Shown: piece after piece, positions 1 through 64,000 of the stretch
How positions within the stretch are numbered: position 1 is the first letter of the stretch
Layout: each line of letters begins with the position of its first letter
Notes under the pieces: model-generated
What the model was told of the DNA's origin: nothing
What the model saw: only the letters and a program-made list of their open reading frames with translations
The model's database searches: none
IMG/VR virus record: IMGVR_UViG_3300028590_000011
Span: 1-64,000 of that record
DNA length: 64,000 bases
Reading direction: 5' to 3' (one strand)
DNA from: a virus
Made by a program: the position numbers and the translations under genes

Positions 1-754
1 GTGTGGGGCTCGGAGAAGGCGTAGGAGCTGTGGTCCCCCCGGTCCCGCTCTTCTTGGTCACGTCGATGTCGTAGAAGCCCGAGATAGGCCTGTGGTTGGA
101 GTTCTGCCTCGGCCACGCCTTGTAGCGCGCGAACTTGATCCGGCTGTCCGCTGCGTACCGACCAACGGCGTCGACGGTGTTGCGAGTGGTGGGCACCTGC
201 ATGTCCGCGTCGTCCCAGATGGTCATCATCTTGTTGTTGCGGAACAACTTGGTTGGATAGCGCCTCTGGTCGGGATCTACGTTGAGATCTCCTGCCCACG
301 TCACAGGGCCGTACTTCGCCCGGTTCTTGGTAGTGGCGATCAGATCCCCGCTGATCTTGTTCAAGCGCGCAGTGGTCTGGTCGGGAGCGATGGGGAAGTG
401 AGTAGCCACATGAGAGAGCACGATGCCTTCCCAGGCGTAGGTGACCCAGACGACGTAGCGCCCACCGAACCTGTCTGTGACGCTCCTGTACCTACCCTGG
501 TTGCGCATCCTGGCATGTCCATTGCGCAGCGCTACCTGGTTGGCTCCTGCGCCGATGATGGGTGTGTAGCCGTTGGCTCTGGCGAGAGAGCGCATGATCG
601 CGGCGTTCCCGTTGCCCATGGAGGTCTCGGTGAAGGAGACAACGTCGGGCTCCTTGGAGAAGGCGAACTCGAAGTCCTCGCGCGTCTGAGCGTTGGTGTC
701 AGGCGACTCCATCGAGAAGTGCATGACATGCAGACGCTTGATGGTCCTAGCCAT
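1..754 (-). CDS. Endonuclease/exonuclease/phosphatase-fold protein, partial (runs off left edge)
   Basis: About 251 codons are visible from the ATG at 754; the 3' end lies outside the window. The protein resembles the DNase I/exonuclease III/phosphatase (EEP) fold. Visible motifs are an early FTET, GDLNVDP near residue 155 (metal and phosphate-binding Asp/Asn) and SNHRPIS near residue 225, close to the family's SDHxP. The visible part ends in a Thr/Pro/Ser-rich linker (TAPTPSPSP), so a further domain probably follows. The start overlaps the end of the upstream gene by 8 bases, indicating translational coupling. Substrate cannot be read from the sequence: DNA, phosphoester lipid and other phosphodiesters are all possible. 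The EEP assignment is fairly secure; the role is not. Confidence 0.7.
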   Translation of the reverse strand, partial: MARTIKRLHVMHFSMESPDTNAQTREDFEFAFSKEPDVVSFTETSMGNGNAAIMRSLARANGYTPIIGAGANQVALRNGHARMRNQGRYRSVTDRFGGRYVVWVTYAWEGIVLSHVATHFPIAPDQTTARLNKISGDLIATTKNRAKYGPVTWAGDLNVDPDQRRYPTKLFRNNKMMTIWDDADMQVPTTRNTVDAVGRYAADSRIKFARYKAWPRQNSNHRPISGFYDIDVTKKSGTGGTTAPTPSPSPT

Positions 755-1175
755 CTACGACGCTCTTCAGGGCGTCGATGTAGGACACTGCCTCTCCTCC
801 CACTACCAGCACCTGAGTGGTGTTGGTCGAGGTCGGCATGTCCATCTGGTTGAGCTTGGCTCGCTCACGGGTGATCTTCAGAGCAGTCTCGATGGCCTTC
901 AGGTCGCCGTAGTCGATCTGCGCCCAGATCTTGCTCAGGTAGTGGTCCAGGCGGGCGTTCTCCAGGGCCAGGAGCATCTGACGCTCCTCATCCCCCAGCA
1001 GCTGTGCTTCGTGCGTCAGCCGCCGCTGGACAGCCTGGTAGATGACGGCAGGAGTGGTGTGCAGCTCGGTTGCGATGTCAGAGGGCGACAGTCCCTGACG
1101 ACGCATCAGGTAGGCGACCTCGGCCATGTCCATCCCTTCGGAGGGGACTGGCAGGTTGGGCTCCTCGTCGCTCAT
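747..1175 (-). CDS. HTH protein, possible terminase small subunit
   Basis: The product has 142 residues. Residues about 15-50 form a helix-turn-helix of the kind that begins many actinophage small terminases (MAEVAYLMRRQG, then LSPSDIATELHTT). The middle (LDHYLSKIWAQIDYGDLKAIETALKI) matches the pattern 'LD..L..iWp....GD..Ai...L.i...R..L' common in predicted small terminases. The start is fixed by a GAGGTGG ribosome site just upstream of 1175. It overlaps the WhiB gene by 98 bases and is followed by the EEP gene. The large terminase is at the other end of the window on the same strand, so if the genome is circular or permuted this gene would be transcribed ahead of it. A plain regulator is the main alternative. 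Confidence 0.55.
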   Translation of the reverse strand: MSDEEPNLPVPSEGMDMAEVAYLMRRQGLSPSDIATELHTTPAVIYQAVQRRLTHEAQLLGDEERQMLLALENARLDHYLSKIWAQIDYGDLKAIETALKITRERAKLNQMDMPTSTNTTQVLVVGGEAVSYIDALKSVVDG

Positions 1176-1620
1176 TGCGGACCACCTCTACGATCTCTTC
1201 GACTGTATGTCCTTCATTGTCCAACATGGCGAACAGTCGCTTCCTGGTGCGGCCACTCGTACCCGCCCACACGCCGTACTCCTCACGCTGAGTGAGTGCA
1301 TGTGTTAGGCACTCCACGAACACAGGACATGCATCACAGAGCTTGCTCGCACGACGTACCTGAGCGATGGACATCGTGGGTTGTTCAGTCTCATCTCCGA
1401 AGTACGCATCTACACCCTGATCTGCGCAGTGTGCTCTCTGCTGCCACTCTGGGTAGAGATCACTCAGTTGATATGAGACATAGCGCTCACTATCAGTGAT
1501 AGGTGTGTCATGTCCTGTGTTCAGTATGTGCTCATCCAGAGACTTCCAACGCGCGGTCTGCGATGAGGGTGCCGTAGTAGCCGATGCAGGCTGCGTCGAA
1601 GCGATCCTGGTCATATCCAC
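1078..1620 (-). CDS. whiB-like: WhiB-family Fe-S transcription factor
   Basis: The product has up to 180 residues. The four-cysteine Fe-S signature is complete: AHCAD, then LCDACPVFVEC, followed by the turn GVWAGTS and a basic GRTRKRL segment for DNA or sigma-factor contact. WhiB proteins are restricted to Actinobacteria and their phages, so this gene defines the host phylum. Mycobacteriophage TM4 WhiB is known to down-regulate host whiB2 and to cause superinfection exclusion; the same role here is inference. The only in-frame ATGs (1620, 1614) lie inside ruvC, giving an unusually long overlap of about 89 bases, and the 3' end runs 98 bases into the next gene. The true start may therefore be non-canonical and later. 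Confidence 0.85.
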   Translation of the reverse strand: MDMTRIASTQPASATTAPSSQTARWKSLDEHILNTGHDTPITDSERYVSYQLSDLYPEWQQRAHCADQGVDAYFGDETEQPTMSIAQVRRASKLCDACPVFVECLTHALTQREEYGVWAGTSGRTRKRLFAMLDNEGHTVEEIVEVVRNERRGAQPASPLRRDGHGRGRLPDASSGTVAL

Positions 1621-2026
1621 ACAGAACAGCGTAAGCGCTATCGATGCTCGTGATGTGCTTCTGGATCAGATCCTTGCTCGCGTTTCCGTTGCGCAAGACT
1701 TCCTTCTTCCAGGTGCTGACGTTCACCGTATACACACCAAGTGTCATGTCTAGGGTGACCAGGTGGAGGTTGGCTAGGCACGCGCCCATCATCTGAGCCA
1801 ACTGGATGGAGTACTTCACGTTGTTCCCCAGCAGCGTCTCCTCGATAAAGACGTGGTCCACCTGATGTAGCCGTACAGCGTCAGTGAGGAAGTTGCTGAC
1901 CTCTTCCAGCTCTTCTCCCCGGCTGTTCCCCTCGTGCGTGAACGCCTCTGTGTGGGTGAGCAGCCAGTCATCCCAGACCGAGTACGCGATCTTCCTGATC
2001 CCGAGGTCTACGCCCATCACCTTCAT
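1532..2026 (-). CDS. ruvC: RuvC-like Holliday junction resolvase
   Basis: The product has 164 residues, the usual length for RuvC. The RNase H-fold acidic residues are visible: D7 in MGVDLG, E62/E63 in FIEET and D141/D144 in DQDRFDAACIG. It should cleave four-way junctions or branched replication intermediates before packaging. The start ATG overlaps the stop of the preceding small gene (ATGA), so it is translated as part of the left replication operon. A downstream WhiB gene overlaps its 3' end. Confidence 0.88.
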   Translation of the reverse strand: MKVMGVDLGIRKIAYSVWDDWLLTHTEAFTHEGNSRGEELEEVSNFLTDAVRLHQVDHVFIEETLLGNNVKYSIQLAQMMGACLANLHLVTLDMTLGVYTVNVSTWKKEVLRNGNASKDLIQKHITSIDSAYAVLCGYDQDRFDAACIGYYGTLIADRALEVSG

Positions 2027-2319
2027 TAGTGACTCCCGTGCTCGTTGGGATCTCCGAAGACCGCATCAGGGTGATCTCGCCAGTCCTCGTAGTCACCCCA
2101 ATCGTGGTCATAGTTACTCGCCCGAACGTCCTCGATGAACGGGTATATCTTCAGCTCAGGGATCAGCTCATCAGCCTCATCAGCGAGCAGACCTTTGAGC
2201 AAGCAGCCCTCAGCCCTTTCCCGGAGCTCCTCAGGCATAGCCCTGACCTGCAACATCCCCTCGATGTACTCCTCCTGTTTGGTAGTGGCTGAGTGTCCTC
2301 CCAGCTTCCCGAATCTCAC
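2026..2319 (-). CDS. Hypothetical acidic protein
   Basis: The product has 97 residues from a GTG at 2319, with GTAGGAG a suitable distance upstream. It is charged and acidic, with Asp/Trp/Tyr clustered near the C terminus (DHDWGDYEDW). I see no recognisable domain. It is coupled by ATGA overlap to ruvC and preceded by a small zinc-ribbon gene, so it belongs to the replication and recombination operon. Function unknown. Confidence 0.7.
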   Translation of the reverse strand: MRFGKLGGHSATTKQEEYIEGMLQVRAMPEELRERAEGCLLKGLLADEADELIPELKIYPFIEDVRASNYDHDWGDYEDWRDHPDAVFGDPNEHGSH

Positions 2320-2350
2320 AGCTCGTGATCTCCTACGTGGTCAGGACCAC

Positions 2351-2527
2351 TCATGCCAGTCCTCCATCATCGATCTCAGCCTCTGCGCCACAGTCGAGGC
2401 AGATGTACCGAGGTTTCTCGTAGAACCCCTGTGGGTTCACCCCCATGAACTTCTTGAAGTTCTTGATCTCTCCCGTCACAGGACAGACATGCTTGTACCT
2501 GATCCACACTGTCTTGCTGCGCGTCAT
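2351..2527 (-). CDS. Small zinc-ribbon-like protein
   Basis: The product has 58 residues, starting with ATG at 2527 and ending TGA at 2351. It has one cysteine in the N-terminal third (HVCPVTG) and a C-terminal CLDCG pair, consistent with a one-zinc ribbon, although only three cysteines and a nearby histidine are visible. It lies between the HTH gene at 2584 and the gene starting at 2319, on the same strand. Such mini-proteins are common in phage replication operons. Function unknown. Confidence 0.6.
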   Translation of the reverse strand: MTRSKTVWIRYKHVCPVTGEIKNFKKFMGVNPQGFYEKPRYICLDCGAEAEIDDGGLA

Positions 2528-2583
2528 GTGCTCACCCTATGCAAAAGTCACATCCTATACTGAGTGATCATATTCATCTCACC

Positions 2584-2799
2584 TCAGAGGTTGTTCCTCT
2601 TCCTATACATCCGGATGGCTGTCTCGCTCACTCCCGCGACTGAACCCAGACGAACGTTGCTGATCCTTGCGCGGATGCACTCCCTGAGGGCTTCGTTGTA
2701 CTCGGCCCTTGCTTGTTCGCGGCGGATCACTGCTGCCTCGAACCTGCTCAGTGGCTCTCGCTGCTCTTCAGTGACAGCGAGGTAGTCCTGGATCTTCAT
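2584..2799 (-). CDS. Small HTH-like protein
   Basis: The product has 71 residues. The N-terminal half is a charged helix (REQARAEYNEALREC). The C-terminal part, RLGSVAGVSETAIRMYRKRN, reads as a helix-turn-helix with an SxxAIRxYR recognition helix. The start overlaps the upstream stop by 4 bases. It may be a small transcription regulator of the left operon or of a nearby control region; its target is unknown. Confidence 0.65.
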   Translation of the reverse strand: MKIQDYLAVTEEQREPLSRFEAAVIRREQARAEYNEALRECIRARISNVRLGSVAGVSETAIRMYRKRNNL

Positions 2800-3017
2800 T
2801 CGTTACCCTCCGATGCCGTGGTCTGCTGCCTTATCGGCTTCACCATCGAGGACATGTACTCGTCGTAGGTCTGTCGCGCTATCTGCTCGGGTGGGTCGAT
2901 GTGGTCGGCTGTCGTGCGGAGGATGGCTGCCAGTGCCTTGGGGTGGATATCACCCACCAGCTTCAGCACCTGCTCCTCTTCGTCATCGTCGTAGATCGTG
3001 AGGTCGACGTTGTACAT
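2796..3017 (-). CDS. Hypothetical protein
   Basis: The product has 73 residues. The N terminus is acidic (DDDEEEQVL), followed by a helical segment (HPKALAAILRTTADHI). No known motif was found. It sits in a string of coupled small genes: its start shares a base with the upstream stop and its stop overlaps the start of the HTH gene at 2799. Function unknown. Confidence 0.65.
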   Translation of the reverse strand: MYNVDLTIYDDDEEEQVLKLVGDIHPKALAAILRTTADHIDPPEQIARQTYDEYMSSMVKPIRQQTTASEGNE

Positions 3018-3424
3018 CAGTAGTTGTCTCCTGCGTCGTAGCGCTGCTCACTGAGCAACGCTTCCTGGGTGAGTCGCCTGCTCCCGAGGTCAGCCATCTT
3101 CTTGCTCATCTCGATGAAGCTCCTCAGTTGTCCTGTGCGGAACTTGTACAGCGGGTGTCCCCGGATCACCCGGTTGTGGCTCTCCTCCCAAAGGATCATC
3201 ATCTCGATCTCCAGGGCTCGCGCGTGGTACGCGGAAGCGATCTCCATCAGGGAGAGGTAGGGACTGTCTACGGGCGGATCTACTCGGCCCAGCAGTACGT
3301 CGGTGTAGCTCAGCAACTCGTCGTAGAGCGCGTCTACATCCTCCAGACCCTTGCTCACCGGAACCTCAGTGAGCCTGCGCCCGAACTGAACGTGTGAGGG
3401 AGCCCTAACTACCCTGATGGCCAT
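3017..3424 (-). CDS. Hypothetical helical protein
   Basis: The product has 135 residues and is mainly alpha-helical, with a well-conserved-looking core (EIASAYHARALEIEMMILW, then a charged RSFIEMSKKMADLGSRR helix). The composition suggests a soluble, perhaps DNA-metabolism-associated protein, but no catalytic motif is visible. The ATG at 3424 lies 20 bases inside the upstream gene; GGAG is present about 10 bases before it. Confidence 0.7.
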   Translation of the reverse strand: MAIRVVRAPSHVQFGRRLTEVPVSKGLEDVDALYDELLSYTDVLLGRVDPPVDSPYLSLMEIASAYHARALEIEMMILWEESHNRVIRGHPLYKFRTGQLRSFIEMSKKMADLGSRRLTQEALLSEQRYDAGDNY

Positions 3425-3632
3425 TGTCGTGCTTCTCCAGGTACTCGTTGAGATCCTTCAGCTCGATCTCGTGGATGGTCTTGTAGGGGACTGTGTGGTG
3501 GAAGATCGCGTGCACCATCCACCCCGCGTTCATCACCTTCAGCAGGCCGTGCTTCTTGGTGAGCGACTGCTCCAAGAGCATCTCCAGCACGCGCTCCTCG
3601 GCTTCCTTCTTCTGCTTGATGTAGTCGATCAC
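3405..3632 (-). CDS. Hypothetical protein
   Basis: The product has 75 residues from a GTG at 3632 that overlaps the upstream TGA (GTGA). A longer open frame extends to 3860, but that part overlaps a clear zinc-type gene and has low-quality composition, so the GTG start is preferred. The protein is charged and helical, with EAEERVLEMLLEQSL near the N terminus. No domain is recognised. Confidence 0.7.
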   Translation of the reverse strand: MIDYIKQKKEAEERVLEMLLEQSLTKKHGLLKVMNAGWMVHAIFHHTVPYKTIHEIELKDLNEYLEKHDNGHQGS

Positions 3633-3853
3633 CTGAGCGCGGCCCTCAACTTGGACATCTCCCTCTCGTCCTCCAGACCTTCCCGATAGCCCTCTGAGTA
3701 GAGCTCCTGGAGCGGCTGTGTACGCCCGGTGTGTAGATACCTGGCGTTCTTCCCGGAAGTCGTCACACACCACTTGCCCGGAGCGCTCTGGCAGTAGGTA
3801 CACCTGATCCACCTGACTGCGAGGACCTCGATCTTGTCCCACCAGTCGCTCAT
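3629..3853 (-). CDS. Small zinc-finger-like protein
   Basis: The product has 74 residues. The segment CTYCQSAPGKWC with a following LHTGR forms a CxxC...C...H zinc-binding pattern often seen in actinophage and Actinobacteria small proteins. An acidic helical tail follows. It is coupled at both ends (4-base overlaps) with neighbours. It probably binds nucleic acid or protein; no specific role can be assigned. Confidence 0.72.
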   Translation of the reverse strand: MSDWWDKIEVLAVRWIRCTYCQSAPGKWCVTTSGKNARYLHTGRTQPLQELYSEGYREGLEDEREMSKLRAALR

Positions 3854-4044
3854 CGCTCATCCACGATCAGCTTGAAGTAGACCCAAGTGCCCGTCGCGAA
3901 GATCGCCAGACGACCGCCGAGCTTGTCGGAGAAGATGAGGTTGTTCGCTCCGTCAGTGTGGACGTTGTCAGCGCTCACCTGCGCGTTGTACTTGCGGTGG
4001 CTGTTGCCCGAGGGCTCGTTGACGCGAATCTTGTAGGTCTTCAC
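3850..4044 (-). CDS. Hypothetical protein
   Basis: The product has 64 residues. The GTG at 4044 overlaps the stop of the Cas4-like gene (GTGA), which I prefer to an upstream start that would overlap that gene by about 100 bases. The protein reads as a small beta-rich fold (KTYKIRVNEPSGN, GGRLAIFATGTWVYFK). Function unknown. It lies between the nuclease and a zinc-type gene. Confidence 0.7.
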   Translation of the reverse strand: MKTYKIRVNEPSGNSHRKYNAQVSADNVHTDGANNLIFSDKLGGRLAIFATGTWVYFKLIVDER

Positions 4045-4811
4045 TCTGCGATCTCCTTGGCGTGGTTGTAGTTCTTGACCTTCAGGCAGCGGTCCCGGAA
4101 GGGACAGCCGCTGTACTGATAGCCCGAGCCCTCGACGCACTTGTCCAAGGGCTCGGGGAGCGTCTCACTGTCGATCAGCCCCCAGATCTGGTCAGTGATC
4201 AACTCAATGTCACGGATCAGTTCGTCATCGATGTTCACGACGAACTCGCGGTACTCCTGTGTGTCCTTGTCCTCGTAGATCACCACGGCCTTGTCGTTGT
4301 CTGTTGCTGCGCCGTAGGTGCCTACCTGGAACTTGTGCTCCTCCTTCACCCCGAAGCTGTTCACGCCCCGGAACCCATTCGAGTTGATGCTCTTCAACTC
4401 CACGATGGAGCCGTCGTACGCGATGCCGTCCTGTGTCCCGGACAGGCGGTACTTGTTCTCACCCACCGGCACTTCAGCCGCGAGCAGCCAGCCCTCAGTC
4501 AGCCCAGCCATCTGCCACCTGATGTGGACGAACGTGCCGTTCTGGAAGATGCCAGAGGTCTTGGGGCTGGGCGGGAGCTCGGTGAACCCGAGGAAGGTGA
4601 AGATCTGCCTGCGCCTACACGAGCCGAGCGAGGAGGCGCTGATGGTCCCCTTACGGTTGCGCGGATACCCCTGGAGGTACAGCTGCTCCTGCGCAAAGCG
4701 AATAGCCTCAGGGGAGTAGGCAGGGTTGGAGTTCTTCTTCATCCACTGGTCGTGGCGTGGCGATACGACGAGCTCAGGCCGCTGATGCTTCATCAGTTCA
4801 CCGAACTTCAC
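4041..4811 (-). CDS. Cas4/RecB-like PD-(D/E)XK nuclease with Fe-S cluster
   Basis: The product has 256 residues from a GTG at 4811 that overlaps the upstream TGA. The PD-(D/E)XK core is visible as D128 in GTQDG and E138-L-K140 in VELKS, with H96 in the helix ahead of it. One cysteine near the N terminus (SLGSC, residue 65) and three near the C terminus (KCVEG, GCPFRDRC) match the single-plus-triple Fe-S cysteines of Cas4 and AddB nucleases. Phage Cas4-like proteins are thought to be 5'-3' exonucleases in recombination or end processing. It sits in the replication operon beside HNH, DnaE and RuvC genes, with no CRISPR array nearby. Confidence 0.85.
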   Translation of the reverse strand: MKFGELMKHQRPELVVSPRHDQWMKKNSNPAYSPEAIRFAQEQLYLQGYPRNRKGTISASSLGSCRRRQIFTFLGFTELPPSPKTSGIFQNGTFVHIRWQMAGLTEGWLLAAEVPVGENKYRLSGTQDGIAYDGSIVELKSINSNGFRGVNSFGVKEEHKFQVGTYGAATDNDKAVVIYEDKDTQEYREFVVNIDDELIRDIELITDQIWGLIDSETLPEPLDKCVEGSGYQYSGCPFRDRCLKVKNYNHAKEIAE

Positions 4812-5008
4812 TTGGTCTCCTCTCCGATCTCGTTCCACAGCTTCATGAAGTCGTTCAGCCTCATCTGTTTGAAACCGGTGTAGATGATCTGCACATGGCT
4901 GTTGGTGGAGATCTCGCACTCGACGTTGGTGATCTCCAGTGGGTCGAGACCCAGCCTGCGGGCGAACGCGAGCTTGATCTCCTTCTCTCGTTCGGCGTCC
5001 ATCTCCAT
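4808..5008 (-). CDS. Hypothetical protein
   Basis: The product has 66 residues, charged, with an N-terminal helix (DAEREKEIKLAFARRLG) and a short beta-rich middle. No motif is recognised. It is translationally coupled to the Cas4-like gene (GTGA overlap). A 58-base spacer with a possible weak promoter precedes it. Confidence 0.68.
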   Translation of the reverse strand: MEMDAEREKEIKLAFARRLGLDPLEITNVECEISTNSHVQIIYTGFKQMRLNDFMKLWNEIGEETK

Positions 5009-5066
5009 GCCTAGAACCTAGTCGTCTGTTCGTTCGAGCACAAGGGTTTGAGGAGGATGAGTTGTA

Positions 5067-5264
5067 CTAGTTTCTGCTGCGTGCCTTCGCCCCCTTGTTG
5101 ACGGCACGCGGGGTGTGCCCGAAGTGGAAGTAGTTACCGCACCTGTAGACCGACATCCGGTCGTTGGGGAAGCGCAGGATCACGTACTTCTTGGCTGCCT
5201 TGCGGCTCTTGAAGCGAAGCTTCCCGCAAGTCACGCACTTGCCAACGTGCGCAGGTAGGGACAT
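5067..5264 (-). CDS. Small zinc-ribbon protein
   Basis: The product has 65 residues. A CVTCGKLRFKSRKAAKKY segment followed by YRCGNYFHFGH gives a CxxC...C...H/H pattern of a treble-clef or zinc-ribbon protein. The domain is common in actinophages as a one-domain gene. A basic C-terminal tail suggests nucleic-acid binding. Its ATG overlaps the upstream stop (TGATG). Confidence 0.75.
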   Translation of the reverse strand: MSLPAHVGKCVTCGKLRFKSRKAAKKYVILRFPNDRMSVYRCGNYFHFGHTPRAVNKGAKARSRN

Positions 5265-5470
5265 CAGTCCTCCTCGTGTCTCCGTTCACAGTCACGCGCG
5301 AGACCCGGCACTGCCTTCATCTCACCGCAGTAGCCGCACCGCCACAGGTCATCGTGGGTACTTGGCTGTGAGGTACTCGTCCGAGCCTGAGTACTGCGGT
5401 CGTCCGTCTGGTCCTGAGATGACTGAACCATCGATGAGTAGTCCGTTCTCGAATGCTTGACCGAAGTCAT
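5264..5470 (-). CDS. Small zinc-type protein, start uncertain
   Basis: The C terminus (WRCGYCGEMKAV, then DCERRHEED) has CxxC...C...H spacing like a short zinc finger and is coupled by TGATG to the next zinc-ribbon gene, which supports it as coding. The start is unclear. The open frame with ATG at 5470 or 5431 overlaps the HNH gene by about 80-120 bases, and no clean start lies near the HNH stop at 5349. The N-terminal half, rich in Ser/Thr/Gln, may not be translated. Confidence 0.5.
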   Translation of the reverse strand: MTSVKHSRTDYSSMVQSSQDQTDDRSTQARTSTSQPSTHDDLWRCGYCGEMKAVPGLARDCERRHEED

Positions 5471-5645
5471 GTGCTGCCATGTGGTGCCTGTGGCACAGGT
5501 TGATCAGGTGGTAAGTCTCACCAGCCCTGTCGAGGATCTCTCCTCCCCGTGCTCTGGTCAGTCTGTGATGCAGTTCAGTTGGCCTCCTTCCACACCTTGT
5601 CCACACTCCTGTGGATAACTGGATCATCGCCTCGCACCACCTCAC
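5349..5645 (-). CDS. HNH endonuclease-like protein
   Basis: The product has 98 residues from a GTG at 5645 that overlaps the polymerase stop. The motif order TELHHRLTRARGG, HLINLCHRHH and AAHD matches the HNH/beta-beta-alpha-metal nuclease core, with early cysteines that may bind zinc. It lies directly downstream of dnaE in the same operon. It may be a free-standing homing-type or packaging-associated HNH, or part of DNA processing. The HNH core is clear; the role is inferred only from context. Confidence 0.82.
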   Translation of the reverse strand: MRWCEAMIQLSTGVWTRCGRRPTELHHRLTRARGGEILDRAGETYHLINLCHRHHMAAHDFGQAFENGLLIDGSVISGPDGRPQYSGSDEYLTAKYPR

Positions 5646-8344
5646 AGCCCGCTCAGGGCTCCTCCGTCGATGAGGGCCTTGACGACTCCGGTGAGGTCTT
5701 CTCGGTTGCCGGTCTTGGTGTACTCCTTACCTCGGGAGATTGGGCGCGCGGGGGCACGCTCCAGGAGATCATCGAGGTCTCGGTAAGGGGCAAGGTCAGC
5801 CAGAACCTGTGCTGATCGCTCTCCGACACCATCGATACTGCGGAGGCCCTTGCGGATGGCTCCTCGCTGCTTGTCGACGGTGTAGGTGTCTCCGGACACA
5901 TTGACATGAGGCGATAGAACACGGACTCCCCGTCGTCGGGTGGCGCGGAGGTAGCCAGGTTCCTTCTTGTCTCCTGCTGCAACCGCCAGGAGCGCAGCGT
6001 GGAACTCCACGGGGTGCCGAGCAGCGAGGTAGGCACATCGATACGCCGTAATGCCGTAGACAGTCGCGTGAGCACGGTTGAAGCCATACTCAGCGAAGCC
6101 AGCGATAGCCTCGTCCAGGAACTGCATGTCTTCATCGTTGAAGCCCTTCTCGTGGCACTTCTCGTTGATCCACTGCTGGTAGCCCTTGATGACCTCGCCT
6201 GCCGAGCCAATGTCCTTGTTCGAGGCCTTGACCGCCTTCAAGAACTTGGTGAGGTTCTCCGGGTCCATGCCCAGACCACGCAACATGTCGATCACCTGCT
6301 CCTGGTAGAGCAGCACGCCATAGGTGGGCTTGGTGATGTTCATGAGCATCTCGTGACGCTCAGGGACCTGCTCGCCCGAGTTCTTGCGGCGGATGTAGGC
6401 CTTGGTGCCACCCGAGTTCATCGTGGCCGGGCGGAACAGGGCCATGGCCGCGATCACGTCCTTGATGTGGGTAGGCTTCATGTCCTTGCAACCCCACTTG
6501 GATGAGCCACCCTCCAGCTGGAAGATGCCCTCGGTGCTGCCCGACTTGATGAGCTGGAAGGTAGGTGCGTCCTTGTACTCAATGTTCTCCAGCTCCTCGA
6601 TGGGCAGGCCGAGGTTGTCCATGCACCTGCGGATCACCGTGAGTGTCTTCGAGCCCAGCACGTCGAGCTTGACCAGGCCCAGCGCTTCGATCTGGTCCTT
6701 CGAGTACTGAGTGACGTACCCCGAGTTGCCTCCAGCCCGAGCCATGTAGGCCAGCGGCACGAGGCGATCGAACTCAGCGGGAGAGGACGTGAGCACCACA
6801 CCTGCTGCGTTGGTGCCCATGCCCTTGTAGAGATGACGCTCAGCCAGGTCATGGAGCATGGCCTTGTCCTCGTCCGGAACCTCTTCCCAGGTCTCAGGCG
6901 GGCTCTCATACTTCTTCGCGGCACTGAAGTAGCGGACACGCAGCGAGCCCTTGTCGCCCGTCTCCTCGTCAGCCTCCAGTGAGTAGACAGCCCACGAGCC
7001 GATCTGGTGCGCGGTGAACTTGGTGTCGAGCCACGCGATGATCTCCTCACGACGGTCGTGAGCGATGTCCAGGTCGATGTCAGGAGGCTTGGTGCGGTCC
7101 TTGGAGAGGAAGCGCTCGAACCTCAAGTCCCACTTGATCGGGTCCACGTTGGAGATGCCCAGCAGCCAGCACACCACCGAGCCAGCAGCAGAGCCACGCG
7201 TCTGGAACACAATGCCGTTCTCACGCATGTAGTCGGTCACCTGCGCGACCAGCATCATGTAGCCCGCCATCTCGGAGAACTTGATGACCTCGAACTCCTC
7301 CTCCAACTTGGCGACGTGCTTAGCGCTCAGCTTCTTCTCAGCCAGAGCCGTACGGCAGCGCTGCTCCATCACGTACTGAGGGTTCATCACCACCTCAGGC
7401 ACCGAGTAGGAGTAGGAGTCCAGCACCGGGATGGAGAGCGTGTGCCTGCTCAGCAGGTGTTCAAGACCTTCAACTCCGCGCTCGTAGCGCTTGGCGTGGT
7501 GGTGGTCCTGCATCCACTGGTCGTCAACCATGTGGAAGCCGTCACCAGGGAACACAGCGTCGTCCGGGTCAGGACCGAAGGAGATGAGTCGCTTCAGTGA
7601 CTCGTGCGCGCCACGGTCCTCAGGCTCCACATAGTGGGAGTCCTGCGTGAGGACACACGGCAGCCCCATCTCGTCAGCGATAGCCATCATCGCGTCCGAG
7701 GCCACGTCGTCGCTCCACTCATCATCGTGGTCGATGTTGTGGTTCTGGAGTTCCACATACACCGAGTCCGGGAACCACTGGCTGAGTGTGGCCAGAAAGC
7801 GCTGGGTGACCTCGGGGCCCTGCTTCTCCAGGGTCTGCATCGCGTAGCCGAAGTGACAACCGGTGGTGAGCGCGATGCCCTTGGTCTTACCGTCTTCAGC
7901 CAGTTGAGCCAGCAGCGCATAGTCGAGCGTGGGCTTGTGGAAGTGGTTCTTGTGGCTCAGCGTGGAGAGGGTAACGAGGTTCTCGTACCCCTCAGTGGTG
8001 TAAGCCAGCACGCCCATATGGAAGCGCTCAGCCTTCTTGTGTTTGTTCGCATAGTCCTTGCGGTACTGAGCCAGGTCAGGCACGAAGTACAGCTCGGAGC
8101 CAGGGAACGGAGCGATCCCGGCCTTCTTGCAGGCCAGGTAGAGCTCCACAGAACCAGCCATGTTGCCGTGGTCGGTGAGACCTACAGCCTTCTGGCCGAA
8201 CGACACCGCCTTGTCCACGATCGCTTCCACAGAGGGCATCGCGTCGTTGACCGAGTACCGAGAGTGCGTGTGCGCGCTCCAGTACCGTGCCTCAGACTGA
8301 GACCGGACGATCTTCAGCCGAGGACTTGAACGAAGAATCTTCAC
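5642..8344 (-). CDS. dnaE: DNA polymerase III alpha subunit (DnaE type)
   Basis: The product has 900 residues from the GTG at 8344, which has AAGGAGGAG immediately upstream; an ATG at 8425 lies inside the leader hairpin and is less likely. The order is: PHP domain from about residue 20 (HTHSRYS, TDHGN), palm with catalytic PDIDLD near residue 420, fingers (RPATMNSGG, QEQVI, GFNRAHA) and a C-terminal helix-hairpin-helix near residue 840 (SIDGVGERSAQVL). It is shorter than bacterial DnaE (about 1,160) and lacks an obvious OB/tau-binding tail. This is the replicative polymerase of the phage. No sliding clamp or proofreading gene was recognised in the window. Confidence 0.95.
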   Translation of the reverse strand: MKILRSSPRLKIVRSQSEARYWSAHTHSRYSVNDAMPSVEAIVDKAVSFGQKAVGLTDHGNMAGSVELYLACKKAGIAPFPGSELYFVPDLAQYRKDYANKHKKAERFHMGVLAYTTEGYENLVTLSTLSHKNHFHKPTLDYALLAQLAEDGKTKGIALTTGCHFGYAMQTLEKQGPEVTQRFLATLSQWFPDSVYVELQNHNIDHDDEWSDDVASDAMMAIADEMGLPCVLTQDSHYVEPEDRGAHESLKRLISFGPDPDDAVFPGDGFHMVDDQWMQDHHHAKRYERGVEGLEHLLSRHTLSIPVLDSYSYSVPEVVMNPQYVMEQRCRTALAEKKLSAKHVAKLEEEFEVIKFSEMAGYMMLVAQVTDYMRENGIVFQTRGSAAGSVVCWLLGISNVDPIKWDLRFERFLSKDRTKPPDIDLDIAHDRREEIIAWLDTKFTAHQIGSWAVYSLEADEETGDKGSLRVRYFSAAKKYESPPETWEEVPDEDKAMLHDLAERHLYKGMGTNAAGVVLTSSPAEFDRLVPLAYMARAGGNSGYVTQYSKDQIEALGLVKLDVLGSKTLTVIRRCMDNLGLPIEELENIEYKDAPTFQLIKSGSTEGIFQLEGGSSKWGCKDMKPTHIKDVIAAMALFRPATMNSGGTKAYIRRKNSGEQVPERHEMLMNITKPTYGVLLYQEQVIDMLRGLGMDPENLTKFLKAVKASNKDIGSAGEVIKGYQQWINEKCHEKGFNDEDMQFLDEAIAGFAEYGFNRAHATVYGITAYRCAYLAARHPVEFHAALLAVAAGDKKEPGYLRATRRRGVRVLSPHVNVSGDTYTVDKQRGAIRKGLRSIDGVGERSAQVLADLAPYRDLDDLLERAPARPISRGKEYTKTGNREDLTGVVKALIDGGALSGL

Positions 8345-8358
8345 GTTCTCCTCCTTGA

Positions 8359-8432
8359 CCAGTGGGTGGGGCGTTGCAGCACCTAGCCGACGAGCTATTG
8401 ATGGTGTCTTCCCCTTACACCCCACCCACTGG
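8359..8432 (-). promoter_or_regulatory. Leader hairpin in front of dnaE
   Basis: A perfect 13-base inverted repeat (CCAGTGGGTGGGG at 8359-8371 and its complement at 8420-8432) flanks a 48-base loop. The 3' arm ends 14 bases before the dnaE GTG, just next to the ribosome site. It may control polymerase translation or mark an RNA-processing point. There is no U-run, so a plain terminator is unlikely. Confidence 0.6.
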
Positions 8433-8446
8433 CGTCATGGGCGGTA

Positions 8447-8575
8447 CTACCTAGCCTTGCGCGCCTTGATCCGCTTCTTCCCAGGAAGACTCCGGTCGCG
8501 GTCACGCTTCTCACGGGGCTGCACAGGCAGATCCCGGTCCATGTACCTCATCACGAGGCTCTCACCGGTAGCCAT
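8447..8575 (-). CDS. Small basic hypothetical protein
   Basis: The product has 42 residues. Its ATG is inside the stop of the upstream ssDNA-binding-like gene (TAATG), which supports coupled translation. The C-terminal two thirds are strongly basic (REKRDRDR, GKKRIKARKAR), so nucleic-acid or acidic-protein binding is likely. No homologous family is recognised. Confidence 0.6.
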   Translation of the reverse strand: MATGESLVMRYMDRDLPVQPREKRDRDRSLPGKKRIKARKAR

Positions 8576-9369
8576 TACTGGCTCAGCATCCAGTCCACGA
8601 TGCTGTCCGAGGTCTTGGCGTGCTCCTGCGGAACCTCTCCGTAGCCCTCGTCCTTGCAGAGCTTCACGAGATCCCACGGCTCCATGGCCCTCAGCTCAGC
8701 CTCAGTTACCTCGCGCTCAGGCTCAGGGTCCTTGGGCTCCTCGCGCTTGATGCGAGTACGCCGTGCCTCAGCAGCCAGTTGGTCCTCCAGCGAGGCCTCA
8801 GCCTTGGCCTGCGACGCCTTGGCTGAGGTAGTGGCAGCCTTGGCCGAGTTACCCCAGGCCTCGTCGTACGCAGCAACCAGGAGCTCCTCAGGGTCACGGA
8901 GGCGATCGGTGTCGATCGGGTCGGAGGTCTTGTCCTGACCCTCAACGTCGTAGTCGTAGAAGCCGTTGTCCTTCTTGAAGCGCGTGACGATGTAGTACCG
9001 GTCAGTGACCGTACCGAGACGCTCGTAGCGGGTCTTCAGCTTGTCCGAGACGGTCTTGGGGACCTTCCAGACGTTCACGTAGGCCTTGCCGTCGTACTCA
9101 GAGACAGCGTTGAAGGCAACCTTGCGGGAGGCCTTGGACATCTTCTCGTTGTCCGAGGTGCAGCCGGGGCAGGTGTCCCGCTCGTTGGTGCAAGGGAACG
9201 GGTTGCCGTCCGGGTTGAAGTGCTCCCAGTAATAGACCCACTTGTCGGGCTCATCCGCCACACGGAGGATGTTGTCGCCGTCCTTCATGTACTTCATGAA
9301 GGAGAGCTCGCCACCATCACCGCCACGGGTGTCGGTCGCGGCCTCTTCTGCGCTCTTACCAAACCTCAT
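8575..9369 (-). CDS. Probable single-stranded DNA-binding protein (zinc-containing, gp32-like pattern)
   Basis: The product has 264 residues. The N-terminal part shows a layout seen in phage gp32-type binding proteins: GDNILRV, then aromatic residues (WVYYWEH) and a cysteine cluster (PCTNERDTCPGCTSD) that probably binds zinc. A beta-rich core with VNVWKVP and YYIVTRF follows. The last third is Lys/Ala/Glu-rich and acidic, as expected of a C-terminal tail that recruits replication partners. It lies between the primase/helicase and polymerase genes. Assignment rests on architecture and context. Confidence 0.6.
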   Translation of the reverse strand: MRFGKSAEEAATDTRGGDGGELSFMKYMKDGDNILRVADEPDKWVYYWEHFNPDGNPFPCTNERDTCPGCTSDNEKMSKASRKVAFNAVSEYDGKAYVNVWKVPKTVSDKLKTRYERLGTVTDRYYIVTRFKKDNGFYDYDVEGQDKTSDPIDTDRLRDPEELLVAAYDEAWGNSAKAATTSAKASQAKAEASLEDQLAAEARRTRIKREEPKDPEPEREVTEAELRAMEPWDLVKLCKDEGYGEVPQEHAKTSDSIVDWMLSQ

Positions 9370-9596
9370 GATGTTGCCTTCCTGACCGTCTCAACGGTCT
9401 CTCTCACAGTTGTCATGACGCCCTCATTGACGCCCTCAGCGGCCCGCTCACGGGCCATCTCAGCAGTCTCACCAGGCTGAACCTTGGTAGAGACTCCGTA
9501 CTTGATCCAGGACTTCTCACCCGAGATGACGATCTCGTGGGTGACCGCTACCTCAACGGTGTCTCCTGGCTGGAGGTAGTTCTTCTGGATCTTCAC
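9366..9596 (-). CDS. Hypothetical protein
   Basis: The product has 76 residues: a beta-rich first half (GDTVEVAVTHEIVISG) and a helical second half (ARERAAEGVNEGVMTTVRETVETVRK). Homology is not recognised. Four-base overlaps couple it with the excisionase-like gene upstream and the ssDNA-binding-like gene downstream, so an accessory role to replication is plausible but unproven. Confidence 0.7.
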   Translation of the reverse strand: MKIQKNYLQPGDTVEVAVTHEIVISGEKSWIKYGVSTKVQPGETAEMARERAAEGVNEGVMTTVRETVETVRKATS

Positions 9597-9907
9597 TTGT
9601 CCACCTGGATGACATGACCCTTGCGCGCCATGTAGGCATCGAGCTCGGCCACATCCTCCTCAGTGAAGAGATAGATCAGCAGACCACCCTGCTGAACAGC
9701 GCTCGACGGAGCGTTGACCTTTGGGGTGCCATCGGAGTTCTCGGCGTGGATGAGACGCCGGATAGTCTGGACATGGACGCCATACCGCTGAGCCATGTCC
9801 TTGACGCCCAGGTAGCCCTCCGGGAGGCTCTCCATGATCATGGAGGCCGGAGACTTCCGCTTCTGCGGAATCGCATCCTCGGCGCGGATGATCTTCAGGT
9901 TGGTCAT
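9593..9907 (-). CDS. MerR/excisionase-type HTH protein
   Basis: The product has 104 residues. The segment YLGVKDMAQRYGVHVQTIRR is a winged-HTH of the excisionase/MerR DNA-binding type (residues about 32-52), followed by a beta-strand wing (GGLLIYLFTEEDV). No recombinase is present in the window, so it is more likely a regulator or replication-initiation accessory than a true excisionase. It is coupled to neighbours by 4-base overlaps. Confidence 0.75.
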   Translation of the reverse strand: MTNLKIIRAEDAIPQKRKSPASMIMESLPEGYLGVKDMAQRYGVHVQTIRRLIHAENSDGTPKVNAPSSAVQQGGLLIYLFTEEDVAELDAYMARKGHVIQVDK

Positions 9908-10323
9908 TCCTCTGCGTCCTTCTCGGTGTATCGGAGGAAGGGTGTCCCCGGCACTGGCTGGGCGTACTTGGCGACGATCATCGGATCGACCTCGCCCCGG
10001 CCCATGGCCTCCTCCAACGCCTTGCGGTTCAGCTTCTTCTCGGTGTACTTGTCGTAGACCTTGGCAGTCAGGGCCCTTCGCAGGCCCTTCTCGTCCAGCT
10101 GTACTCGCTCTGCGCGGACGTATGTGACCGTCCTGACCTTGTCACCATCGATCATCTTGTAGGTCTTCTGGTGCCGCTCTTCCATGTCGGCTGCCAGCTT
10201 GGCCTCAATGATCTTCAGGTGCCGGTTCGCCTGATCCGCAGCCTGCTTGGCTGCGACGTACTCACCGAGGAGGTCGTGATCTTCAGTCGCGGCTTCGTTG
10301 ATCCGTGCGATGCGGAGTGCCAT
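9904..10323 (-). CDS. Hypothetical helical protein
   Basis: The product has 139 residues from the ATG at 10323. The N-terminal half is a long charged helix (LLGEYVAAKQAADQANRHL), followed by a compact C-terminal region. It resembles the small helical proteins often found between primase and recombination genes in phages, without a specific motif. The start lies 109 bases inside the 3' end of the primase frame. Confidence 0.7.
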   Translation of the reverse strand: MALRIARINEAATEDHDLLGEYVAAKQAADQANRHLKIIEAKLAADMEERHQKTYKMIDGDKVRTVTYVRAERVQLDEKGLRRALTAKVYDKYTEKKLNRKALEEAMGRGEVDPMIVAKYAQPVPGTPFLRYTEKDAEE

Positions 10324-11165
10324 GTCGTTGACCCTACACAAGACTGAGCAGTCGATACAAGAGGAGACACAACTTTCTTCAGGCGATCTTCGGAGAGCTC
10401 GCCCACGTCCTTCCCCCACGAACGCGGCCAGGTAAGTCGAGATACCGCACGGTGGGGGAAGGCTCGTTCGGTGTCGCAGTGAGCCTTCCAGCCAGCGTCG
10501 TCATGGTCGTACGCAGTGAAGACGAAGAGAGGGTCCAGTCGGTCAATGAGTCGGACCTGATCTTCTCCCAGACGAGCTCCGTAGATGGCCAGGGCATCCA
10601 CTCCGACACTCCACAGCGCGATAGCGTCCAGGGCTCCTTCACAGAGGACCACCACATCGCTTCGTTGTAGATGGCTGTAGTTGAACAGAAGCCTGCCCAC
10701 GTCGATGCCACGGGGGTAGCGGTACTTGGGCCCCGAGTCAGCATCCAGTGCTCGCCGCACCACTCCCAGCACGGCTCCTGATGGGTCTCGCAGCGGGTAG
10801 GTAACGGCGTTGAAGTCGGGGTCGTATCCGAGTCGGAAGCGAGTCGCAGCAGCCTGCCCCACGCGCGCCAGCCAATAGGGATGGGTTGCCCCAGCGTCCC
10901 ACCTAGCGAGCCATGACTCCGCATAGATCGTCTCCTCAGCCATCTCTTCCTCGAACCACCGCTGCATGACTTCATAGTCAGGTTCAAGGAGAGCGTCTTC
11001 TCCGGTGAGCCCGCCACGGGCTCCGCAGGTGTAGCAGATCCACTTCTGCTTGATGACGTTCACCGACGCGGAGGGGCGGCTGTCTCCGTGTACGGGGCAC
11101 AGGAAGGGCCTCTCAACCCCATGGCCGTAGAGCACGGCCTCCTGGAGTGTCCAGTGCCTCAACAT
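10215..11165 (-). CDS. dnaG-like: DnaG-type primase
   Basis: The product has 316 residues as read. The CHC2 zinc finger is C23-P-V-H26 and C44-Y-T-C47 (CPVHGDSRPSAS, WICYTCGARGG). A Toprim core follows near residue 172 (VVLCEGALDAIAL), with FTAYDHDDAG as the second acidic motif. It should make RNA primers with the neighbouring DnaB-type helicase. The last 35 or so residues overlap the next gene in another frame, are Ser/Thr-rich and look unlike a folded domain, so the C terminus may differ in the real protein. Confidence 0.88.
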   Translation of the reverse strand: MLRHWTLQEAVLYGHGVERPFLCPVHGDSRPSASVNVIKQKWICYTCGARGGLTGEDALLEPDYEVMQRWFEEEMAEETIYAESWLARWDAGATHPYWLARVGQAAATRFRLGYDPDFNAVTYPLRDPSGAVLGVVRRALDADSGPKYRYPRGIDVGRLLFNYSHLQRSDVVVLCEGALDAIALWSVGVDALAIYGARLGEDQVRLIDRLDPLFVFTAYDHDDAGWKAHCDTERAFPHRAVSRLTWPRSWGKDVGELSEDRLKKVVSPLVSTAQSCVGSTTWHSASHGSTKPRLKITTSSVSTSQPSRLRIRRTGT

Positions 11166-11236
11166 GGCGCTTCGTTGACTGAGTCCGCCAGCTGCTCATC
11201 AATGAAAGGGATGGGCTGGTCGATCTCGTCCCACAT
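11159..11236 (-). CDS. Possible 25-residue ORF between helicase and primase
   Basis: ATG at 11236 overlaps the upstream TGA and the stop lies next to the primase ATG. The predicted peptide begins MWDEIDQPIPFID and is acidic. The main support is gap-free packing in the operon; it could instead be a short coupling ORF that delivers ribosomes to the primase start. Function unknown. Confidence 0.35.
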   Translation of the reverse strand: MWDEIDQPIPFIDEQLADSVNEAPC

Positions 11237-11379
11237 CAGGCTGCCCTCACGTAGACGTGGTGCTCGCCGTCGCAATCAGGCCGGATGCACGTCCACTTGG
11301 TGGTGAGCGTGACCTTGGTGTGCTCGGTGACGCCGTCCTCCGAGACGGTCAACGCGGTCGTTGTGCTGCTGATCTCCAT
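11236..11379 (-). CDS. Small protein with CxxxxC
   Basis: The product has 47 residues from the ATG at 11379, one base after the helicase stop. It has a Thr-rich first half and a WTCIRPDCDGEHHV segment that could bind a metal (two Cys, two His). This pattern recurs as a stand-alone mini-gene in actinophages. No role is assigned. Confidence 0.55.
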   Translation of the reverse strand: MEISSTTTALTVSEDGVTEHTKVTLTTKWTCIRPDCDGEHHVYVRAA

Positions 11380-11380
11380 G

Positions 11381-12625
11381 TCACAGTTCCTCTGCCATCA
11401 AGGCCATGTCGTCGGCCTGTTCGCGGGTGATCTCATCGAAGACCCCGATGTTGGGGTCGAATGTGGTGCAGAACCTGATGCCGCCCATGCCGTGACGGTT
11501 CTTCTCCAGAGAGAAGAGCGTCGCCACGTTGTGCGCCATGGCTCGCATGGTGACAACCACATCGCCGTCCTGACCGAGAGCGTCGGACTGAGCGAGGGTG
11601 CGGAGGATGGGGGCTTCCTTGCCGTGGTCGCCCTCACGGTTGATCTGGGAGGCCACCAGCATCCGGGTGTTAGCCGTACCCGCCAGCGCCTTCAGGTCGT
11701 TGGAGATGGAAGCGGCGACCCGCCAGTCGTCTACCGACCGAGAGCCGCCGTCAGCGCGCATGAGTCCGATGTAGTCCACGATGTTCAAGTGGTACTCATC
11801 AGCCCCAGAGGCGATGAGGCCAGGCGTGACCACACCTTCGCGCGGAGTGTGGATATCCAGGAAGCCAGCGCCACGCTCTTCGAGGCGGTCAGCGAGCTCT
11901 CCGACGAACTGCTTGTAGGTGTGCAGGTCGACCCTGCGATCCCTCAGGTCCGTGAGGGTGATGCCCTTGTAGCCGAAGACGGTGGCCAGAGCAGCGTGGA
12001 AGCGGAAGCGAACCTCGTTCTCATTCATCTCCAGCGAGTAGAACTTCACCCGGCAGCCGTCAAGGACAGCCCGGACGGCGTAGTTGACGAGGTGGGCGGA
12101 CTTGCCCTGTCCGGGACGGGCAGCGAGGTACCAGATGTTCCCCGGCCGGATGCCACCGGTGTGGCGCTGGAGCGTCCGATAGGGGACCTCGACAGCCTGA
12201 TTGGGCTCGTCCCACGAGTCCAGGAAGTCCATGTCCGTGAGGAGCTTGCGGGGCTTGGGAGCTGTGCGGTGGAGTTCAACACCTTGAAGTACGCCGTGAG
12301 CAGCCGCCACGTCGCCCATCTTCAGGTTCTCCATGGCCTCGGTCATCGAGGCCGTGATCTGGATGCGGTCGTACGCCTTGAAGACCAGGTCAGCAGCAGA
12401 CCGAATGTCCTCGTGCTCGCACTTCGGGAAGTTGGGGAAGGAGGCCTTGAACGCCTCCCAGGTGGGCTCGGTGCCGTAGTACTCCAGGTAGTTCAGGAGC
12501 CAGTTGTACTCGGACTTGTAGCCGATGAAGTGGTGGTTGGTGATGCCGAAGTGAGAGGCAGCCATCACGTCGCCGTTGTTGAGCAGCGCCGAGATGAGGA
12601 TCGCCTCACCTGAGGTCTGGGTCAT
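11381..12625 (-). CDS. dnaB-like: DnaB-type replicative helicase
   Basis: The product has 414 residues. Walker A is ARPGQGKS near residue 168, followed by KFYSLEMN (the DnaB H1a-type motif), a Walker B-like LNIVDYIGLM, the MLVASQINR region and LSQSD/GQDGDVV near the C terminus. It is shorter than bacterial DnaB (about 470), mainly in the N-terminal domain. It probably unwinds DNA at the phage fork with the adjacent primase and DnaE polymerase. A candidate promoter lies immediately upstream. Confidence 0.92.
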   Translation of the reverse strand: MTQTSGEAILISALLNNGDVMAASHFGITNHHFIGYKSEYNWLLNYLEYYGTEPTWEAFKASFPNFPKCEHEDIRSAADLVFKAYDRIQITASMTEAMENLKMGDVAAAHGVLQGVELHRTAPKPRKLLTDMDFLDSWDEPNQAVEVPYRTLQRHTGGIRPGNIWYLAARPGQGKSAHLVNYAVRAVLDGCRVKFYSLEMNENEVRFRFHAALATVFGYKGITLTDLRDRRVDLHTYKQFVGELADRLEERGAGFLDIHTPREGVVTPGLIASGADEYHLNIVDYIGLMRADGGSRSVDDWRVAASISNDLKALAGTANTRMLVASQINREGDHGKEAPILRTLAQSDALGQDGDVVVTMRAMAHNVATLFSLEKNRHGMGGIRFCTTFDPNIGVFDEITREQADDMALMAEEL

Positions 12626-12659
12626 GGGGAGTCCTGTCGTTCAGTTGTTGCGTCTCTGC

Positions 12660-12688
12660 ACCCTACTCACTGAGTGCATACGATGCAA
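12660..12688 (-). promoter_or_regulatory. Candidate leftward promoter for helicase operon, with overlapping palindrome
   Basis: Read leftward, TTGCAT (12688-12683) is separated by 17 bases from TAGGGT (12665-12660), 35 bases upstream of the helicase ATG. A perfect palindrome ACTCACTGAGT (12665-12675) lies between them and touches the -10, a normal position for an operator. The hexamers are moderate matches only. Confidence 0.45.
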
Positions 12689-12691
12689 TGC

Positions 12692-13039
12692 TCAGTTTGT
12701 GTAGAGATGAACTTGTTCCGGCCAGACGTAGTCGAACCGGATGTAGGTGTCACCGGGGTCCGAATTGATGGTCGTCTTGCGGTGGGTCCGGGTCAGGGGC
12801 ACCAGGACACCTCCGTTGTGTTGGCAGGGACGGATCTTCTGCTTGTTGCATTCACGACACCACCGGTGAGCGGACGCCAGACGAGGAGCATCTGGGTAGC
12901 AAGTCCGACAAGGCTGTGCCCGACCGATCTCATCCAGGTTCACCTCAGCTGCGACGGACCCGGACTTGGTCAGCTGGAAGCACTCACGGTTCTTGTGGAA
13001 GCGAGGCCGGGTCGTCCTCGTCACGTACACCTTGGGCAC
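12692..13039 (-). CDS. Cysteine/histidine-rich zinc protein
   Basis: The product has 115 residues. Three possible metal sites are visible: HKNRECFQL, QPCRTCYPDAP and HRWCRECNKQK with PCQHNGG. This arrangement (repeated CxxC with His) suggests two zinc-ribbon units and nucleic-acid binding. It is the first gene of the leftward replication arm, so it may be expressed early. The target is unknown. Confidence 0.75.
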   Translation of the reverse strand: MPKVYVTRTTRPRFHKNRECFQLTKSGSVAAEVNLDEIGRAQPCRTCYPDAPRLASAHRWCRECNKQKIRPCQHNGGVLVPLTRTHRKTTINSDPGDTYIRFDYVWPEQVHLYTN

Positions 13040-13084
13040 CAGATCAGAGTAAGACGAGAGCCGACCGGATGGAAGCCGAACATG

Positions 13085-13128
13085 GAAGAACCCCCGGAGC
13101 TCCTTGACTAGCTCAACGGGGGTTCTTC
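13085..13128. terminator. Strong hairpin in divergent control region
   Basis: A 12-base perfect stem (GAAGAACCCCCG / CGGGGGTTCTTC) encloses a loop that contains a second inverted repeat (GAGCT / AGCTC). It lies 45 bases upstream of the first leftward gene. It has the look of a terminator, and may act as an attenuator for leftward transcripts or as an insulator. Confidence 0.6.
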
Positions 13129-13466
13129 ACCTCGAATAAGACGCGGACTCCCCAGTCCCAGTCTCACCTGCACTAGACAGGCTACACACAGCAGCTGTAG
13201 GTTGGCCAGCACAACCGAATAGACGTGTTACAGGACTCCCCAAGCAACACCCAGATCAGCCTGCATGACCACAGCAGTCAGAACGTGGTTGCCGCCTCAC
13301 CAGCGGTGATGTCGAGGGTTAGAGCCTCATCATCCGAGGCTGCCCTGGTGAAGCCTCGTGTCCCTCCTTGGGGGGATATAGGGGGGCGTGTACACAGTGC
13401 GCAGCGCCACTGATCCCTTGCTAGATCATCTGAGATCTGCCTCGAAGAGGCGCTTCCATCTCCATC
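13129..13466. other. Non-coding stretch of the divergent control region
   Basis: No convincing gene is visible on either strand; the one open frame (13225-13413) has poor composition and no ribosome site. Features seen are a G-rich run (ccttggggggatatagggggg, around 13360-13382) and short hairpins (GCCTC gaa GAGGC near 13440). Possible roles include promoters or a replication origin; none is established by the sequence alone. Confidence 0.5.
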
Positions 13467-13495
13467 TTGTAGTGACGTGTATGTTGTGATATGAT
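13467..13495 (+). promoter_or_regulatory. Rightward promoter P1
   Basis: TTGTAG (13467-13472), a 17-base spacer and TATGAT (13490-13495) with an extended -10 TG. Transcription would begin near 13502, ahead of a structured segment and a strong hairpin at 13596-13633, so the RNA would be about 130 bases if terminated there. Confidence 0.7.
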
Positions 13496-13520
13496 GTAGT
13501 CATCAGTTGGTACAGCACCG

Positions 13521-13535
13521 ACTGAGTCACTGAGT
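13521..13535. repeat. ACTGAGT direct repeat, possible operator
   Basis: ACTGAGT occurs twice (13521-13527 and 13529-13535) just downstream of P1. The same 7-mer is half of the palindrome overlapping the leftward promoter at 12665-12675, and ACTGAGTG also lies in the intergenic gap at 2559-2566. The placement suggests a shared operator. Confidence 0.45.
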
Positions 13536-13595
13536 GAGACCCCACCCCGAGGTACGAACTCCTCACAGAGGTGTAGTTGCATCCGCTCAGATCTA

Positions 13596-13633
13596 GCCCG
13601 GTACGGGTCCCTTTAACAAGGGATCTACCGGGC
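13596..13633 (+). terminator. Two-part hairpin between P1 and P2
   Basis: An outer 8-base stem (GCCCGGTA / TACCGGGC) and an inner 8-base stem with a TAAC loop (GGTCCCTT / AAGGGATC, one G-U pair) are separated by a two-base bulge. There is no clear T-run. It would stop or process P1 transcripts just before P2. Confidence 0.55.
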
Positions 13634-13634
13634 A

Positions 13635-13663
13635 TTGCTGTTATGTATACGTTGTGATATACT
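13635..13663 (+). promoter_or_regulatory. Rightward promoter P2
   Basis: TTGCTG (13635-13640), 17 bases, then TATACT (13658-13663) with extended -10 TGA. It is a strong match to the sigma-A-type consensus and drives the first rightward gene unit after a hairpin leader. Confidence 0.75.
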
Positions 13664-13670
13664 TATCTAC

Positions 13671-13728
13671 GTAGCCCTGCGATAGCTATGTCCTGACCCC
13701 ACGGAGGGACTGGTTGTCGCAGGGCTAC
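13671..13728 (+). terminator. P2 leader hairpin (attenuator-like)
   Basis: A 12-base perfect stem (GTAGCCCTGCGA / TCGCAGGGCTAC) encloses a 34-base loop and is followed by TTCTATG. It begins right at the expected transcription start and ends 28 bases before the first gene. The loop holds ATAGCTATG, similar to the P4 leader. Confidence 0.6.
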
Positions 13729-13756
13729 TTCTATGTCCGGACAACGTAGGAGAGAG

Positions 13757-13951
13757 ATGGCCAGAGCAGAGCACAAAGCGTTGAGGAGCTTCCTCCTGGG
13801 CTGTATCCACGGCTCAGTGATCAACAAGGAATTCCCGATGAAGATCGAGAAGGTGGAGGTCGTCCCGGATGGAGAGGGAGACCCCGACCATCTGAGAGTC
13901 ACCAGCTTCTCGGGACGAGTCTGGGAGATCTCCGTGGAGGAGGTGACTTGA
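13757..13951 (+). CDS. Hypothetical small protein (first gene of rightward arm)
   Basis: The product has 64 residues from the ATG at 13757, with GTAGGAGAG directly upstream. It has a helical N terminus (MARAEHKALRSFLLG) and a beta-rich second half (KIEKVEVVPDGEGDPDHLRV). No domain is recognised. As the first gene after promoter P2 and its leader it is probably expressed early and strongly. Confidence 0.72.
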   Translation: MARAEHKALRSFLLGCIHGSVINKEFPMKIEKVEVVPDGEGDPDHLRVTSFSGRVWEISVEEVT

Positions 13952-14229
13952 TGAACATCCCTTGTATGTCCTGTGGGCAGTCCACCTCTGAACCACCTCC
14001 TTTGGGCTGTCTCCATGAGCGGAACCACCTCTGCATCTGTGAGACACCTGAAGCCACGGAAGTTGGTCAGACCCACACCTGCACCAAGTGCGGGTTCATC
14101 AACGAGGTACGGGACATGTTCGATCCCAACTCACGCCTCCCGGAGATCACCAGAGAGCGGATGCGAAAGAGGTATCCAGATGGACTCCTTGGGTGGAGCC
14201 GTACACACGAGAAAGGAACAACTGCATGA
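13951..14229 (+). CDS. Small zinc-ribbon protein
   Basis: The product has 92 residues from the ATG at 13951, overlapping the upstream TGA. Cysteine pairs PCMSCGQ, HLCICE and HTCTKCGF suggest one or two zinc ribbons, followed by a basic C-terminal helix (ERMRKRYPDG). It is coupled to both neighbours. It could contact nucleic acid or host transcription factors; unknown. Confidence 0.7.
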   Translation: MNIPCMSCGQSTSEPPPLGCLHERNHLCICETPEATEVGQTHTCTKCGFINEVRDMFDPNSRLPEITRERMRKRYPDGLLGWSRTHEKGTTA

Positions 14230-14516
14230 CGCAAGAGGAACGAGACATCTCCTTCCCCTACATGGTGAAGGAGGAGGATGTCTCGGACATCGACGTACGA
14301 GGAGGAGCCTCCCTCCTCAACCCGGTGTACTGCATCGGGTGTGAGCTCGGTGGAGACAAGGAGATGAACCTCTCCCAGGCTCTGGACCACGTCCTCCACA
14401 TCCACAAGGTTCGCAAGCACAGGATCTACAAGCCTGGCGTGGAGAAGTTGCAGAGGAACGAGGAGCGCTACCGGGAGCACATGAAGCGGATGAACCAGGA
14501 GAGGGAGAACGCCTGA
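14226..14516 (+). CDS. Hypothetical protein with Cys/His pairs
   Basis: The product has 96 residues from the ATG at 14226 (ATGA overlap). VYCIGCELGGD and a downstream DHVLHIHKV give a CxxC...H...H layout resembling a C2H2 finger. The C terminus is a long charged helix (EERYREHMKRMNQERE). Function unknown. Confidence 0.7.
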   Translation: MTQEERDISFPYMVKEEDVSDIDVRGGASLLNPVYCIGCELGGDKEMNLSQALDHVLHIHKVRKHRIYKPGVEKLQRNEERYREHMKRMNQERENA

Positions 14517-14665
14517 TGGCGAAGTACAAGCGCAAGGTAGGTCTGGCCCTGGAGGCTCGGAGGAAGTCCTGGGACTCGGCTTCTGCCGATGCCCGCAAGG
14601 GAACCCGACGCCCTGGTTCACAGAACCGGAACAAGGGCTACGGAGTCTCCACGGGCCGACGATGA
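14516..14665 (+). CDS. Small basic protein
   Basis: The product has 49 residues, starting in the upstream stop (TGATG) and ending with the same overlap to the next gene. It is Lys/Arg-rich throughout (MAKYKRKVG, EARRKSW, RKGTRRPGSQNRNKG). Likely to bind nucleic acid or acidic proteins. No family is recognised. Confidence 0.6.
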   Translation: MAKYKRKVGLALEARRKSWDSASADARKGTRRPGSQNRNKGYGVSTGRR

Positions 14666-14817
14666 CGACCGTCATCTCTCGGGAGACCTACCTGATCCGG
14701 AGAGGGATCATCCGGCGCATGTCGAACGAGGAGATCAAGCATCTCCTCACAACTGAAGACAAGGACCTCTCCGAGGAGAAGTCCTGGGAACAATGGAAGA
14801 GGGAGTATGAACACTGA
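14662..14817 (+). CDS. Small hypothetical protein
   Basis: The product has 51 residues from the ATG at 14662. It is mostly helical, with a basic centre (YLIRRGIIRRMSNEEIKHLL) and a Trp-containing acidic end (EKSWEQWKREYEH). It overlaps the start of the next gene by 11 bases. The IRRMSNEEIK segment hints at a short HTH, but it is too small to be sure. Confidence 0.58.
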   Translation: MTTVISRETYLIRRGIIRRMSNEEIKHLLTTEDKDLSEEKSWEQWKREYEH

Positions 14818-15190
14818 GAAGCAGCAGGACATCGAGGGTGACGACCTCGCCCTTCTGTACTGCACCAACGCCGACGATCTGGATCGTCCTCACCCTGAGT
14901 CCGTGAAGATCATGGGTGACTGTGGACATCTCGTCTGGATGAGCCCGTCCACGAAGGACATGTACGACAACCCGGATCTGAAGACCAGAGCGAGATGCTC
15001 GCGATGTGTCCCCAGAGAGGAGCTTCGGAACCTGCTGAAGCAGGGTCTCTTCCGGCACACTCCGGCCTCCAAGCAGGAACTGCTCGACTCCGGGATGCCG
15101 GAGCCCCTCGTGGAGGCGCTCTACAACCTCCTGGGCGTCAAGCCGATGACCGAGGAGGAGTACGACAAGCTGGGAGCAGCCGATGCCTGA
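14807..15190 (+). CDS. Hypothetical protein
   Basis: The product has 127 residues. It has an acidic N terminus, a DCGHLVWMS segment and a later RCSRC pair that could together bind zinc, then helical stretches (REELRNLLKQGLF, EALYNLLG). Context: coupled small-gene string under promoter P2. No role is assigned. Confidence 0.7.
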   Translation: MNTEKQQDIEGDDLALLYCTNADDLDRPHPESVKIMGDCGHLVWMSPSTKDMYDNPDLKTRARCSRCVPREELRNLLKQGLFRHTPASKQELLDSGMPEPLVEALYNLLGVKPMTEEEYDKLGAADA

Positions 15191-15530
15191 GATCACCCTG
15201 CGGGTCAAGATCAAGTTCCCGCCCATCGACCACGAGGGCGACGTGAACACCGCCGAGGCCTGCTTCAACGCCTCCAACCTCATAGCGGCGCTTGACCACT
15301 ACGCGGACTGCGCGCTGGAGTACGACGGAAGGTACACCGCCGTCGACTCTCTGGAGGTGTCCTTCCTCGGTGCGCAGAAGCCTTCCGAGGATGACATCGA
15401 GGCGATGAAGGACTGGCACAAGGAGCACTGCGCGGGAGAAGACGGGTGTCAATCTCCGGGTTCCACGGAGCACTGCCCGTACGACTGGGAAGAGGAAGAA
15501 GAGGAAGAAGGTCTCTCTTCTTTCGGCTGA
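15183..15530 (+). CDS. Hypothetical protein with Glu-rich tail
   Basis: The product has 115 residues. The beta-rich N-terminal part (ITLRVKIKFPPID) is followed by a cysteine-containing segment (HCAGEDGCQ, EHCPYDWEEE) and a poly-Glu run. The last motif, HCPYDW, is shared with the gene at 15756 (NCPYDW), which suggests a common ancestor for part of the two proteins. It is the last gene of the P2 unit before promoter P3. Confidence 0.7.
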   Translation: MPEITLRVKIKFPPIDHEGDVNTAEACFNASNLIAALDHYADCALEYDGRYTAVDSLEVSFLGAQKPSEDDIEAMKDWHKEHCAGEDGCQSPGSTEHCPYDWEEEEEEEGLSSFG

Positions 15531-15535
15531 GGCTA

Positions 15536-15565
15536 TTGCATGTCGTGTCTATGATGTGCTATAGT
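15536..15565 (+). promoter_or_regulatory. Rightward promoter P3
   Basis: TTGCAT (15536-15541), 18 bases, TATAGT (15560-15565), extended -10 TGC. It lies directly after the stop at 15530 and is followed by a long structured leader of about 180 bases before the next gene. Confidence 0.7.
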
Positions 15566-15571
15566 TAATGC

Positions 15572-15755
15572 AATGGGCACCCGGTAGGCTGCCCAGCACA
15601 AGTCTTCCGGACCAATAGGTCGCCACCTGAGGTCCGGGAGTGGTGGATCCGGAGTCCCTTTGGGACCTCGCCCCTTGAAGGCCCTCGGGCTGGAGATTCG
15701 TCTCTGGCTCGGGGGCCTTCTTCTGTTTCACCGCCCTTCACAACAGGAGAACAAC
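15572..15755 (+). promoter_or_regulatory. Structured P3 leader RNA
   Basis: Four hairpins lie in series: TGGGC/GCCCA (15574-15595), CCGGACC/GGTCCGG (15607-15637), GTCCC/GGGAC with a three-base loop (15654-15666), and a terminator-like stem at 15677-15720. No open frame with a ribosome site is present. It may be an attenuator or a regulatory RNA. Confidence 0.55.
15677..15720 (+). terminator. P3 leader terminator-like hairpin
   Basis: GAAGGCCC pairs with GGGCCTTC and an inner GAGA-TTCG-TCTC tip gives a UUCG loop. It is followed by TTCTGTTT. It sits before, not after, the gene it precedes, so it probably acts as an attenuator. Confidence 0.65.
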
Positions 15756-16511
15756 ATGAAGAAGTCCACCAAGGTCGGCCTGTACGCCGCCTGCTCCCTC
15801 ATCGGCCTGAAGGTCATCGACACGATCAACTCGATGTTCCACGAGTGGGTCGTCAACGAGATCGAGGCTGCCACCTACGACTACTTCTCGGACCACACTG
15901 AGCAGCTCCGTCAGCACGACGACGAGATCACCGAGCTCTGGCTCCGGCACCCCGACGCCAAGGAGATGTTCGGGGACATGGTGGTCGAGGATGTCTCCCC
16001 CTACCCCATGGACGACGTGGCCGGGTACACCAGCTACGCCCCCAAGACATACGCCCCCGGTCCGGGCTCGGAGATCATGCACCGGCAGTTCTGCCACGAC
16101 AAGACCGAGTGCCAGTTCCCGGACGCCATCGAGAACTGCCCGTACGACTGGACGACCATCAAGACCTTCCAGCAGGAGACGCCGGAGGGGCATCTCATCA
16201 CCGAGGGCTCCTGGGAGAACCTGATCACCCCGCAGGAGGACCACTACGGCCCGATGGACCACATCAACGATCTGGAGTTCGTTGGGTCCAACGTCGCGGT
16301 GGTCGTCCAGCAGGACCGCACCAACGACGAGCTGAAGGTGCAACAGATCGCGGAGTCGGAGGGCACCTCCACGAGGCACTTGCTGCACCAGCACCGGCTC
16401 TGCTTCCAGGCCCAGCGGTCTATCACGGCTGGTTGGGCGTACGTGGACGGTGCCTCTGCTGGCTGCGCCATCCACCCGGACGAGCCCGAGCGCTGTCCGA
16501 TGTCCTTCTGA
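15756..16511 (+). CDS. Membrane-anchored hypothetical protein
   Basis: The product has 251 residues from the ATG at 15756 with ACAGGAG upstream. The N terminus has a short basic stretch and a hydrophobic helix (VGLYAACSLIGLKVI), a likely signal anchor, followed by a soluble domain with Cys/His pairs (FCHDKTECQ, ENCPYDW, RLCFQAQ, GCAIHPDEPERC). The cysteine-rich domain could be stabilised outside the membrane or bind metal. First gene after P3 and its leader, so probably well expressed. Unknown role. Confidence 0.7.
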   Translation: MKKSTKVGLYAACSLIGLKVIDTINSMFHEWVVNEIEAATYDYFSDHTEQLRQHDDEITELWLRHPDAKEMFGDMVVEDVSPYPMDDVAGYTSYAPKTYAPGPGSEIMHRQFCHDKTECQFPDAIENCPYDWTTIKTFQQETPEGHLITEGSWENLITPQEDHYGPMDHINDLEFVGSNVAVVVQQDRTNDELKVQQIAESEGTSTRHLLHQHRLCFQAQRSITAGWAYVDGASAGCAIHPDEPERCPMSF

Positions 16512-16723
16512 TGGATCAGGTCTATATCGATCAGCAGCGAGCGAAGGGGCTCGCTCAGGTTAGACAGATCGCCATCGACGCACGCACAGCACTTGGTCTT
16601 CCTGACGCTGATATGCGGCTACTGGCCAAGATGCGTCAAGACCCTCCAGGGACCGTAAGGACTCTGGATGAACGGCGCGCATTCGAGCGTCGGTGGAACT
16701 ACCTCGTGAGCCTGCGCTCATGA
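16511..16723 (+). CDS. Small helical protein
   Basis: The product has 70 residues from the ATG at 16511, overlapping the upstream TGA. It is helical and basic, ending FERRWNYLVSLRS. No domain is recognised. A strong terminator hairpin begins three bases after its stop, so it closes the short P3 unit of two genes. Confidence 0.65.
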   Translation: MDQVYIDQQRAKGLAQVRQIAIDARTALGLPDADMRLLAKMRQDPPGTVRTLDERRAFERRWNYLVSLRS

Positions 16724-16725
16724 CC

Positions 16726-16760
16726 CGAGAGGGACCTGTCTGTGGGGCAGGTCCCTCTCG
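16726..16760 (+). terminator. Hairpin terminator
   Basis: A 13-base perfect stem (CGAGAGGGACCTG / CAGGTCCCTCTCG) with a 9-base loop, followed by TCTTCCCC. It lies immediately after the stop at 16723. Confidence 0.75.
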
Positions 16761-16811
16761 TCTTCCCCAACTGAATAAGTCCATACAGACACAGATGAAT
16801 AGGAGATGCAC

Positions 16812-17120
16812 ATGTACGTCTTGGAGATCCGGTTCTGCGACCAGCAGACCGGCGTGGTCGAACTCCGTGGCGATGACCAGGTCGCTCGTGACGCCTGGGC
16901 CGAGTTCGCTGACAAGCTCCTGCTCGGGCAGGACTTCGGCGTCGCAACCCCGGGAGGGACCGGCGCACACCCCGTTCAGGTCAGCTTGGTTGGTTACAAC
17001 CAGCTCGACCCCAACGACCCCGGAGAACTGCACTACTCGGTGTACAGGACCTGCTCGGACCTGCACCCCAAGAGCGCACCGGAGCCGAAGCTCATCGTTG
17101 CGAAGGGAGCACTGCGATGA
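16812..17120 (+). CDS. Hypothetical protein
   Basis: The product has 102 residues. The second ATG (16812) is chosen because ATAGGAG lies six bases before it; the ATG at 16806 touches the ribosome site. It starts with a beta strand (MYVLEIRFCD) and has a compact mixed fold. No motif is recognised. It is coupled by ATGA to the next gene. Confidence 0.68.
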   Translation: MYVLEIRFCDQQTGVVELRGDDQVARDAWAEFADKLLLGQDFGVATPGGTGAHPVQVSLVGYNQLDPNDPGELHYSVYRTCSDLHPKSAPEPKLIVAKGALR

Positions 17121-17608
17121 ACAACAACGAGCTGATCGAAGAGGCCAAGAAGGTTGGCTTCACCTACCACGGCAAGACGCCCAACGGGCACTTGCTGTTC
17201 CTCAACGACGAGGGCAAGAGGGTCACCGCCGCTGGAACCGCGTCGGACTGGCGTTCGCACTTGAACGCTATCGCCGCCATGGAGCGGATCTCCGGCATCA
17301 AGAGGATGAAGCCCAACCACGGGAAGCCCCGGAAGAAGGGCGACACCTCAGGGTTCCTGAACACCATCAGGACAGAATCCGCTGAGCACTGGAGCGAGAA
17401 GGTCGGGTCCATCGTGGACGAGTACAAGACCCTCGCTCTGGAGTTCCGGATCATCTCGTCGGCCGAAGCAGATCGGACCGACTTGAACCGAGCGATGGAG
17501 ATCATCCGTCGCATGGCTCGTCTGGAGGACGTGCTGACCGAGTTGCGTCAGCCCATCCCGCAGACGGACCTCCCCGCCAACATCAACCACATGAAGAAGA
17601 AGGTGTGA
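17117..17608 (+). CDS. Hypothetical protein with HicA-like N-terminal half
   Basis: The product has 163 residues. The first 60 residues (IEEAKKVGFTYHGKTPNGHLLF, then a short strand and WRSHLNAIA) resemble the small dsRNA-binding-like fold of HicA/YcfA proteins, though the catalytic His of HicA (G-S-H) is replaced by a GHLLF context and cannot be confirmed. The second half is helical. No HicB-like partner is adjacent. Function unknown. Confidence 0.6.
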   Translation: MNNNELIEEAKKVGFTYHGKTPNGHLLFLNDEGKRVTAAGTASDWRSHLNAIAAMERISGIKRMKPNHGKPRKKGDTSGFLNTIRTESAEHWSEKVGSIVDEYKTLALEFRIISSAEADRTDLNRAMEIIRRMARLEDVLTELRQPIPQTDLPANINHMKKKV

Positions 17609-17609
17609 C

Positions 17610-17870
17610 GTGATCACCGAAGAGGACAAGGGCACGACCGTCGCAGTGAAGTTCTGCGACGCCACGATCCACGAGGAGACGTACGACCCCACCGCCTGGG
17701 GGAACATCTCGGCGGTCGAGGCGTACAACAAGTACGTGAAGCAGGCGAACGACAACCACACGGTCTTCGCCAAGATCCCGCACATCCTCAACGTCGAGAT
17801 GAGCGGCAAGGAGCAGTCCTGCTCCGAGCGCTTCACCTGCACCTGCTCCCGGCAGGCGGTGCCCGCATGA
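17610..17870 (+). CDS. Hypothetical protein
   Basis: The product has 86 residues from a GTG at 17610. It has a beta-rich N terminus (TTVAVKFCDATIHEE), a helical centre and a Cys-rich end (SCSERFTCTCSRQ) that may bind metal. It is coupled to the next gene by ATGA. Confidence 0.66.
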   Translation: MITEEDKGTTVAVKFCDATIHEETYDPTAWGNISAVEAYNKYVKQANDNHTVFAKIPHILNVEMSGKEQSCSERFTCTCSRQAVPA

Positions 17871-18169
17871 GCACCGTCACGGAGGAGCTGTACGTCCCCG
17901 AGGACATCGACAAGACCGCGCCGTTCACCATCGCCACCTCGTACTGCACGGGTCGGACCACAGTGGACTACCGGACCACTGCTCGCTCGGCGGTGGTCCA
18001 CTACACGCACAAGATCACCTCAGGCGTGCGCTGCGAGGACCAGAACATCGCCGGTGACGTTCCCGTTCACATCCGGCTGGTGTCCTACATCAGCCGCTAC
18101 AAGGACGGCGAGATCCGGCAGCACATCGACTCTGGACCACTGATCTGCCCCTGCACGAGCGCCGAGTGA
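17867..18169 (+). CDS. Hypothetical protein
   Basis: The product has 100 residues, Thr/Ile/Val-rich and probably mostly beta, ending with CPCTSAE. No domain is recognised. It is followed by a small membrane-protein gene starting inside its stop. Confidence 0.66.
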   Translation: MSTVTEELYVPEDIDKTAPFTIATSYCTGRTTVDYRTTARSAVVHYTHKITSGVRCEDQNIAGDVPVHIRLVSYISRYKDGEIRQHIDSGPLICPCTSAE

Positions 18170-18279
18170 CCGCTCTCGTCCTCATCATCTCGTTCGCCGT
18201 CATGGTTGTAGCGCTCACCTATGGGTGGCTACGCAGCCGTGGCGGCGAACAGTCGTCTACAGGAGAAGAACATGGGTGA
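18166..18279 (+). CDS. Small single-span membrane protein
   Basis: The product has 37 residues from a GTG at 18166 that overlaps the upstream TGA. One hydrophobic helix (ALVLIISFAVMVVALTYGW) is followed by a positive RSR segment, giving N-out/C-in topology by the positive-inside rule. It could be a small inhibitor of host envelope proteins or a holin-like gene; there is no evidence for lysis linkage here. Confidence 0.6.
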   Translation: MTALVLIISFAVMVVALTYGWLRSRGGEQSSTGEEHG

Positions 18280-18400
18280 TATCGGAGACAACCCGCGCGA
18301 GATCGAGCTCGTGCCGGTGCCGGAGACCTCTCCGCTTCCGGAGCCGATCAAGCTTCCGGAGCCCGTCAAGGAGCCTGAGCCGGAACCGGTGGCTGCCTGA
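18272..18400 (+). CDS. Small proline/glutamate-rich protein
   Basis: The product has 42 residues, starting eight bases inside the previous gene with AGGAG upstream. It has a repeated LPEP/KEPEP pattern (LPEPIKLPEPVKEPEPEP), an extended rod-like or TonB-like Pro-rich sequence. Probably unstructured. It lies between two membrane proteins. Confidence 0.6.
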   Translation: MGDIGDNPREIELVPVPETSPLPEPIKLPEPVKEPEPEPVAA

Positions 18401-19170
18401 TGACCGGAGAGACCTTCAACAACTACCAAGTTGACCGCCCCGTCCATCTGGGAACGATCAGGGGCTACCGAGCTTGGGGTGTTGACGACCTCGGTCGTCT
18501 GACTCCAGCCACACGCGCCGACTACATCTGGAGTCCTGGCATCAACCGCGCGGTCTGTAAGTGCGGTAACTACGCGAGGAACGTGGCCGCGCGGCACCAC
18601 AGTTGCGGGTTCTACGCCTACTTCAGTGGCAGCAACGACTACGCGAAGACTGGCGACATCCACGGGATCATCGAGGCCTGGGGAACTACCACGGTCGGTG
18701 ACCGTGGCTTTCGCGCCGAGTACGGCAAGATCCTCGCCTTCGTGGATCCCGTGGTGGTCTACCGCGTGAAGTGGGTCCACCAGTTCGCCAAGTGGTGCCA
18801 CCGCAGGGACTACGAAGTCTTCTTCGGGCTCGGCGGGCTCCTTCTCGGGCTCGGCAGTTTGATCGGAGGCATCTTGTGCATGATCTTCGGGCCAGATTGG
18901 TCGACTCAGCTCTGCGGTGTCGGCCTGGCGCTCGGCATCTTCGGTCTGGTGCACGCGATGCACTCGGATACCTGCGAGTACGAGTCGAAGGACTATCGCA
19001 AGATCCAGCTGGTCAAGCACAACTACCCAGATGTGCAGTGGTTCCGCAACCACCGGGAGATGATCCGCGCCTTCCCAGTCGAGGAGCCATCGGTTCCTGA
19101 GGTCACGCCCGAGAACTACTCGGACTTCTGGACCACCACTGGCACGCCGAATCAGCGCAAGGACAACTGA
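18400..19170 (+). CDS. Membrane protein with two transmembrane helices
   Basis: The product has 256 residues. The N-terminal half is soluble, with Cys/His sites (AVCKCGNYARN, HHSCGFYAY) that may bind zinc, and two adjacent hydrophobic helices follow at about residues 145-185 (GLGGLLLGLGSLIGGILC and LCGVGLALGIFGLVHAM). The C-terminal part is soluble. It may act on the host envelope or surface; no family is recognised. Confidence 0.68.
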   Translation: MTGETFNNYQVDRPVHLGTIRGYRAWGVDDLGRLTPATRADYIWSPGINRAVCKCGNYARNVAARHHSCGFYAYFSGSNDYAKTGDIHGIIEAWGTTTVGDRGFRAEYGKILAFVDPVVVYRVKWVHQFAKWCHRRDYEVFFGLGGLLLGLGSLIGGILCMIFGPDWSTQLCGVGLALGIFGLVHAMHSDTCEYESKDYRKIQLVKHNYPDVQWFRNHREMIRAFPVEEPSVPEVTPENYSDFWTTTGTPNQRKDN

Positions 19171-19197
19171 ATACCCAACCAACAACAGGAGATGAGA

Positions 19198-19959
19198 ATG
19201 GCACGAGCAACGACAAAGACCGCCAACCAGGAGCCCACTCTGGAGCAGCTCCAGGAGGAACTGGCGGCAGCGAAGCGCAAGTTGCGTGAGCAGCGGATGA
19301 CCACCGTGCAGGTGGCGCAGAAGTACGCGGCGCAGCACAACCTCTGCTCCGTGGTGGACCAGGCGCTCACCGAGGCAGGTCTGCTCGGTGGCAGTGTCAG
19401 CAAGAAGGTCTCGATGTTGATCCCGGTCGAAGTCGTCATGGGCATCGATGGCGATCTGGTCGAGAACATGACCGAGGAGGAGATCAAGCAGGCCATCGCG
19501 GAGATGGCCAAGCCCACGTCCGTCAACTGGGGTGGATCCATCGGTCCGGTCACCTCGGTGGCCAACGGACGAGTCCGTCGTACCGAGCCTGTCTCCACTT
19601 TCGGAGAAGTGCAGGTGCTCAGTGTCGAGGATCCGCCCTCTCTGACCACCGTGAGCAACGACAACGGCTGGTCGAACCCGCCCAACGGGCACGTCGCGCT
19701 GTACACGGCCCCCGAAGGGCGGAAGCTGCACTTCGTCACGGCGGTGGAGACCAGTCATCACCGCGCGGTTGCGGTCGAGATCAACGGAATGACCTTCTAC
19801 ACCGTCCGCACTCCGCTGTGTGGTGCCTCGGTGTCGTACTACGGCGCTCCGTGGGCCATTGACTCGCCGCGCAAGGTCAGCGTAGGCACGCGCGATGGCA
19901 TCTGCCAGGGCTGCCGTGACCTCGCGCAGACGCGGTACGGATGGAGGCTCGGCCGATGA
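19198..19959 (+). CDS. Hypothetical protein with N-terminal coiled coil
   Basis: The product has 253 residues. The ATG at 19198 has better spacing to AACAGGAG than the ATG at 19192. Residues 10-40 form a coiled coil (LEQLQEELAAAKRKLREQR), and the C-terminal half is beta-rich with GICQGCRDLAQ. It precedes a second coiled-coil gene and a vWA gene, so it may belong to the same complex. Confidence 0.68.
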   Translation: MARATTKTANQEPTLEQLQEELAAAKRKLREQRMTTVQVAQKYAAQHNLCSVVDQALTEAGLLGGSVSKKVSMLIPVEVVMGIDGDLVENMTEEEIKQAIAEMAKPTSVNWGGSIGPVTSVANGRVRRTEPVSTFGEVQVLSVEDPPSLTTVSNDNGWSNPPNGHVALYTAPEGRKLHFVTAVETSHHRAVAVEINGMTFYTVRTPLCGASVSYYGAPWAIDSPRKVSVGTRDGICQGCRDLAQTRYGWRLGR

Positions 19960-20540
19960 CCGGCACCGACGAGGCGGTCGAGACTGCCAAGCAGGCGATG
20001 GAGGACCAGCGTCCTCTGAACGCCACGCAGGGTCGCAACCTCCAGAGGATCGTGAAGAACGACTTCGAGAGGCTGAAGGCCGAACTGGAGCTCTTCCGGG
20101 TCGAGGAGAGGACTCGCCGTGAGCAGGAGATCCGGGAGAACTACCGGACCAGCAGAGAGAGCCGAACCACGCTGGAGAACGAGATCCGAGTTCTCAACCG
20201 CCAGTACCGGGCGGAAGCGGAGCGCCTCCGAGGCAGAGCGCGCGAGATGGGTCTCACGGTCAACCAGGGCCTCACAGCTCCGAGCGAAGTCGTGGTCTTC
20301 GGCGAGGAGCGCCTCAACCAGGACATCCAAGCGATGTACCGCGAGGTCAACGGAGATGTGAACACTGCTCTCCGTACCGCAGAGGCCAAGTTCTACGAGG
20401 CCGAGCGGCTCGTGCTCATGGCCACCATCACGACCCAGGCAGAGAAGATCCTGTCCGGCATCCCCACGTCTCAGCAGCTCATGGCTGAGGCATACGAGCA
20501 GCGCGCCAAGCGCAAGGAACTCACAGGAGGAACACAGTGA
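19956..20540 (+). CDS. Coiled-coil protein upstream of vWA gene
   Basis: The product has 194 residues, almost wholly helical and highly charged (QRIVKNDFERLKAELELF, TLENEIRVLNRQYRAEAERL). It starts inside the upstream stop (ATGA) and ends inside the vWA start. Coiled-coil proteins next to vWA proteins often form a scaffold for complex assembly. A specific role is inferred only. Confidence 0.68.
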   Translation: MTGTDEAVETAKQAMEDQRPLNATQGRNLQRIVKNDFERLKAELELFRVEERTRREQEIRENYRTSRESRTTLENEIRVLNRQYRAEAERLRGRAREMGLTVNQGLTAPSEVVVFGEERLNQDIQAMYREVNGDVNTALRTAEAKFYEAERLVLMATITTQAEKILSGIPTSQQLMAEAYEQRAKRKELTGGTQ

Positions 20541-21280
20541 GCATCTCTCTGGAGAAGCGCACCGAGAACGCCGGGATCAGCCTGGTGAAGGTGATGTCCG
20601 AGGCCGCAGCACAGGGTCTGAACGTCGATGACCTCACTGCGCAGTGCGTGCTGGTCATGGACTTCTCGGGCTCGATGGACTACCGCTACCGCAGCGGTGA
20701 GGTCCAGCAGCTCGCAGAGCGGACGCTGGCGCTGTCCCTGACCGGTCTGGACGACGACGGGAACATCCAGATCCACTTCTTCCACACCAAGGTCTTCCCG
20801 GAGATCGAGGTGGACGCGTCGAACTACACCGGCGCGGTGGACGAGTTCACCCGCAAGAACACCATGGGTGGCACCGCCTACGCTCCCGCGATCCGACAAG
20901 TCATCGAGAGCGTCACCGGTGGCAAGACCAAGAAGAAGGGTCTGTTCCGAAAGGAGACCCCAGCGGCTCCGGACGGTCCGGCCATGCCGACGCTGGTCTT
21001 CTTCGTCACGGACGGCGAGCCGAACGACCGGCAGGAGACCATCCAGCTCCTGAAGGACGCTTCGGGGCTGCCGATCTTCTGGCAGTTCCTCGGCGTCGGC
21101 TACTCCCCGGAGTTCCTGAAGGAGCTCGACACCATGGGCGGACGTGTCCTCGACAACGTCGGCCTCACCGAGGTGCCCTCGACGGAGTCCATGTCCGACG
21201 AGGAGTACTACGAGACGGTCTTGAAGGAGTTCGTCTCGTCCTGGGTGCCTGCGGCTCGCGCCAAGAGCATCATCGCGTAA
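20537..21280 (+). CDS. von Willebrand factor A domain protein
   Basis: The product has 247 residues. The MIDAS metal site is intact: D42-F-S44-G-S46 (VMDFSGSM), with a downstream TAYAP and VTDGEPND. The pattern resembles TerF/TerY-type vWA proteins known from tellurium-resistance and phage genomes; their role is scaffolding of protein complexes, often with AAA+ ATPases. An AAA+ gene lies at 27251 in the same arm. The partner is unknown. The domain assignment is strong. Confidence 0.85.
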   Translation: MSISLEKRTENAGISLVKVMSEAAAQGLNVDDLTAQCVLVMDFSGSMDYRYRSGEVQQLAERTLALSLTGLDDDGNIQIHFFHTKVFPEIEVDASNYTGAVDEFTRKNTMGGTAYAPAIRQVIESVTGGKTKKKGLFRKETPAAPDGPAMPTLVFFVTDGEPNDRQETIQLLKDASGLPIFWQFLGVGYSPEFLKELDTMGGRVLDNVGLTEVPSTESMSDEEYYETVLKEFVSSWVPAARAKSIIA

Positions 21281-21311
21281 CCCTTCCAACCAACAAGGAG
21301 AGCAACACATC

Positions 21312-21566
21312 ATGACGAACACCGCAGTGGAGCAGGGGATGCTCTGCATCATGGACAAGACCGGCGACACCCGCATCATGTGGGACCCCCGCAACGCCGA
21401 CGAGGTCGACATCGCCAAGGCCGCGTTCAAGAAGGCCAAGGACAAGGGCATGGTCGCCTACGCCGTCGACAACACCACCGGCGAGAAGGTGGACGGCGAG
21501 GTCATCCGCGAGTTCGACCCGGCGCGCGGCAAGATCATCATGGCCCCGCAGCTCGTCGGCGGATGA
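21312..21566 (+). CDS. Small hypothetical protein linked to vWA gene
   Basis: The product has 84 residues. It reads DTRIMWDPRNADEVDIAKAAF then AYAVDNTTGEKVDGEVIREFD, a mixed alpha/beta small domain. It follows the vWA gene after a C/A-rich spacer with AAGGAGAG. The function is unknown; similar small genes accompany vWA genes in actinophages. Confidence 0.66.
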   Translation: MTNTAVEQGMLCIMDKTGDTRIMWDPRNADEVDIAKAAFKKAKDKGMVAYAVDNTTGEKVDGEVIREFDPARGKIIMAPQLVGG

Positions 21567-21859
21567 CCGACGAGATCACTGAGGAGACCGTCCTGCGGCA
21601 CATCTGCGAAGGGTGCGGCAAGGACGAGAACCTGACTGTTGCCGAGGCCTTCGAGGCGGGGTGGGACTACCCACCCCGTCTTGGGGTCTTCGGAGTCGTC
21701 TCCCCGCGTACCTGCGGGGAGTGCGGCATCGAGAAGACGCTCTGGTGGCGAATCCAGACCGGCGAGGTTCGTCCCGACGACCTCAGCTCGGAGGAGATGG
21801 AGTTCATCCAACGGGTCGTCAACGAACCCGAGTCCATCCTCGTGAAGGAGGAGAAGTGA
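21563..21859 (+). CDS. Zinc-ribbon protein
   Basis: The product has 98 residues from the ATG at 21563 (overlaps TGA). Cysteine pairs CEGCGK and CGECGI about 50 residues apart define a zinc ribbon. The C-terminal helix is acidic. It probably binds nucleic acid or protein. Coupled to upstream and downstream genes. Confidence 0.7.
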   Translation: MTDEITEETVLRHICEGCGKDENLTVAEAFEAGWDYPPRLGVFGVVSPRTCGECGIEKTLWWRIQTGEVRPDDLSSEEMEFIQRVVNEPESILVKEEK

Positions 21860-21860
21860 G

Positions 21861-22700
21861 ATGCCACGCATCAGCCAAGAAGTCGCAGCGGAGGTCGTGG
21901 TGGACCTCACCGAGACTGAGCGCGGGATCATCCCGTCCGATGAAGTCCAGAAGGTCGTCTGGCAAGGGTGGGCTGACGTGACACCCACCTGGACCCAGTG
22001 GACCAACAGCACCACCGTCACCTACCGGATCCAGCAGGATCGGGTCTGGAACCGATGGACTGTGGACGACGCCTGGACCGTCATGAACCCGGCGATCAAC
22101 GGGACCATCACGTACAACACCGCGTTCACCACGACGCAGGACTACGTGTGGACCAATTGGAACGCCCAGAGCGACACCGTCTACACCCGGACGTACCACC
22201 AGATGGACACGGGTCGGACGGCCGAGGAGATCCAGCACCTGGCGGATCGTCGTCAGGCGCTGAACGAGGCCGAGTCGCGTCGTCGGCTCCGGTATGAGCA
22301 GGAGCGCGAGCAGGCTGCTGCTCGGGCCCAGGCCCATGACCGGGGCATGGAACTGCTGAAGATGGTCATGTCCCATGAGGAGCTGGCGCTCTTCGAGATC
22401 GCGGGCAAGATCCATGTCCGTGGTTCCGAAGGTGGTCTGTACGAGATCGACACTCAGTACGGAGGCGTGCACGGCAACGTCGTGCAGGTCGATGAACACG
22501 GGTGCCAGCTCGGACGGATCTGCGTCGCACCGCAGATGCGGCTCGACAGCGGCGTGCTGCCGCTCTCGGACGGCTACGTCGGTCAGTACCTGGCGATCAA
22601 GCACCAGGAGGCCCTGTTCCGGGCGACCGGCAACTGGTCTCAACGGCGTACCTGCCAGCAGCCGAACGTCCCGATCCTCGGGGAGCAGCGAGCGGCATGA
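21861..22700 (+). CDS. Hypothetical protein with Thr/Trp-rich repeats and coiled coil
   Basis: The product has 279 residues. Residues about 30-110 are rich in Trp, Thr and Asn in a repeated pattern (TPTWTQWTNSTT, TVDDAWTVMNP, TQDYVWTNWNAQ), followed by a charged coiled coil (RRRLRYEQEREQAAARAQA) and a compact C-terminal domain with CQLGRICVAPQ. The repeat may be a surface-exposed beta structure. The function is unknown; it sits at the end of the vWA cluster. Confidence 0.65.
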   Translation: MPRISQEVAAEVVVDLTETERGIIPSDEVQKVVWQGWADVTPTWTQWTNSTTVTYRIQQDRVWNRWTVDDAWTVMNPAINGTITYNTAFTTTQDYVWTNWNAQSDTVYTRTYHQMDTGRTAEEIQHLADRRQALNEAESRRRLRYEQEREQAAARAQAHDRGMELLKMVMSHEELALFEIAGKIHVRGSEGGLYEIDTQYGGVHGNVVQVDEHGCQLGRICVAPQMRLDSGVLPLSDGYVGQYLAIKHQEALFRATGNWSQRRTCQQPNVPILGEQRAA

Positions 22701-22885
22701 GCTACGAGGGTGGAGCGGGGGATGGTCACATCGACATCCCCCGCTTTGCTCTTGTCCCGCGAGGTAAGCAGCGGGTCAAGGGCCGGGTCCTGTCATACGA
22801 AGGGAACGGCTACTTCACCGTTCTCATCCCAGGTGACATCAAGGTGTTCATGCACCGTGATCGTCTGATCTTCGCCAACAAGTAG
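22697..22885 (+). CDS. Small OB/S1-like beta protein
   Basis: The product has 62 residues from the ATG at 22697. The pattern VKGRVLSYEGNGYFTVLI then IKVFMHRDRLIF looks like a short beta-barrel of the SH3/OB type that binds RNA or protein; the small size limits certainty. Coupled to the preceding gene. Confidence 0.6.
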   Translation: MSYEGGAGDGHIDIPRFALVPRGKQRVKGRVLSYEGNGYFTVLIPGDIKVFMHRDRLIFANK

Positions 22886-22892
22886 GAGAGAG

Positions 22893-23066
22893 ATGCTCAA
22901 CCATCCTTTGGCTAAGCACATCTTGTGGGCGGTCGTGCTGGTCGTCCTTGCCTGCCTCGGCATCGTCGCGTTCGGTGACGAGCAGGCAGTGGAAGTAGCA
23001 AGCGGAGTGCTGGCCGGTATCGGCCTCTGCGTCGTACTGATCATCTTGATGATCCCAATGTTCTAA
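22893..23066 (+). CDS. Small two-span membrane protein
   Basis: The product has 57 residues from the ATG at 22893 with GTAGGAGAG upstream. Two hydrophobic helices (LWAVVLVVLACLGIVAF and GIGLCVVLIILMIPMF) flank a short acidic loop (GDEQAVE). Topology and size resemble small phage membrane proteins such as holin-like or exclusion proteins, but there is no lysis cassette beside it. Confidence 0.62.
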   Translation: MLNHPLAKHILWAVVLVVLACLGIVAFGDEQAVEVASGVLAGIGLCVVLIILMIPMF

Positions 23067-23074
23067 GGAGAGAA

Positions 23075-23428
23075 GTGAACACCGTACGAATGAATCGAAC
23101 CGAGCTGCTGGAGCAGCTTCGGGACAACCAGACCAAGCACGCGGCTGACTACCGCGAGGCGATGGTGGTCTGGAAGAAGAAGGCAGCCAAGGCTCTGGCG
23201 AAGGCTGCCAAGAAGGCGGAGAAGGGCAAGATCACCCTCAACCCCCTTCAGGACCTCCCCAAGCCCGTCCAGTTCATGGAGGAGTACGACGACGCCATCG
23301 CGCGTGTCATGGTCGACACCCGCGAGGAGTTGGAGCTGGATGACCACCAGTTCCGGCAGTGGGTCCAGGACAAGTGGGTCTGGCAGCACCAGTTCGCTGC
23401 CTCGACCTCTCTCTACAACGGGAGGTGA
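23075..23428 (+). CDS. Hypothetical basic helical protein
   Basis: The product has 117 residues from a GTG at 23075 with AAGGAGAG upstream. It has a Lys/Ala-rich central helix (KKKAAKALAKAAKKAEKGK) like a DNA-binding or histone-like tail, then a beta/alpha end. Unknown function. Confidence 0.66.
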   Translation: MNTVRMNRTELLEQLRDNQTKHAADYREAMVVWKKKAAKALAKAAKKAEKGKITLNPLQDLPKPVQFMEEYDDAIARVMVDTREELELDDHQFRQWVQDKWVWQHQFAASTSLYNGR

Positions 23429-23429
23429 C

Positions 23430-23684
23430 ATGAAGACGCGGATCATCGGAGCCGTCCTTCTGGGGGCGGCTCTTCTCATCGGTGGCTGCGCCAAGGTGTC
23501 GGAGCCGTACAACGACGCTGACCGAGGCAAGACCAACAACGACAAAGCGGACATCGTCACCTTCCCGGACGGGTTCTCCAACGTCGCCACCAAGTGCGAC
23601 CACGGAAACCGTGTGTACGTCATCTACAAGGGCGACTCGGCCTACGGCTCCGTCGCCGTGGTACCCAACGCGGAGGATTGCTGA
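23430..23684 (+). CDS. Predicted lipoprotein
   Basis: The product has 84 residues from the ATG at 23430. The signal peptide is clear: basic MKTR, hydrophobic IIGAVLLGAALL, lipobox IGGC with the cysteine near residue 19. The mature domain of about 65 residues has paired cysteines (TKCDHG and terminal EDC). Exported phage lipoproteins in other phages can block superinfection by masking receptors or DNA entry; this role here is inference. Confidence 0.8.
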   Translation: MKTRIIGAVLLGAALLIGGCAKVSEPYNDADRGKTNNDKADIVTFPDGFSNVATKCDHGNRVYVIYKGDSAYGSVAVVPNAEDC

Positions 23685-24091
23685 TGGTGAGGAGCGCCCA
23701 CGGCACCAGGTCTGCTGACTTCGTCAAGGAGCAGGGTTGGCGGGTCGGTGACCGCATCGTCGGTGGTCCGATCATGGGCGGTCCTAACAAAGACAGGGTG
23801 GTGGAGGCTGGGTTAACCATCGTGATCACCGCCATCGGCGAGGAGATGGTGCTCACGAAGACCGTCAAGAGAGAGCCCAGCCCTTATGGCTACCGCGACC
23901 GAGAGATGCCCATGACTTTCACGGAGCGCGACTGGGAGAAGATCGAACCCTTCTCGATCGAGAAGGCGATCCAGGAACTCAACAGACACGGTCGGAACTC
24001 GTTGACCGGGCGCGCGATTGATCTGTTGACCGACGTGTTGCTGGTGCACACAACTACAGAGGAGAGGAAAGAGCCGATATGGCCGAAGTGA
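23684..24091 (+). CDS. Hypothetical protein
   Basis: The product has 135 residues from the ATG at 23684 overlapping the lipoprotein stop. It begins with a Gly-rich turn (GGPIMGGPNKD), a beta-rich middle (GLTIVITAIGEEMVLTK) and a helical C-terminal. No domain is recognised. Confidence 0.64.
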   Translation: MVRSAHGTRSADFVKEQGWRVGDRIVGGPIMGGPNKDRVVEAGLTIVITAIGEEMVLTKTVKREPSPYGYRDREMPMTFTERDWEKIEPFSIEKAIQELNRHGRNSLTGRAIDLLTDVLLVHTTTEERKEPIWPK

Positions 24092-24276
24092 CGGAGATGA
24101 CCGAGGAAGAGCGCCTCGCTGAGTTCGAGACGCTGTGCGTCGAGTACAAGCTCCAGAAGGATGCGTTGGTGAAGGCGTCCCTGGCCCTCTTGGAGTCCGG
24201 AGTGCCGTTCCCCACCGTGCTCCGACTGATGGCTCAGCACGGCGCTGTCGACCACGCCCCGAAGGGGATGGCATGA
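24079..24276 (+). CDS. Small helical protein
   Basis: The product has 65 residues, overlapping the upstream gene by 13 bases. It is acidic at the N terminus (MTEEERLAEFETL) and helical. Coupled to a small membrane protein by ATGA. Unknown. Confidence 0.64.
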   Translation: MAEVTEMTEEERLAEFETLCVEYKLQKDALVKASLALLESGVPFPTVLRLMAQHGAVDHAPKGMA

Positions 24277-24464
24277 GTGAGAACACCGCGCTCGCCGTCT
24301 ACATGACCATGCTCATCCTCACGCTGATCGTCGCTGGCGTCAGCGCCTTCGCCTACTACAAGAGCAAGGGCGAGATGGGCGGGATCGTGTTCATCCTGGC
24401 CGCATGTGCCGCTATCGCGCTGGGTTCGTATCTCATCGACGCAGCGGAAAGGGCACTCGCGTGA
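24273..24464 (+). CDS. Small two-span membrane protein
   Basis: The product has 63 residues. Two hydrophobic helices (MTMLILTLIVAGVSAF and GGIVFILAACAAIALGSYL) are joined by a short YYKSKGE loop. It may act in the inner membrane. No homology is recognised; it could be holin-like, but the context does not support lysis. Confidence 0.62.
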   Translation: MSENTALAVYMTMLILTLIVAGVSAFAYYKSKGEMGGIVFILAACAAIALGSYLIDAAERALA

Positions 24465-24580
24465 TCAACGACATGTTGCAGGTTCTCTGGACCCTGCGCT
24501 TCCACATCGGCTTCGGGCTGCTGCTCGTTCTGGGTGGCTACCTGTACGCCTGCGGCTCTACCGTGAGGATGGAGGACTGA
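24461..24580 (+). CDS. Small single-span membrane protein
   Basis: The product has 39 residues from a GTG at 24461 that overlaps the upstream TGA. One hydrophobic helix (IGFGLLLVLGGYLYACG) is preceded by a short soluble stretch. It is directly coupled to the two-span membrane protein, so the two may form a complex. Confidence 0.58.
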   Translation: MINDMLQVLWTLRFHIGFGLLLVLGGYLYACGSTVRMED

Positions 24581-25281
24581 TGGAGGTCCCGGACGGACAC
24601 TTCAGCTTGCCGATGGCGATGATGTTGGCTCGGTCCAACGTCGTCTCTGAGGCTCATGAGATGGACGAGAGGATTCGTCCATTCCCGGAGCAGTACGCCA
24701 TGGGTCCTGGTTGCTACGGGATCGTGGCGAGTTCCAGGTCCATGGTCGAGCAGGACTTCACACTCTTGAAGCTGCTCGATCCCGAGGAGCACAAGGACGC
24801 CTTCCCGAACTGGGAGGAGCGGTTGCAACGCTCCTACGTTCTGTGCGAGTGGCTCTCCAACGACGACCCCGAGGGCGACATCGGCTGGTTCAGCCGCGTG
24901 AAGCTGGTGGAGATCACCGAGGAACAGTACGCCGAGGTGAAGACCTGGATCAGGGAAGACGCGCTCCCCGACGAGCCGCCCGACTGGTTGGACGAGGCCT
25001 ACGCGCTCTACACCGAGCGGCTCTCCAAGATGGCCCCGGACGATGTCACCGTGAACGTCCTGTGCGGTGAGTGTGGGTCGCGCAAGGTCGAGATCCACAT
25101 CTACCACGCCATCCGCAAGGCTGCCCCCGCTGGTCAAGTCGAGAAGGACGGCAAGACCGTCTTCCTCCCCATGGGTCATCGCGGCTCGTCCGACTGCGTC
25201 GCGCAGATCCACCTGCACTGTCAGGACTGCAACGCGCGACGCGACCTGGACGACGACGAGATCGGCTTCGACGCCCACTGA
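24580..25281 (+). CDS. Hypothetical protein with C-terminal zinc ribbon
   Basis: The product has 233 residues from the ATG at 24580. The N-terminal 150 residues are soluble alpha/beta, with acidic stretches. The C-terminal region has CGECGSRK and HLHCQDCNAR pairs, a zinc-ribbon type arrangement. It ends just before promoter P4. Function unknown. Confidence 0.66.
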   Translation: MEVPDGHFSLPMAMMLARSNVVSEAHEMDERIRPFPEQYAMGPGCYGIVASSRSMVEQDFTLLKLLDPEEHKDAFPNWEERLQRSYVLCEWLSNDDPEGDIGWFSRVKLVEITEEQYAEVKTWIREDALPDEPPDWLDEAYALYTERLSKMAPDDVTVNVLCGECGSRKVEIHIYHAIRKAAPAGQVEKDGKTVFLPMGHRGSSDCVAQIHLHCQDCNARRDLDDDEIGFDAH

Positions 25282-25284
25282 GGG

Positions 25285-25313
25285 TAGATGTATAGCATGA
25301 AATGTGCTATACT
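25285..25313 (+). promoter_or_regulatory. Rightward promoter P4
   Basis: TATACT at 25308-25313 with extended -10 TGC; the -35 is weak (TAGATG at 25285-25290, 17 bases upstream). The segment TGTGCTATACTTATC is almost identical to the P2 core. It precedes a leader and terminator hairpin. Confidence 0.65.
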
Positions 25314-25351
25314 TATCACGTCCCTGCGAGAGCTATGCCTTCGCACACCAC

Positions 25352-25378
25352 AGCCCCAAGCTAACCCGGCTTGGGGCT
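25352..25378 (+). terminator. P4 leader terminator-like hairpin
   Basis: A 10-base perfect stem (AGCCCCAAGC / GCTTGGGGCT) with a 7-base loop, followed by TTTCTTTATG. It lies 30 bases downstream of the P4 start and 28 bases before the gene ATG, so most transcripts would stop there unless antiterminated. Confidence 0.75.
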
Positions 25379-25406
25379 TTCTTTATGTCGAAAGGAAGTG
25401 ACAGAC

Positions 25407-26513
25407 ATGGCTACTGCCACTGTCATTGCGGACGGGCCTCCGATGACGGAGCCCGTTGCGCACAAGAAGTCCTCCAAGGGCTTCTGGCGTTCCATCGGGG
25501 ACGCCATCTCCAGCGCGGGTCACCGCGCATGGGAGGCCATCAAGTTCGGTGGCCGCAAGACCCTGGAGGGTCTGAAGTTCTTGGGTCGTCAGGCCGTCCG
25601 TGGAGCGAAGGCATCTGGAAACCTCGCTCTCCGTGGGGTTGGCTACCTGGGTGCTGGGATCATGTGGCTGGCGCTGACCATCCTGAACGTCGCCACCGCG
25701 CTCGTCGTGGGCGTCGTGATGGTGCTGGCCATGATCATCGTCGGCGTGCTCATGCTCGCCGGTGTCTTGATCGGCAAGGTGATCGACATCCTCGACTACT
25801 GGGTGCTCGGCTCCTTCCGTTGGCTCGCTCTCGGGCGACCCGCTCCGTTCAATGAGTTCCTCGCGGACCGTCGCGCTGCTGCGCTGGACAAGAACATGAT
25901 CCGCATCGAGAAGCTCGGCAACTGGGTCATGCGCAAGTTCAACCTGCCCACCGCAGAGGACTACACGCGACTCCTGGACGACGACATCGTGGTCGAGGAC
26001 TACGACTACGACCCGGACGACCCGATCCGCATCAAGCAGCAGCAGGCGCTGGAGGACAAGGTCGCGGTGCGGTTGCAGGAGGACGTGGACAACAAGACCA
26101 TGTCCTTCCCCGGTGGTCGAGCCCGCATGGTCGACCACGACGACCCGTTCGCGGAGGGCACCGACTACACCGCCAGCATCCCGCTGATGCTCGCACCGGA
26201 GAACGAGGGCAAGACCTTCATCGAGTACGACTGGACCTCCTACGTCCACGACCCGGACTTCCCCGTGATGATCGACATCATGGAGAACACCACGATGGTT
26301 CCTTCGGAGAAGGCCTACTGGGTGGGTCGCCGGGAGATGATCAAGTACTACAAGGACAACCCGGACGGGCTGGACGAGCACGGTCGGGCGTGGGCGGCGG
26401 TCTACCACCGCTACCGCAAGCAGACGGCACTGCCCATGAAGTACATCCGTACCGGCTTCATGGACATGGTGAACGAGCTGAAGGCCGCTCGCCGGTCCGC
26501 TGCCTCGGTCTAG
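25407..26513 (+). CDS. Large membrane protein with amphipathic N-terminal helices
   Basis: The product has 368 residues from the ATG at 25407. The first 75 residues carry a repeated amphipathic pattern with evenly spaced Lys/Arg and Gly/Ala (AISSAGHRAWEAIKFGGRKT, LKFLGRQAVRGAKASG). A long hydrophobic region of about 55 residues follows (two transmembrane helices: MWLALTILNVATALVVGVVM and LAMIIVGVLMLAGVLIGKVI), and a soluble acidic domain ends the protein. First gene after promoter P4, with an attenuator-like leader, so its expression seems tightly controlled. The role is unknown; membrane remodelling or host takeover are possibilities. Confidence 0.7.
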   Translation: MATATVIADGPPMTEPVAHKKSSKGFWRSIGDAISSAGHRAWEAIKFGGRKTLEGLKFLGRQAVRGAKASGNLALRGVGYLGAGIMWLALTILNVATALVVGVVMVLAMIIVGVLMLAGVLIGKVIDILDYWVLGSFRWLALGRPAPFNEFLADRRAAALDKNMIRIEKLGNWVMRKFNLPTAEDYTRLLDDDIVVEDYDYDPDDPIRIKQQQALEDKVAVRLQEDVDNKTMSFPGGRARMVDHDDPFAEGTDYTASIPLMLAPENEGKTFIEYDWTSYVHDPDFPVMIDIMENTTMVPSEKAYWVGRREMIKYYKDNPDGLDEHGRAWAAVYHRYRKQTALPMKYIRTGFMDMVNELKAARRSAASV

Positions 26514-26519
26514 GCGTTC

Positions 26520-26882
26520 ATGAGGCGATCACCAGTCGATCCAGATCTGAAACTCGCGCTGAAGCGCATCGCTCGTGAGCGTCGTGGCTACGAGCAGACG
26601 ATCTGGATCGGCTTCGACAACCGTGATCACCTCGCCACTCCTGGACCACCGCTGAATCGGGGGGATCTCATCCTCCTCAACACCACGATGAAGTCGCTTT
26701 GCTACAAGGCAGTCATGCAGATCTCGATGCCTGAGGTCGGCCGGGTCAGGGCTACGACAGTCCTGCTCGGCTCTGGAGAGGCCTTCGCGCTGAACGTGTA
26801 CGACCGTGGTGAGTACTGGGCTGAACCAGATCAGATGGATCTGGTTCAGCTCAGTCAGATCAGACTGTGGATCCCCGAGTGA
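26520..26882 (+). CDS. Hypothetical protein
   Basis: The product has 120 residues. There is an N-terminal basic helix (LALKRIARERRG), then a beta-rich core (GDLILLNTTMK, RATTVLLGSGEAF). No clear ribosome site precedes the ATG at 26520. The 3' end contains two back-to-back inverted repeats (see 26820-26850). Confidence 0.62.
   Translation: MRRSPVDPDLKLALKRIARERRGYEQTIWIGFDNRDHLATPGPPLNRGDLILLNTTMKSLCYKAVMQISMPEVGRVRATTVLLGSGEAFALNVYDRGEYWAEPDQMDLVQLSQIRLWIPE
26820..26850. repeat. Inverted repeat at 3' end of gene
   Basis: A perfect 13-base inverted repeat (GCTGAACCAGATC and its complement) with a 5-base loop, followed directly by a smaller one (CAGTC / GACTG near 26853-26868). Both lie inside the last codons of the gene ending at 26882. 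Confidence 0.7.
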
Positions 26883-26951
26883 CCCATTCCTGGGCGCGAG
26901 GTCCACCAACTTCCCCAACTCAACAACAACCCAACCAACAGGAAGAAGAAG

Positions 26952-27206
26952 ATGGCAACACTCACTCGTTTCACCGCCGACCTCGTCACCCAGGAGGCGC
27001 TCTCCGAGCGTCGGGTCGAGATCATCTCGCGTCAGCTGACCGAGTACCTCCACACCCTCATCGTGGAGGACGACGACCGCCCGCACCTGGAGGTCGACAA
27101 GAACGCCCACGGCCACGTCCACGACACGGCCGATGGTGACCGCTGCGGCTACTGCCTGGAGGAGTCCAGGGACTACCGCAACGGCGACTCCGTCGTCAAC
27201 GCGTGA
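26952..27206 (+). CDS. Hypothetical protein with C-terminal CxxC
   Basis: The product has 84 residues. It has a helical first half (RVEIISRQLTEYLHTL) and a His/Asp-rich segment (DKNAHGHVHDTADGD) next to CGYC, a possible metal-binding site. It follows a C/A-rich spacer with AGGAAG. Directly precedes the AAA+ ATPase gene. Confidence 0.66.
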   Translation: MATLTRFTADLVTQEALSERRVEIISRQLTEYLHTLIVEDDDRPHLEVDKNAHGHVHDTADGDRCGYCLEESRDYRNGDSVVNA

Positions 27207-27250
27207 CGACAACCTTCCAACAACACACCACAGAGAGAGATCAAGACAAC

Positions 27251-28843
27251 ATGCCTTCCATCGAAGCGAACACGTTCACCGACCGCGTCTCCAAGAAGAG
27301 CACCCAGGAGACCCTCGCCAAGCTGCGCGAGATCGGCGGTGGCAAGATCACCGAGGAGTCGGGGATCAAGTACCACAACGGTCGGGAGATCCTCCTGCCC
27401 GAGGGGATGGCCCTGAAGACGGCGGCGAAGCTCGTCACCGCGCAGGCCGTCTCCATGGAGGAGCAGCACGACTTCACGAAGGTCTTCAAGTACCGGCCTC
27501 TGGACGGCGCGTACGCGTTGCAGGAGACCCTCCGTGAGATCTTCGGCCTGTCCGGCACGGGCAAGGCCATCCACACGATGTTCGGCAGCCAGCCGCCGCA
27601 GTACATCAACGTGGAGATCGGCATCGGCGTCGAGGTCCGGGTCCCCTGGGGCCACATCGACTTCCCGCCGTTCGAGGGCATGTTCATGACCGGGGCGAGC
27701 CACGACCCGGACTACGGCCTGCTCTTCCAGGTGACCTGCCGCGCACCGAAGAAGTACGAGCCCGAGATCGAGGGCCTCTGGCTCGCGGTCGAGGACACCC
27801 TGCGCCGCAAGTCCATCTACAAGGGCAAGGCGATCGTCGGCGTCGGCCGGGTCACGCGGGAGGGCATGGAGAGCCCGAAGTTCCTCAACCCGTTCGCCGT
27901 CGACCCCAACACCGTCGCCTACTCGCAGGACGTGCTCAACGCCCTGCGGTCGTCGCTGTGGGGCCCGATCCGCACCGCCGAGCTCCAGCGGGCGGCGGGG
28001 CTGAAGCTCAACCGCAAGACCCTGCTGTACGGCACCTTCGGCACCGGCAAGTCGCTGGCCGGTGCACTCACGTCCCGCGCGGCGGTCAACAACGGCTGGA
28101 CCTTCATCCAGACCAAGACCGGCGACGAGGACCTGGAGAAGGTCCTGAAGACCGCCGAGCTCTACGCCCCGGCCGTGGTCTTCATCGAGGACATCGACAC
28201 GCTCATCGAGTCGGACCCCTCGGAGATGGCCAAGCTGCTGGAGCTGTTCGACGGCATCGGCAGCAAGGACAAGGAGGTCATGGTGCTGATGACCTCCAAC
28301 TACATCGAGGCGCTCAGCAAGGGCATGACCCGCGTCGGGCGCATCGACGCGGCGGTCGAGATCGGTGACCTCGACCAGGGCGCCATCCGCAGGCTCATCT
28401 CGAACTCCTTCGAGGACACCGAGCCCTACGACGGCAGCGTGGACCACGGCATCTTCGAGGCCATGTCCAAGCGCCTCAACACCTCGGACTTCAACGTCAA
28501 GAAGGGCAGCCAGCTCTCCGACGACGTGGACTTCGAGAAGGTCCTGGAGTCCATGAAGGGCTACGAGCCCGCCTTCATCATGGGCACGTTCAACCTGGCG
28601 AAGTCCAACGCCATCATCCGCACGGAGTCGCTCAACTTCGAGCTGACCACCGAGGACTTCGTCCTGGCGGCGGACACCCTCCGCAACCAGCACGACACCC
28701 ACCAGAACGCGGCGGACCGCCCCGCCGTGGACACCTTCGGGCAGTCGCAGAAGAAGCTCATCGCGGAGACCGTGGCCGAGCAGCTCCAGGGCCACAAGGT
28801 GGACCTCAGCGACGAGGGTCAGCTCATCACCCTCGAAGCCTGA
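27251..28843 (+). CDS. AAA+ family ATPase
   Basis: The product has 530 residues from the ATG at 27251. The N-terminal 250 residues are unrecognised. The AAA core shows Walker A YGTFGTGKS near residue 260, Walker B VVFIEDIDTL near residue 310, sensor-1-like MVLMTSNY and an arginine-finger region (TRVGRIDAA). This is the FtsH/p97-type AAA layout without a protease domain. It likely unfolds or remodels proteins or complexes; the vWA protein at 20537 is a possible partner. GC at third positions is very high here. Confidence 0.88.
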   Translation: MPSIEANTFTDRVSKKSTQETLAKLREIGGGKITEESGIKYHNGREILLPEGMALKTAAKLVTAQAVSMEEQHDFTKVFKYRPLDGAYALQETLREIFGLSGTGKAIHTMFGSQPPQYINVEIGIGVEVRVPWGHIDFPPFEGMFMTGASHDPDYGLLFQVTCRAPKKYEPEIEGLWLAVEDTLRRKSIYKGKAIVGVGRVTREGMESPKFLNPFAVDPNTVAYSQDVLNALRSSLWGPIRTAELQRAAGLKLNRKTLLYGTFGTGKSLAGALTSRAAVNNGWTFIQTKTGDEDLEKVLKTAELYAPAVVFIEDIDTLIESDPSEMAKLLELFDGIGSKDKEVMVLMTSNYIEALSKGMTRVGRIDAAVEIGDLDQGAIRRLISNSFEDTEPYDGSVDHGIFEAMSKRLNTSDFNVKKGSQLSDDVDFEKVLESMKGYEPAFIMGTFNLAKSNAIIRTESLNFELTTEDFVLAADTLRNQHDTHQNAADRPAVDTFGQSQKKLIAETVAEQLQGHKVDLSDEGQLITLEA

Positions 28844-28881
28844 GGCTTCACCGCAGTACCTGTTGGAAGGGGAAACCTCAT

Positions 28882-28907
28882 TGGGGGCGGGCTTCGGCCT
28901 GCCCCCA
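28882..28907 (+). terminator. UUCG hairpin terminator
   Basis: An 11-base stem with a cTTCGg loop (TGGGGGC-GGGC / GCC-T-GCCCCCA, one G-U pair) lies 39 bases after the AAA+ stop. It is followed by GGGGCCTTTCTGCGTTT. The last 15 bases are repeated after the terminator at 35935-35980. Confidence 0.8.
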
Positions 28908-28961
28908 GTGGGGCCTTTCTGCGTTTACCCCCAGACCCATAACAAGCACATAGGGAGAGTC

Positions 28962-29276
28962 GTGGACGTACCCGAAGCGTTCTACGCGGAGAACCTCATC
29001 ACCGCCGAGGTGACTGAGGCAGAGATCAACGAGATCTACGAGTGGTCTGAAGAGATCATCAAGGATCTGCGCGAAACTGTGTCGCAGGTGTCCGAACTGA
29101 AGCCGGACGAGATCGACATGCAGACCATGGCCATCGAGTGCCTGAAGCTCGGTTTCCTCGCTGGGACTGTGTTCCAACGGGAGAACGGCCCCGCCCGGGT
29201 TTCCATCCCGGTGGAGATGTCCCCGGAGGCCGTGACCGCCTTCATCAACTTCCTCGTGGAGAGGGTCTCGGAATGA
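28962..29276 (+). CDS. Small acidic helical protein (family A)
   Basis: The product has 104 residues from the GTG at 28962, with AGGGAGAG upstream. It is acidic and helical, ending AIECLKLGFLAGTVFQREN followed by EAVTAFINFLVERVSE. The GFLAG segment is the sort of small-residue helix seen in several neighbouring genes (29416, 31155, 31501, 31925), so it may be part of a paralogous family. Unknown. Confidence 0.62.
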   Translation: MDVPEAFYAENLITAEVTEAEINEIYEWSEEIIKDLRETVSQVSELKPDEIDMQTMAIECLKLGFLAGTVFQRENGPARVSIPVEMSPEAVTAFINFLVERVSE

Positions 29277-29419
29277 GGGCCATCTGGATTACGGTGACGG
29301 CGATGGTGATCCGGTGCATCCGCCGCTTCTTCGCCAACACCCCTGCCAACAAGTACGAGCGCATCGTCTTCTCAGCGGTGCGTGACTCAGCAACTGCGTT
29401 CGGGAAGGCATACGCATGA
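29273..29419 (+). CDS. Small basic protein, possible single-span membrane
   Basis: The product has 48 residues from the ATG at 29273 (overlaps the upstream TGA). A short hydrophobic N terminus (AIWITVTAMVI) is followed by RCIRRFF and a soluble tail. Only weakly membrane-like. Coupled to both neighbours. Confidence 0.55.
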   Translation: MRAIWITVTAMVIRCIRRFFANTPANKYERIVFSAVRDSATAFGKAYA

Positions 29420-30096
29420 GCGAGCTGACGGATCAGATCGAGAAGGCTCTCGCCAAGCTCTCCGAGATGAACCCAGGCGAGGTGGTCGATGCCACCGACA
29501 TCAAGGGCGTGACCGACCAGGACACTATGCCTGGGTTCCAGGAGTACATCTCCAAGGAGAGCATGAAGACGATGCGTCGTCTCTACCGGCGCTTCGCCGG
29601 TTCTCCAGAGTTCGAGTCCTCGCAAGAGGCTCTGGACAAGACCGAGGACGCCTGCATCAAGGAGTTCTCCAAGTTGTGCGCCTCCTCTCTCGCGGACGGC
29701 ATCCTCGTCGGTCAGGGCAAGATCGGCCCGGTCCGCAAGGCTGCCTTCTTCAAGAAGACGGGCGAGGTGTTCGACAAGGAGGGCTTCCGCTCGGAGTCCA
29801 ACCTCTTCGTGCTCAGCGCTCAGGATGAGTTCGACTTCAACGAGGCCATCGAGCGGTACTTCCGGATGTCGATCACCGTTATGGCGTCTTCGACCGGCTT
29901 CGCTGGCCCGACGTTGACCATGATCTCTGGCCTCGGCCAGACGCACCACAAGGTCTGGGATCTGTGGTTGCTGGCTGCCAACTCCACCTGCGTGGGGCTC
30001 TACGCCTCTGGGTTGATCATCGGCAAGGAGTGGGCCGAACAGGATGTCCTCGCGGGCATCATGAGCGCCACGGCTGCGGTGGAGGAGAGCGAGTGA
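29416..30096 (+). CDS. Hypothetical helical protein (family A)
   Basis: The product has 226 residues, acidic and helical. Near the C terminus a small-residue helix (CVGLYASGLIIGKEWAEQDVL) resembles those in the neighbouring small genes. The middle has ITVMASSTGFAGPTLTM. It could be soluble or membrane-peripheral. Function unknown; coupled by GTGA to the next gene. Confidence 0.6.
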   Translation: MSELTDQIEKALAKLSEMNPGEVVDATDIKGVTDQDTMPGFQEYISKESMKTMRRLYRRFAGSPEFESSQEALDKTEDACIKEFSKLCASSLADGILVGQGKIGPVRKAAFFKKTGEVFDKEGFRSESNLFVLSAQDEFDFNEAIERYFRMSITVMASSTGFAGPTLTMISGLGQTHHKVWDLWLLAANSTCVGLYASGLIIGKEWAEQDVLAGIMSATAAVEESE

Positions 30097-30335
30097 ACGA
30101 CACCAACCTCCGCAAGTCGAACGAGATCGGCTACATCGCCTCGATCACTACCGAGCAGGCGGTGAACTGCGCGCTGAACCTGTGCTCAGCCGCGCTCCGG
30201 CACTACAAGGTCGATGAGATCGCGGAGCTGTCGGAGCGGAAACAACAGAACCTGATCGCCATGGTGAACCGGACGCTGAAGGCGCTCGGCATCAAGGAGA
30301 TCACCGTCGAATGGAGAGAGGAAGTGTCGGCGTGA
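30093..30335 (+). CDS. Hypothetical small protein
   Basis: The product has 80 residues from a GTG at 30093 in the upstream TGA. Helical (EQAVNCALNLCSAALRHYKV, MVNRTLKALGIKE). No motif. The GTG start of the next gene overlaps its stop. Confidence 0.62.
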   Translation: MNDTNLRKSNEIGYIASITTEQAVNCALNLCSAALRHYKVDEIAELSERKQQNLIAMVNRTLKALGIKEITVEWREEVSA

Positions 30336-31111
30336 GCAGCTTGTACGCGGCGAGCGAGGACTTCAAGAACGAGATCCGTGCGAGGAAAGAACACTGGGTG
30401 CATCAGCACCCTGAAGCAACCGATCTACCCGTCCACGTGTTCCCCTTTAGGGGAGGAGACCGCGTGGGCGAGGCGCTTCTGGCTGATCCTCACAAGCTCA
30501 TCGATCTGGCACGGGCCATGGCGTTCGGCACCGCTGCCGATGAGATCATTCTCCTCGCGGAGACCTACACCACTCCGCTTCCCGAGAACCCCAAGACAGA
30601 GATGCCTTGGGAGTCCGGTGAGCTGGAGTTCATGGCCAACGAGTACCCCGAGTCTCTGGAGCAGGGGTGGGTCGCTGAGGCGATCACTGTCATGGCCGTG
30701 AACCGCGATGGTGTGGCCTACAACGGGATGTTCCCGTTCCGAGTCGAAGGTGACACGGTCATCTGGGACGAGGAAGCCGAAGCGGGCACAGAGATCCCGA
30801 TGGATCAGGTCGCAGGCGCGATGCAGATGCTCATGGAGATCATGAACTCCCCGCATCTGGTGCAGGCGCTGGAGAACTCGATCGGCAAGGAGCTGATCGA
30901 CGCCCTGCTGGGGCCTGATGGGGAGAAGGAGATGGTTGCACGCGACTTCGCGACCATCTCCTTCTGCATGGAGCAGGGCCTGGCCGACGCAGCGATGCTG
31001 GCGGGCAAGCCTGGCACCGAGCGTGTCGAGCTGATCAAGAAGCTGATGGAGCAGCCCTCCATCAAGGAGAAGTACAAGGCGGTCGTGATCGACCCCGAGG
31101 ACAACGAGTAG
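30332..31111 (+). CDS. Hypothetical protein
   Basis: The product has 259 residues from a GTG at 30332. It is acidic and helical in its second half (AMQMLMEIMNSPHLVQAL, EQGLADAAMLAGKPGTERV). No domain is recognised. A hairpin terminator overlaps its stop codon, so it ends a transcription unit. Confidence 0.64.
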   Translation: MSSLYAASEDFKNEIRARKEHWVHQHPEATDLPVHVFPFRGGDRVGEALLADPHKLIDLARAMAFGTAADEIILLAETYTTPLPENPKTEMPWESGELEFMANEYPESLEQGWVAEAITVMAVNRDGVAYNGMFPFRVEGDTVIWDEEAEAGTEIPMDQVAGAMQMLMEIMNSPHLVQALENSIGKELIDALLGPDGEKEMVARDFATISFCMEQGLADAAMLAGKPGTERVELIKKLMEQPSIKEKYKAVVIDPEDNE

Positions 31112-31129
31112 CCCGTCTCTGGACGGGCT
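31110..31129 (+). terminator. Hairpin terminator
   Basis: An 8-base stem (AGCCCGTC / GACGGGCT) with a 4-base loop overlaps the stop at 31109-31111 and is followed by TTCTTCAT. Confidence 0.7.
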
Positions 31130-31154
31130 TTCTTCATATCTGGATAGGAGAACA

Positions 31155-31508
31155 GTGGAAACCGAAGACATCCGCGAGGCGATCGAGAAGGTCGAGCGCG
31201 AGCACGAGGCGATGACGCAGGACCAGCGGAAGGCGGCTGCTCAGCGGGCGCTCGATGACCTCGGCATCACTCAGGAGCACCTGGCCGAGTTCGAGTTCAT
31301 GAAGAAGTGCTACGAGGAGGCGGCGACCGGAGACCAGCTTCCTCCGGAGATGCTGAAGGTCAGCAGGAACGGTCTGCGTCTCTTCGAGTCCTACATGCAG
31401 GCCGAGGCCGTCAGCCACGGGGAGATCAAGGACCTCGAATCCTTCACATTCGGGATCATCATGGGTCTCTGCATCGGAGCGGAGATGGTGGAGCGGCGTC
31501 ATGCCTGA
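31155..31508 (+). CDS. Small acidic helical protein (family A)
   Basis: The product has 117 residues from a GTG at 31155, with ATAGGAG upstream. It ends with a small-residue helix (ESFTFGIIMGLCIGAEMVERR), like those of the genes at 28962, 29416, 31501 and 31925. Unknown function. Confidence 0.62.
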   Translation: METEDIREAIEKVEREHEAMTQDQRKAAAQRALDDLGITQEHLAEFEFMKKCYEEAATGDQLPPEMLKVSRNGLRLFESYMQAEAVSHGEIKDLESFTFGIIMGLCIGAEMVERRHA

Positions 31509-31932
31509 CACCTACAGCAACCCGTTCGAGGGGATCAGCACGAACTCCACAGCTGAGGAGCTGGAGGCTGCCTCTGCGAAGGCCGAGGAGATGCTGAACA
31601 ACCTCGACCCGGAGAAGCAGGAGTGGCTGAAGGAGTACGTCCTGGAGAAGGCCGGTCTGTCCGAAGACGACGCTGGGATGGGTCAGGTCATGATCGAGAC
31701 CTTTCTCCAAGTCTGGGACGGGCTCAACGAGCCTGGCGCGGAGACGGAAGACATCTACGGCGTCTCCGAAGGCGCGATGCAGATGTTCCACGCCTTCCTC
31801 ATCATGCACGGCGCGCACATCGAAGACCTGAAGGGGATGAGTCTCCACGAGGCCTTCGCAATCGGCGCGGTCATCGGGCTCGCCCATGGGCTTCAGGTCC
31901 AGTTGGCCGCAGAAGAGGTCGCGGATGAGTGA
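31501..31932 (+). CDS. Small acidic helical protein (family A)
   Basis: The product has 143 residues, rich in Glu, with EWLKEYVLEKAGLSED in the first half and the small-residue helix EAFAIGAVIGLAHGLQVQLA near the C terminus. It overlaps the previous gene by 8 bases. Unknown function. Confidence 0.62.
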   Translation: MPDTYSNPFEGISTNSTAEELEAASAKAEEMLNNLDPEKQEWLKEYVLEKAGLSEDDAGMGQVMIETFLQVWDGLNEPGAETEDIYGVSEGAMQMFHAFLIMHGAHIEDLKGMSLHEAFAIGAVIGLAHGLQVQLAAEEVADE

Positions 31933-32224
31933 GTGGCGCAAGGTGCCGAGCACCGCTCTGGAGCTCATGAACGATGTGCGTCAGCGCATCTGGGATGCCG
32001 TCCAGAGAACCAGTGGCCCCGAGGAGATGAGCGAAGCGATCGGTCTCGATTACAAGACGGCAGCTGAGCACACCAAGCAGACCCTGCTCGCGCTGTCGGA
32101 CTGGCTTGCAGGTAAGGAGATGCCTCCCACGGAGGACAACGGAATGACCATGTCCGTCATCTACCTGCTGGGTTTCGCTGCCGGACACCGCTACGCGCAG
32201 GAGGACGACCACGAGGAGGACTGA
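31925..32224 (+). CDS. Small helical protein (family A)
   Basis: The product has 99 residues from the ATG at 31925. A small-residue helix near the C terminus (VIYLLGFAAGHRYAQEDD) matches the pattern of the neighbours. Helical, with LELMNDVRQRIWDAVQR near the N terminus. Unknown. Confidence 0.6.
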   Translation: MSEWRKVPSTALELMNDVRQRIWDAVQRTSGPEEMSEAIGLDYKTAAEHTKQTLLALSDWLAGKEMPPTEDNGMTMSVIYLLGFAAGHRYAQEDDHEED

Positions 32225-32397
32225 TGCCCAAGCGCAGGATGAAGGGCGGTGACGAGCGCGACGCGTTCACACGTTGGCGTCACTACCTCCACTGGCGTCC
32301 TGGTGAACGCAAAGCGATCAAGGCTCGCGCCAACAGGCGTGAGCGACGTACGGAACGTCAGCGACTTGCTGACGACAACAGAAGAGGAGAGCAATGA
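32224..32397 (+). CDS. Small basic protein (MKGGDERDAF family)
   Basis: The product has 57 residues from the ATG at 32224. It reads KGGDERDAFTRWRHYLHW then a long Arg-rich tail (RANRRERRTERQR). Very similar small basic proteins occur across actinophages under the 'KGGDE-DAF' signature. It may bind nucleic acid. Overlaps the next start by ATGA. Confidence 0.65.
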   Translation: MPKRRMKGGDERDAFTRWRHYLHWRPGERKAIKARANRRERRTERQRLADDNRRGEQ

Positions 32398-32624
32398 GCC
32401 TGAACCACGCGGTTGTCGAGGTGTTGCATCACGCACCGGACGACAGCCTCACCGACCAGGCCGACATGGTTGTCGGCAAGGTCAAGGACCTGATCCGGAA
32501 CCCCGAGGTCAGGCGTCAGGTATACATCGAGGCCACCGAGACAGTCGACGGCCTCTCCATGATGGAGATCCACACCGTGTTGGACTCCCTGATCGAAGTG
32601 TTGGGAGATGCAGATGGCGACTAA
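32394..32624 (+). CDS. Small acidic hypothetical protein
   Basis: The product has 76 residues. Two helices (DMVVGKVKDLI, MMEIHTVLDSLIEVLG) and an acidic end (GDADGD). It precedes the ParB-fold gene; its end overlaps that gene's start by 11 bases. Confidence 0.62.
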   Translation: MSLNHAVVEVLHHAPDDSLTDQADMVVGKVKDLIRNPEVRRQVYIEATETVDGLSMMEIHTVLDSLIEVLGDADGD

Positions 32625-33516
32625 CCGTCGCGCGCCGGACCCGAAGGTTGGATACGAGACCTGGACCCCGGCCAACGCTGAGAACGCGCTCAGCAAGAAC
32701 GAGATCAACCGCAACATCCGCCGCTCGCGGGTGGAGCAGTACCAGCGGGACATGGAGAACGGGGACTGGAACCCCCACTCCGCACCGATCGTGTTCGACT
32801 CCACCGGAAAGCTGATCGACGGTCAGCACCGGCTCACCGCGCAGGTCAACGCGAACATCACCATCCGCTGGATGGTGGTCCGCGAGGTCCCCCCGGAGAC
32901 CCAGACGGTGATGGACACCGGCGCTGGTCGCTCGGTGGCTGACCTGCTGTCCTTCGGCGGGGAGAAGAAGGCTGGTCTCCTCGTTGCTGTTACCCGACTC
33001 GTGCATCTGGTGATCGAGAAGGGGATGCAGGGCTCGCGGTACTCCCAGTCGGCGTCGGAAGTGCTCCGCACTCTGGAGGAGCACCCCGAGATCCGGGTGT
33101 CCGTGGACATCTGCGACTGGTTCAACCGCACACGGATGGTGATGATCACGCCTTCCGTGATCGGGTGCGCGCACTGGATGATCTCCCAGGTGAACGGTCG
33201 CGAAGAGGCCGACGCCTTCATCCACCGCATCGGCACGCTGACCAATGAGAAGGAGGGCTCTCCGGTCCTCGCGCTCGCGCGTCGCGTGAACGAGATCAAG
33301 CGCAACCAGCAGCGAGTCCACGGGCGCGACATGCTCAACCTCGTCATCAAGGCGTGGAACTACGACGCCGAAGGCAAGCGGGTCGGCAAACTCTCGCTCT
33401 ACTCCAAGACCGGTGAGTACAAGCTCCTGGAGGTCAAGAAGCGGCTCGTGCCGCTGGAGGAGCCCGAGGACCACACCGAGGACCAGCAGGACGAGGTCAC
33501 GGAGGAGTCCGCGTAG
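32614..33516 (+). CDS. ParB/sulfiredoxin-fold nuclease-like protein
   Basis: The product has 300 residues. The second ATG (32614) has a GGGAG six bases upstream. The ParB/Srx signature IDGQHRLTA is at about residues 68-76, with a preceding APIVFD strand. Many phage ParB-like proteins are DNA-binding or nuclease-like (some hydrolyse ATP or cut DNA); none of the partition partners is present. An acidic C terminus (EEPEDHTEDQQDEV) ends the protein. The fold is clear; the role is inferred. Confidence 0.8.
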   Translation: MATNRRAPDPKVGYETWTPANAENALSKNEINRNIRRSRVEQYQRDMENGDWNPHSAPIVFDSTGKLIDGQHRLTAQVNANITIRWMVVREVPPETQTVMDTGAGRSVADLLSFGGEKKAGLLVAVTRLVHLVIEKGMQGSRYSQSASEVLRTLEEHPEIRVSVDICDWFNRTRMVMITPSVIGCAHWMISQVNGREEADAFIHRIGTLTNEKEGSPVLALARRVNEIKRNQQRVHGRDMLNLVIKAWNYDAEGKRVGKLSLYSKTGEYKLLEVKKRLVPLEEPEDHTEDQQDEVTEESA

Positions 33517-33525
33517 TACCAACCT

Positions 33526-33559
33526 GAGGGGGCCTCTCCCCATGGGGAGAGGCCCCCTC
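33526..33559 (+). terminator. Strong hairpin terminator
   Basis: A 16-base perfect stem (GAGGGGGCCTCTCCCC / GGGGAGAGGCCCCCTC) closes with an AT loop, beginning 9 bases after the ParB-fold stop. There is no long T-run. It shares the AGGGGGCC core with hairpins at 35935 and 51111. Confidence 0.75.
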
Positions 33560-33574
33560 GTGCATAGGAGAATC

Positions 33575-33982
33575 ATGAACGACACGATCGATGAGTTGGA
33601 GAAGTCCATCGCCACCATGCAACGGCAGATGGCGCTGCTGAAGCGTCTGCCGATGGAGGACGAGTTCTCGTTGGGAACCGTCATTCGGTACAGGCACTCG
33701 GAACGAGCGGACTGGACATACTTCGTCAAGAGCAAGACGAGCATGTGGTCAAGGCCAACTGTGGTCCAGCACTACTACTGGGGTCAGGTTACGGCCATGA
33801 TGAAGAACGCCATCGAGGTGGAGATCAGCACTGGCTGGAACAACCTTCTCGCTGACCCGAAGCCCACTGTGGAGATCTCTCACGACGGCGCTCGCTTCGT
33901 CCTGACCGACACCGTGACTGGCGACACCTGGGAACGCAAGGGCTCCAAGTGGAAGTTGGTCGAGGAGGATGAGGACGAGTGA
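33575..33982 (+). CDS. Hypothetical protein
   Basis: The product has 135 residues from the ATG at 33575 with AGGAGAATC upstream. The N-terminal coiled coil (IDELEKSIATMQRQMALL) is followed by a beta-rich body (DWTYFVKSKTS, ARFVLTDTVTG). Coupled to the next gene by GTGA. Confidence 0.66.
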   Translation: MNDTIDELEKSIATMQRQMALLKRLPMEDEFSLGTVIRYRHSERADWTYFVKSKTSMWSRPTVVQHYYWGQVTAMMKNAIEVEISTGWNNLLADPKPTVEISHDGARFVLTDTVTGDTWERKGSKWKLVEEDEDE

Positions 33983-34236
33983 GGTTCGCCGTCACCTTCG
34001 GGCAGCGCTACTACAGCGAGGAGCACCCGATCTCACCCGAGATCAAGGGGAACTCCTACTACGTCATCGAGGCGGATGACGAGATGTCCGCTCGCAAGGA
34101 AGCCCACGACATCTTCGATGGTCGCTGGGCCTTCATCTACGAGCTGGAGGAGTTCCAGCCGCAGATCGTGAAGTGGGATCTGGAAGAAGTACAACTCAAC
34201 CAAGGAGAGCAAGATGGACGCACCCAAACTGAATGA
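33979..34236 (+). CDS. Small hypothetical protein
   Basis: The product has 85 residues from a GTG at 33979 overlapping the upstream TGA. Beta-alpha type (RFAVTFGQRYY, YYVIEADDEMSARKEAHD). The C terminus overlaps the next gene's start by 23 bases. No domain is recognised. Confidence 0.62.
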   Translation: MRFAVTFGQRYYSEEHPISPEIKGNSYYVIEADDEMSARKEAHDIFDGRWAFIYELEEFQPQIVKWDLEEVQLNQGEQDGRTQTE

Positions 34237-34690
34237 GAAGCTCATCATGGAGATCTGGGACTGGATCTCCTTCAAGGCCGGTACCGATGGTTTCCCGGCC
34301 TACAACCAGGGGACCTGGCACACCACGGAGATGTTGATGGACGAAGTGCTGGAGGTCACGCTCGCCCGCGAGCCGGAGTACCAGCACGGCGTGGCCTCGT
34401 ACCAGGAGGGCTACTGCGGCACCGCCTGCTGTGTCGCCGGGTACGCCCTGTTGGAGAACACGAACCCGAAGACCGGGCAACTCCTCGAAGGCACCAAGGT
34501 GACCAACGTCGAAGGCGAGGATGTGATCATCAACTACGACACTCGTGACTGGTGGGCGCTCGGCGCGCACAAGCTCGGCCTCACCGACGAGGAGGCCACG
34601 AGCATCTTCAGCGGAGACAACAAGATCGAGGATGTCCGGGCCAAGTTCAACAAGGTGCTCGCGGCTCGTGGATCGGCGCTGCGGCTGTGA
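34214..34690 (+). CDS. CGTACCVAGY-motif protein, copy 1
   Basis: The product has 158 residues. The motif YCGTACCVAGYALL is at about residues 67-80. It resembles the CGTxACIAG motif of a conserved family of unknown function found in phages and bacteria. Flanking sequence (IWDWISFKAGTDGFPAYNQ, RDWWALGAHKLGLTDEEA) is shared with the next gene. The cysteine cluster may bind metal or form disulfides. AAGGAGAG precedes the start. Confidence 0.7.
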   Translation: MDAPKLNEKLIMEIWDWISFKAGTDGFPAYNQGTWHTTEMLMDEVLEVTLAREPEYQHGVASYQEGYCGTACCVAGYALLENTNPKTGQLLEGTKVTNVEGEDVIINYDTRDWWALGAHKLGLTDEEATSIFSGDNKIEDVRAKFNKVLAARGSALRL

Positions 34691-35196
34691 GCGCGCTGCC
34701 GAAGATGGACCTGAAGAAGGTCCAAGAGGTCTGGGACTGGATCGAGTTCAAGGCCGGAGTCGACGGTGAGCCAGCCTGGAACCAGGAGCATTGGGCAACG
34801 GTTATCACCACTGACGAGGAAGCGCAGAACAGCCTCCGTAGCGCTGCACGCGACGAAGTCGTCCGTGTTCACGGAGTGAACCTCTTCGAGGAAGAGTACT
34901 GCGGCACGGCCTGCTGCGTCGCTGGCTATGTCCTGAAGGACAAGACCGACTTCACGTACGTCAAGGAGAGCGGCTTCCCATCTCCGATTCTGTTGGTGGG
35001 CGAGAAGGTCTTCAACGTCGAAGACGAGTACATGATCATTGAGGATGAGCGCGACTGGGAGTACTACGCCGCGTTCGCGCTGGGCATCACCTTGGAGGAA
35101 GCCAACAAGCTCTTCGGTGGGTGCAACACCGCAGAAGAGATCAAGGCGCTCTTCAACGAGTTCCTGGAGAAGCGCGGAGAGGCGATGCGACTGTGA
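34687..35196 (+). CDS. CGTACCVAGY-motif protein, copy 2 (tandem paralogue)
   Basis: The product has 169 residues from a GTG at 34687 that overlaps the first copy's stop. It shares VWDWIEFKAGVDGEPAWNQ, EYCGTACCVAGYVL and RDWEYYAAFALGITLEEANK with copy 1, and both end with a small hydrophobic C terminus (LRL/MRL). The copies are tandem duplicates that have diverged. Function unknown. Confidence 0.7.
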   Translation: MSALPKMDLKKVQEVWDWIEFKAGVDGEPAWNQEHWATVITTDEEAQNSLRSAARDEVVRVHGVNLFEEEYCGTACCVAGYVLKDKTDFTYVKESGFPSPILLVGEKVFNVEDEYMIIEDERDWEYYAAFALGITLEEANKLFGGCNTAEEIKALFNEFLEKRGEAMRL

Positions 35197-35354
35197 TCCT
35201 CTACCACTACAACAAGGACGATCCGTTCGATACGGACAACGTTCTCTGCCGCCACAAGCCGGAGGACGGCGAGACCGTGGGCGTCACTCAGCGGAGTGAG
35301 GACGTAACCTGTCCCGACTGCCTGGTGAGGGTTCTCGGGGAGGCGATCACATGA
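35193..35354 (+). CDS. Small hypothetical protein
   Basis: The product has 53 residues from a GTG at 35193. It has a C...H...C...C arrangement (VLCRHKPED, VTCPDCLV) consistent with one zinc. Coupled to neighbours on both sides. Confidence 0.62.
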   Translation: MILYHYNKDDPFDTDNVLCRHKPEDGETVGVTQRSEDVTCPDCLVRVLGEAIT

Positions 35355-35542
35355 GCAATATCGTTGTGTACAGCGACCGTGGCGTGAACGTCTGGGCGAA
35401 GGCGTACGCGTCTCGCGATGAGGCTGTCGCCTTCGCTTCTCAGATCGAGCCAGAAGTCGTCTTGCAGGACTTTGGCTACAAGCTGGGCGGCGTCTCCGAG
35501 AACGGCCTCAGAGTCATCGAGATCTTCGAGGAGCGACCATGA
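35351..35542 (+). CDS. Small hypothetical protein
   Basis: The product has 63 residues. A beta-alpha start (NIVVYSDRGVNVWAKAY) is followed by a helix (DEAVAFASQI) and a final strand. No family is recognised. Coupled by 4-base overlaps. Confidence 0.62.
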   Translation: MSNIVVYSDRGVNVWAKAYASRDEAVAFASQIEPEVVLQDFGYKLGGVSENGLRVIEIFEERP

Positions 35543-35832
35543 TGTTCGGGCCGGTGTTGGTCACCGGTGCCGTGCACGACGTGGAGATCGGTTTCTGGGA
35601 GATCGGTCGAACTGAAGCTCTGAAGGACCCGACTGCACCTGACGACGAGGTGCATGTCTACGAGTACAACATCAAGTCCAAGAAGCGCCTCACCGACGAG
35701 GTGGAGATCTTCGAGGGTCTGGTGGAGCATCGTTACGGCGACGGCTGGATGGTGCTGATGTACAAGGTCCTGTCGGATGCCTTGGGTGTGGAGGCGAGTC
35801 TGGAACTCTCCACACCCGGTCCTGGCAGCTAG
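35539..35832 (+). CDS. Hypothetical protein (last gene of rightward arm)
   Basis: The product has 97 residues. It is beta-rich (VLVTGAVHDVEIGFWEIG) with an acidic centre. It ends 103 bases before the bidirectional terminator. The first two codons are both ATG; either could be used. Unknown. Confidence 0.62.
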   Translation: MMFGPVLVTGAVHDVEIGFWEIGRTEALKDPTAPDDEVHVYEYNIKSKKRLTDEVEIFEGLVEHRYGDGWMVLMYKVLSDALGVEASLELSTPGPGS

Positions 35833-35934
35833 GTAAGAACGGGCAGTGGTGCAGGCTGCTGCTGCATGTGATCCAGATCTCTGCCCGTCACCGTGTGACA
35901 ACTGAATAGGGACCCTCTCTCCGTCCCAAGCCCC

Positions 35935-35980
35935 AAGGGGGCCTCTCATCTCAGCTTCGGCTGGGGTGGGAGGCCCCCTT
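35935..35980. terminator. Bidirectional terminator between convergent arms
   Basis: An 11-base outer stem (AAGGGGGCCTC / GAGGCCCCCTT) and inner CAGC-TTCG-GCTG tip. It lies between the last rightward gene and the last leftward virion gene. On the plus strand it is followed by GGCCTTTCTGCGTTT, the same tail as at 28911-28925. Confidence 0.8.
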
Positions 35981-36007
35981 CGTGGGCCTTTCTGCGTTTC
36001 TGGACCT

Positions 36008-36370
36008 TTATCCGAAGGAGATGGCCAGATCGCCCTGGTACAGGATGTAGCCGAAGCCGTTGAGGATAGTGACCTTCTCAGGCAGTCGCGCGTACGCCCG
36101 GAGTCGTCCAGCAGTGGCAGCTGAGTTCACCCCGAAGTGGGTGATCTGTGTCTGAACCAGCCCGGTGAAGCGAGCGTCCGACAGCGACCAGATGGACCTG
36201 TTAGCTGGGTCAGTGAAGGACACCTGCGCGCGGACATAGCCGCCTCCGGAGATCTCGCAGTTGCCTACGCCCGCCAGTCCGGGGGTGTCGTAGTGCAGGG
36301 AGATCCAGGCTCCGTCAGCGACCTCCTGGAGCCATTCGTGCACCTGGTCGTCGGTGAAGCTGCCGTCCAT
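36008..36370 (-). CDS. Hypothetical virion protein (tail end)
   Basis: The product has 120 residues from the ATG at 36370, inside the stop of the preceding tail gene; a GTG at 36373 is also possible. It is beta-rich with Gly, Thr and Asn. Last gene of the leftward virion operon, so a tail-tip or host-contact component is plausible. No domain is recognised. Confidence 0.66.
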   Translation of the reverse strand: MDGSFTDDQVHEWLQEVADGAWISLHYDTPGLAGVGNCEISGGGYVRAQVSFTDPANRSIWSLSDARFTGLVQTQITHFGVNSAATAGRLRAYARLPEKVTILNGFGYILYQGDLAISFG

Positions 36371-38571
36371 CACTGGGTCCCCGGTTCTGCTCGGAAGAAG
36401 CGGCCCATGAAGTACACCGGCTCAGGGCCCTGCTCATCACAGTAGATCATCACGAACAGCATCCCGGCGTACTCCATGTTCGCGTTGTTCTCGGGGCTGA
36501 GCAGGTCGAGTGTATTGCTCAGATCCCACGCCCAGGAGGTGTCGTCCTCCAGCAGACCAGTGCGTGCAGCGCCCCGAGAGAAGCGGCCAGGAGAGTAGCC
36601 AGCGGGCTCGTAGTAGTTGCCCCAACCGATGATCAGGTCAGAGCCCTCAGCAGGCAGATAGGCGTCGTTGTCGTACGCCGTACCGTCCTCCTGGACACGC
36701 TCCCAGGCGTTCTCGAAGAACGGGTTGCCCTGCGCAGCACCGTAGTTGGTGGTGATGTTCTGGGGCTTCAGGTACTTGATTCCAGTGGCCTCAGGGTCAG
36801 CAGGGAAGCGCGGCATCGCCTGCGGGGAGACACCGTTGTTGGCGTACACCGAGGCGTGGAAGCGGACCGGCAGGACGTTGCCGTCCTTGTCGTACGCCGC
36901 GATCTGGGAGCGCTTGATCGAACCAGCCTGAGACATCCGGATCGGAATAGCGAGGATGGACTGACCATCTCGCGCGACACCAGACCAGTTCTTGTTCGAG
37001 TCGGTCTCGTTGGTGGGGTTGATCCGGACGTAGTAGCCCTTGTAGGCCGGATTCGACGGTGGGTACTGCCGGGTGTAGTCCTCGTACGGGAACACCGCAG
37101 TCGAGGGGAGCTTCTCGTTGAAGAACTCCTTGGAGCCCATCGGGACACAGCCAGAGCCCTCACTGTAGCTCCACGGGAGCACCAGGTCCTGGACGGTGTT
37201 GGAGTACTTGCCCGTCTGGAGTGCTCGCAACGGCGTCAACGCGTCGCGGGTACGCGCCTTCACCTCGTCCACGGTCAACTGGTCGCGGTACTTGGAGTCG
37301 AACTCCAGGGTCATGGTGAGACTCATGAAGTCCGCCGAAGCACTGGTGACGTGGCAGATGAGTCCCTCCGGCAGCCCGAAGAAGTTCTTGACCCGCAGGG
37401 TGGTGCCTGCCTGCATCAGCATCCGAGGGCAGATCCGTCCATCGGCGTAGCGAGGGTCGGTGGAGAGGGTGATCGTGCCGGTGATCCCAGGATCAGAGAA
37501 GCGCTGGAGCTGACCCTGCGCGATCTTCTGCGCGGTGACCGCGTCCACTCCGTCCTGGAACCTGATCATCGTCTCCTTGGCCCGCAGGTCCGGGTTGTAG
37601 AGCGGGTTCTGGTACCGAGGCCACACCTGCGGCTCGTACGCGAAGGGGCGGTAGGTGGTGGTCTTCCCATCCGGCGAGACAGTCATCCCCGAGTAGGAGA
37701 CGCCCGAGTCGTCCACGCCCTGACCGAAGATCACCGAGGCACGCTGGGTGAAGTCCCTACTCCCGGAGAAGGTGACGCCAGGCGAGCCGAGGACTACCTC
37801 GATGATCTCCTCGGAGTCGTCCTCAGGGATCTGACGGAGGTACAGCTCAGGACAGCGGTAGCCCCGGTTCCGGATCGTCCACTGCGCCCCACCCTCGGCA
37901 AACATCACACTCAGCAGGCTCTGTACGTGGCCGGTGAGGACCGGCTCCCAGGATCCGGTGGAGCGACTCGTGAAGCCGGTCCAGCGCTGTCCAGTGGCCA
38001 CACCCCACGGCTTCAGGAAGCTCAGGTACGCCGCATCGTTGTACTCCGGAACCCTCTGTTCCCACCATGCAGGCCACAGTACGCGGAACTGACCGAGATG
38101 GGCAGGATGCTGGGTCTGGTCGAATGCCTGTGCGATCAGGATCTCGTAGGGGATCGGTCGCTTCGGATAGGAGGGGATGGCCAGGTAGTCATCCAGCGCG
38201 TAGAGCGCGCCCTTCAGGTCGATGCTGAAGGTGTTCTCTCGGCCAGAGATACCGAACTGGTAGGAGACGATGAACCCCTCCCAGCGCCAGTCGATCCCGT
38301 AGTCTCCGGTGTTCTGCCAGACGATGTCGATGTCGCTGTTCGGGGACAGCCAATCGAGGTCGCCCTTGCCGGGGTTGTCGAACAGGGTCACTTGCGGCAG
38401 CGAGATCTGCGCCGTCTGGTGAGTGAAGGGGTCACCGAAGACGGCGCTGGTGAGCACGATGGGCGCACCACGGAAGATGGTGATCTCCTTGCGCTTCCCA
38501 CTGGGGGTCTTGGCGAAGATCCGGAAGTAGCCGAGGCTCTGCGACTCGGTGGGGTGGGCAGACAGCGTCAC
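36370..38571 (-). CDS. Minor tail protein, probable tail tip/baseplate component
   Basis: The product has 733 residues from a GTG at 38571 overlapping the upstream TGA. Long beta-rich segments with Trp/Tyr and few recognisable motifs, typical of tail-tip proteins that follow the tape measure. The N-terminal third resembles the distal-tail/tail-tip fold in composition. A C-terminal region (GWGNYYEPAGYS, YAGMLFVMIYCDEQG) may be a receptor-binding or carbohydrate-binding domain. Function is inferred from position. Confidence 0.75.
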   Translation of the reverse strand: MTLSAHPTESQSLGYFRIFAKTPSGKRKEITIFRGAPIVLTSAVFGDPFTHQTAQISLPQVTLFDNPGKGDLDWLSPNSDIDIVWQNTGDYGIDWRWEGFIVSYQFGISGRENTFSIDLKGALYALDDYLAIPSYPKRPIPYEILIAQAFDQTQHPAHLGQFRVLWPAWWEQRVPEYNDAAYLSFLKPWGVATGQRWTGFTSRSTGSWEPVLTGHVQSLLSVMFAEGGAQWTIRNRGYRCPELYLRQIPEDDSEEIIEVVLGSPGVTFSGSRDFTQRASVIFGQGVDDSGVSYSGMTVSPDGKTTTYRPFAYEPQVWPRYQNPLYNPDLRAKETMIRFQDGVDAVTAQKIAQGQLQRFSDPGITGTITLSTDPRYADGRICPRMLMQAGTTLRVKNFFGLPEGLICHVTSASADFMSLTMTLEFDSKYRDQLTVDEVKARTRDALTPLRALQTGKYSNTVQDLVLPWSYSEGSGCVPMGSKEFFNEKLPSTAVFPYEDYTRQYPPSNPAYKGYYVRINPTNETDSNKNWSGVARDGQSILAIPIRMSQAGSIKRSQIAAYDKDGNVLPVRFHASVYANNGVSPQAMPRFPADPEATGIKYLKPQNITTNYGAAQGNPFFENAWERVQEDGTAYDNDAYLPAEGSDLIIGWGNYYEPAGYSPGRFSRGAARTGLLEDDTSWAWDLSNTLDLLSPENNANMEYAGMLFVMIYCDEQGPEPVYFMGRFFRAEPGTQ

Positions 38572-39584
38572 TCCGCGCCTCCGTAGCAACGAGAGAGCAG
38601 AGCGAACTCGTTCTGCACCTCAACCGGGGTGAGCTGGTTGGCATAGATGCTCAGGTCGAACAGGGCCATGTCCGCAGTGTGCAGGACATCTCCAGTGCTG
38701 CGCCCGAGGACCACGCCGTCGTCCAGGTGAGCCATCCCCAAGCCGGTGGGAGTGGAGCTGATCCTGATGTCCTCAGGGCCAGAGCCGACGTAGATGGTGA
38801 CCGTGGGGTAGCCGAAGATCATGGCCAGGAACATCGGTGCGTTGGAGTTCAGCTCCGGGGTGATCGAGCCCATCCGCACCGGTGCCTTGCTCTCAGTGGC
38901 GAAGTACAAGTAGCCGCCCTGCATGGTCACTGAGTGCCAGGAGTCTCCGATGTCCTCAGCGAAGGACTCACCTTCAGGGGTGGCTCGTCCCGGACACCAC
39001 AGCCCGTTGTAGGGGACTGCTACGTTGTTGCCGTAGGCCGAGTTGGGGCTCATCACCATGATTACGGTGTAGCCGGTGGAGCCACCGATGCTGCCCGTGA
39101 AGTCCGCCCACATGTGGTTGCGGGTGTCGGAGTCGAAGTTGAGCGCGGTCTGTACGAAGCGCTCGTCCTTGACTCGGTATTCGTAGTCGTTGACCAACAC
39201 CGGCGCGTACTCCACCGAGGTCTCCCAAGTGGAGATCCCACCAGTCGCGTCCTGGAAAGGTCGCCAGATCAGCGCGTCCTCGTCGTAGTAGTCCGGGTCA
39301 GCGATCCACCGGATGAGCGCTCCGGTCTCGATGGCGGTGCTGTCGTCGCGGAGTGCGATCACCTCGCCGGAGGCCGAGATGAGAGTGTTGCAGCGGATGT
39401 CATACGCCGGTACCTCTACAGGCCAGCCCTGCCTGATCCGGAACTCGTCCATCTCGAACGACTTGGTCTGTAGTGGGTAGAGACCTCCGGGAGCCTCGTT
39501 GACCTGAGGAGGCTCGACTGACAGTCGGACCTGGCCACTGACGATGATCTCCACGGGCTCTGGAGTGAACTCCTTCAGTGCCAT
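38568..39584 (-). CDS. Tail protein with LamG/concanavalin-like domain
   Basis: The product has 338 residues. The C-terminal 200 residues look like a laminin G/concanavalin-type lectin fold: STGYTVIMVMSP, then GYLYFATESKAPV, VTIYVGSG and the closing MALFDLSIYANQLTPVEV pattern. Such domains bind glycans. The protein probably helps attach the phage to host cell-wall glycans. Coupled to the genes on both sides. Confidence 0.75.
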   Translation of the reverse strand: MALKEFTPEPVEIIVSGQVRLSVEPPQVNEAPGGLYPLQTKSFEMDEFRIRQGWPVEVPAYDIRCNTLISASGEVIALRDDSTAIETGALIRWIADPDYYDEDALIWRPFQDATGGISTWETSVEYAPVLVNDYEYRVKDERFVQTALNFDSDTRNHMWADFTGSIGGSTGYTVIMVMSPNSAYGNNVAVPYNGLWCPGRATPEGESFAEDIGDSWHSVTMQGGYLYFATESKAPVRMGSITPELNSNAPMFLAMIFGYPTVTIYVGSGPEDIRISSTPTGLGMAHLDDGVVLGRSTGDVLHTADMALFDLSIYANQLTPVEVQNEFALLSRCYGGAE

Positions 39585-40021
39585 CAGTTCGCCTCGTTGA
39601 AGAACGGCCCCAACGACACCGACAGGGTTCCGGATGGGATCATCACTGTGTCACCGGTGTCGATGACATCAGGCTCAGCGAACTTGCCGATCATGTAGAT
39701 GAAGCCGTCCACGACCGCGTTGCAGATCGCCCAGTACCGGATGGTGCCCCAGTCCTCCTGAGCCGTGGTGAAGGTCAGGTCCGTCTCGCAGACAGTGATC
39801 TGGATAGCGCCCTCGTTGGACCACACCGAGGTCTCGTTGACGACCGCCACCCGCTCGTACTCCGGCGCGTCCGGCTCATCCAGCTCAGCACCAGAGAGGA
39901 ACGGGGTGGGCGCTACGTCCTTGATCAGCGCCACGTAGAAGATCGGAGGTGGCTCAGCGGTCCGAGAGAAGAAGGTGTTCAGTAGCTCGCCAGCGCCCCA
40001 CAGGGTGATCTTCCCGCTCAC
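39584..40021 (-). CDS. Tail protein of the Gp80-like family
   Basis: The product has 145 residues. It matches the layout of a common siphovirus family: GAGELLNTFF near the N terminus, FYVALI, TFTTAQEDWGTIRYWAI, then DTGDTVMIPSGTLSVSL. The family is found in tail-fibre or tail-tip modules. Position between the minor tail genes fits. Confidence 0.75.
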   Translation of the reverse strand: MSGKITLWGAGELLNTFFSRTAEPPPIFYVALIKDVAPTPFLSGAELDEPDAPEYERVAVVNETSVWSNEGAIQITVCETDLTFTTAQEDWGTIRYWAICNAVVDGFIYMIGKFAEPDVIDTGDTVMIPSGTLSVSLGPFFNEAN

Positions 40022-40500
40022 TATGCGATCCTCTCACGAGTCACGTCCGGGTAGCGGGGAACGTTGAACGTCTCGATTGCCATCTGGTTGTGTGTCCAGA
40101 CATGGCCGCGCGAGAGCACCGAATCCGCGAGCTGACACCGCCAGTACTCCCGGTACTCGTTGAAGGTCCATCGGATGCGATAGTCCATCTGCTCGAACAG
40201 GCTCTGGAGGAACCAGTAGTTGTCCGCCAAGTCAGTCTGGTCCTCGCCGCCAACCCAGACCGATACGGTCTCCATCACCATGTCCGGAACAGCGTGCACC
40301 AGATAGCTACCGCCCAGTACAGGTGACTCAGCGACCGTCTTGCGCCACGACTTGGCAGACTGCTCGCGGGTCTGGTCAGCGTTGATCCGGAACTTGTCGC
40401 CGTCGTTGATGTTGACCCAACGAGAGCCGTAGGACACCTCGACAGCTAGATAGGACAGCCCCTTGCTCTCAGGGGCGACTACGCCGTACGGGACCTTCAT
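40021..40500 (-). CDS. Minor tail protein
   Basis: The product has 159 residues, directly downstream of the tape measure. It has a mixed alpha/beta fold with strong aromatic content (DNYWFLQSLFEQMDYRIRW, YREYWRCQL). By position it may be the distal tail or a tail-tip connector. No specific motif. Confidence 0.7.
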   Translation of the reverse strand: MKVPYGVVAPESKGLSYLAVEVSYGSRWVNINDGDKFRINADQTREQSAKSWRKTVAESPVLGGSYLVHAVPDMVMETVSVWVGGEDQTDLADNYWFLQSLFEQMDYRIRWTFNEYREYWRCQLADSVLSRGHVWTHNQMAIETFNVPRYPDVTRERIA

Positions 40501-43500
40501 CGCTTGCCTCCAAGCGCTGCCTGCGAGAGCGCCTGGATGCGCTGGCGCTGCTGCATCTGCTGGATGAACTCGGCCGGGTTGTTGGCCGCAACAGTGATGT
40601 TGCCCGAGAAAGTCGTGGACCGGTCGATCTGGTACGTGTTGATGGTGTGCGTGACGATGGGCGTCCCACCAGTCAGGTGAGAAGCCTTGCCCTCAGAGCC
40701 GACGTGCATCTTCTGCATGATGTCCGCGATGAACATCGCACCCCGGTCGTCCAGGGGCAGCACCATCTCCGGACCCTTCTCACCCACCCCGATGATGTTG
40801 GGGTCAGCGAAGATTCCGCCATGGCCATACCAACTGAGCGGCTCGTGGTTGTCCGGGTTCGGGCTCGTGTAGTGCCGGTAGCCGAGCTTGGCCATCCGAT
40901 TCAGAGCGTTGGACCAGGAACCTCGCTCGAAGCCGCCACCGATCTTGACCTTGCCCGCAGCCCGCTCCACGTTCGGGTACTCGTCCTTCAGCACGTCAGC
41001 CAGTGACATCCCGATGGCGACACCAGCAGCGCCGGAGCCGAGCATGACCGGACCGGTCCCGCCCATGATCTCGAAGTGCAGGTGGGGGCCTGAGGAGTTA
41101 CCGGTGCTACCCACGCGGCCGATCTGCTGGCCACGGACGACCGAATCACCGGGCTTCACACTGATCGCGGAGAGGTGGGCGTACAGGGTCTGTTCGTCAG
41201 TCTTGGGGTGGTTGACCCGGATGTGGTTGCCGTATGAGTAGTTCCAGCGGTTCACCAGCGCGATGACGCCGTCCTTGTAGGAACGGACCGGGTTGCCGTA
41301 GTCACCAGAGCCAGGGACGTTGATGTCGCCCGCCCAGCGAGCCCAGGGGTAGCCACCCTCGTGCTGGTGCCAACCACCGACAGCCGGGATAGTGCCGCCA
41401 GCAGCGAAGCCACGGCGAGCCATCTCGTTCATCTTCTTCACGGCCTGCGGGCCACCGACCTGGTCCACCCACTCCGGAACCATGATCGCCTCGCCACCAG
41501 CCAACGAGAGGGCCCCGTGCTTGGGGGAGAAGAAGTGCATGTCGTCACGGCCGATGGAGCGTCCAGGCAGCACACCACCATCGGCGTACTTGCGTCCTCC
41601 CGGACCCATGTCGTACTCGAACTTGTTGGTCCGACGACCCCCACCAGGGTTCTCCACCGGGGTGTACTTGAAGCCGAAGATCTCAGCCAACTGGGTCATG
41701 ATGTCGTTACCCTCGACACCCAGCTCCGTGCGGAGCTTGGAGAAGGTACCGAGCACCAGGCGAGCCTGCGTCGCGCTCTTGCCGTTCAGCTCCTTGGTCG
41801 CTCGGACCAGGATCTCGGTCATAGAGCCGGAGATCTCCTCGGCCATCCGGTCCATGTCCTCCTTGGCACGAGCCATGGAGGTAGCGAAGTCAGTACTCAT
41901 GTTCCGGACTGCGCGACCGTAGTCCTCAGCACCTCGCGACATCGAGAGGGAGAAGGCCTTCTGCTGGCGCTCCTGAGCCGTCTCGTAGTCGGTCGCAGAG
42001 CGAGACATCGACTTCTGGAAGTCGTCCTCCATCTGCTGCATCTGGAGACGGAAGTCCTTGCGGGCTCGCTTGACCGACTTCTCGAAGTCCGCAGTGGCGC
42101 GCGTACGAGACAGCTCGTACTGCCGCTGGAACTCCTCCCAGTCCTTAGAGGATTCGTCGGTGACCAGCTCCCGAGCAGCACCCAGCCGCTCCTTGATGGC
42201 GGTGTTGAACTGCTCGATGATCTGTGGGTTGTTGGCGGCCTCAGCCACGAACCTGGAGAGCTGCTGAGCGTTGTTGCTGTCCGTCAGACCGAGTTGCTGG
42301 ATTGCATCGTCAGACAGCCCCATCCCGCGCACACGGTCCAGGTTGCTGCTCTGGTTCCGCATCTGCTCCAGCTGATCCTGGGCGTTGACCAGCATGTAGG
42401 AGGCAGACGAAGTGCGCTGCACCCGCATCCGCTCGTAGATGTTGTACATCTGCTGAGCAGCCTGCTCGGCCATCAACACAACCTGGTGGTTGTAGTCCTG
42501 TTCCTGGCGCAGCCGGGAGGTGTTGAAGTCCTCCTGGCCCCGTGTCATGGACAGGGTGAACTGGTACTGGCCACGTTCACGAGAGAGGTTGTAGTCCTCT
42601 TCAGCCCGACGCCGGGAGAGCTGGTAGTCCTGCTCCTGGTACATCCGCTGGAGATGGAAGTCAGCCTGCGCACGCCGACGCGAGATGCCGTACTCCTCAT
42701 CCATCCGCGCGCGCGAACGACCGAAGTCCTCCTGGGCCCGAGCCTGGGAGACATTGAACTCCCTCTGCTGGTAGAGCAGCTGCTGGAAGTACTGCACCTG
42801 CTGCATGGTGTTCTGGATGAAGCCCGCCTGGGCCTCCTCCATCTTCTCCATCTGGTTCGGGTCACCGGCCATGGTGTTGGCCTGCGTGGCGAACAGATTC
42901 GCCTGCTGCTGGTATCCCGCAGAGCGTCCCATGAACGGCTGCTGGTAGCCGAGGGTCTGCTTGGCCTTGTCCAGGATCGCCTGGTTGAGGATGTACTCCG
43001 GATCGTCCGCAGTCATCCCCTGAGCCAGCACGTCGCCGCTCTGGCGTACGACACCCAGCGGGGTAGCCCCATCGCGCAACAGCCGCGAGTAGGTGCTGTT
43101 GATCGCCCGGTACTGGAGGTTTACATCCTCAGGAAGCGCGAGGGCGCTCTTCACGTCCTGGCTACCCATGAAAGTGGCACCGGTGTAGTTGGTTCGCGCG
43201 ATCCGATCCCACAAGCCGGTGGACTTACCAGGAGAGGTGATCTGGTCGATCATCTTCTGGTAGTCGTCAGCGTTGTACTTGCCTCCACCCATCAGGCCCA
43301 GAAGCCCCTGCACAGCAGGGTTGTCCATGTCCGCCTGGGAAGCGACGAAGGCCTGCTTCAGGTCCTCGAACGTGATCCCGAGCTCGTCCATGTTGGGCTT
43401 CAGCTTCATGATCACTTCATCAAGCTTCTGCATCTGGGTGGCATAGTCACCCACCAGCTTCACGTCAGTCGCGTCAGCCAGACCAGTAGCGGCACCCTTG

Positions 43501-45920
43501 GACGCTTCCAGGTCGGCATACTGAGCGTTCGCCTTGTCGAAGGCTTCCTCAGAGTCGGACTTCCCGAACAGCCCTTCGACCATGTTCTTGGCGTTGGCAG
43601 CTGACGCGGTGAAGTTGGTGAACGCGGAGTGCCACTTGGCTCCGTCAGAGAGCTTGTCGCTGAGCTTGTTGTACTCCTCCAGCATGTCGTCGTAAGACGA
43701 GTCGAGCTCAGCCAGGGAGTCGCTCTTGCGCTGCACCGTATCGAAGGTCTTAGCGGCTTCCTCGAAGTCGTTGTTGGTCTTCGAGGCATCCATCACCAGA
43801 CCGACGCCAGCACCGATACCAGCACCCCAAGGGCCAGCCATGCCACCCATCAGACCCATGGCCAGGGTGTTCTGGAGACCGGTGTTAGCGCCAGCGCCAG
43901 TCATCAGCAGACCAGCACCAGCAGCCATGCCGATGTTGCCCCAGCCGATCTTGTTGCCGACTGCGCCGATACCGCCACCAATGACGCCCGCGCCCAAGCG
44001 CGCGGTGTTGAGCGCAGCCGAGGACATCGCCGCAGCGAGCGTTCCCGAGGAGCGCGTGAGGTTAGCGAACATCCGGGAGAGAACGCCGCTCTCACGCGAG
44101 ACAGCAGTAGTAGCGGACGCTCGCGCAGCAGCCGCAGCAGCCTCACTGGCGTACTGGCCACCGGGCATACGCGGACCTTCGTATCCCTGTCGGGAGTACA
44201 TCCGCTCGTTGAAGTCGATCCGACCCTGGTTGAACCACTGGAACGGAGCCGAGCCCAGGAACCGAGGCGAGTCGAACATCCGTATCCGGCGAGTCGGGTC
44301 GTTGTAGCCCGCAACACCCAGCGGGGAGTAGATCGGCGCGAGAAGGTTGCGCATACCCCATGCCGCCACGTTCCCCGGCATAGCCGCAGCGCGCTGCCAC
44401 AGCGGCGGACCGCCGCCCGGAGGCAGCAGACCAGAGGTGCCACGCCCCACTACGTTCCCAGCGTTGTAGCCCATCCGCTGTAGCCAAGAACCGTTCGCGG
44501 CTACCTGCTGCCCAGTAGTGCCCATCGGTCCAGCACCACCGACTGAGCCCATACCCGCTCGTCCCTCCAGGAACCCGCGCATGGGAGAGCCACGTAGCAC
44601 CATGGCACCAAGGGCGAGCTTGGAGAGCGCACCAGCCATCAGCAGCACGCTGCCCGCGAATGCAGCGGCGGCTCCAGCGCCGGTACCGAGGAAGGTCATG
44701 AACGCCCCGAAGGGTCCCTGCATGAGTTCGTTCAACCCACTGGTGAGCGAGCCGACCCCTTGCAAGATCTTGGTCACCATCTCCGCGAAGGGCTTGCCGA
44801 TCTCCTCAGCGATGGAGGCGATGTCCGAGCGAATGTTCTGGAGTTCGTCCACCATCCCCTTCATGGAGGCGGCAGCGCCCTTGCCAGTTGCGTCTGAGTC
44901 GAAGCCCATCTGCGACTCACGGATAGCGTCTCGGATACCACCACCAGACTGAGACATCAGCGCGGTCATCGTGCGGACGGTTCGCATACCGTCCAGACCC
45001 ATCCGGTTCAGGTCAGTGATGACCTTGGGGCCACCAGCGGAGATGGCCTCCATCACCTTGATGATCTGCTCAGAGCCTTCGAGCGACTTGAACTGCTCGA
45101 CGGTCATGTTGACGAGGTTCGCGTACTTGCTCAGCTCCGGAGATCCGGTCTGCGCAGCGTAGGCGATGTTGGTCGTCAGCTGAGAGAAGGTGTTGGCGGC
45201 GGCGTAGCCGTCCTGACCGGCCTTGGCGAAGGCGGTGGCCATGCCAGTGACTTGAGTCTGGTTCAGCTCCAGCAGTCGCCCGACCGGGGCGAGTTGTGCG
45301 GTGAACTCAGCGAGACCCTGAGCGGAGAGGTTGGTCTGCTGCGACAGGTAGGTGATCTGGTCGGCGTACTTCTTGGTAACGCCAGAGCCAGCGGTGTTGG
45401 TCCCCATGATCTTCTGGAGGTTCAGCACCGAGGTGGCCAGTCCAGTCGAGGACTCGCCCGTCGCCTTGGACATGGCAACGAAGGTGTCGGAGGTGGCCTT
45501 CAGCTCTCGCTGAGTGTTGCGGCCAGTGATCTTGGAGATGGTCTCAACGAGCTTGGAGCCCTCGGAGACCGTGGTTCCGTACGTCTTGCGGAGCCCATCC
45601 ACCGCAGCGGTGTAGGACTCCATCGTCTTCTTCTCAGCATCCCGAGAGCGCGTGACGATGGCTGCCTGAGCCTGGAGCCGAGACATCTGCTGCTCGTAGG
45701 CGGCATAGGCAGCAGTGGCGCCGGTGATGATCGCTACGTCAGCAGCAGCGATCCCCACCAGCTTGCGACCAGCAGACTTGCTGAGGTCGTTGATCTTCTT
45801 CGTGAGGGAGTCAACCGAAGCAGCCAGGACATCCGTGGCGGATGCCGACGACTGCATCGCCTGGTCGTACTGCGTGTTGTTCGCTGTGAGTACGACTTCA
45901 GCGTCGATCGGCTGATCCAT
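40497..45920 (-). CDS. Tape measure protein with C-terminal M23 peptidase domain
   Basis: The product has 1,807 residues from the ATG at 45920 (AGGGGAG upstream; a GTG at 45926 is also open). The order is: N-terminal helical part, hydrophobic segments near residues 405-445 and in the middle, long charged helices with 11-residue repeats (RRRAEEDYNLSR type, about residues 1050-1150 and 1260-1360), and an M23 lysostaphin-like domain near residues 1510-1620 with the zinc ligands in WAGDINV and HLHFE. The tape measure sets tail length; the peptidase should cut host peptidoglycan during DNA entry. It lies after the chaperone genes. Confidence 0.93.
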   Translation of the reverse strand: MDQPIDAEVVLTANNTQYDQAMQSSASATDVLAASVDSLTKKINDLSKSAGRKLVGIAAADVAIITGATAAYAAYEQQMSRLQAQAAIVTRSRDAEKKTMESYTAAVDGLRKTYGTTVSEGSKLVETISKITGRNTQRELKATSDTFVAMSKATGESSTGLATSVLNLQKIMGTNTAGSGVTKKYADQITYLSQQTNLSAQGLAEFTAQLAPVGRLLELNQTQVTGMATAFAKAGQDGYAAANTFSQLTTNIAYAAQTGSPELSKYANLVNMTVEQFKSLEGSEQIIKVMEAISAGGPKVITDLNRMGLDGMRTVRTMTALMSQSGGGIRDAIRESQMGFDSDATGKGAAASMKGMVDELQNIRSDIASIAEEIGKPFAEMVTKILQGVGSLTSGLNELMQGPFGAFMTFLGTGAGAAAAFAGSVLLMAGALSKLALGAMVLRGSPMRGFLEGRAGMGSVGGAGPMGTTGQQVAANGSWLQRMGYNAGNVVGRGTSGLLPPGGGPPLWQRAAAMPGNVAAWGMRNLLAPIYSPLGVAGYNDPTRRIRMFDSPRFLGSAPFQWFNQGRIDFNERMYSRQGYEGPRMPGGQYASEAAAAAARASATTAVSRESGVLSRMFANLTRSSGTLAAAMSSAALNTARLGAGVIGGGIGAVGNKIGWGNIGMAAGAGLLMTGAGANTGLQNTLAMGLMGGMAGPWGAGIGAGVGLVMDASKTNNDFEEAAKTFDTVQRKSDSLAELDSSYDDMLEEYNKLSDKLSDGAKWHSAFTNFTASAANAKNMVEGLFGKSDSEEAFDKANAQYADLEASKGAATGLADATDVKLVGDYATQMQKLDEVIMKLKPNMDELGITFEDLKQAFVASQADMDNPAVQGLLGLMGGGKYNADDYQKMIDQITSPGKSTGLWDRIARTNYTGATFMGSQDVKSALALPEDVNLQYRAINSTYSRLLRDGATPLGVVRQSGDVLAQGMTADDPEYILNQAILDKAKQTLGYQQPFMGRSAGYQQQANLFATQANTMAGDPNQMEKMEEAQAGFIQNTMQQVQYFQQLLYQQREFNVSQARAQEDFGRSRARMDEEYGISRRRAQADFHLQRMYQEQDYQLSRRRAEEDYNLSRERGQYQFTLSMTRGQEDFNTSRLRQEQDYNHQVVLMAEQAAQQMYNIYERMRVQRTSSASYMLVNAQDQLEQMRNQSSNLDRVRGMGLSDDAIQQLGLTDSNNAQQLSRFVAEAANNPQIIEQFNTAIKERLGAARELVTDESSKDWEEFQRQYELSRTRATADFEKSVKRARKDFRLQMQQMEDDFQKSMSRSATDYETAQERQQKAFSLSMSRGAEDYGRAVRNMSTDFATSMARAKEDMDRMAEEISGSMTEILVRATKELNGKSATQARLVLGTFSKLRTELGVEGNDIMTQLAEIFGFKYTPVENPGGGRRTNKFEYDMGPGGRKYADGGVLPGRSIGRDDMHFFSPKHGALSLAGGEAIMVPEWVDQVGGPQAVKKMNEMARRGFAAGGTIPAVGGWHQHEGGYPWARWAGDINVPGSGDYGNPVRSYKDGVIALVNRWNYSYGNHIRVNHPKTDEQTLYAHLSAISVKPGDSVVRGQQIGRVGSTGNSSGPHLHFEIMGGTGPVMLGSGAAGVAIGMSLADVLKDEYPNVERAAGKVKIGGGFERGSWSNALNRMAKLGYRHYTSPNPDNHEPLSWYGHGGIFADPNIIGVGEKGPEMVLPLDDRGAMFIADIMQKMHVGSEGKASHLTGGTPIVTHTINTYQIDRSTTFSGNITVAANNPAEFIQQMQQRQRIQALSQAALGGKR

Positions 45921-45922
45921 GT

Positions 45923-46258
45923 TCACTCCCCTCGGCTACGCATCATTCTCGCTCGTTTCTTCGCCATTACGAGCATCTCTGCCTTCAACTGGGGTGTCGT
46001 CGGGATCAACTTGACGTTGGTACCCGGCAGAGACTTGGACTGCGTGTCCTGGAAAGTCGACTTCTGGTAGCAGCCTTGGCAGAACTCCTCGACCGCTGTG
46101 TAGGCGAAGCGGTTCTCCTCCCACTCCCATGGAGCGGTCCCGCACTGAACACAGCGCAGAGACCGCTCCATAGCGTAGGCGAGCACCTTGGCCCGGTCCT
46201 CGGGTTCCCATTCGAGGAACTCCGAGTGTGGGATGCCGTTCTCGTAGCAGTACGACAT
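45923..46258 (-). CDS. Tail assembly chaperone, downstream part (gpT-like, frameshift product)
   Basis: The product has 111 residues if started at 46258, but it is probably expressed as the C-terminal part of a -1 fusion to the gene upstream. The reading frame is open from the slippery site (46300-46306) through the stop of the first gene to here. It has a CVQCGTAPWEW then FCQGCY zinc-type pair. The position between major tail and tape measure is diagnostic for the second tail assembly chaperone. Confidence 0.85.
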   Translation of the reverse strand: MSYCYENGIPHSEFLEWEPEDRAKVLAYAMERSLRCVQCGTAPWEWEENRFAYTAVEEFCQGCYQKSTFQDTQSKSLPGTNVKLIPTTPQLKAEMLVMAKKRARMMRSRGE

Positions 46259-46284
46259 CTCCAGACTGAAGGTCGGGTCTGCCC

Positions 46285-46716
46285 TCAGCCGTTCTCGCTG
46301 AAAGGGATGTCGATACCTCTGTTGTTCAGTTCGACGGCGTTGCGGAACAGGACCATCAGGTCACCACGCGACCAGTCCTCCGAAGACCAGATCTCGTTCG
46401 CGTCCTCCACCGAGATCTCTGGATCGACAGAGACGGCAGCGATGAGGGCCGGAGCGAAGGTGTCCATGTTGAAGGACGCGCCCTCAGCACGCTGCTCGGG
46501 CTTCGGTGGGTGCTTGGCCACGAGCTTGTCGTAGTTGCGAGCGCCAATGGCCTGGAACTTCAGCGTGAGCTCCTGAGTCTCCCCGTCCTCATCCTTGATG
46601 AAGATGGAGAACTCAGAGGTGGCTCGCGGCTTGTTCTTCATCAGATCCAGCGTGGCGCGCTTGGACGCCTCACGCTGCTTCTGCTTGGCCGTGACCTTCT
46701 GGGCTTCGTCGGGCAT
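46285..46716 (-). CDS. Tail assembly chaperone, upstream part (gpG-like)
   Basis: The product has 143 residues, helical and charged, ending with DIPFSENG just after the slippery site. It lies between the major tail and the tape measure, as in phage lambda G. It should bind the tape measure during tail assembly. Most ribosomes end at 46285; a small share shift -1 at CCCTTTC to make the G-T fusion. Confidence 0.85.
   Translation of the reverse strand: MPDEAQKVTAKQKQREASKRATLDLMKNKPRATSEFSIFIKDEDGETQELTLKFQAIGARNYDKLVAKHPPKPEQRAEGASFNMDTFAPALIAAVSVDPEISVEDANEIWSSEDWSRGDLMVLFRNAVELNNRGIDIPFSENG
46300..46306 (-). other. -1 programmed frameshift site (CCCTTTC)
   Basis: The heptamer is read in zero frame as C CCT TTC (an X XXY YYZ slippery pattern). 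After a -1 shift the frame reads CAG CGA GAA... and continues without a stop into the downstream chaperone at 46258. Only five codons lie between the site and the zero-frame stop. Confidence 0.85.
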
Positions 46717-46762
46717 GTGCTTCTCCTTGGGCGGTAGGAGTTGGATGTATTGAGTTGTCAGT

Positions 46763-46787
46763 CTATCCAGTCCCGGAGGACGGATAG
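46763..46787 (-). terminator. Hairpin after major tail gene
   Basis: A 10-base stem with one bulge (CTATCC-GTCC / GGAC-T-GGATAG) and TCCG loop, four bases after the major tail protein stop. It may reduce read-through into the chaperones and thus set major-tail excess. Confidence 0.55.
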
Positions 46788-46790
46788 GAG

Positions 46791-47273
46791 TTACGCAGCG
46801 ACCGTGGCGTCCTCATCGGGCTCCACATTCACCGAGCAAGACGCGGTGAAGGTGAGGACCGTGTTGGACGACATGTTGGCCATGGTGCGGGAGGTAACCA
46901 TGACCGGCCAGACCTCCACCTTGTCAGTGGCGATCGGCAGGTTGTCGGTACCGGTGCCACCGAATCGGGAGATGATGAAGAAGCCACGGGTGCCACGCGG
47001 GAGAGTCTCCCAGGCGGTGTCGTCCTCATCGTCGCGGTAGAAGTCAGCGTCGAAGGTCGCAGCCGAAGTGCCAGCGGTGCTGGTCTCGAACAGCGAGTCG
47101 AACGCCGGGGTCGGGACCGTGTTGCCACGGCTCGACGCGTTCAGCGAGATCGTGAACCCCGTGAGATTCACCGCAGCAGCAACCTGCGCCGCAGTAGGCG
47201 CAGAGATGTTGGTGATGGCTCCGTCCGCAGCGAAACCAATCCAGGTGTTCTCGTTAGGAATGATGCGAGCCAT
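46791..47273 (-). CDS. Major tail protein
   Basis: The product has 160 residues, beta-rich, with an acidic middle (YRDDEDDTAW) and GTRGFFIISRFGG, typical of tail-tube proteins. It is placed immediately before the tail assembly chaperones and after the head-tail connector genes, which defines it in siphoviruses. An attenuating hairpin follows. Confidence 0.85.
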   Translation of the reverse strand: MARIIPNENTWIGFAADGAITNISAPTAAQVAAAVNLTGFTISLNASSRGNTVPTPAFDSLFETSTAGTSAATFDADFYRDDEDDTAWETLPRGTRGFFIISRFGGTGTDNLPIATDKVEVWPVMVTSRTMANMSSNTVLTFTASCSVNVEPDEDATVAA

Positions 47274-47275
47274 CG

Positions 47276-47485
47276 TTACTCCTCAGTCTTGTCGTTGACA
47301 TCGAAGAACAAGGGGCTGTTGACGACCTCTACGGGCGCGTCCTCAGTCGGCTCCTCATCCTTCTCAGTGCTAGTTCCATCATCTACAGCGGTCCAGCCGT
47401 TCCTCTCCCACGCGGGGAGCGAAGAAGGAAGGCACTTGCCCTTCTGGCCGTCCTTCTCGATCTCGATGTACTTCGGCTTAGCCAT
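47276..47485 (-). CDS. Small protein upstream of major tail
   Basis: The product has 69 residues from the ATG at 47485. Basic-then-acidic (KPKYIEIEKDGQKGK then EKDEEPTEDAPVEV). It begins directly after the tail-completion gene and ends two bases before the major tail gene. The role is unknown; small genes in this place often belong to tail completion. Confidence 0.65.
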   Translation of the reverse strand: MAKPKYIEIEKDGQKGKCLPSSLPAWERNGWTAVDDGTSTEKDEEPTEDAPVEVVNSPLFFDVNDKTEE

Positions 47486-47487
47486 GG

Positions 47488-47955
47488 CTATCGTCCCTTC
47501 GATACGAGTAGCTCGAACGTGTCTACCTGGGTGAAGTAGTCGGGGAAGGTGGAGCCGATCCGGTTCACCCTGCCGACAGTCGTGCACGCAAGCTTCTGGA
47601 TCTTCCAGTCACCAGTGGAGGTGGTGATCAGCTCACGCTCGATGTTGACGAGAGCGGCGCGCATCTTGTCTGCGAGCGCCTCGACGTGCTTCCGGGACAG
47701 TCCTGCGTAGAACACCTCGTAAGGCAGCATCCACTCAGTGCCAGTGTCCCCGAGTCCCCCGTTGGGTCGCTGAGGCTGACCCGTGAGTGTGCCAACAGAC
47801 ATCCAGGGGATGAAGTTGGAGGTCTCCGCACCCGGCTCTCCTTGCCAGCCGTATGCATCTTCCGGAGCCTGGTTGTCGCCAACCGGCAGGCCCTCTTCCT
47901 TCAGCTCCTGAATGACTCGCGTGGTGACAGGTCCACGCCTGATGACGCTAGGCAC
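47488..47955 (-). CDS. Tail terminator-like protein
   Basis: The product has 155 residues from a GTG at 47955. Its length, alpha/beta pattern (VEALADKMRAALVNIERE, QVDTFELLVSKG) and place before the major tail gene are typical of tail terminator/completion proteins. No sequence motif is diagnostic. Coupled with the HK97 gp10-like gene. Confidence 0.7.
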   Translation of the reverse strand: MPSVIRRGPVTTRVIQELKEEGLPVGDNQAPEDAYGWQGEPGAETSNFIPWMSVGTLTGQPQRPNGGLGDTGTEWMLPYEVFYAGLSRKHVEALADKMRAALVNIERELITTSTGDWKIQKLACTTVGRVNRIGSTFPDYFTQVDTFELLVSKGR

Positions 47956-48400
47956 CGGCTTCCTCCCTCAAGACCTTCACATTGGCCTCTGCTACATCTC
48001 TACCCAGGGTGGCTACCCAGGCATCGAAGGCGGGCCGAACAAAGGGCTGTGCAGGTGTACCTGGGTGATTCACCACGCGCGCGTAGACCTGCTGCCCATT
48101 GACCTTGAAGGCGAGTACCCCACCGGGCTTCTTGGGCTTGATCTCGTGCGGACGTGTACCGAACTCCACGTAGGTGGCGTACGGGACATCAGGGCCCACT
48201 CGGATGGTGGTCCCCTCGATCCTCACGCCGATCGAATCCCGGAGCTTCCCGGAGTCCACAGGCACTCGGACCTGCATCTCCACCACGAGGAAGTTGGCTG
48301 CCTCGATCAGAGTGCGCTGAGTAGTGGCATCCGCGTCGCGCCCGGTACGTCGGAGAGCCTCTGCGATCCGGGTGATGTCGGCGCTGGCGATGGCACTCAT
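47948..48400 (-). CDS. HK97 gp10-like head-tail connector
   Basis: The product has 150 residues. The signature VPVDSGKLRDSIG followed by YATYVEFGTRPHEIKPK and HPGTPAQPFVRPAF defines the HK97 gp10-like family of neck/tail-completion proteins. It should bridge the head portal complex to the tail tube. Confidence 0.88.
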   Translation of the reverse strand: MSAIASADITRIAEALRRTGRDADATTQRTLIEAANFLVVEMQVRVPVDSGKLRDSIGVRIEGTTIRVGPDVPYATYVEFGTRPHEIKPKKPGGVLAFKVNGQQVYARVVNHPGTPAQPFVRPAFDAWVATLGRDVAEANVKVLREEAGA

Positions 48401-48813
48401 CGCTCGACCGCCTTCACGTTGTACCTGCGCGTGGCTCGGAGCTCACCAGCACGAGCCGAGGAGATGATCTCGAACCGCTTGCCCAGCATCGAGGTGTCCT
48501 GTGTGGGCGCGTAGGTGATCACGATCTGATCGTTCTTGCGCAGGATCGGGGAGTTCCAGGGCAGCGAGAGCTGGACGTTCTGGACCATGATGTCGGTCTC
48601 TCCGAGCATCACAGCGCCTGCTCCCTGGATCTCCCAGATCCTGCACGGGGAGTCCTCGATGATGAGGGTCCGAGAAGTAGCCGGGATGGTCAGGTCGTCT
48701 CCATCCTCGAAGTCCACACGCGTCAGGCGCTCTGCATCGCAGCGGTACTCCATGACCGCCGTGGCACGAGAGCGCACATAGTTGCGCGCGCGAGGAGAGA
48801 TGGGAGAGGCCAT
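48397..48813 (-). CDS. Head-tail adaptor-like protein (DUF6093-type)
   Basis: The product has 138 residues. The layout (MEYRCDAERLTRVDF..., SPCRIWEIQG, VQLSLPWNSPILRKND) resembles DUF6093/head-completion proteins of actinophages. Position between the head fibre/connector genes and the gp10-like gene fits a stopper role. Confidence 0.68.
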   Translation of the reverse strand: MASPISPRARNYVRSRATAVMEYRCDAERLTRVDFEDGDDLTIPATSRTLIIEDSPCRIWEIQGAGAVMLGETDIMVQNVQLSLPWNSPILRKNDQIVITYAPTQDTSMLGKRFEIISSARAGELRATRRYNVKAVER

Positions 48814-49031
48814 CAGATCATTCCTGTTACGGCTCGTCCGAGCGTGCGAGCGACACCGAGAGTGGGATGTTGCGGACTGAGAGTGCCGATCTTGTTAGCA
48901 ACCTTCACGGTCGTCAGCTGTCGCCGCGTGACCGCCTTGCGCGCTCCAGCCTTGTGCTTGGGGTTGACGACCTTGGGCTGGAGTAGCGCCTTGGAGACCT
49001 CGCCATGGTCTACTCCGAAGGCGCTGATCAT
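48813..49031 (-). CDS. Small basic protein with N-terminal SAFGVDHGEVSK tag
   Basis: The product has 72 residues. The N terminus is MISAFGVDHGEVSKALL; the rest is basic and helical (HKAGARKAVTRRQLTTVKVANK) without a clear membrane segment. The tag is shared with the genes at 49718 and 50061. In the head-connector region, so it may be a virion-internal protein. Unknown function. Confidence 0.7.
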   Translation of the reverse strand: MISAFGVDHGEVSKALLQPKVVNPKHKAGARKAVTRRQLTTVKVANKIGTLSPQHPTLGVARTLGRAVTGMI

Positions 49032-49243
49032 CAGGACGCCAGGAGACCGGCTGCCCGCAGCGAGGCGAGCAGGGCGTTGACCTTGGCCACCGTGGTCGGC
49101 AGGTCAGCACCGCCAGCGAGGTTGGCCACCGCAGCAGCGGGCTCCAGGTTCAGCGGAGAGTCCGAGTCCGCCAGAGCGAGAGCAATGGGGCGCGGGACCT
49201 CCAGAGACCGGAGTGCGTCGTACTTGTCCTTGTCGTATGCCAT
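49031..49243 (-). CDS. Head fibre-like protein
   Basis: The product has 70 residues. The C terminus (LPTTVAKVNALLASLRAAGLLAS) matches the typical end of phage head fibre proteins (pattern TVA.KVNALLA.LRAAG). A short N-terminal segment replaces the usual longer one. Located between connector genes. Confidence 0.7.
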   Translation of the reverse strand: MAYDKDKYDALRSLEVPRPIALALADSDSPLNLEPAAAVANLAGGADLPTTVAKVNALLASLRAAGLLAS

Positions 49244-49244
49244 C

Positions 49245-49721
49245 TCAGACTCCTGGGTTCTCTTCCGGGTAGTACTCGGGGAAGTCCTGGCTGCCGTAAT
49301 CCTGGCGACCAGCGGACTTGTCGTCGTGCATCCCCGTGCCGAACGCGAAGGGCTTGATCTCTGGGTGCGTCCCCTCGTAGGGGGAGACGCCGCCCACGTC
49401 TGGGAACCCCCCTACGAGGGAACTCTTGTGCTGCTCCCGGAGGGAAGCAGCGAGTTCACGGAACTGCTGGGCTACCGCTCCGAGGTTGATGGAGACGCCA
49501 TCCGCGCTGTACGACACCTCGCGCGCGTACCGAGCAGCCAGGGAGTCCGCGATGGCCGCAGCCACGAACTCCAGGGTGCCGTACAGCGGCTTCCACTTGG
49601 AGATCATGTAGTTGATCTCCTCGTCCTGCGCGAACCACTCAGAGTCCGCGCCGGTGTCCTGGATCAGGAACCGGACTACGTCCTTGTCAGTGGCCAGCGA
49701 GGGGTCGTATGAGGTGGTCAC
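49245..49721 (-). CDS. Head-tail connector (adaptor)
   Basis: The product has 158 residues from a GTG at 49721. The pattern DPSLATDKDVVRFLIQDTG, then SKWKPLYGTLEFVAAAIADSL and a C-terminal low-complexity tail is typical of head-tail adaptor proteins (gp6/gp15-like). Place in the operon fits. The C-terminal tail is Asp/Gly/Pro-rich. Confidence 0.75.
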   Translation of the reverse strand: MTTSYDPSLATDKDVVRFLIQDTGADSEWFAQDEEINYMISKWKPLYGTLEFVAAAIADSLAARYAREVSYSADGVSINLGAVAQQFRELAASLREQHKSSLVGGFPDVGGVSPYEGTHPEIKPFAFGTGMHDDKSAGRQDYGSQDFPEYYPEENPGV

Positions 49722-50059
49722 AGCTTCGTCTCGGTCTTGTTCTTCTTGCGGCCGGACTTCCAGGTGCTGTAGCCAGCACCGCCCAGCACAGCGGCACCGG
49801 TGACAGCAGGCTTCGCTGCCACAGCCTTGCCAGCGAGCTCAGCGACACGACCGACTCCACGACCGACATCAGCGACGCTCACCTTGGCGTTGGCAGCCTT
49901 GCCAGGGATCGCGGTCAGCTTGCCGAGGCGAGCCTTGTTCCGGGCGTAAGCAGCCTGCTGGTTGGCGCGCACGTTGGCCTTGTGCTGCGCCTTACGACGA
50001 CCAGCGGGGGTCAGCGCCTTGGAGACTTCTCCATGCTCGACCCCGAACGCGCTCTCCAT
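49718..50059 (-). CDS. Small basic protein with SAFGVEHGEVSK tag and C-terminal Gly/Ala helix
   Basis: The product has 113 residues from the ATG at 50059. It begins MESAFGVEHGEVSKAL; the middle is strongly basic (GRRKAQHKANVRANQQA), and a Gly/Ala helix (PAVTGAAVLGGAGYSTW) with a basic tail ends it (SGRKKNK). This suggests a nucleic-acid-binding, membrane-active protein carried in the virion. Unknown function. Confidence 0.72.
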   Translation of the reverse strand: MESAFGVEHGEVSKALTPAGRRKAQHKANVRANQQAAYARNKARLGKLTAIPGKAANAKVSVADVGRGVGRVAELAGKAVAAKPAVTGAAVLGGAGYSTWKSGRKKNKTETKL

Positions 50060-50060
50060 G

Positions 50061-50387
50061 TCAGGCCCCCTTCTTCCGGTTGGCGTAGACACCACCGGTC
50101 AGACCGACAGCGCCGCCGCCAATGACAGCCTTGCCGGTAGTCGTGCCCGCGAAGCCCTTGGCGCTGTTGCCAGCGGCACCAGCGAAGGACTTGGCCTTCT
50201 GGCCCATGGTCGACTGGAACGCCTTACGAGCGCCACCAGCAGGCGCGCCAGGCTTCTTCTGAGCACCAGTCATGGACTGCTGCCCCAGCCTCTTCAGGTT
50301 GCCGCCCATGGCGCTGACCTTGCCCGTGGGCATGGAGAAGGCCTTGGAGACCTCACCGTGCTCTACTCCGAATGCGCTCTCAGACAT
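50061..50387 (-). CDS. Small basic protein with SAFGVEHGEVSK tag and C-terminal Gly/Ala helix
   Basis: The product has 108 residues from the ATG at 50387. It begins MSESAFGVEHGEVSKAF, has a basic Gly/Ala-rich body (AQKKPGAPAGGARKAF), and ends with GKAVIGGGAVGLTGGVYANRKKG. The layout parallels the gene at 49718: tag, basic body, Gly helix, basic end. Unknown function, likely virion-associated. Confidence 0.72.
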   Translation of the reverse strand: MSESAFGVEHGEVSKAFSMPTGKVSAMGGNLKRLGQQSMTGAQKKPGAPAGGARKAFQSTMGQKAKSFAGAAGNSAKGFAGTTTGKAVIGGGAVGLTGGVYANRKKGA

Positions 50388-51090
50388 TGTCGAGGATGCC
50401 CTTCCGCTTCTTGTTGGCCTGCTCCACAGCCACCACGCGGTTGTACTCCTCTTCGGAGATGTCGCTCGCGAGGTAGTCCATGACCTCATCCACGGTGTGC
50501 TCCGTGGGGTCGTAGAGGTCTTCCTCAGTGATCACCGGCTCGTCATCTTCGAGATCCTCGCCCTCAGAGACGACGTTCTGTCGTTCTCCGGATAGAGCAG
50601 CGGTCTCTTCAGCAACAGGGTCGTCGCCACTCTCGTCGCCAGGGACAGTGTCGTCCCCATCGAGAACATCATCAGATCCCTCTGCGTTCTCGTCATCCAG
50701 CACCTTCTCCGTCAGGGCGTTGGCGTGAGCCTCGGCCTTCAGAGCAGCGGCGACATCCTGGTCCTCGTACTTCTTCGCCGGGGTGGTCTCCACCGACGGG
50801 AACGTGAGGTCATGCTGCTTCGGCTTGTTGTACGCCGACTCACCCAGCGCAGTGCCGAGCTTGGCGTCGATGACTTCCCGAGACCAGACGTGGTGGTGCC
50901 AGTGGCGCGGCTGGTCAGCGGGGTCATCGACCACCGCGAAGAGACGCCGCGTACGGATGAGCAGATCGATACGACCGGTGGCCTCGTCCTGAGGGAACTC
51001 TTCCCCCATCGAGTAGTCCTTACCGGCGTACGTGAAGTTGCGAGCGCAGATGAAGTACACCGCGCCGTTGTTGTAGAGCTGGGACGGCAT
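50380..51090 (-). CDS. Hypothetical acidic protein after capsid gene
   Basis: The product has 236 residues. The N-terminal half is folded (GAVYFICARNFTYAGKDYSM) and the C-terminal half is strongly acidic and low-complexity (NAEGSDDVLDGDDTVPGDE). It follows the major capsid gene after a terminator hairpin. It may be a capsid accessory or connector protein. Unknown. Confidence 0.68.
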   Translation of the reverse strand: MPSQLYNNGAVYFICARNFTYAGKDYSMGEEFPQDEATGRIDLLIRTRRLFAVVDDPADQPRHWHHHVWSREVIDAKLGTALGESAYNKPKQHDLTFPSVETTPAKKYEDQDVAAALKAEAHANALTEKVLDDENAEGSDDVLDGDDTVPGDESGDDPVAEETAALSGERQNVVSEGEDLEDDEPVITEEDLYDPTEHTVDEVMDYLASDISEEEYNRVVAVEQANKKRKGILDNV

Positions 51091-51110
51091 CTCTATCTCC
51101 TCAGATAGTG

Positions 51111-51144
51111 AGAGGGGGCCAGGGACTACTCCCCAGCCCCCTCT
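51111..51144 (-). terminator. Hairpin terminator after major capsid gene
   Basis: A 9-base stem (AGAGGGGGC / GCCCCCTCT) with a 16-base loop, starting 16 bases downstream of the capsid stop. It shares the AGGGGGC core with the hairpins at 33526 and 35935. It may hold capsid mRNA in excess. Confidence 0.72.
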
Positions 51145-51160
51145 ACAGGTAACGCGTGGA

Positions 51161-52159
51161 TCAGGCGACAGCGTCCGCGAGGAAGATGCCCATGTCGGGG
51201 GAGACGACCTTCATGTCGTAGGTCATCTCGCCCTCGATGCGGTCCGAGGCGATGTGCTCCATCCGGAAGTTCTTCATCCGGATGCCGTAGCTGTTGCCAG
51301 CCAGATAGCCGTTCCAGGTGAAGATGTAGCCCGAAGCAGGAGTCATCAGCGACGGAGACGACGGCGTGTAGCACAGGAGCGCGCTCTTCGAGTTGCTCAT
51401 GAAGCTGTACGACGCGGCAGCGTCCTGGGTGTCAGCGTCGTTGCGCTCAGCGACATCCGTGAAGGAAGCGTACGAGACCAGGATCTTCTCCACGTCGAAG
51501 AGCGACGCGAGGAGGTCGGTGGTCACGACACCCTTCTGGGTGTACTTGATCCGGTCGATGATGTCCGGGTGGTTCTTCAGCGAGGTGATCGCCTCAGCAC
51601 CGAGGACCAGGGTGTTGGCCTTCCGACCAGACTGGAGGACGAAGTCCGTCTGGAGGTTGGCGAACTGCACGATCGGGTCCGACGCGGCGTCGTTCCACTG
51701 GAGGAACTGCGAGCCAGACGGAGCGGCAGCAACACCAGCAAGGTCGGTGCCCCAGACACCGGTCTTGAAGTAGGCGTTGTTCCAGTCCAGGTCACGCTTC
51801 AGCAGGAGCTGGTTGGTGACGAACTTGGTCGCGTCCTTGTCCAGGCTCCAGTTGGAGTCGGCGTTGGCACGGGTCTGGTCGTCCAGGTCCTTGTGGACCG
51901 CGTACACCTGCGCGTAGTAGGTGTCCGTGTCGACCTTGTAGCCGATACCAGCGGACTCGGTACCCGGCGCACGCTTCTGGACATCGGTCCGACGCCAGTC
52001 GGACTTGCTGTACTTCCAGAAGAGGTCCGACTGCTTCTGCACCGGAACTCGCGGGAAGACCTTGTCAGCGATGAACGTCGCAGTGTCCTGCATGTACGCC
52101 ACGCTGACGTTGGTCAGCGGTGCGTTGACGTGGAGATCGCTCTGAGTCGGGTTAGGCAT
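51161..52159 (-). CDS. Major capsid protein
   Basis: The product has 332 residues. It has the layout of HK97-fold capsid proteins of the type with MCP preceded by a decoration gene: an N-terminal arm, TYYAQVYAVHKDLDDQTRANA, LVLGAEAITSLKNHPD, YSFMSNSKSALLCYTP and a C-terminal MKNFRMEHIASDRIEGEM. No cleavage propeptide is obvious. Position between scaffold/decoration genes and connectors supports the call. A strong hairpin follows. Confidence 0.9.
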   Translation of the reverse strand: MPNPTQSDLHVNAPLTNVSVAYMQDTATFIADKVFPRVPVQKQSDLFWKYSKSDWRRTDVQKRAPGTESAGIGYKVDTDTYYAQVYAVHKDLDDQTRANADSNWSLDKDATKFVTNQLLLKRDLDWNNAYFKTGVWGTDLAGVAAAPSGSQFLQWNDAASDPIVQFANLQTDFVLQSGRKANTLVLGAEAITSLKNHPDIIDRIKYTQKGVVTTDLLASLFDVEKILVSYASFTDVAERNDADTQDAAASYSFMSNSKSALLCYTPSSPSLMTPASGYIFTWNGYLAGNSYGIRMKNFRMEHIASDRIEGEMTYDMKVVSPDMGIFLADAVA

Positions 52160-52174
52160 AGCTCGCTCCTCCTA

Positions 52175-52591
52175 TCAGAGCTGGATCAGAAGGAGAACCG
52201 AGATCAGCTCTCCAGCGTTGGCAACGGACGAGACCGCCACACCGACGCAGAGACCGCCGCCGCCAGTGGCGTCAGTGGCCTGTCCGTCAGCAGAGACGAA
52301 GACCTTCTCGCCAGCGTCGATGGCCTTGTCAGCCACCACCTTGCTGACACCTCGGATACCGACAGTGGCAGCGCCACCCGTGACCTGAGGCTTGTTCTGC
52401 ACGACACCGATCACGCCGGTGTCGTCCGCGTCCGCGAGACCGACCTGATGCGCGCCGGTCACCTTCACGAAGTGGTACTGCTTACCACCGTTGGGCGAAG
52501 CGCTGCCAGGCTGGCCGGGGACGCCGGTGTACTGCGCCAGGGTCGCATCCGCGTTAAGCGTGATGGACCGGAGGCTCTCCTCGTACGCCAT
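52175..52591 (-). CDS. Capsid decoration protein (DUF2190-type)
   Basis: The product has 138 residues, Gly/Val/Ala-rich and beta-type: GAHQVGLADADDTGVIGVVQ, ATVGIRGVSKVVADKAIDAG and GLCVGVAVSSV. This matches the DUF2190-like capsid decoration/stabilisation proteins that lie directly before the capsid gene. It should bind the capsid surface. Confidence 0.8.
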   Translation of the reverse strand: MAYEESLRSITLNADATLAQYTGVPGQPGSASPNGGKQYHFVKVTGAHQVGLADADDTGVIGVVQNKPQVTGGAATVGIRGVSKVVADKAIDAGEKVFVSADGQATDATGGGGLCVGVAVSSVANAGELISVLLLIQL

Positions 52592-52614
52592 GAGATTCCC
52601 TACCCTTCCTTATC

Positions 52615-53415
52615 TCAACGTCCCCGCGAAGCGAGGTACTCGTCGTATGCCTGCGGGTTGTCGTCCAGGACATTCACGATGTCCGTGGCACCAGCGGACT
52701 TGCCGATCGTCTCCGAGGCGTAGGCGGTCACAGTGTCCATGACATCGGCGTTGTCGCCGCCGCCCCGGTAGCCGACCTCCTGGAAGAGAGCCTCACCGGC
52801 AGTCTCCAGGCACTTGGCGATGACCGCGCAGTCCTCGTAGCTCATCGTCTCGGCCATCCGATACAGGACCGGGCCGAGCTCCTCACCGGAGACCGGGAGG
52901 TTGTAGCTGTCCGCCTTGGAGATGTACTCGCGGGTCAGGCGCAGGTCACGCTCGGCCTTGGCAGCCTTGGCGATCTCCTGGGTCTGCTTCTCCAGCTCGT
53001 CCACTCGGCCGAGCGCCTTGGAGATGATCTTGTCGCGGTCCTCGTCGCTGAACGCCTTCGACAGCTCTTCGAGCACCGACTGGGCGAATCCGCCCTTGGG
53101 GGCCTGGGTCTGGTCGAAGAAAGCCGACTTACCAACGGTAGCCAGTTCCTTGTCCTCGACGTTCTCCTCCTCCGTCAGGGTGAACTCGTAAGCGTTCCCC
53201 TCGGAGTCGTATACGACCTGGCCGTCCTCCAGGGTCTCCTGGTCCAGGGCCTTGCCGTTCTCATCGAACAGGTCGATCTCTGCGGGCATGTTGTCCTCCT
53301 CAGGAGCCCTCTTAGCGATGGTGATCATTGCGTGCTGATTGGCACCCTTGTCGACCAGAGAGATCTCATCGATCTCCATGTTGGTCAGGTTCTTAATCGG
53401 CTTCGGCATCTCCAT
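52615..53415 (-). CDS. Scaffolding-like head protein
   Basis: The product has 266 residues. The N terminus has EIDEISLVDKGANQHA, a motif seen in phage head-morphogenesis proteins related to XkdF. A long helical, acidic/basic middle (EELSKAFSDEDRDKI, AKAAKAERDLRLTREYIS) is typical for scaffolds. It lies upstream of decoration and capsid genes. The start is ATG at 53415 or 53409. It contains two [IVL]SKA motifs. Confidence 0.7.
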   Translation of the reverse strand: MEMPKPIKNLTNMEIDEISLVDKGANQHAMITIAKRAPEEDNMPAEIDLFDENGKALDQETLEDGQVVYDSEGNAYEFTLTEEENVEDKELATVGKSAFFDQTQAPKGGFAQSVLEELSKAFSDEDRDKIISKALGRVDELEKQTQEIAKAAKAERDLRLTREYISKADSYNLPVSGEELGPVLYRMAETMSYEDCAVIAKCLETAGEALFQEVGYRGGGDNADVMDTVTAYASETIGKSAGATDIVNVLDDNPQAYDEYLASRGR

Positions 53416-53449
53416 CAACCTCTGTTCTTAGTCTCGGGTGTACGTCTAG

Positions 53450-54223
53450 TCAGTCATGAACGATGCCGAAGGCCGACTCGTTCGAGCTCTTCTTGAAGTT
53501 CTGGCGACGGCGCTGGTTGATCTTGTGTTGCTGATAGGTGTGCTGTCCCTTGGCCCCCGCGCCAACAGCGGCAGCAGTTCCAACGAGAGCGGCTCCACCC
53601 ACGCCAGCGGCTACGGTCTTCTTGGCCTTCGCTGCGCCAGAGACGATCTTCCCAGCAGACTTAAGTCGTCCACCGGCCTTCAACCCCATCGTCCTGTTCA
53701 CGCGGTCAGCGGTCTTCAGGTTGCTACCGAGACGCTTGAAGGACTTCGAGTCGCTGTTATACGCCGCAGCAGTGACACCAGCACCGAGAGCAGCACCAGC
53801 GCCAGCTGCGCGCATCACCTTGCGATCTCTGCGCTGAGTCTGTTCCCGCTGATCGATCGTCTTCCAGTTCCCGAACTTGGAGATCTCGAAGGGGTCGTTC
53901 TTCTTCACGGGAGTCCTCTTCCTCGACTCAGCATTGGTGTACGCGGCGAAGTTGTAGCCGCCCACACCGCCGATGCCACCAGAGACCACACCGATGTTCT
54001 TAGCCTGGTCTCCAATCTTGTTGCCGACAGCCTTGACTTGGTTGTCGGTCCGTCCGGAGTACTTGGGGATCTTGCGCAACATCCCCGGCTTCTTCTTCAG
54101 AGCAGCACCAGCACCCAGTAGTCCCAGACCAGTCAGCCCCAATGTGGAGGTGGTCTGGGAGATGTGTCCTTGGACCTTCTTGCGGCGCTTGATCTCCGCG
54201 TCGCTCATGATCCGGTTAGCCAT
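53450..54223 (-). CDS. Gly/Ala-rich basic protein with C-terminal SAFG tag
   Basis: The product has 257 residues. Hydrophobic Gly/Ala segments (LTGLGLLGAGAAL, GAGAALGAGVTAAAY, VGGAALVGTAAAVGAG) alternate with very basic stretches. The centre has FEISKFGNW and the C terminus ends ESAFGIVHD. It lies between protease and scaffold genes. It may be a virion-internal membrane-active protein. Unknown. Confidence 0.7.
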   Translation of the reverse strand: MANRIMSDAEIKRRKKVQGHISQTTSTLGLTGLGLLGAGAALKKKPGMLRKIPKYSGRTDNQVKAVGNKIGDQAKNIGVVSGGIGGVGGYNFAAYTNAESRKRTPVKKNDPFEISKFGNWKTIDQREQTQRRDRKVMRAAGAGAALGAGVTAAAYNSDSKSFKRLGSNLKTADRVNRTMGLKAGGRLKSAGKIVSGAAKAKKTVAAGVGGAALVGTAAAVGAGAKGQHTYQQHKINQRRRQNFKKSSNESAFGIVHD

Positions 54224-55079
54224 GGTCTACCCCGAACGCGCTCATGGTGTCCGACTTGGAGATGCCGCGCTTCTTCCGGCTGTGGTGCACCGCAGCAGTC
54301 GCGCCAGCAGCCCCCAGGCCCAAGGTGATGGCTCCACCGGACTTGCCGGTGTGTGTCACGGCGAGCGTCCGCTTCATCTTCCCGCCAGGCAGATCCTTGG
54401 GGTAGTTGCGGAAGAACTGCCGGAACCGAGGATCGCCAGCGGTCATCCCCTTCGGGCGGTACTTGTCCTCATGCGCCTTCATCTTCTTGCGCATCCCAGG
54501 GTTCGACTTGATCTTCTTCTCGTTCTTCCAGTCGAGGGGCTTGGTAGCCATCACCCCACCCTGGTATCCGAGCATGGCTCCAGCACCACCGGCGTACGCA
54601 GCCGTGGTGTCCTTGCGGTCCATCGCCTTGCCGAACTTCTCGTTCTTCTTCGCCTGGTGCATGGCACCGGCGTACGACAGTGGCAGGCCCACGCCTACAG
54701 CGCCCAGCCAGAGTTTCGACTGCTTGGGGTAGACCTTCGGCTTGATCGCCCTGCGCGCGACCTTCAGATCGTTCAACTTGCGGTACCCAGCCTTGCGCTC
54801 AGCGCGGAGTGCTTCCTTCGCAGCGGGCTTGTGCCGGTTCAGGGTCGAGTCACCCTTGCGGTTCTCCTGCTGCCACGAGCCCCGAGCAGGTCGCTTCGGG
54901 ATGGCTGCCTCAGCACGGGCGATCTTCTTGTCCGCAACGTTCTGTCGTACCGCGATGGTCTTGCGCTCGACCCGAGAGACAGCAGGAACACCCAGCGCCA
55001 TCGCGCCGCCACCCACAGCAACAGCAGCGCCACCGTGGGTCTTCTTGTCCTTCTGCTTCCGGAACTCCTCGAAGTCCAT
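54216..55079 (-). CDS. Gly/Ala-rich basic protein with C-terminal SAFG tag
   Basis: The product has 287 residues from the ATG at 55079. It has four Gly-rich hydrophobic segments (GAVGVGLPLSYAGAM, YAGGAGAMLGYQGG, AITLGLGAAGATAAV and an N-terminal AVAVGGGAMALGV) between Lys/Arg-rich stretches and ends ISKSDTMSAFGVDHG. The tag is encoded across the start of the next gene. Probably a companion of the 257-residue protein. Confidence 0.7.
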   Translation of the reverse strand: MDFEEFRKQKDKKTHGGAAVAVGGGAMALGVPAVSRVERKTIAVRQNVADKKIARAEAAIPKRPARGSWQQENRKGDSTLNRHKPAAKEALRAERKAGYRKLNDLKVARRAIKPKVYPKQSKLWLGAVGVGLPLSYAGAMHQAKKNEKFGKAMDRKDTTAAYAGGAGAMLGYQGGVMATKPLDWKNEKKIKSNPGMRKKMKAHEDKYRPKGMTAGDPRFRQFFRNYPKDLPGGKMKRTLAVTHTGKSGGAITLGLGAAGATAAVHHSRKKRGISKSDTMSAFGVDHG

Positions 55080-55080
55080 G

Positions 55081-56046
55081 TCACTCTCCCATCGGTGTAC
55101 GCATCCCGCGCCCGTGGATGGAGAAGCCGGTGCGCTCACCGTTCTTCACCTTGCTCCACAGTTCGGGGTCGTTGATCTGGTAGCCAACCCACCAGCCAAC
55201 CGGCATCTCCTCAGGGAGACCCAGCGCCTTCTTCTTCTCCGGGGTCACTACAAAGGACTCGATCATGTCCGACTTGTGCACCGGAGCATCACCGTCGCGT
55301 AGGTGCATGTCGCCACCCTTGCGGGACTTGTGCACGTACTCGTACGCGGACTTCTCTACCTCGCTGATGGAGATGTAGTCGCCCTGGAGATCGACCACTG
55401 GCTCGCCGTTCATCTCCACGATGGAGGCCCAGCCGAAGACCTGCTGCTTGTCGGAGTCGACCTTGGAGATCTCACCCTCCCAGCGCACGTCGAACTCATC
55501 AGCCTTCTTGGAGACCTGGGACTTCAGCCGGATCATCCCCTGCTTCGTCCCGCACTTGACCTTGGTCTCGACATGGTTCCCAGCCTTGGTGAGCACCTTG
55601 CGCTTCAGGGCACCGGTGGAGATGTGCAACTCCGACTGATCCGGGCTGGCCTTGTGGACCCTGGCCTTCTTGGGCTTGCTCGATGCAGAACGTGCGAGCA
55701 CGCGGTTGGCGACAGCGTCTCCGGCGATGTTAGCCACCTGGAGACCGAGAGCGCCACCAGCCAGCGCTGCGCCCGTCTTACCAGCCTTGGACGAGATCGG
55801 CTTCGGGATCTTCTGACCCGTCGCGTAGATCTTCCGAGAGAGCTTCCCGCCCTCCTTGAACCGGTCGTCGCGCAGAGCGGCAGCAGTACCAGCCACACCC
55901 GCACCGAGGCCAACGATGTTCGAGGCGAGACCCACCTGGGCCTGTCGCTTCTCGCGCTTGGCCTGAGCGTCCATCTTGGCCACAAGGTCGTCAGCGCCGC
56001 CTCCATACAGAAGGTTCGCTACCTCACGGAACGCATCAGTGCTCAT
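55081..56046 (-). CDS. XkdF-like phage protease with N-terminal hydrophobic domain
   Basis: The product has 321 residues from the ATG at 56046. The C-terminal part matches XkdF-type putative serine proteases: GEISKVDSDKQQVFGWAS, VDLQGDYIS, FVVTPEKKKALGL, GWWVGYQI and FSIHGRG. The N-terminal 130 residues hold two Gly/Ala hydrophobic stretches (ASNIVGLGAGVAGTAAAL, GAALAGGALGLQVANIAG) with basic linkers, like the two proteins downstream. Probably matures head proteins. Catalytic residues cannot be fixed by eye. Confidence 0.78.
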   Translation of the reverse strand: MSTDAFREVANLLYGGGADDLVAKMDAQAKREKRQAQVGLASNIVGLGAGVAGTAAALRDDRFKEGGKLSRKIYATGQKIPKPISSKAGKTGAALAGGALGLQVANIAGDAVANRVLARSASSKPKKARVHKASPDQSELHISTGALKRKVLTKAGNHVETKVKCGTKQGMIRLKSQVSKKADEFDVRWEGEISKVDSDKQQVFGWASIVEMNGEPVVDLQGDYISISEVEKSAYEYVHKSRKGGDMHLRDGDAPVHKSDMIESFVVTPEKKKALGLPEEMPVGWWVGYQINDPELWSKVKNGERTGFSIHGRGMRTPMGE

Positions 56047-56068
56047 GTTCCTATCGTCCTTCCCTGCG

Positions 56069-58051
56069 CTACTCATCGTGATCACCGAACTCCTCCATCT
56101 CCACGTCCGGGAGTGCATCGAACACCGGGAAGAAGAACCGGTTGTTCGCGGTGCCTACGCGCTGCTTGGTGTCTTCCAGTACGTAGTCGCCTTCGGTGAC
56201 CCAACTCTCCAGCCCGTTCCGAGTCGGAGCATCAGCCTGGTAGGTCCTACCCAGCGAGGAGTCATGACCCTCGTCCAAGCGCAGGACCATGAAGGTCAGG
56301 TTGTCTGGGTTGACCCCCCACTCCCGAGCCAGTTCGCCGTAGGTGATCTGGTCAGGCATCTTGTAGTCAGGAACTCCACCTTCAGTGGTGTACCAGTCCA
56401 GGTTGATCTTGGTGTTCTCGCCAGTCCAGTCCGGGTCGCCGTTGGCGTTCCCAGAAGCGATGGCTTCTACCAGAGCGAAGATGTCATCATCCTCGATGAA
56501 GGCGTGGTACTTGTTGCCGTCCTCGCCGTACATCTCGACCATGCCGCCCGTGTGGTCCTTGATGGACTCGTACTCGTCCATGATCGCCTCATCGAGGCGC
56601 TGCACTGCTCGCTCTGCGATCAGCACCTCGTCCGGGCTCCACACTATGCTGCTGTTGGCGTTCAGGTAGTCGTTGTAGGTGCTCAACTCATGCGGCGTGA
56701 CGACTGTGTACACGGGGTACTGCTTGCCGTTCTCAGACTGGATCTTGACCGTAGGCGAGTAGAAGACTCGGTTCCTCGGCTTCTCCAGCGCCTTCAGTCG
56801 AACCAGGTCACGGGCCACATCCTCGGTCAGCGCCAGCTTCTGGAGCGGAGGCATCCCCAATCGGGTCTTGGTCTGCTCCTCGCGACCGAGTGAGACCTTC
56901 TCCGCAGTCTTATCGCTCAGCGAGACATGTTCGATCGGAGTCAGACGGACCTTTCGCTGAGGAGACAGACGAACTTTGCGATCCTCAGAGAGCCGTACCT
57001 TCTGCTCCGGCTCCAGCCTGACCTTCTCCTGCTCTCGGATCACCGGCTCAGCGTCGCGCACGCGCTGCGCTTCTCCTACCAGGTTGTCCAGGAAGGCCGA
57101 AGGCTTGTCCTGGGTCTTGACCGCGAACCGTCCGTCCGAGGTGCGCTTGTACTCGTCGTCGTACCAGCGATCCGCCTTGGAGACGATCGGGTCTACAACC
57201 TTCACCTCGCACCGGCAGTTGGGGTGAACACCGGGAACCCACATCTCGATCTTGTTGGGCAGCACGAAGCGCTCGCTGACGCCCACTCGCTTGCCGTGCA
57301 TCGGGCCGCAGATGGCGCAGGTCTTCTCGTCCTTGGCCGTCAGCCAGACCTTCTCGGCCTCAGCTGAGAGAGCCCCGTGATCCTGCATCCAGAGCCACGC
57401 CGTCTGCTTCGCCTGGAGGTCGAGGTTGTGAACCTCCTGCTTAGCGAACACCTTCAGGCGGCTCCTGATGGAGCGACCGATGTACTCCCTGACCATCTGC
57501 TTGGCAGACATAGGCTGCGCGCTGGTGATCTTCTTCTTCACGTCCAACGCAACGTAGCCACTCATCTGGCGAGGAGTGAGCCCGTACGCGTCCAGCGCCC
57601 GGTCCGCAGCAACGCGGACAGGAAGCTGACGATTGACGAAGGAGTTGAACCCCTGGAGCAGCGCGTCCTTGGAGGTGGCATCGAAGTACTCACCGATCCG
57701 GCGAGTGTGCTGCTCAGCCAGTGCGTAGATAGTCGTCATTGGCACATCGCCAGCGCCAGCAGCGCGGTACGCGCGCACGTACGCCTCAGCAGCAGCCGGA
57801 CCGAGGATCGCGTTCTTCCGACCCAGGAACAGAGCCGAAGCCTGGTCCAGGAGAGCCACCAGTCGAGATCCAGTGATCTCTGGCTCCTTGGCGATCTGCT
57901 CCTTGATGTAGTTGATGACCAGCAACCGGTGCGACATCAGTGCCGAGTGGATCATCTCCTCCAGGCTGCCGAGGTGCTTCTCGTCTGCACGCTTCAGAGC
58001 CCCCACCGCAAGGTCAGGGGCTAGAAGCTCTACATAGGGAGCAGTGGTCAC
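56069..58051 (-). CDS. MuF-like minor head protein
   Basis: The product has 660 residues from a GTG at 58051. The MuF core is clear: KTCAICGPMHGKRVG, then WVPGVHPNCRCEV. An octad repeat (KVRLS) follows, and the C-terminal 300 residues are a further unrecognised domain, perhaps an effector or toxin-like domain as found in other MuF fusions. It lies downstream of the portal and a 1,089-residue protein. MuF proteins are head-morphogenesis proteins. Confidence 0.85.
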   Translation of the reverse strand: MTTAPYVELLAPDLAVGALKRADEKHLGSLEEMIHSALMSHRLLVINYIKEQIAKEPEITGSRLVALLDQASALFLGRKNAILGPAAAEAYVRAYRAAGAGDVPMTTIYALAEQHTRRIGEYFDATSKDALLQGFNSFVNRQLPVRVAADRALDAYGLTPRQMSGYVALDVKKKITSAQPMSAKQMVREYIGRSIRSRLKVFAKQEVHNLDLQAKQTAWLWMQDHGALSAEAEKVWLTAKDEKTCAICGPMHGKRVGVSERFVLPNKIEMWVPGVHPNCRCEVKVVDPIVSKADRWYDDEYKRTSDGRFAVKTQDKPSAFLDNLVGEAQRVRDAEPVIREQEKVRLEPEQKVRLSEDRKVRLSPQRKVRLTPIEHVSLSDKTAEKVSLGREEQTKTRLGMPPLQKLALTEDVARDLVRLKALEKPRNRVFYSPTVKIQSENGKQYPVYTVVTPHELSTYNDYLNANSSIVWSPDEVLIAERAVQRLDEAIMDEYESIKDHTGGMVEMYGEDGNKYHAFIEDDDIFALVEAIASGNANGDPDWTGENTKINLDWYTTEGGVPDYKMPDQITYGELAREWGVNPDNLTFMVLRLDEGHDSSLGRTYQADAPTRNGLESWVTEGDYVLEDTKQRVGTANNRFFFPVFDALPDVEMEEFGDHDE

Positions 58052-61000
58052 TGGGACTTCCGCTTGTCGGCGTACATCTCCATGGTGAGCCTCTCGGCTT
58101 CCTTGACAGTGTCAGCCCCGCCGAACACACCGCCACGGAGGTCTTCCACATCCTCATGCGACTTCACTCGCTGCCGCTCATCGTGCAGAGCCTGAGCGGC
58201 GATGTAGAGAGTGTCAGCAGCGTTGTCGTTACCCAAGTCGGCGTAATACTGAGCAGCCTTCTCGAACTCGCTGATGAGCGTCGACACTCGACCCTGGGGC
58301 CGGAGCTTCTCCTCAGCGGTCACAGGAGCGTTTCGGATGACGATGTCTCCCGACTCCTGGCGCATGGTCCCCTCAGGGCCCTGTCCGTCCTTCAGCGCGC
58401 GCATCCGGTGCACCGTCTCCAGTTGCGCGGTGATCTGCTTCGGGTCAGAGACCAGTCGGGTCACGACCGGCGAGTTACGCACGACCTGGAGATCACGAAG
58501 CAGTTCCACACGGTCCATCGCAGGCAGGTCGTCCGGACCCTGACCGAGGAAGGTACGCATCTCCTTCAGGACGTTGTACTCGTCCTTCAGCTCAGCCTCG
58601 TTCATCTCAGAGAGTGGCTTGTCGTGCCGTACGCCACCCGAGTCGATCTTCTTCATCTCGGCCATCCGAGCGCTCAGATCAGCACCGGTCTCGTAGGCAG
58701 CACCAGAGAAGGCGAAGGGCTTGTCGCCCCAGACCCCAGCCACATCAGCGCCGTACTCCTTGCGACCGACATGACCAGCAGCCACCTTGTACGCTGCACC
58801 AGCCTCACCGAGCCTGACGTTGGCGCTAACTGCGCGCGACACCAGCGAGTCGAACTTGGCCTGGTTCTCCGGCTGGGCCAGCTCCTCCGGGGTGAGGTTG
58901 AGAAGCTTGGCCTCTTCCTCGTTCGGCTCGATCCGGTCCTTCAGCACAGCCTGCACAGAGACCGCAGCCTCCGCGTAGTTCTGCGCCGCACGGCGCTCAG
59001 CCACCACGCTCTTGACCGACTTCTTCTGCTCACCGGTGGGGTTGAGCTGGAAGTTCTTCGCATCGAAGGGAGCAGGGCCATCCGGTGAGGGAGCGCCCCG
59101 TCGCGGACCACCGCTACCCCGACCACCCTGGTAGTCGGCCTCAGATGCCGAGAACTTCCCACCAACCATGGTGGGGTTGCGCTTGGCGTTACCGAACAGA
59201 CCAGCGGCTGCGTAGGTCGGGCGGTTGCGTCCCGGCTCCACGTAACCACGGTCGAGCGAGGTCTCCATGCGGTCCATGTGACGACGCGGGACAGCGTTGG
59301 CGTCCTTGATGTAGTACGGGAACTGCTCCTGGAGCGCGATGAGGGCAGCCTTGTAACCCTCGCCGTTCAGCCGGTACTTGTACTCCTTCTCGGCGGCGAG
59401 TTCGTTCATCACGTCGCCCATGAAGTCGTCCGCGTCCTTGCCCTGCGAGCCCTGAGCGCGCTGAGTAGCGATGAACCGGGCCAGCCGCTCGTCGTGGTCG
59501 CTCAGTTCCGGAGACGACTTGAACTCGTCCACGCGGCGGTTGATCTCGGTCTGGATGTCCTTACGCGGGGCGTACCCGCCCATCTCCTCCATGACCTCGG
59601 TCTTGATCGCCTCGCGGATCTCCGGGTTGAGAGACATCCGATCGACCTGCTCCGACTGCACTGCGTCGAGGAGCTGCTCATAGCGCCGAGTCATCCGGCG
59701 AGCTTTGTCGTTGTAGCGACGACCACCGGTGAAGTCCTGCTCGAACTCCATGGTGAAGACACCCGAACGAGAGACCACCGTGACCTGGCGAGCACCAGAC
59801 ATGAGACCGGTGTAGACATCCTCGGAGGTGAGGCCACCGACAGAGCGGTTGCGGATGTACTCCCCGCCCTTCAGACCCTTCAACTTGCGGAGGTTGAAGG
59901 GCAGATAGTGGTCGTCTCCATAGCCCACGGCCTGGTCTACGACCTTGCCGTCCTTGTCGATGATCACGCCCTCAGACGGAGGGGTGTTGCCCGAAGCGAG
60001 CTGGAGGTCGTAGAGCTTCTGGCTCGGAATCCTCCGCGACAGGTACTCGACCGCCACCGCCCGACCGTTGGCTCGCTCCTCCCAGGTAGGAGCGCGTCGC
60101 TCAGCCGAGATGCGGGCAGCAGCCATCTGCACCGGCGAGAGTTCCTGCGGGCGCTTCAGGTTGGCCTTCTTACCCTCCGGGGTGTTCCGGTACGGGTCGT
60201 TGGCAGTGGCCAACTTCGCATCGCGCATGGCGCGGTCCACAGCACCGACGACCACCTTGTCCGGGGTCTTGGAGGTGCCCCGGTAGCGGTAGGCGGTCTT
60301 ACGCGCCGAAGGGCCGAAGACAGCCTCAGCCTCCGAGCCATGGTCACCGACGAACTGAGCCATCCGCGCTGCGAGCTGAACCTTGGACCCAGCCGGAGCG
60401 ATCTCGCCGACGATCTTGGAGCCAGCGGACAGTCGTCCGTACAGACGCGCGTTCGAGTCCCGGCCGTCTACCTGCTGGTTCCAGTCCTGCTCGAAGGATC
60501 CGAAACCGGAGTCGACAGCGTTGATGCCGCGCATGGTCTCGTAGCGCTGCTTGGAGCCGTCCGCGCCCAGAGAAGTAGACAGACCGAAGTACGCCCCACC
60601 AGCGGTGAGCGCGTTCGGACGCGCATCCAGACCCACCAGGTCCTCGTGCTTGGGGTCCCACATCTTCGGGTCCGGTCGCGTCGAGGAGGTAGTGACGGTG
60701 TACACCTGGCCGTTGTGCTTGTTCCGGATGTGGGCGATCACGTCGCTGTCGCCGGGGTTGCGAGAGGACGCGTGAACGGCCCCGAGGAAGTTGGTCAGCT
60801 GCCGGTACTGGTCCTGGTAGGCAGCAGCACGACGCGGCGGGAGACCCTCGACATCCTTGCCATGCGGGAGCCCCATCGACTCAGCCGTACGCCCCTTGAT
60901 GGGCTTCACCTGAGAAGTGGTCACCTTGGCCCGGAACCGACCAGTGCCGGGGTCACGGCTGAAGTCGGACTCCTTGAACCGGTAGCCGTAGTCGTACGGG

Positions 61001-61317
61001 GTCGCCTTGGAGATCTCCGAGAGAGCCTTGGCGAACTCCACAGCGCCGTCCGTGTCCTTGGCAGCAGCACGCATCGTGGCGCGCTTCAGCACCTCCACGC
61101 GCTTGGAGATGACCTTGTTCAGGTGACGCTGGAGAACGGGCAGATTCTTCTCGATCGTCTCTTCGACCATGTCGTTGGCGACGTGGTAGCAGAACTCGCG
61201 AGCCTCTTCCTCGTCCATCTTCATGATGAGGTCGTAGACCTTCTGGGCAGCCTTGTAGTTGAAGTCCGGGTTGTCGGACTTGAAGATCGAACCGCGCTCG
61301 ATCGGCGTGAGAGTCAC
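58048..61317 (-). CDS. Large hypothetical head-region protein (1,089 residues)
   Basis: The product has 1,089 residues from a GTG at 61317 that overlaps the portal stop. It is mostly helical and charged, without recognisable domains. Near residue 105 it has SEISKATPYDYGYRF followed by a DPGTGRFRA segment (compare TSDGRFAVK in the MuF protein). It could be an ejected virion protein or an enzyme. The size is far above the usual inter-portal genes. Confidence 0.75.
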   Translation of the reverse strand: MTLTPIERGSIFKSDNPDFNYKAAQKVYDLIMKMDEEEAREFCYHVANDMVEETIEKNLPVLQRHLNKVISKRVEVLKRATMRAAAKDTDGAVEFAKALSEISKATPYDYGYRFKESDFSRDPGTGRFRAKVTTSQVKPIKGRTAESMGLPHGKDVEGLPPRRAAAYQDQYRQLTNFLGAVHASSRNPGDSDVIAHIRNKHNGQVYTVTTSSTRPDPKMWDPKHEDLVGLDARPNALTAGGAYFGLSTSLGADGSKQRYETMRGINAVDSGFGSFEQDWNQQVDGRDSNARLYGRLSAGSKIVGEIAPAGSKVQLAARMAQFVGDHGSEAEAVFGPSARKTAYRYRGTSKTPDKVVVGAVDRAMRDAKLATANDPYRNTPEGKKANLKRPQELSPVQMAAARISAERRAPTWEERANGRAVAVEYLSRRIPSQKLYDLQLASGNTPPSEGVIIDKDGKVVDQAVGYGDDHYLPFNLRKLKGLKGGEYIRNRSVGGLTSEDVYTGLMSGARQVTVVSRSGVFTMEFEQDFTGGRRYNDKARRMTRRYEQLLDAVQSEQVDRMSLNPEIREAIKTEVMEEMGGYAPRKDIQTEINRRVDEFKSSPELSDHDERLARFIATQRAQGSQGKDADDFMGDVMNELAAEKEYKYRLNGEGYKAALIALQEQFPYYIKDANAVPRRHMDRMETSLDRGYVEPGRNRPTYAAAGLFGNAKRNPTMVGGKFSASEADYQGGRGSGGPRRGAPSPDGPAPFDAKNFQLNPTGEQKKSVKSVVAERRAAQNYAEAAVSVQAVLKDRIEPNEEEAKLLNLTPEELAQPENQAKFDSLVSRAVSANVRLGEAGAAYKVAAGHVGRKEYGADVAGVWGDKPFAFSGAAYETGADLSARMAEMKKIDSGGVRHDKPLSEMNEAELKDEYNVLKEMRTFLGQGPDDLPAMDRVELLRDLQVVRNSPVVTRLVSDPKQITAQLETVHRMRALKDGQGPEGTMRQESGDIVIRNAPVTAEEKLRPQGRVSTLISEFEKAAQYYADLGNDNAADTLYIAAQALHDERQRVKSHEDVEDLRGGVFGGADTVKEAERLTMEMYADKRKSQ

Positions 61318-63158
61318 TTCTTACCGTCCTTCTTGGGTGCGGGCTTCTTGGCAGCCTCGCGCTGCTTGATCTTCAACTGCTCCATCGCGCGCTGGTGCTT
61401 CTTCTGCTCAACGGCTTCCTGGAGAGTCATCTTCTCCTTCTCGCGCTTCAGGCCAGAGTCGGCGCTCCGCTCTTGGAGAGCCATCTTCTCCTTCTCGCGA
61501 GCGTGCTGCTTCTCAGCGTTGGGGTCCTCAGGCGGCGGCTGGTTCTGCATAGCCAACTGCTGCTGCTCCTTGGCCTCGTCCATCTGGCCGACCGGGTGCT
61601 GACGACGGATCAGCTCCGCGTCCATCTCATCGCTGGCCATCTGCTGCTGCATCTCGGGCGTCGGCATGTTCTGGACCTGGTCAGCCTGCTCCGGGCTGTA
61701 GCCCTGGGCTGCCATCTCCGCACGCTGCTGGAGACCGATGAGACCCATCTGAGAGTCAGCGAACTGCATCGCCTGCTCCTGGACGAGCATCTGCCGCTTG
61801 AACTCCTCGGACTCCGGAGTCATCTCCGGGAGGCGAGCGATGTCGCGAACGAACTTCTCCAGCTCCGGGTCCGGGAACCACTGCATACCGGCACCAGCCG
61901 TAGCCGAGATGAAGCCAGCGAGCTGGTTCAGGTCAGGCGGGTCGATGTCGGTGGGCTCGAACTTGGGCAGTTCGTCCAGCTTCCAGCCGTTCACTGCGAA
62001 CAGCTTGGGGACCAGGTGTCGATTCAAGGTGTCCGCGATCGACTTCACGATGGCGTTCAGGGCAGCCCGGAAGATGCCCGTCTTGTCAGTGTGCAGTGAG
62101 TAGGAGCCGACCTGCTGGTGGCCCACCAGGATGAAGTCCGCGAGAACGCTCATCAGGATGCGCTGCTCGTACCGCTGGATGATCGAGTTGGTGTCGAACT
62201 GACGCGAGCCCGAGGAACTCATCAGCTCGAAGTCGAAGAGCGGCTGCTTGGTGTCCCGGTCGTACTGGACAGGGAGGACCAGGCCCTCGTTCTCGTCCCT
62301 GCGCACGCCACGGACCATCTTACGAAAGGCCTCGACCGTCTTGGCCTGGTCGGTACCAGGCTGCGCCTTCATGAACTCGGCAGGCACCTTAGCGACCGGC
62401 ATACCCGCGAGGTCACGCTCGACACCGATGGCCTCGAACTCCTCCAGGCGCTTCTTGAAGTACCAGGAGCGGTAGGCGGTGCGGAGCAGGCTGACGCCCT
62501 CCGGGTTGCCCTTGGCGATCGAGGTACGGAACAGCAGCGACTTCTCGATCGGGATGACAGTGGTCTGGTAGACCGGGGGTGCCATCTGCACCATGGACTT
62601 GATCCCGCCCGACTCATCGAAGGACCAGCGGAGCATGGTCTCCTGCGAGCGAATGGGCATCTTGCGGATGCCGAACTTCCCATCCGTGTGCTTGGAGCGC
62701 TTCGACGGGTCCTTCTCCCAGGGTCCGACCCTCTTCTTGAAGACGATCTCGTGCCAACTCCACCCGTAGGTGAGCATGGAGAGAACCTCACCGATGAAGT
62801 CGTCCCAGGAGTGGCTCATGTCGTCCATGCAGGACTCCAGGAACTCCTTGGCAGCCTCAGCATCCTTGCCGTTCTCCGGAGGCAGGACGTTCCACTCCAC
62901 CTCGCGGATCAGCTTGTCGATAGCGAACAGCAGCGACCCCACCATGGAGTCGTTGGTCGACATCTCGCGGTAGACCTTGACTGCCTTGCGACCTCGGAGT
63001 GCCGGGAGGAACTCCTCATCGATATAGCCCGCGACGCGCTTGACACCCGTGACACCCAGCTCCTGGAGCGGGCCAACGTTCTTCGGGACTTCGTCTCCGA
63101 CGTTGTCGTCATAGCCACGGTCGCCCATCGGCAGGCCCTCGGGCAGTCGTGTCGTCAT
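61314..63158 (-). CDS. Portal protein (DUF935/Mu gp29-like)
   Basis: The product has 614 residues. The pattern resembles DUF935-type portals: an N-terminal YREMSTNDSMVGSLL segment, WHEIVFKKR, a wing with YQTTVIPIEKSLLF and a stem region ending in PDPPDL-like IDPPDLNQL. A long coiled-coil Lys/Gln tail (EKMALQERS, EAVEQKKHQRAMEQ) is at the C terminus. Upstream of MuF and downstream of terminase, as in Mu-like head modules. Confidence 0.92.
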   Translation of the reverse strand: MTTRLPEGLPMGDRGYDDNVGDEVPKNVGPLQELGVTGVKRVAGYIDEEFLPALRGRKAVKVYREMSTNDSMVGSLLFAIDKLIREVEWNVLPPENGKDAEAAKEFLESCMDDMSHSWDDFIGEVLSMLTYGWSWHEIVFKKRVGPWEKDPSKRSKHTDGKFGIRKMPIRSQETMLRWSFDESGGIKSMVQMAPPVYQTTVIPIEKSLLFRTSIAKGNPEGVSLLRTAYRSWYFKKRLEEFEAIGVERDLAGMPVAKVPAEFMKAQPGTDQAKTVEAFRKMVRGVRRDENEGLVLPVQYDRDTKQPLFDFELMSSSGSRQFDTNSIIQRYEQRILMSVLADFILVGHQQVGSYSLHTDKTGIFRAALNAIVKSIADTLNRHLVPKLFAVNGWKLDELPKFEPTDIDPPDLNQLAGFISATAGAGMQWFPDPELEKFVRDIARLPEMTPESEEFKRQMLVQEQAMQFADSQMGLIGLQQRAEMAAQGYSPEQADQVQNMPTPEMQQQMASDEMDAELIRRQHPVGQMDEAKEQQQLAMQNQPPPEDPNAEKQHAREKEKMALQERSADSGLKREKEKMTLQEAVEQKKHQRAMEQLKIKQREAAKKPAPKKDGKK

Positions 63159-63184
63159 ACTCTCAGTCTCCCTACGTCAACCAC

Positions 63185-64000
63185 TCACACCATGAGGGTG
63201 AACTCTTGTTCTGCGGCTGCTGTCTTGTTCTGTACGCCGCCGATGTTCCAGGACGATCCGGTCCGAGACGAAGCGTGGTTCTGCTCCATCTCCTTCTCCA
63301 TCCAGTTCGGCTCCTGGCTGTTCGGAAGCACCATCGGCTGGACCGCAACCGCCCGCCGAGACACCAGGTTCCAGGCTAGAGCCATCGAGCAGACTTCGTC
63401 GGGAAGGTGGAACTCCTTGCCCCGCGAGTACACGTCCTCGACCGAACAGTAGAGGTGGGCCTTGTAGTAGGAGTTGATCCGGGGCGAGACGATCTTGTTG
63501 TTCTCCACCGCCGAGATGTACTCGCTCAGCATGTTGTCGCGCTGAGCACCGGTCATCAGGAAGCCGTACGCACGGTTGTCGATGTAGTCCGCGATCACAC
63601 CACCGAGACCAGTGGCATCGTGGATGCCCTCCGCGTGGTACTTCTTCATCAGCTCGTTGTACCGCCCGATCATCACCGGGTAGGGGCGACGCCGCATCCG
63701 GAGCATGTACACCGGGCGCACTGGGAGTGAGGTCGCATCCAGCACGGTGATGACCGTGAAGTCCTGCGCCTTGGCCCAGTCAGCCGCGATGACGTACTCA
63801 CGGTCCATCCGATGCTCCTCGAACAGGTACTCCTCGTAGTCCTTCTGGACCTTCTGCCACAGTGGACGGGGCTCGATGGAGAAGGTCTCCTCCACCTTGT
63901 TCGAGTCGAAGGCACGGTTGCCGATGGAAGGCTCACCGAGCTCGTACTCGACTCGCCACATCTCGGCAGGGATCTCGCGCTTCTTCTGCTCGATGAACGC
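63185..64000 (-). CDS. terL: Terminase large subunit, partial (start outside window)
   Basis: About 271 residues of the C-terminal part are present. The RNase H-like nuclease has an Asp in YVIAADWAKAQDFTVIT and a second in HDATGLGG; the third acidic motif near LPDEVCS is plausible. The N-terminal ATPase is outside the window. It drives DNA packaging and cuts the concatemer. Followed directly by the portal gene. Confidence 0.9.
   Translation of the reverse strand, partial: AFIEQKKREIPAEMWRVEYELGEPSIGNRAFDSNKVEETFSIEPRPLWQKVQKDYEEYLFEEHRMDREYVIAADWAKAQDFTVITVLDATSLPVRPVYMLRMRRRPYPVMIGRYNELMKKYHAEGIHDATGLGGVIADYIDNRAYGFLMTGAQRDNMLSEYISAVENNKIVSPRINSYYKAHLYCSVEDVYSRGKEFHLPDEVCSMALAWNLVSRRAVAVQPMVLPNSQEPNWMEKEMEQNHASSRTGSSWNIGGVQNKTAAAEQEFTLMV

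Follow-up and report, generated by a model that had tools for sequence, protein, structure and literature searches.

A recurring promoter–hairpin–terminator module at operon starts of related, probably actinobacterial phages suggests processive antitermination

In the present study, we describe a clade-wide module, new here, found at operon starts in nine distinct, related, uncultured phages, where 20 leaders of the types P2 to P4 follow the same order of promoter, 5' hairpin, intrinsic terminator, and gene. The recurring module suggests, short of proof, that the phage alters the host RNA polymerase to pass stop signals, and processive antitermination at each rightward early or middle operon, with the polymerase modified near the promoter, is the best explanation we can offer, held tentatively and with slightly less than even confidence. 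Lambdoid phages and some Bacillus and plasmid operons offer well-described cases of processive antitermination; no description of an RNA antitermination element in actinobacteriophages was found in the open-access literature, most subscription papers lying outside that scope. With its defined promoter, hairpin, and terminator, the module fits into small constructs and is directly testable by reporter, and it indicates which operons are co-controlled in an unstudied phage group. If it works as proposed, it would also provide read-through elements for actinobacterial genetics.

Promoters and leaders of the window phage

The DNA comes from virus record IMGVR_UViG_3300028590_000011, a genome of 80 kb, and the window is the whole stretch of its positions 1 to 64,000; the host group of this phage and its eight relatives (referred to by handles such as G001) is probably the actinobacteria. 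All four promoters of the window (Table 1) have hexamers 16–18 bp apart and TGn before the -10, as in sigma-70-type extended -10 promoters. The preliminary description had placed P2, P3, and P4, with extended -10 elements, at 13635, 15536, and 25285; the -35 and -10 hexamers do lie there, and judged by their sequence the three look like real promoters of this type. Using a weight matrix (PWM) trained solely on promoters from other, related phages, with those of the window left out, the top four sites of the 80-kb genome were P2, P1, P3, and P4, in that order; the next site scored 10.4, and the maximum over 15 shuffled genomes was 17.1. P2, P3, and P4 each carry an exact copy of the motif TGTGNTATANTTA, and the rest of the 80 kb has none even when up to one mismatch is allowed. 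The -35 of P4 is a poor match, and a generic TTGACA/TATAAT scan missed all four window promoters.

Position 13467, where the region first noted begins, is the -35 of the fourth promoter, P1. The region downstream of it ends in a hairpin (about 13595–13633) adjoining the -35 of P2, and P1 is present at the equivalent place in five further phages, and this layout is common to six. By its appearance, the P1 unit would be a gene for a non-coding RNA.

A terminator-like hairpin had been proposed for each of the P2, P3, and P4 leaders. A stable hairpin does precede the first gene at all three. At P3 and P4 it has the canonical form of an intrinsic terminator, and these are the strongest two terminator-like sites of the region in a terminator scan (15677–15720 and 25352–25378). 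The P2 hairpin (13671–13728) folds at -43.9 kcal/mol (z -8.0), but the label of terminator is least certain here because the T-run amounts to no more than TTCT and this hairpin was not among the sites that the scan listed. The sequence ending in AGCTATG that had been noted in both the P2 and P4 leaders is not a product of chance: the element CCCTGCGA[TG]AGCTATG is identical at 15/16 positions, whereas 200 shuffles reach at most 12 and none of them reaches 15. The P3 leader lacks this element. Since its distance from the -10 varies (11 nt at P2, 8 nt at P4), an RNA element is a better fit than a DNA operator.

Table 1. Features of the window in and around the P1 to P4 units (all coordinates are window positions; TSS, transcription start site)
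Feature	Position	Strand	Details
Promoter P1	13467..13495	+	TTGTAG 13467-13472, N17, TATGAT 13490-13495; extended -10 (TGTGA); PWM 22.1
P1 transcript region	13502..13639	+	No ORF recognised; structured RNA, z -4.6; inferred TSS
Promoter P2	13635..13663	+	TTGCTG 13635-13640, N17, TATACT 13658-13663; extended -10; PWM 23.3
P2 leader hairpin and TTCT run	13671..13732	+	Stem GTAGCCCTGCGA/TCGCAGGGCTAC; terminator-like, weak T-tract
Shared 5' element, copy 1 (P2)	13675..13690	+	CCCTGCGATAGCTATG
First gene, P2 operon	13757..13951	+	Start 13757 after AGGAGAG, or in-frame 13733; no conserved family
Promoter P3	15536..15565	+	TTGCAT 15536-15541, N18, TATAGT 15560-15565; extended -10; PWM 20.6
P3 5' hairpin	15574..15595	+	TGGGCA/TGCCCA; sequence differs from P2/P4; 5' segment z -2.3
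P3 intrinsic terminator	15677..15728	+	20-pair stem (15677-15720) and TTCTTCTG T-run; -37 kcal/mol
First gene, P3 operon	15756..16511	+	ORF
Promoter P4	25285..25313	+	TAGATG 25285-25290, N17, TATACT 25308-25313; extended -10; dyad GTATAGCAtgaaatgTGCTATAC; PWM 18.6
Shared 5' element, copy 2 (P4)	25322..25337	+	CCCTGCGAGAGCTATG
P4 5' hairpin	25325..25345	+	TGCGA/TCGCA; z -2.1
P4 intrinsic terminator	25352..25384	+	AGCCCCAAGCTAACCCGGCTTGGGGCT and TTCTTT; 11 pairs (25352-25378), -20 kcal/mol
First gene, P4 operon	25407..26513	+	Basic, apparently membrane-spanning protein; upstream of AAA ATPase 27203-28843
Terminator inside P4 operon	28877..28912	+	Strong, intrinsic, after ATPase gene; co-directional genes downstream; best upstream PWM -0.5, no such promoter

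The module in related phages

The nine phages are kin, and their leaders are therefore non-independent samples. With the terminator removed, 5' segments folded better than their shuffles at a mean z of -3.4 (19/21 below -1 and 12/21 below -3), those of G001 P4 and G009 P4 being not clearly better folded than chance. Leaders of one and the same phage share 5' sequence in four of the seven phages having at least two leaders, namely the window phage (P2/P4), G001 (P2/P4), G002 (P2/P3/P4), and G009 (P3/P4); in G010, G011, and G014, they are alike in structure and not clearly in sequence. Terminator-bearing leaders of the P4 type are present in seven other phages, and orthologous leaders retain their stems despite sequence change. 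For example, both hairpins of the P4 leader are kept between G004 and G015 through paired changes (GAGC/GCTC vs GGGAC/GTCCC in the 5' hairpin, and CAGCT/AGCTG vs CGGCT/AGCCG in the terminator).

A DNA search of window positions 1–25000 against 50,697 phage records gave no match and no close isolated relative. Searches with the tail protein (36370–38589), the Zn-ribbon protein (24580–25281), and the genes that open the P2 and P3 operons were without match, and the ATPase alignment, used as a genome-search query, retrieved no relative. Matches to GGGGCTTTTTGCATGTCC, considered as a route to the host or a prophage, were 28 in number, scattered over unrelated taxa, and were read as chance. Stretches of ChisanaKitsune, Cantare, Fryberger, and McProf yielded 0 pairs under a promoter-plus-terminator rule vs 1–4 in this lineage, the rule having limited sensitivity (it missed P2 and P4 of the window).

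Antitermination and competing readings

Between a host-type sigma-70 extended -10 promoter and the first gene, an operon start has a hairpin close to the RNA 5' end and then an intrinsic terminator. As we picture it, a polymerase starting at such a module would be modified near the promoter and would then pass both the leader terminator and the operon-internal terminators, at which, if they are active in the host, an unmodified polymerase would stop. In the simplest case, the change would be brought about by the 5' hairpin as it emerges or by a factor that binds this hairpin (compare the put RNA of HK022 and nut/N of lambda), while a spacer DNA element, as with Q or AlpA, could be an alternative loading site. 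Of the strong intergenic terminators on the early strand, about half sit in the middle of an operon and have no promoter of this kind before them. These support processive antitermination, of which internal terminators in an operon are considered a good sign (PMC8955417); as a counterpoint, the mid-operon genes may have promoters of another type.

Many leader T-tracts are short (TTTC, TTCT), and leakage alone could suffice for read-through. The leader terminators might act as leaky insulators, each mainly ending the preceding operon and passing a fixed share of new transcripts, so that expression would be low and unregulated. Apart from the imperfect T-tracts, the layout around P4 is consistent with this: the -35 starts 3 nt past the upstream stop codon, the only terminator there sits downstream of the promoter, and no second one was detected in the interval from the P3 operon to P4. 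A pure insulator would, however, be expected upstream of the promoter, and neither the structured 5' hairpin nor the sequence common to P2 and P4 is explained; we consider this account rather unlikely.

The spacer between the -35 and the extended -10 is conserved beyond the needs of sigma-70 (mean information of 0.65 bits/column vs 0.15 in the stretch before the -35 and 0.10 by chance), which speaks for a phage protein that binds between the two hexamers, loads onto the polymerase at the promoter, and carries it through terminators, the 5' hairpin being secondary. AlpA of P. aeruginosa acts in this manner at two promoters with terminators shortly before the first gene (PMC7969949). Yet the spacer of P1, the promoter of an apparently non-coding unit, is similar to those of P2–P4, and spacer conservation may reflect a repressor or a host sigma preference. 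A dyad operator shared by all promoters and overlapping the -10 was rejected: significance is confined to window P4 (p<0.01) and two promoters of G001, with G014 P3 marginal. No candidate protein was found, and control of the Q/AlpA type appears improbable.

Attenuation, which the preliminary description had named alongside antitermination, would require binding of a ligand, ribosome, or protein to toggle the leader between its terminator and a competing fold. Three leaders (window P3, G001 P4, and G011 P2) can pair 8–15 nt of the terminator 5' arm with upstream RNA, and an upstream hairpin in G002 P2 repeats the terminator stem sequence. Against this, 13 of the 19 leaders pair at most 3 nt of the 5' arm upstream before the 3' arm is made, window P3 being an exception, and leader ATGs, considered as starts of leader peptides, vary in frame, and their ORFs in length, presence, and sequence. 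Scanning with Rfam 15 covariance models, riboswitch families included, gave no match at gathering score in the window, the leaders giving sub-threshold matches only. We regard attenuation as very unlikely. Antitermination, the other half of that early proposal, fits better, its factor not having been found; the wider claim that the hairpin decides read-through gains from the recurrence of the module, the retained stems, and the internal terminators, but not in the form of classical attenuation, which is not generally supported.

Leaders of about 60–160 nt with at least one hairpin and a terminal T-run resemble bacterial sRNAs, as the P1 unit resembles a non-coding RNA gene. Most transcripts might accordingly end at the terminator to release short leader RNAs with a function in trans, read-through being incidental. 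The shared 5' sequence, though, is mostly base-paired rather than exposed, and pairing of the P1 RNA with the leaders is no better than with shuffles; we give this reading the slightest credence of all.

Returning to processive antitermination, sequence searches agree with the initial impression that no N- or Q-like antiterminator is recognisable in this phage, and the same holds for a put-like element. A 49-aa basic protein (14516–14665), considered as a candidate N-like arginine-rich protein, has no family match and no homologue among the relatives. The predicted structure of the 24580–25281 product (mean pLDDT 66) gave no structural match at E<=0.001, and its weak matches to zinc-ribbon or TFIIS-like folds were not counted as evidence. 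A stronger version of the preferred reading is that of a new RNA-based system, probably of actinobacterial phages, in which a short 5'-terminal hairpin of conserved architecture, with its sequence re-specified in each clade and positioned where each early operon begins, would license passage of leader and internal terminators; we think this doubtful.

Comparison with known systems

Like lambda N/nut, the present phages have a small hairpin near the beginning of every early transcript and terminators after it. Unlike lambda, they have a terminator before every first gene, no N-like protein was recognised, and there is no conserved boxA, the single candidate (CTTTAACAA at 13611) lying in the P1 region of the window and being missing from the three relatives compared. 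The conserved sequence of the present leaders varies between clades, as nut/N specificities do.

The put RNAs of phage HK022 antiterminate without a factor, by way of the beta' zinc-binding domain. The putL element follows closely on PL and comprises two stem-loops in about 70 nt (PMC9378689). The likeness to putL/putR consists of structured RNA of about 70 nt near early promoters, the recurrence of a similar element at two or more promoters, and terminators further along (PMC9378689). In contrast, hairpin shapes here differ between clades, the terminator lies inside the leader, the Rfam scan gives no put match in the leaders, the host probably belongs to another phylum, and the action on the polymerase is a predicted one.

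Lambda Q at pR' and AlpA share with our module the series of promoter, short leader, intrinsic terminator, and gene, as well as further terminators downstream and a conserved interval between -35 and -10; here, however, several operons per genome carry the module, the dyad is not general, and no Q- or AlpA-like protein was found. The conAn system of pLS20-family conjugation operons (PMC8955417), compared by architecture, likewise combines a control element at the operon start with internal terminators, but there a single long operon opens with a pair made up of the protein ConAn1 and the RNA conAn2. Finally, short conserved elements recur in other actinobacteriophage genomes, namely the start-associated sequences of Cluster K mycobacteriophages (PMC3203893) and, in Cluster O, 17-bp repeats (PMC4351075). 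Whereas those adjoin start codons or are palindromes dispersed through the genome, the present elements lie at the inferred transcription start and would form RNA stems before a terminator.

The phage and its early promoters

The window belongs to an IMG/VR virus record of 80,039 bases in full, with a genome of about 60% G+C that encodes a DnaE polymerase, a DnaB helicase, a portal protein and a tape measure protein with an M23 peptidase domain. The top-scoring DnaE and DnaB matches are to Gordonia and Brevibacterium phages (identity ~30–36%), and together with G+C and gene set they make this look like an actinobacterial phage. A search of isolated phages for a close relative returned none. 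The comparison was built on related uncultured phages (G handles), the first of which were reached via the ATPase gene, with more added via the tail protein and then DnaB.

The four promoters of the window, P1–P4, each carry an extended -10, with -35 and -10 hexamers spaced 17–18 bp apart. A weight matrix trained solely on promoters from other phages of the lineage ranked P2, P1, P3 and P4, in that order, as exactly the top four sites of 80 kb (scores 23.3–18.6), while the fifth site reached only 10.4 and the maximum over 15 shuffles was 17.1. Because the training phages are relatives, this ranking shows conservation and is not independent proof of promoter activity. All four are absent from the list of a generic promoter scan, since that scan asks for TTGACA. 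Coordinates of these and other features are collected in the table; the 233-aa protein encoded directly upstream of P4 has counterparts at the matching position in G001, G002 and G009, and a structure comparison of its product gave no significant match.

Coordinates of promoters, terminators, hairpins and genes in the window and in compared phages
Feature	Genome	Position	Strand or region	Remarks
P1	window	13467		-35 start
P2	window	13635		-35 start
P3	window	15536		-35 start
P4	window	25285		-35 start
P1 unit	window	13502-13639		between P1 and P2
CTTTAACAA	window	13611-13619		in P1-unit hairpin
Hairpin AAGAACCCCCG/CGGGGGTTCTT	window	13086-13127	minus	upstream of leftward DnaB genes; by eye
vWA-TerF-like protein	window	20537-21280	rightward region	
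84-aa protein	window	21312-21566	rightward region	50-61% conserved in three relatives
Conserved 233-aa protein	window	24580-25281		two CxxC pairs
T-run and CATG tail	window	25379-25390		example
AAA ATPase	window	27203-28843	rightward region	
Tape measure protein	window	40497-45926	minus	1809 aa; M23 peptidase domain toward C-terminus
Mid-operon terminator	window	28877	early	no such promoter
Mid-operon terminators	G001	15428, 22701, 24830, 26335	early	no such promoter
Mid-operon terminators	G002	25879, 27637	early	no such promoter
Mid-operon terminators	G010	42717, 44028, 50266	early	no such promoter
Terminator	G001	13776		promoter-like site, matrix score 7.1 (low)
Terminator	G010	36184		behind P1-type promoter
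Terminators	phiC31	17031, 21592		similar CATGCC tail

Leader architecture and RNA structure

The order promoter, 5' hairpin, terminator and gene recurs in 20 leaders of the P2–P4 type from nine distinct phages (the window phage, G001, G002, G004, G009, G010, G011, G014 and G015), G012 and G013 not being counted separately, since over the compared stretches both appear almost identical to G011. The preliminary description had placed a terminator-like hairpin in the P2, P3 and P4 leaders; those of P3 and P4 are canonical terminators, and at P2 the hairpin is highly stable and its T-run weak. The sequence it had reported as common to P2 and P4 is confirmed as CCCTGCGA[TG]AGCTATG, with 15 of 16 positions identical. 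Its counterpart in the first relatives reads AGTTGACGGGAGAGG, in one copy AGTTGACGGGAGAAG, and at five of their promoters an element of this type lies 6 nt downstream of the -10. Many terminators in the lineage have CATGTCC or CATGCCC after the T-run, and two phiC31 terminators carry a similar tail. On the leftward side, G001 and G002 have terminators at the place corresponding to the minus-strand hairpin of the window.

The 5' segments fold better than their dinucleotide shuffles (mean z -3.4; z below -1 in 19 of 21), the set including the P1 unit of the window and each segment being folded without its terminator, except for window P2, where the whole leader was used. G004 and G015 have orthologous P4 leaders, between which the outer stem GTACC/GGTAC is kept, while the inner stem changes from GAGC/GCTC to GGGAC/GTCCC and the terminator stem from CAGCT/AGCTG to CGGCT/AGCCG; these paired changes were read by eye from very few sequences, with no covariation statistic.

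Of the two readings offered earlier, attenuation or phage antitermination, ordinary attenuation is not borne out for most leaders. When transcripts of 19 leaders were folded up to the terminator loop, three or fewer nucleotides of the terminator 5' arm were paired upstream in 13, window P3 being an exception, where 15 of 20 nucleotides of the arm can pair upstream. A comparison of open reading frames across the leaders revealed no conservation.

The region between P1 and P2

Equivalents of the P1 unit, which spans ~130–275 nt, occur in five other phages (G001, G002, G010, G011 and G014). It folds well (z -1.9 to -5.8), and its last hairpin abuts the P2 -35 in most of the six phages; the G001 hairpin is less clear. 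No ORF is conserved across the phages and none was recognised in the window copy; the unit may be a non-coding RNA. Pairing of this RNA with the leaders was sought and not found. The P1-unit hairpin of the window contains CTTTAACAA, which resembles the core of the E. coli boxA; this sequence was looked for in three relatives and not found.

Internal terminators and candidate mechanisms

Across the early strands of four phages, the strong intergenic terminators divide into a group preceded by a promoter of this kind and a group lying mid-operon without one (best promoter score ≤8.0), with gene starts and some intergenic assignments approximate, as genes were called by a simple script of our own. 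Taking RNA- and DNA-loaded forms together, processive antitermination has a somewhat better than even chance of being the mechanism. A serious rival is that the leader terminators would serve as insulators with a steady leak. Within antitermination, the spacer is also conserved above chance at promoters of the lineage, and loading through RNA and through DNA are therefore indistinguishable by sequence; the RNA-loaded form, taken by itself, would fall a little short of an even chance.

The placement of an element behind early promoters recalls put of HK022 (PMC9378689), and the terminator ahead of the first gene, combined with a conserved spacer at the promoters, recalls lambda Q and AlpA (PMC7969949). 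In conAn, internal terminators lie behind a promoter-proximal element (PMC8955417), an arrangement that the internal terminators of the present lineage resemble.

Follow-up and report, generated by a model that had tools for sequence, protein, structure and literature searches.

Five tagged proteins in the head gene region

The window, that is, the whole stretch of 64,000 nucleotides of viral DNA that was analysed, carries on its minus strand the genes of a Mu-type portal protein (61314..63158; PF06074, E=5e-35), a MuF-like protein (56069..58051; PF04233, E=3e-10), an XkdF-type prohead protease (Peptidase_S78_2, 55081..56118; PF14550, E=9e-19, 68 bits against a cut-off of 24), a putative acidic scaffold (52615..53418), a capsid cement protein (52175..52591; PF09956) and the major capsid protein (51161..52159; phrog_1005, E=4e-88). 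Between the portal and MuF genes (58048-61317) lies the gene of a 1089-aa protein that has no Pfam match, and many relatives have such a gene. The window also encodes a DNA polymerase III alpha subunit (5642-8425), a Toprim/CHC2 primase-like protein (10215-11165) and an AAA ATPase (27203-28843).

The peptide SAFG(V/I)xH(G/D) is present in five minus-strand proteins of the window, at the N-terminus of three and at the C-terminus of two. The first N-terminal copy belongs to a basic protein of 72 aa (48813..49031, start at 49031), in which the tag and the predicted cut site read MISAFGVDHGEVSK / ALLQ (48990..49031). The second is found in a basic Gly/Ala-rich protein of 113 aa (49718..50059; likely ATG at 50059, the ORF could open at 50095) and reads MESAFGVEHGEVSK / ALTP (50018..50059), and the third in a basic Gly-rich protein of 108 aa (50061..50387; likely ATG at 50387, the ORF could open at 50489) and reads MSESAFGVEHGEVSK / AFSM (50343..50387). 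The cut sites of these three and of the two C-terminal copies were predicted from the sequence and the site pattern. A basic Gly/Ala-rich protein of up to 307 aa (54216..55139) ends with RGISK-SDTMSAFGVDHG (S at 54242), where the predicted site ISK / SDTM precedes SAFGVDHG and the stop codon (54219..54263). Another basic Gly/Ala-rich protein, 257 aa long (53450..54223), ends with NFKK-SSNESAFGIVHD (S at 53476), where FKK / SSNE precedes SAFGIVHD and the stop codon (53453..53497). At 54215-54227, the upstream gene finishes its tag with GAC CAT GGC TAA, and the ATG within these letters is where the next gene starts, so that the tag overlaps a start codon.

A preliminary description had reported a tag common to five head-region proteins, and all five were confirmed in these genes. 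The DNA pattern for AFG(V/I)xH, GCNTTYGGNRTNNNNCAY, matches the window five times where 0.04 matches are expected, each time inside one of the five tagged genes, and none of 100 dinucleotide shuffles of the window gave five matches. The 80-kb parent record, an IMG/VR virus contig, contained no copy beyond the five.

Distribution and variation of the tag

When IMG/VR was scanned for a degenerate form of the tag pattern, 78 stretches were returned, with true SAFG tags in 70 and chance matches in 8. Two T-initial matches (L011 and L023) and six further single-match contigs were discarded as chance. With a looser pattern, up to nine tags per record were found in the 34 parent records, on a single strand in every record, and a reversed control pattern matched only once in all 34. 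The IMG/VR matches and the relatives fetched by their capsid protein gave about 230-241 distinct tagged proteins, in which the tag is N-terminal (190), C-terminal (44) or internal (7). After removal of the tags, 234 bodies were sorted into 111 BLAST clusters.

Of the 46 loci with a major capsid protein of 77% or greater identity to that of the window, 45 contain the tag, and the sequence of the sole tagless locus ends just after the capsid gene. The tag was detected in 8 of 26 loci at 65-72% identity and in none of the 8 loci at 61-63%. The preliminary description would have been refuted by a lack of the tag in the head modules of related phages, which the 45 loci contradict. Selection is at the protein level: the 229 tags of relatives are encoded by 202 different 21-mers, in which Ser codons come from the TCN as well as the AGY set and every Gly codon is used, but the residues A, F, G and H never change. 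A chance origin, or the recent copying of a single gene or DNA repeat, could be suspected from the similar composition of some bodies within one phage. It is refuted by the counts, namely the excess of matches in the window, the 111 body clusters, the 202 DNA versions and the single match of the reversed control, and can be regarded as practically excluded.

Sister tags occur in diverged relatives, some of a W type (MISYWGIDHGDEISK, MSTSAWGVEHGSEISK and MISVWGVDHGSTVSK) and some of an Arg type (MTTLDAFGVDRPDLYGEVEK and MTYIDAFGVARDDLVAK). The tag types (F, W and Arg) cluster on the capsid-protein tree, with 7 changes against 16.2 after shuffling. Locus L289 has no SAFG tag, and around its positions 3880 and 4560 two reading frames open with or near VSKAFRDLDEVEK and VSKALRDLDEVEK, which are possibly another tag type. 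When 84,980 cellular genomes were scanned for the tag, 81 stretches matched by chance and no tagged protein was found; the motif matches among these stretches are of the AAFGVDHGEV/GAFGVDHGEV type and mostly come from Pseudomonas. Nothing was found when the tag consensus was compared with cultured phages by tblastn, and three cultured phages with an approximately 45% identical capsid protein lack both a SAFG tag and a shared terminal peptide. A search of the phage literature for the tag string found it in no paper.

The tag and the lysine site as separate modules

Position statistics of the N-terminal tags resolve a fixed core S-A-F-G-(V/I)-(D/E)-H, a spacer of variable length and then a Lys with I/V/F at P3; at this lysine site P2 is mostly S/E/A and P1' favours A/G/S. 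The C-terminal tags are preceded by a like site, (Y/V/L/I/F)-x-K. When Psi is defined as I/V/L/F/Y/M, Psi-x-K lies within 8 aa downstream of the tag in 186 of 188 N-terminal cases and within 7 aa upstream in 42 of 43 C-terminal cases, against 5.5% and 7.7%, respectively, at random positions of the same proteins, and it flanks both sides of all seven internal tags. All P-values are nominal and too small, because the tags are homologous.

Since the spacer between them varies in length, the tag and the site are taken as separate modules. The side on which Psi-x-K stands switches with the body, so the lysine site tracks the body and not the tag, and a cut there would part the two. The residues EVSK were assigned to the second module because the C-terminal tags lack them and have a hydrophobic residue-x-K ahead of the tag instead. 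The preliminary description offered two alternatives for internal virion proteins, a site of cleavage or a signal for capsid targeting. Both are favoured by the evidence, as neighbouring modules: the address would be SAFGVxH(G) and the cut site [IVFLY]-x-K, with the function inferred only. Internal tags with predicted cut sites at either side are present in proteins of L074 (8706, minus strand) and L017 (2454, plus strand), which therefore look like small polyproteins.

The putative scaffold and the prohead protease

The acidic protein encoded at 52615..53418 is designated a putative scaffold on the basis of its position and its weak similarity to protease and head proteins. It has a charge of -12.6 per 100 aa and contains seven [ILVFYM][SATEG]K[AGSR] sites against 0.52 expected in shuffles, and none of the other head and tail proteins of the window is significantly enriched in this pattern. 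Among 55 scaffold homologues, 415 sites were counted against 24.6 expected (17-fold). The sites are kept at about eight columns among homologues of 32-76% identity; being inherited at fixed columns, they do not represent 415 independent events. Enrichment in other families ranges from 0 to 3-fold with small counts (2.4-fold in the protease, 3-fold in one connector family). The likely scaffolds of the cultured phages ValentiniPuff and Laroye contain 10 sites against 0.92 expected and 5 sites against 0.81, respectively, and no enrichment was seen in these two proteins when Lys was replaced by Arg or Glu in the pattern. A lysine-type prohead protease would be expected to leave such a pattern.

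These sites also bear on the idea that the tag serves for targeting or docking and is never removed, Psi-x-Lys being uncut and merely a docking surface or linker. Encapsulins, non-phage shells with the HK97 fold, define their cargo by a short terminal peptide that acts without being cut off, and the tag and Psi-x-K occur nearly always together, as would suit a permanent peptide. However, the variable spacer, the side switching of Psi-x-K, the flanking of internal tags by two sites and the enrichment in the scaffold would remain unexplained, and we consider this reading unlikely. Unlike in an encapsulin, the portal, MuF and prohead protease genes lie near the capsid gene here, so the locus does not encode a shell without viral packaging genes.

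Of the 26 true-tag records, 21 contain the protease domain PF14550, and none of the 8 chance-match records does (Fisher p=7e-5, nominal), which answers in the affirmative the question, raised in the preliminary description, of whether the tag tracks XkdF-like proteases. In most of the five tag records without PF14550 the tags lie near a contig end, and those records may therefore be truncated. In an alignment of 29 homologues, H272 and S288 are among the invariant residues and are inferred to be catalytic. A fold search with a poor structure model of the protease (pLDDT 57) gave no significant match among solved folds, and a profile search of solved structures with the protease gave no match. 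The conserved GEISK at residues 215-219, before the protease domain, was considered as an autocleavage site and rejected, as it lies in a predicted strand; a match to Psi-x-K is thus not always a cut site. The protease at 55081-56118 also matches phrog_1530 (1.3e-22), which is labelled DNA methyltransferase, a name that is also used for related phages in GenBank; the label looks like a propagated misannotation of the prohead protease.

Could the tag be no more than a protease exosite that attracts the enzyme to its substrates and has no part in targeting? The cut site adjoins the tag, and the tag tracks the protease. Yet the scaffold has many sites without a tag, so the protease would not need one, and some relatives retain a good protease and a Lys-rich scaffold with no recognisable tag, which indicates that the protease does not require it. 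Moreover, removal for its own sake would not explain why about 110 unrelated bodies should lose a terminus, and an exosite alone is judged very unlikely.

Tagged proteins as proposed cargo

All tagged bodies have a net positive charge (median per 100 aa of +14 for N-tagged and +12 for C-tagged bodies), as opposed to the -12.6 of the scaffold, and many are Gly/Ala-rich with zipper-like hydrophobic stretches. Gly-zipper families are matched by single tagged bodies, and GNAT acetyltransferases were found above the Pfam cut-off in 2 of 50 tagged bodies. In one body family, 33 members have a C-terminal tag and 7 an N-terminal one; L075 is tagged at both ends. Internal tags are present in the MuF protein of L194 and in the Mu-type portal protein of L178. 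MuF and portal proteins face the inside of the head.

Larger N-tagged proteins (259-326 aa) without a convincing Pfam match are encoded in L195 (6439-7416), L024 (6778-7554), L179 (7232-8113) and L173 (7662-8471), several of which open alike after the tag, with GKFVRAVD or GGVFKPAS; it is possible that they are enzymes or effectors. A guess that the bodies of L060 and L052 are ADP-ribosyltransferases had no Pfam support and was dropped.

The tagged genes in part adjoin the portal and terminase genes, follow the tape-measure gene or sit among other late genes, and such scattered positions are as expected for separately acquired cargo genes. The same positions, together with the many Gly/Ala-rich, zipper-like bodies, might instead suggest that the tag is a non-capsid address (membrane, tail or host factor, for example) of late proteins in general. 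This is hard to reconcile with the tags in portal and MuF proteins and with a tag that varies with the capsid lineage and accompanies the site of the scaffold, and a non-capsid address is judged extremely unlikely.

Comparison with known systems and proposed mechanism

In phage T4, propeptides of 10-19 residues target internal proteins to the core and are removed by gp21 after L/I-x-Glu. The T4 scaffold is cleaved by this rule at many positions, and Alt loses propeptides from both termini (PMC9026906). The tag resembles the T4 capsid-targeting sequence (CTS), the N-terminal propeptide of IPI-III, in being a short peptide common to otherwise divergent basic proteins (here 111 body clusters, whose internal location is inferred), bounded by a hydrophobic-x-P1 site that recurs in the scaffold, here as a pattern of residues only. 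In contrast to T4, P1 is Lys, with Psi-x-Lys in place of L/I-x-Glu, the protease by Pfam matches only PF14550 (XkdF) and not the family of gp21, and the tag SAFGV(D/E)HG stands at the N-terminus, at the C-terminus or inside about 110 body types. The function of the CTS was demonstrated in T4, whereas that of SAFGV(D/E)HG is only inferred.

In phage P1, an N-terminal signal loads the internal protein DarB, and its first 30 residues bring a reporter into the capsid; the accessible portion of that paper describes the signal for one protein and reports no tag common to many (PMC9024508). In SPN3US and phiKZ, gp245 and gp175 remove propeptides from internal and ejected head proteins (PMC10052503, PMC9026906). 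As far as the excerpts of these sources go, SPN3US likewise follows a simple P3-x-P1 rule, A-x-E, with Glu at P1 and not Lys, and the propeptides are mostly long, with no common tag reported (PMC10052503, PMC9026906).

Sequence alone shows that the proteins have a tag in common, that a Lys site adjoins it on the side of the body, that this kind of site is enriched in the scaffold, that the protease co-occurs with the tag and that the tagged bodies are basic. As this anatomy matches T4 targeting feature by feature, a mechanism of tag binding, cutting and cargo retention is proposed: SAFGV(D/E)HG is quite probably a removable capsid-targeting tag that is cut off by the XkdF-type protease after Psi-x-Lys, a reading for which no virion or cleavage data are at hand. 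The tag would bind an inner component of the prohead, most likely the scaffold core, and thereby recruit unrelated basic cargo, both the targeting and the partner being inferred. During head maturation, the protease would cut after Psi-x-Lys between the tag and the body and free the cargo. It would also break the scaffold at like sites, and the tag and scaffold pieces would leave the head. The basic cargo would remain in the virion beside the DNA, and some may follow the DNA into the host, the latter being a weaker inference made by analogy.

Evenly balanced, in our judgement, is the further proposal of a position-independent cargo tag (N-terminal, C-terminal or internal, with cut sites always facing the cargo). 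By means of it, a whole lineage of phages would exchange about 100 different proteins, including enzymes, that are carried in the virion and injected as effectors, and the tag would evolve together with the head lineage. What would be new, by inference, is a removable capsid-targeting peptide usable at either end and on an unusually large and changing set of cargo.

Implications

If the proposed mechanism is true, the T4 targeting sequence would have an independent counterpart in an unrelated lineage, and XkdF proteases would follow a lysine-type maturation rule, testable in cultured Microbacterium and Arthrobacter phages. A small tag that works at two ends could also be used to load proteins into phage heads. 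The internal proteins of these so far uncultured phages would become readable from the genome, with the tag marking predicted virion cargo, and about 230 hypothetical proteins would become candidate injected effectors.
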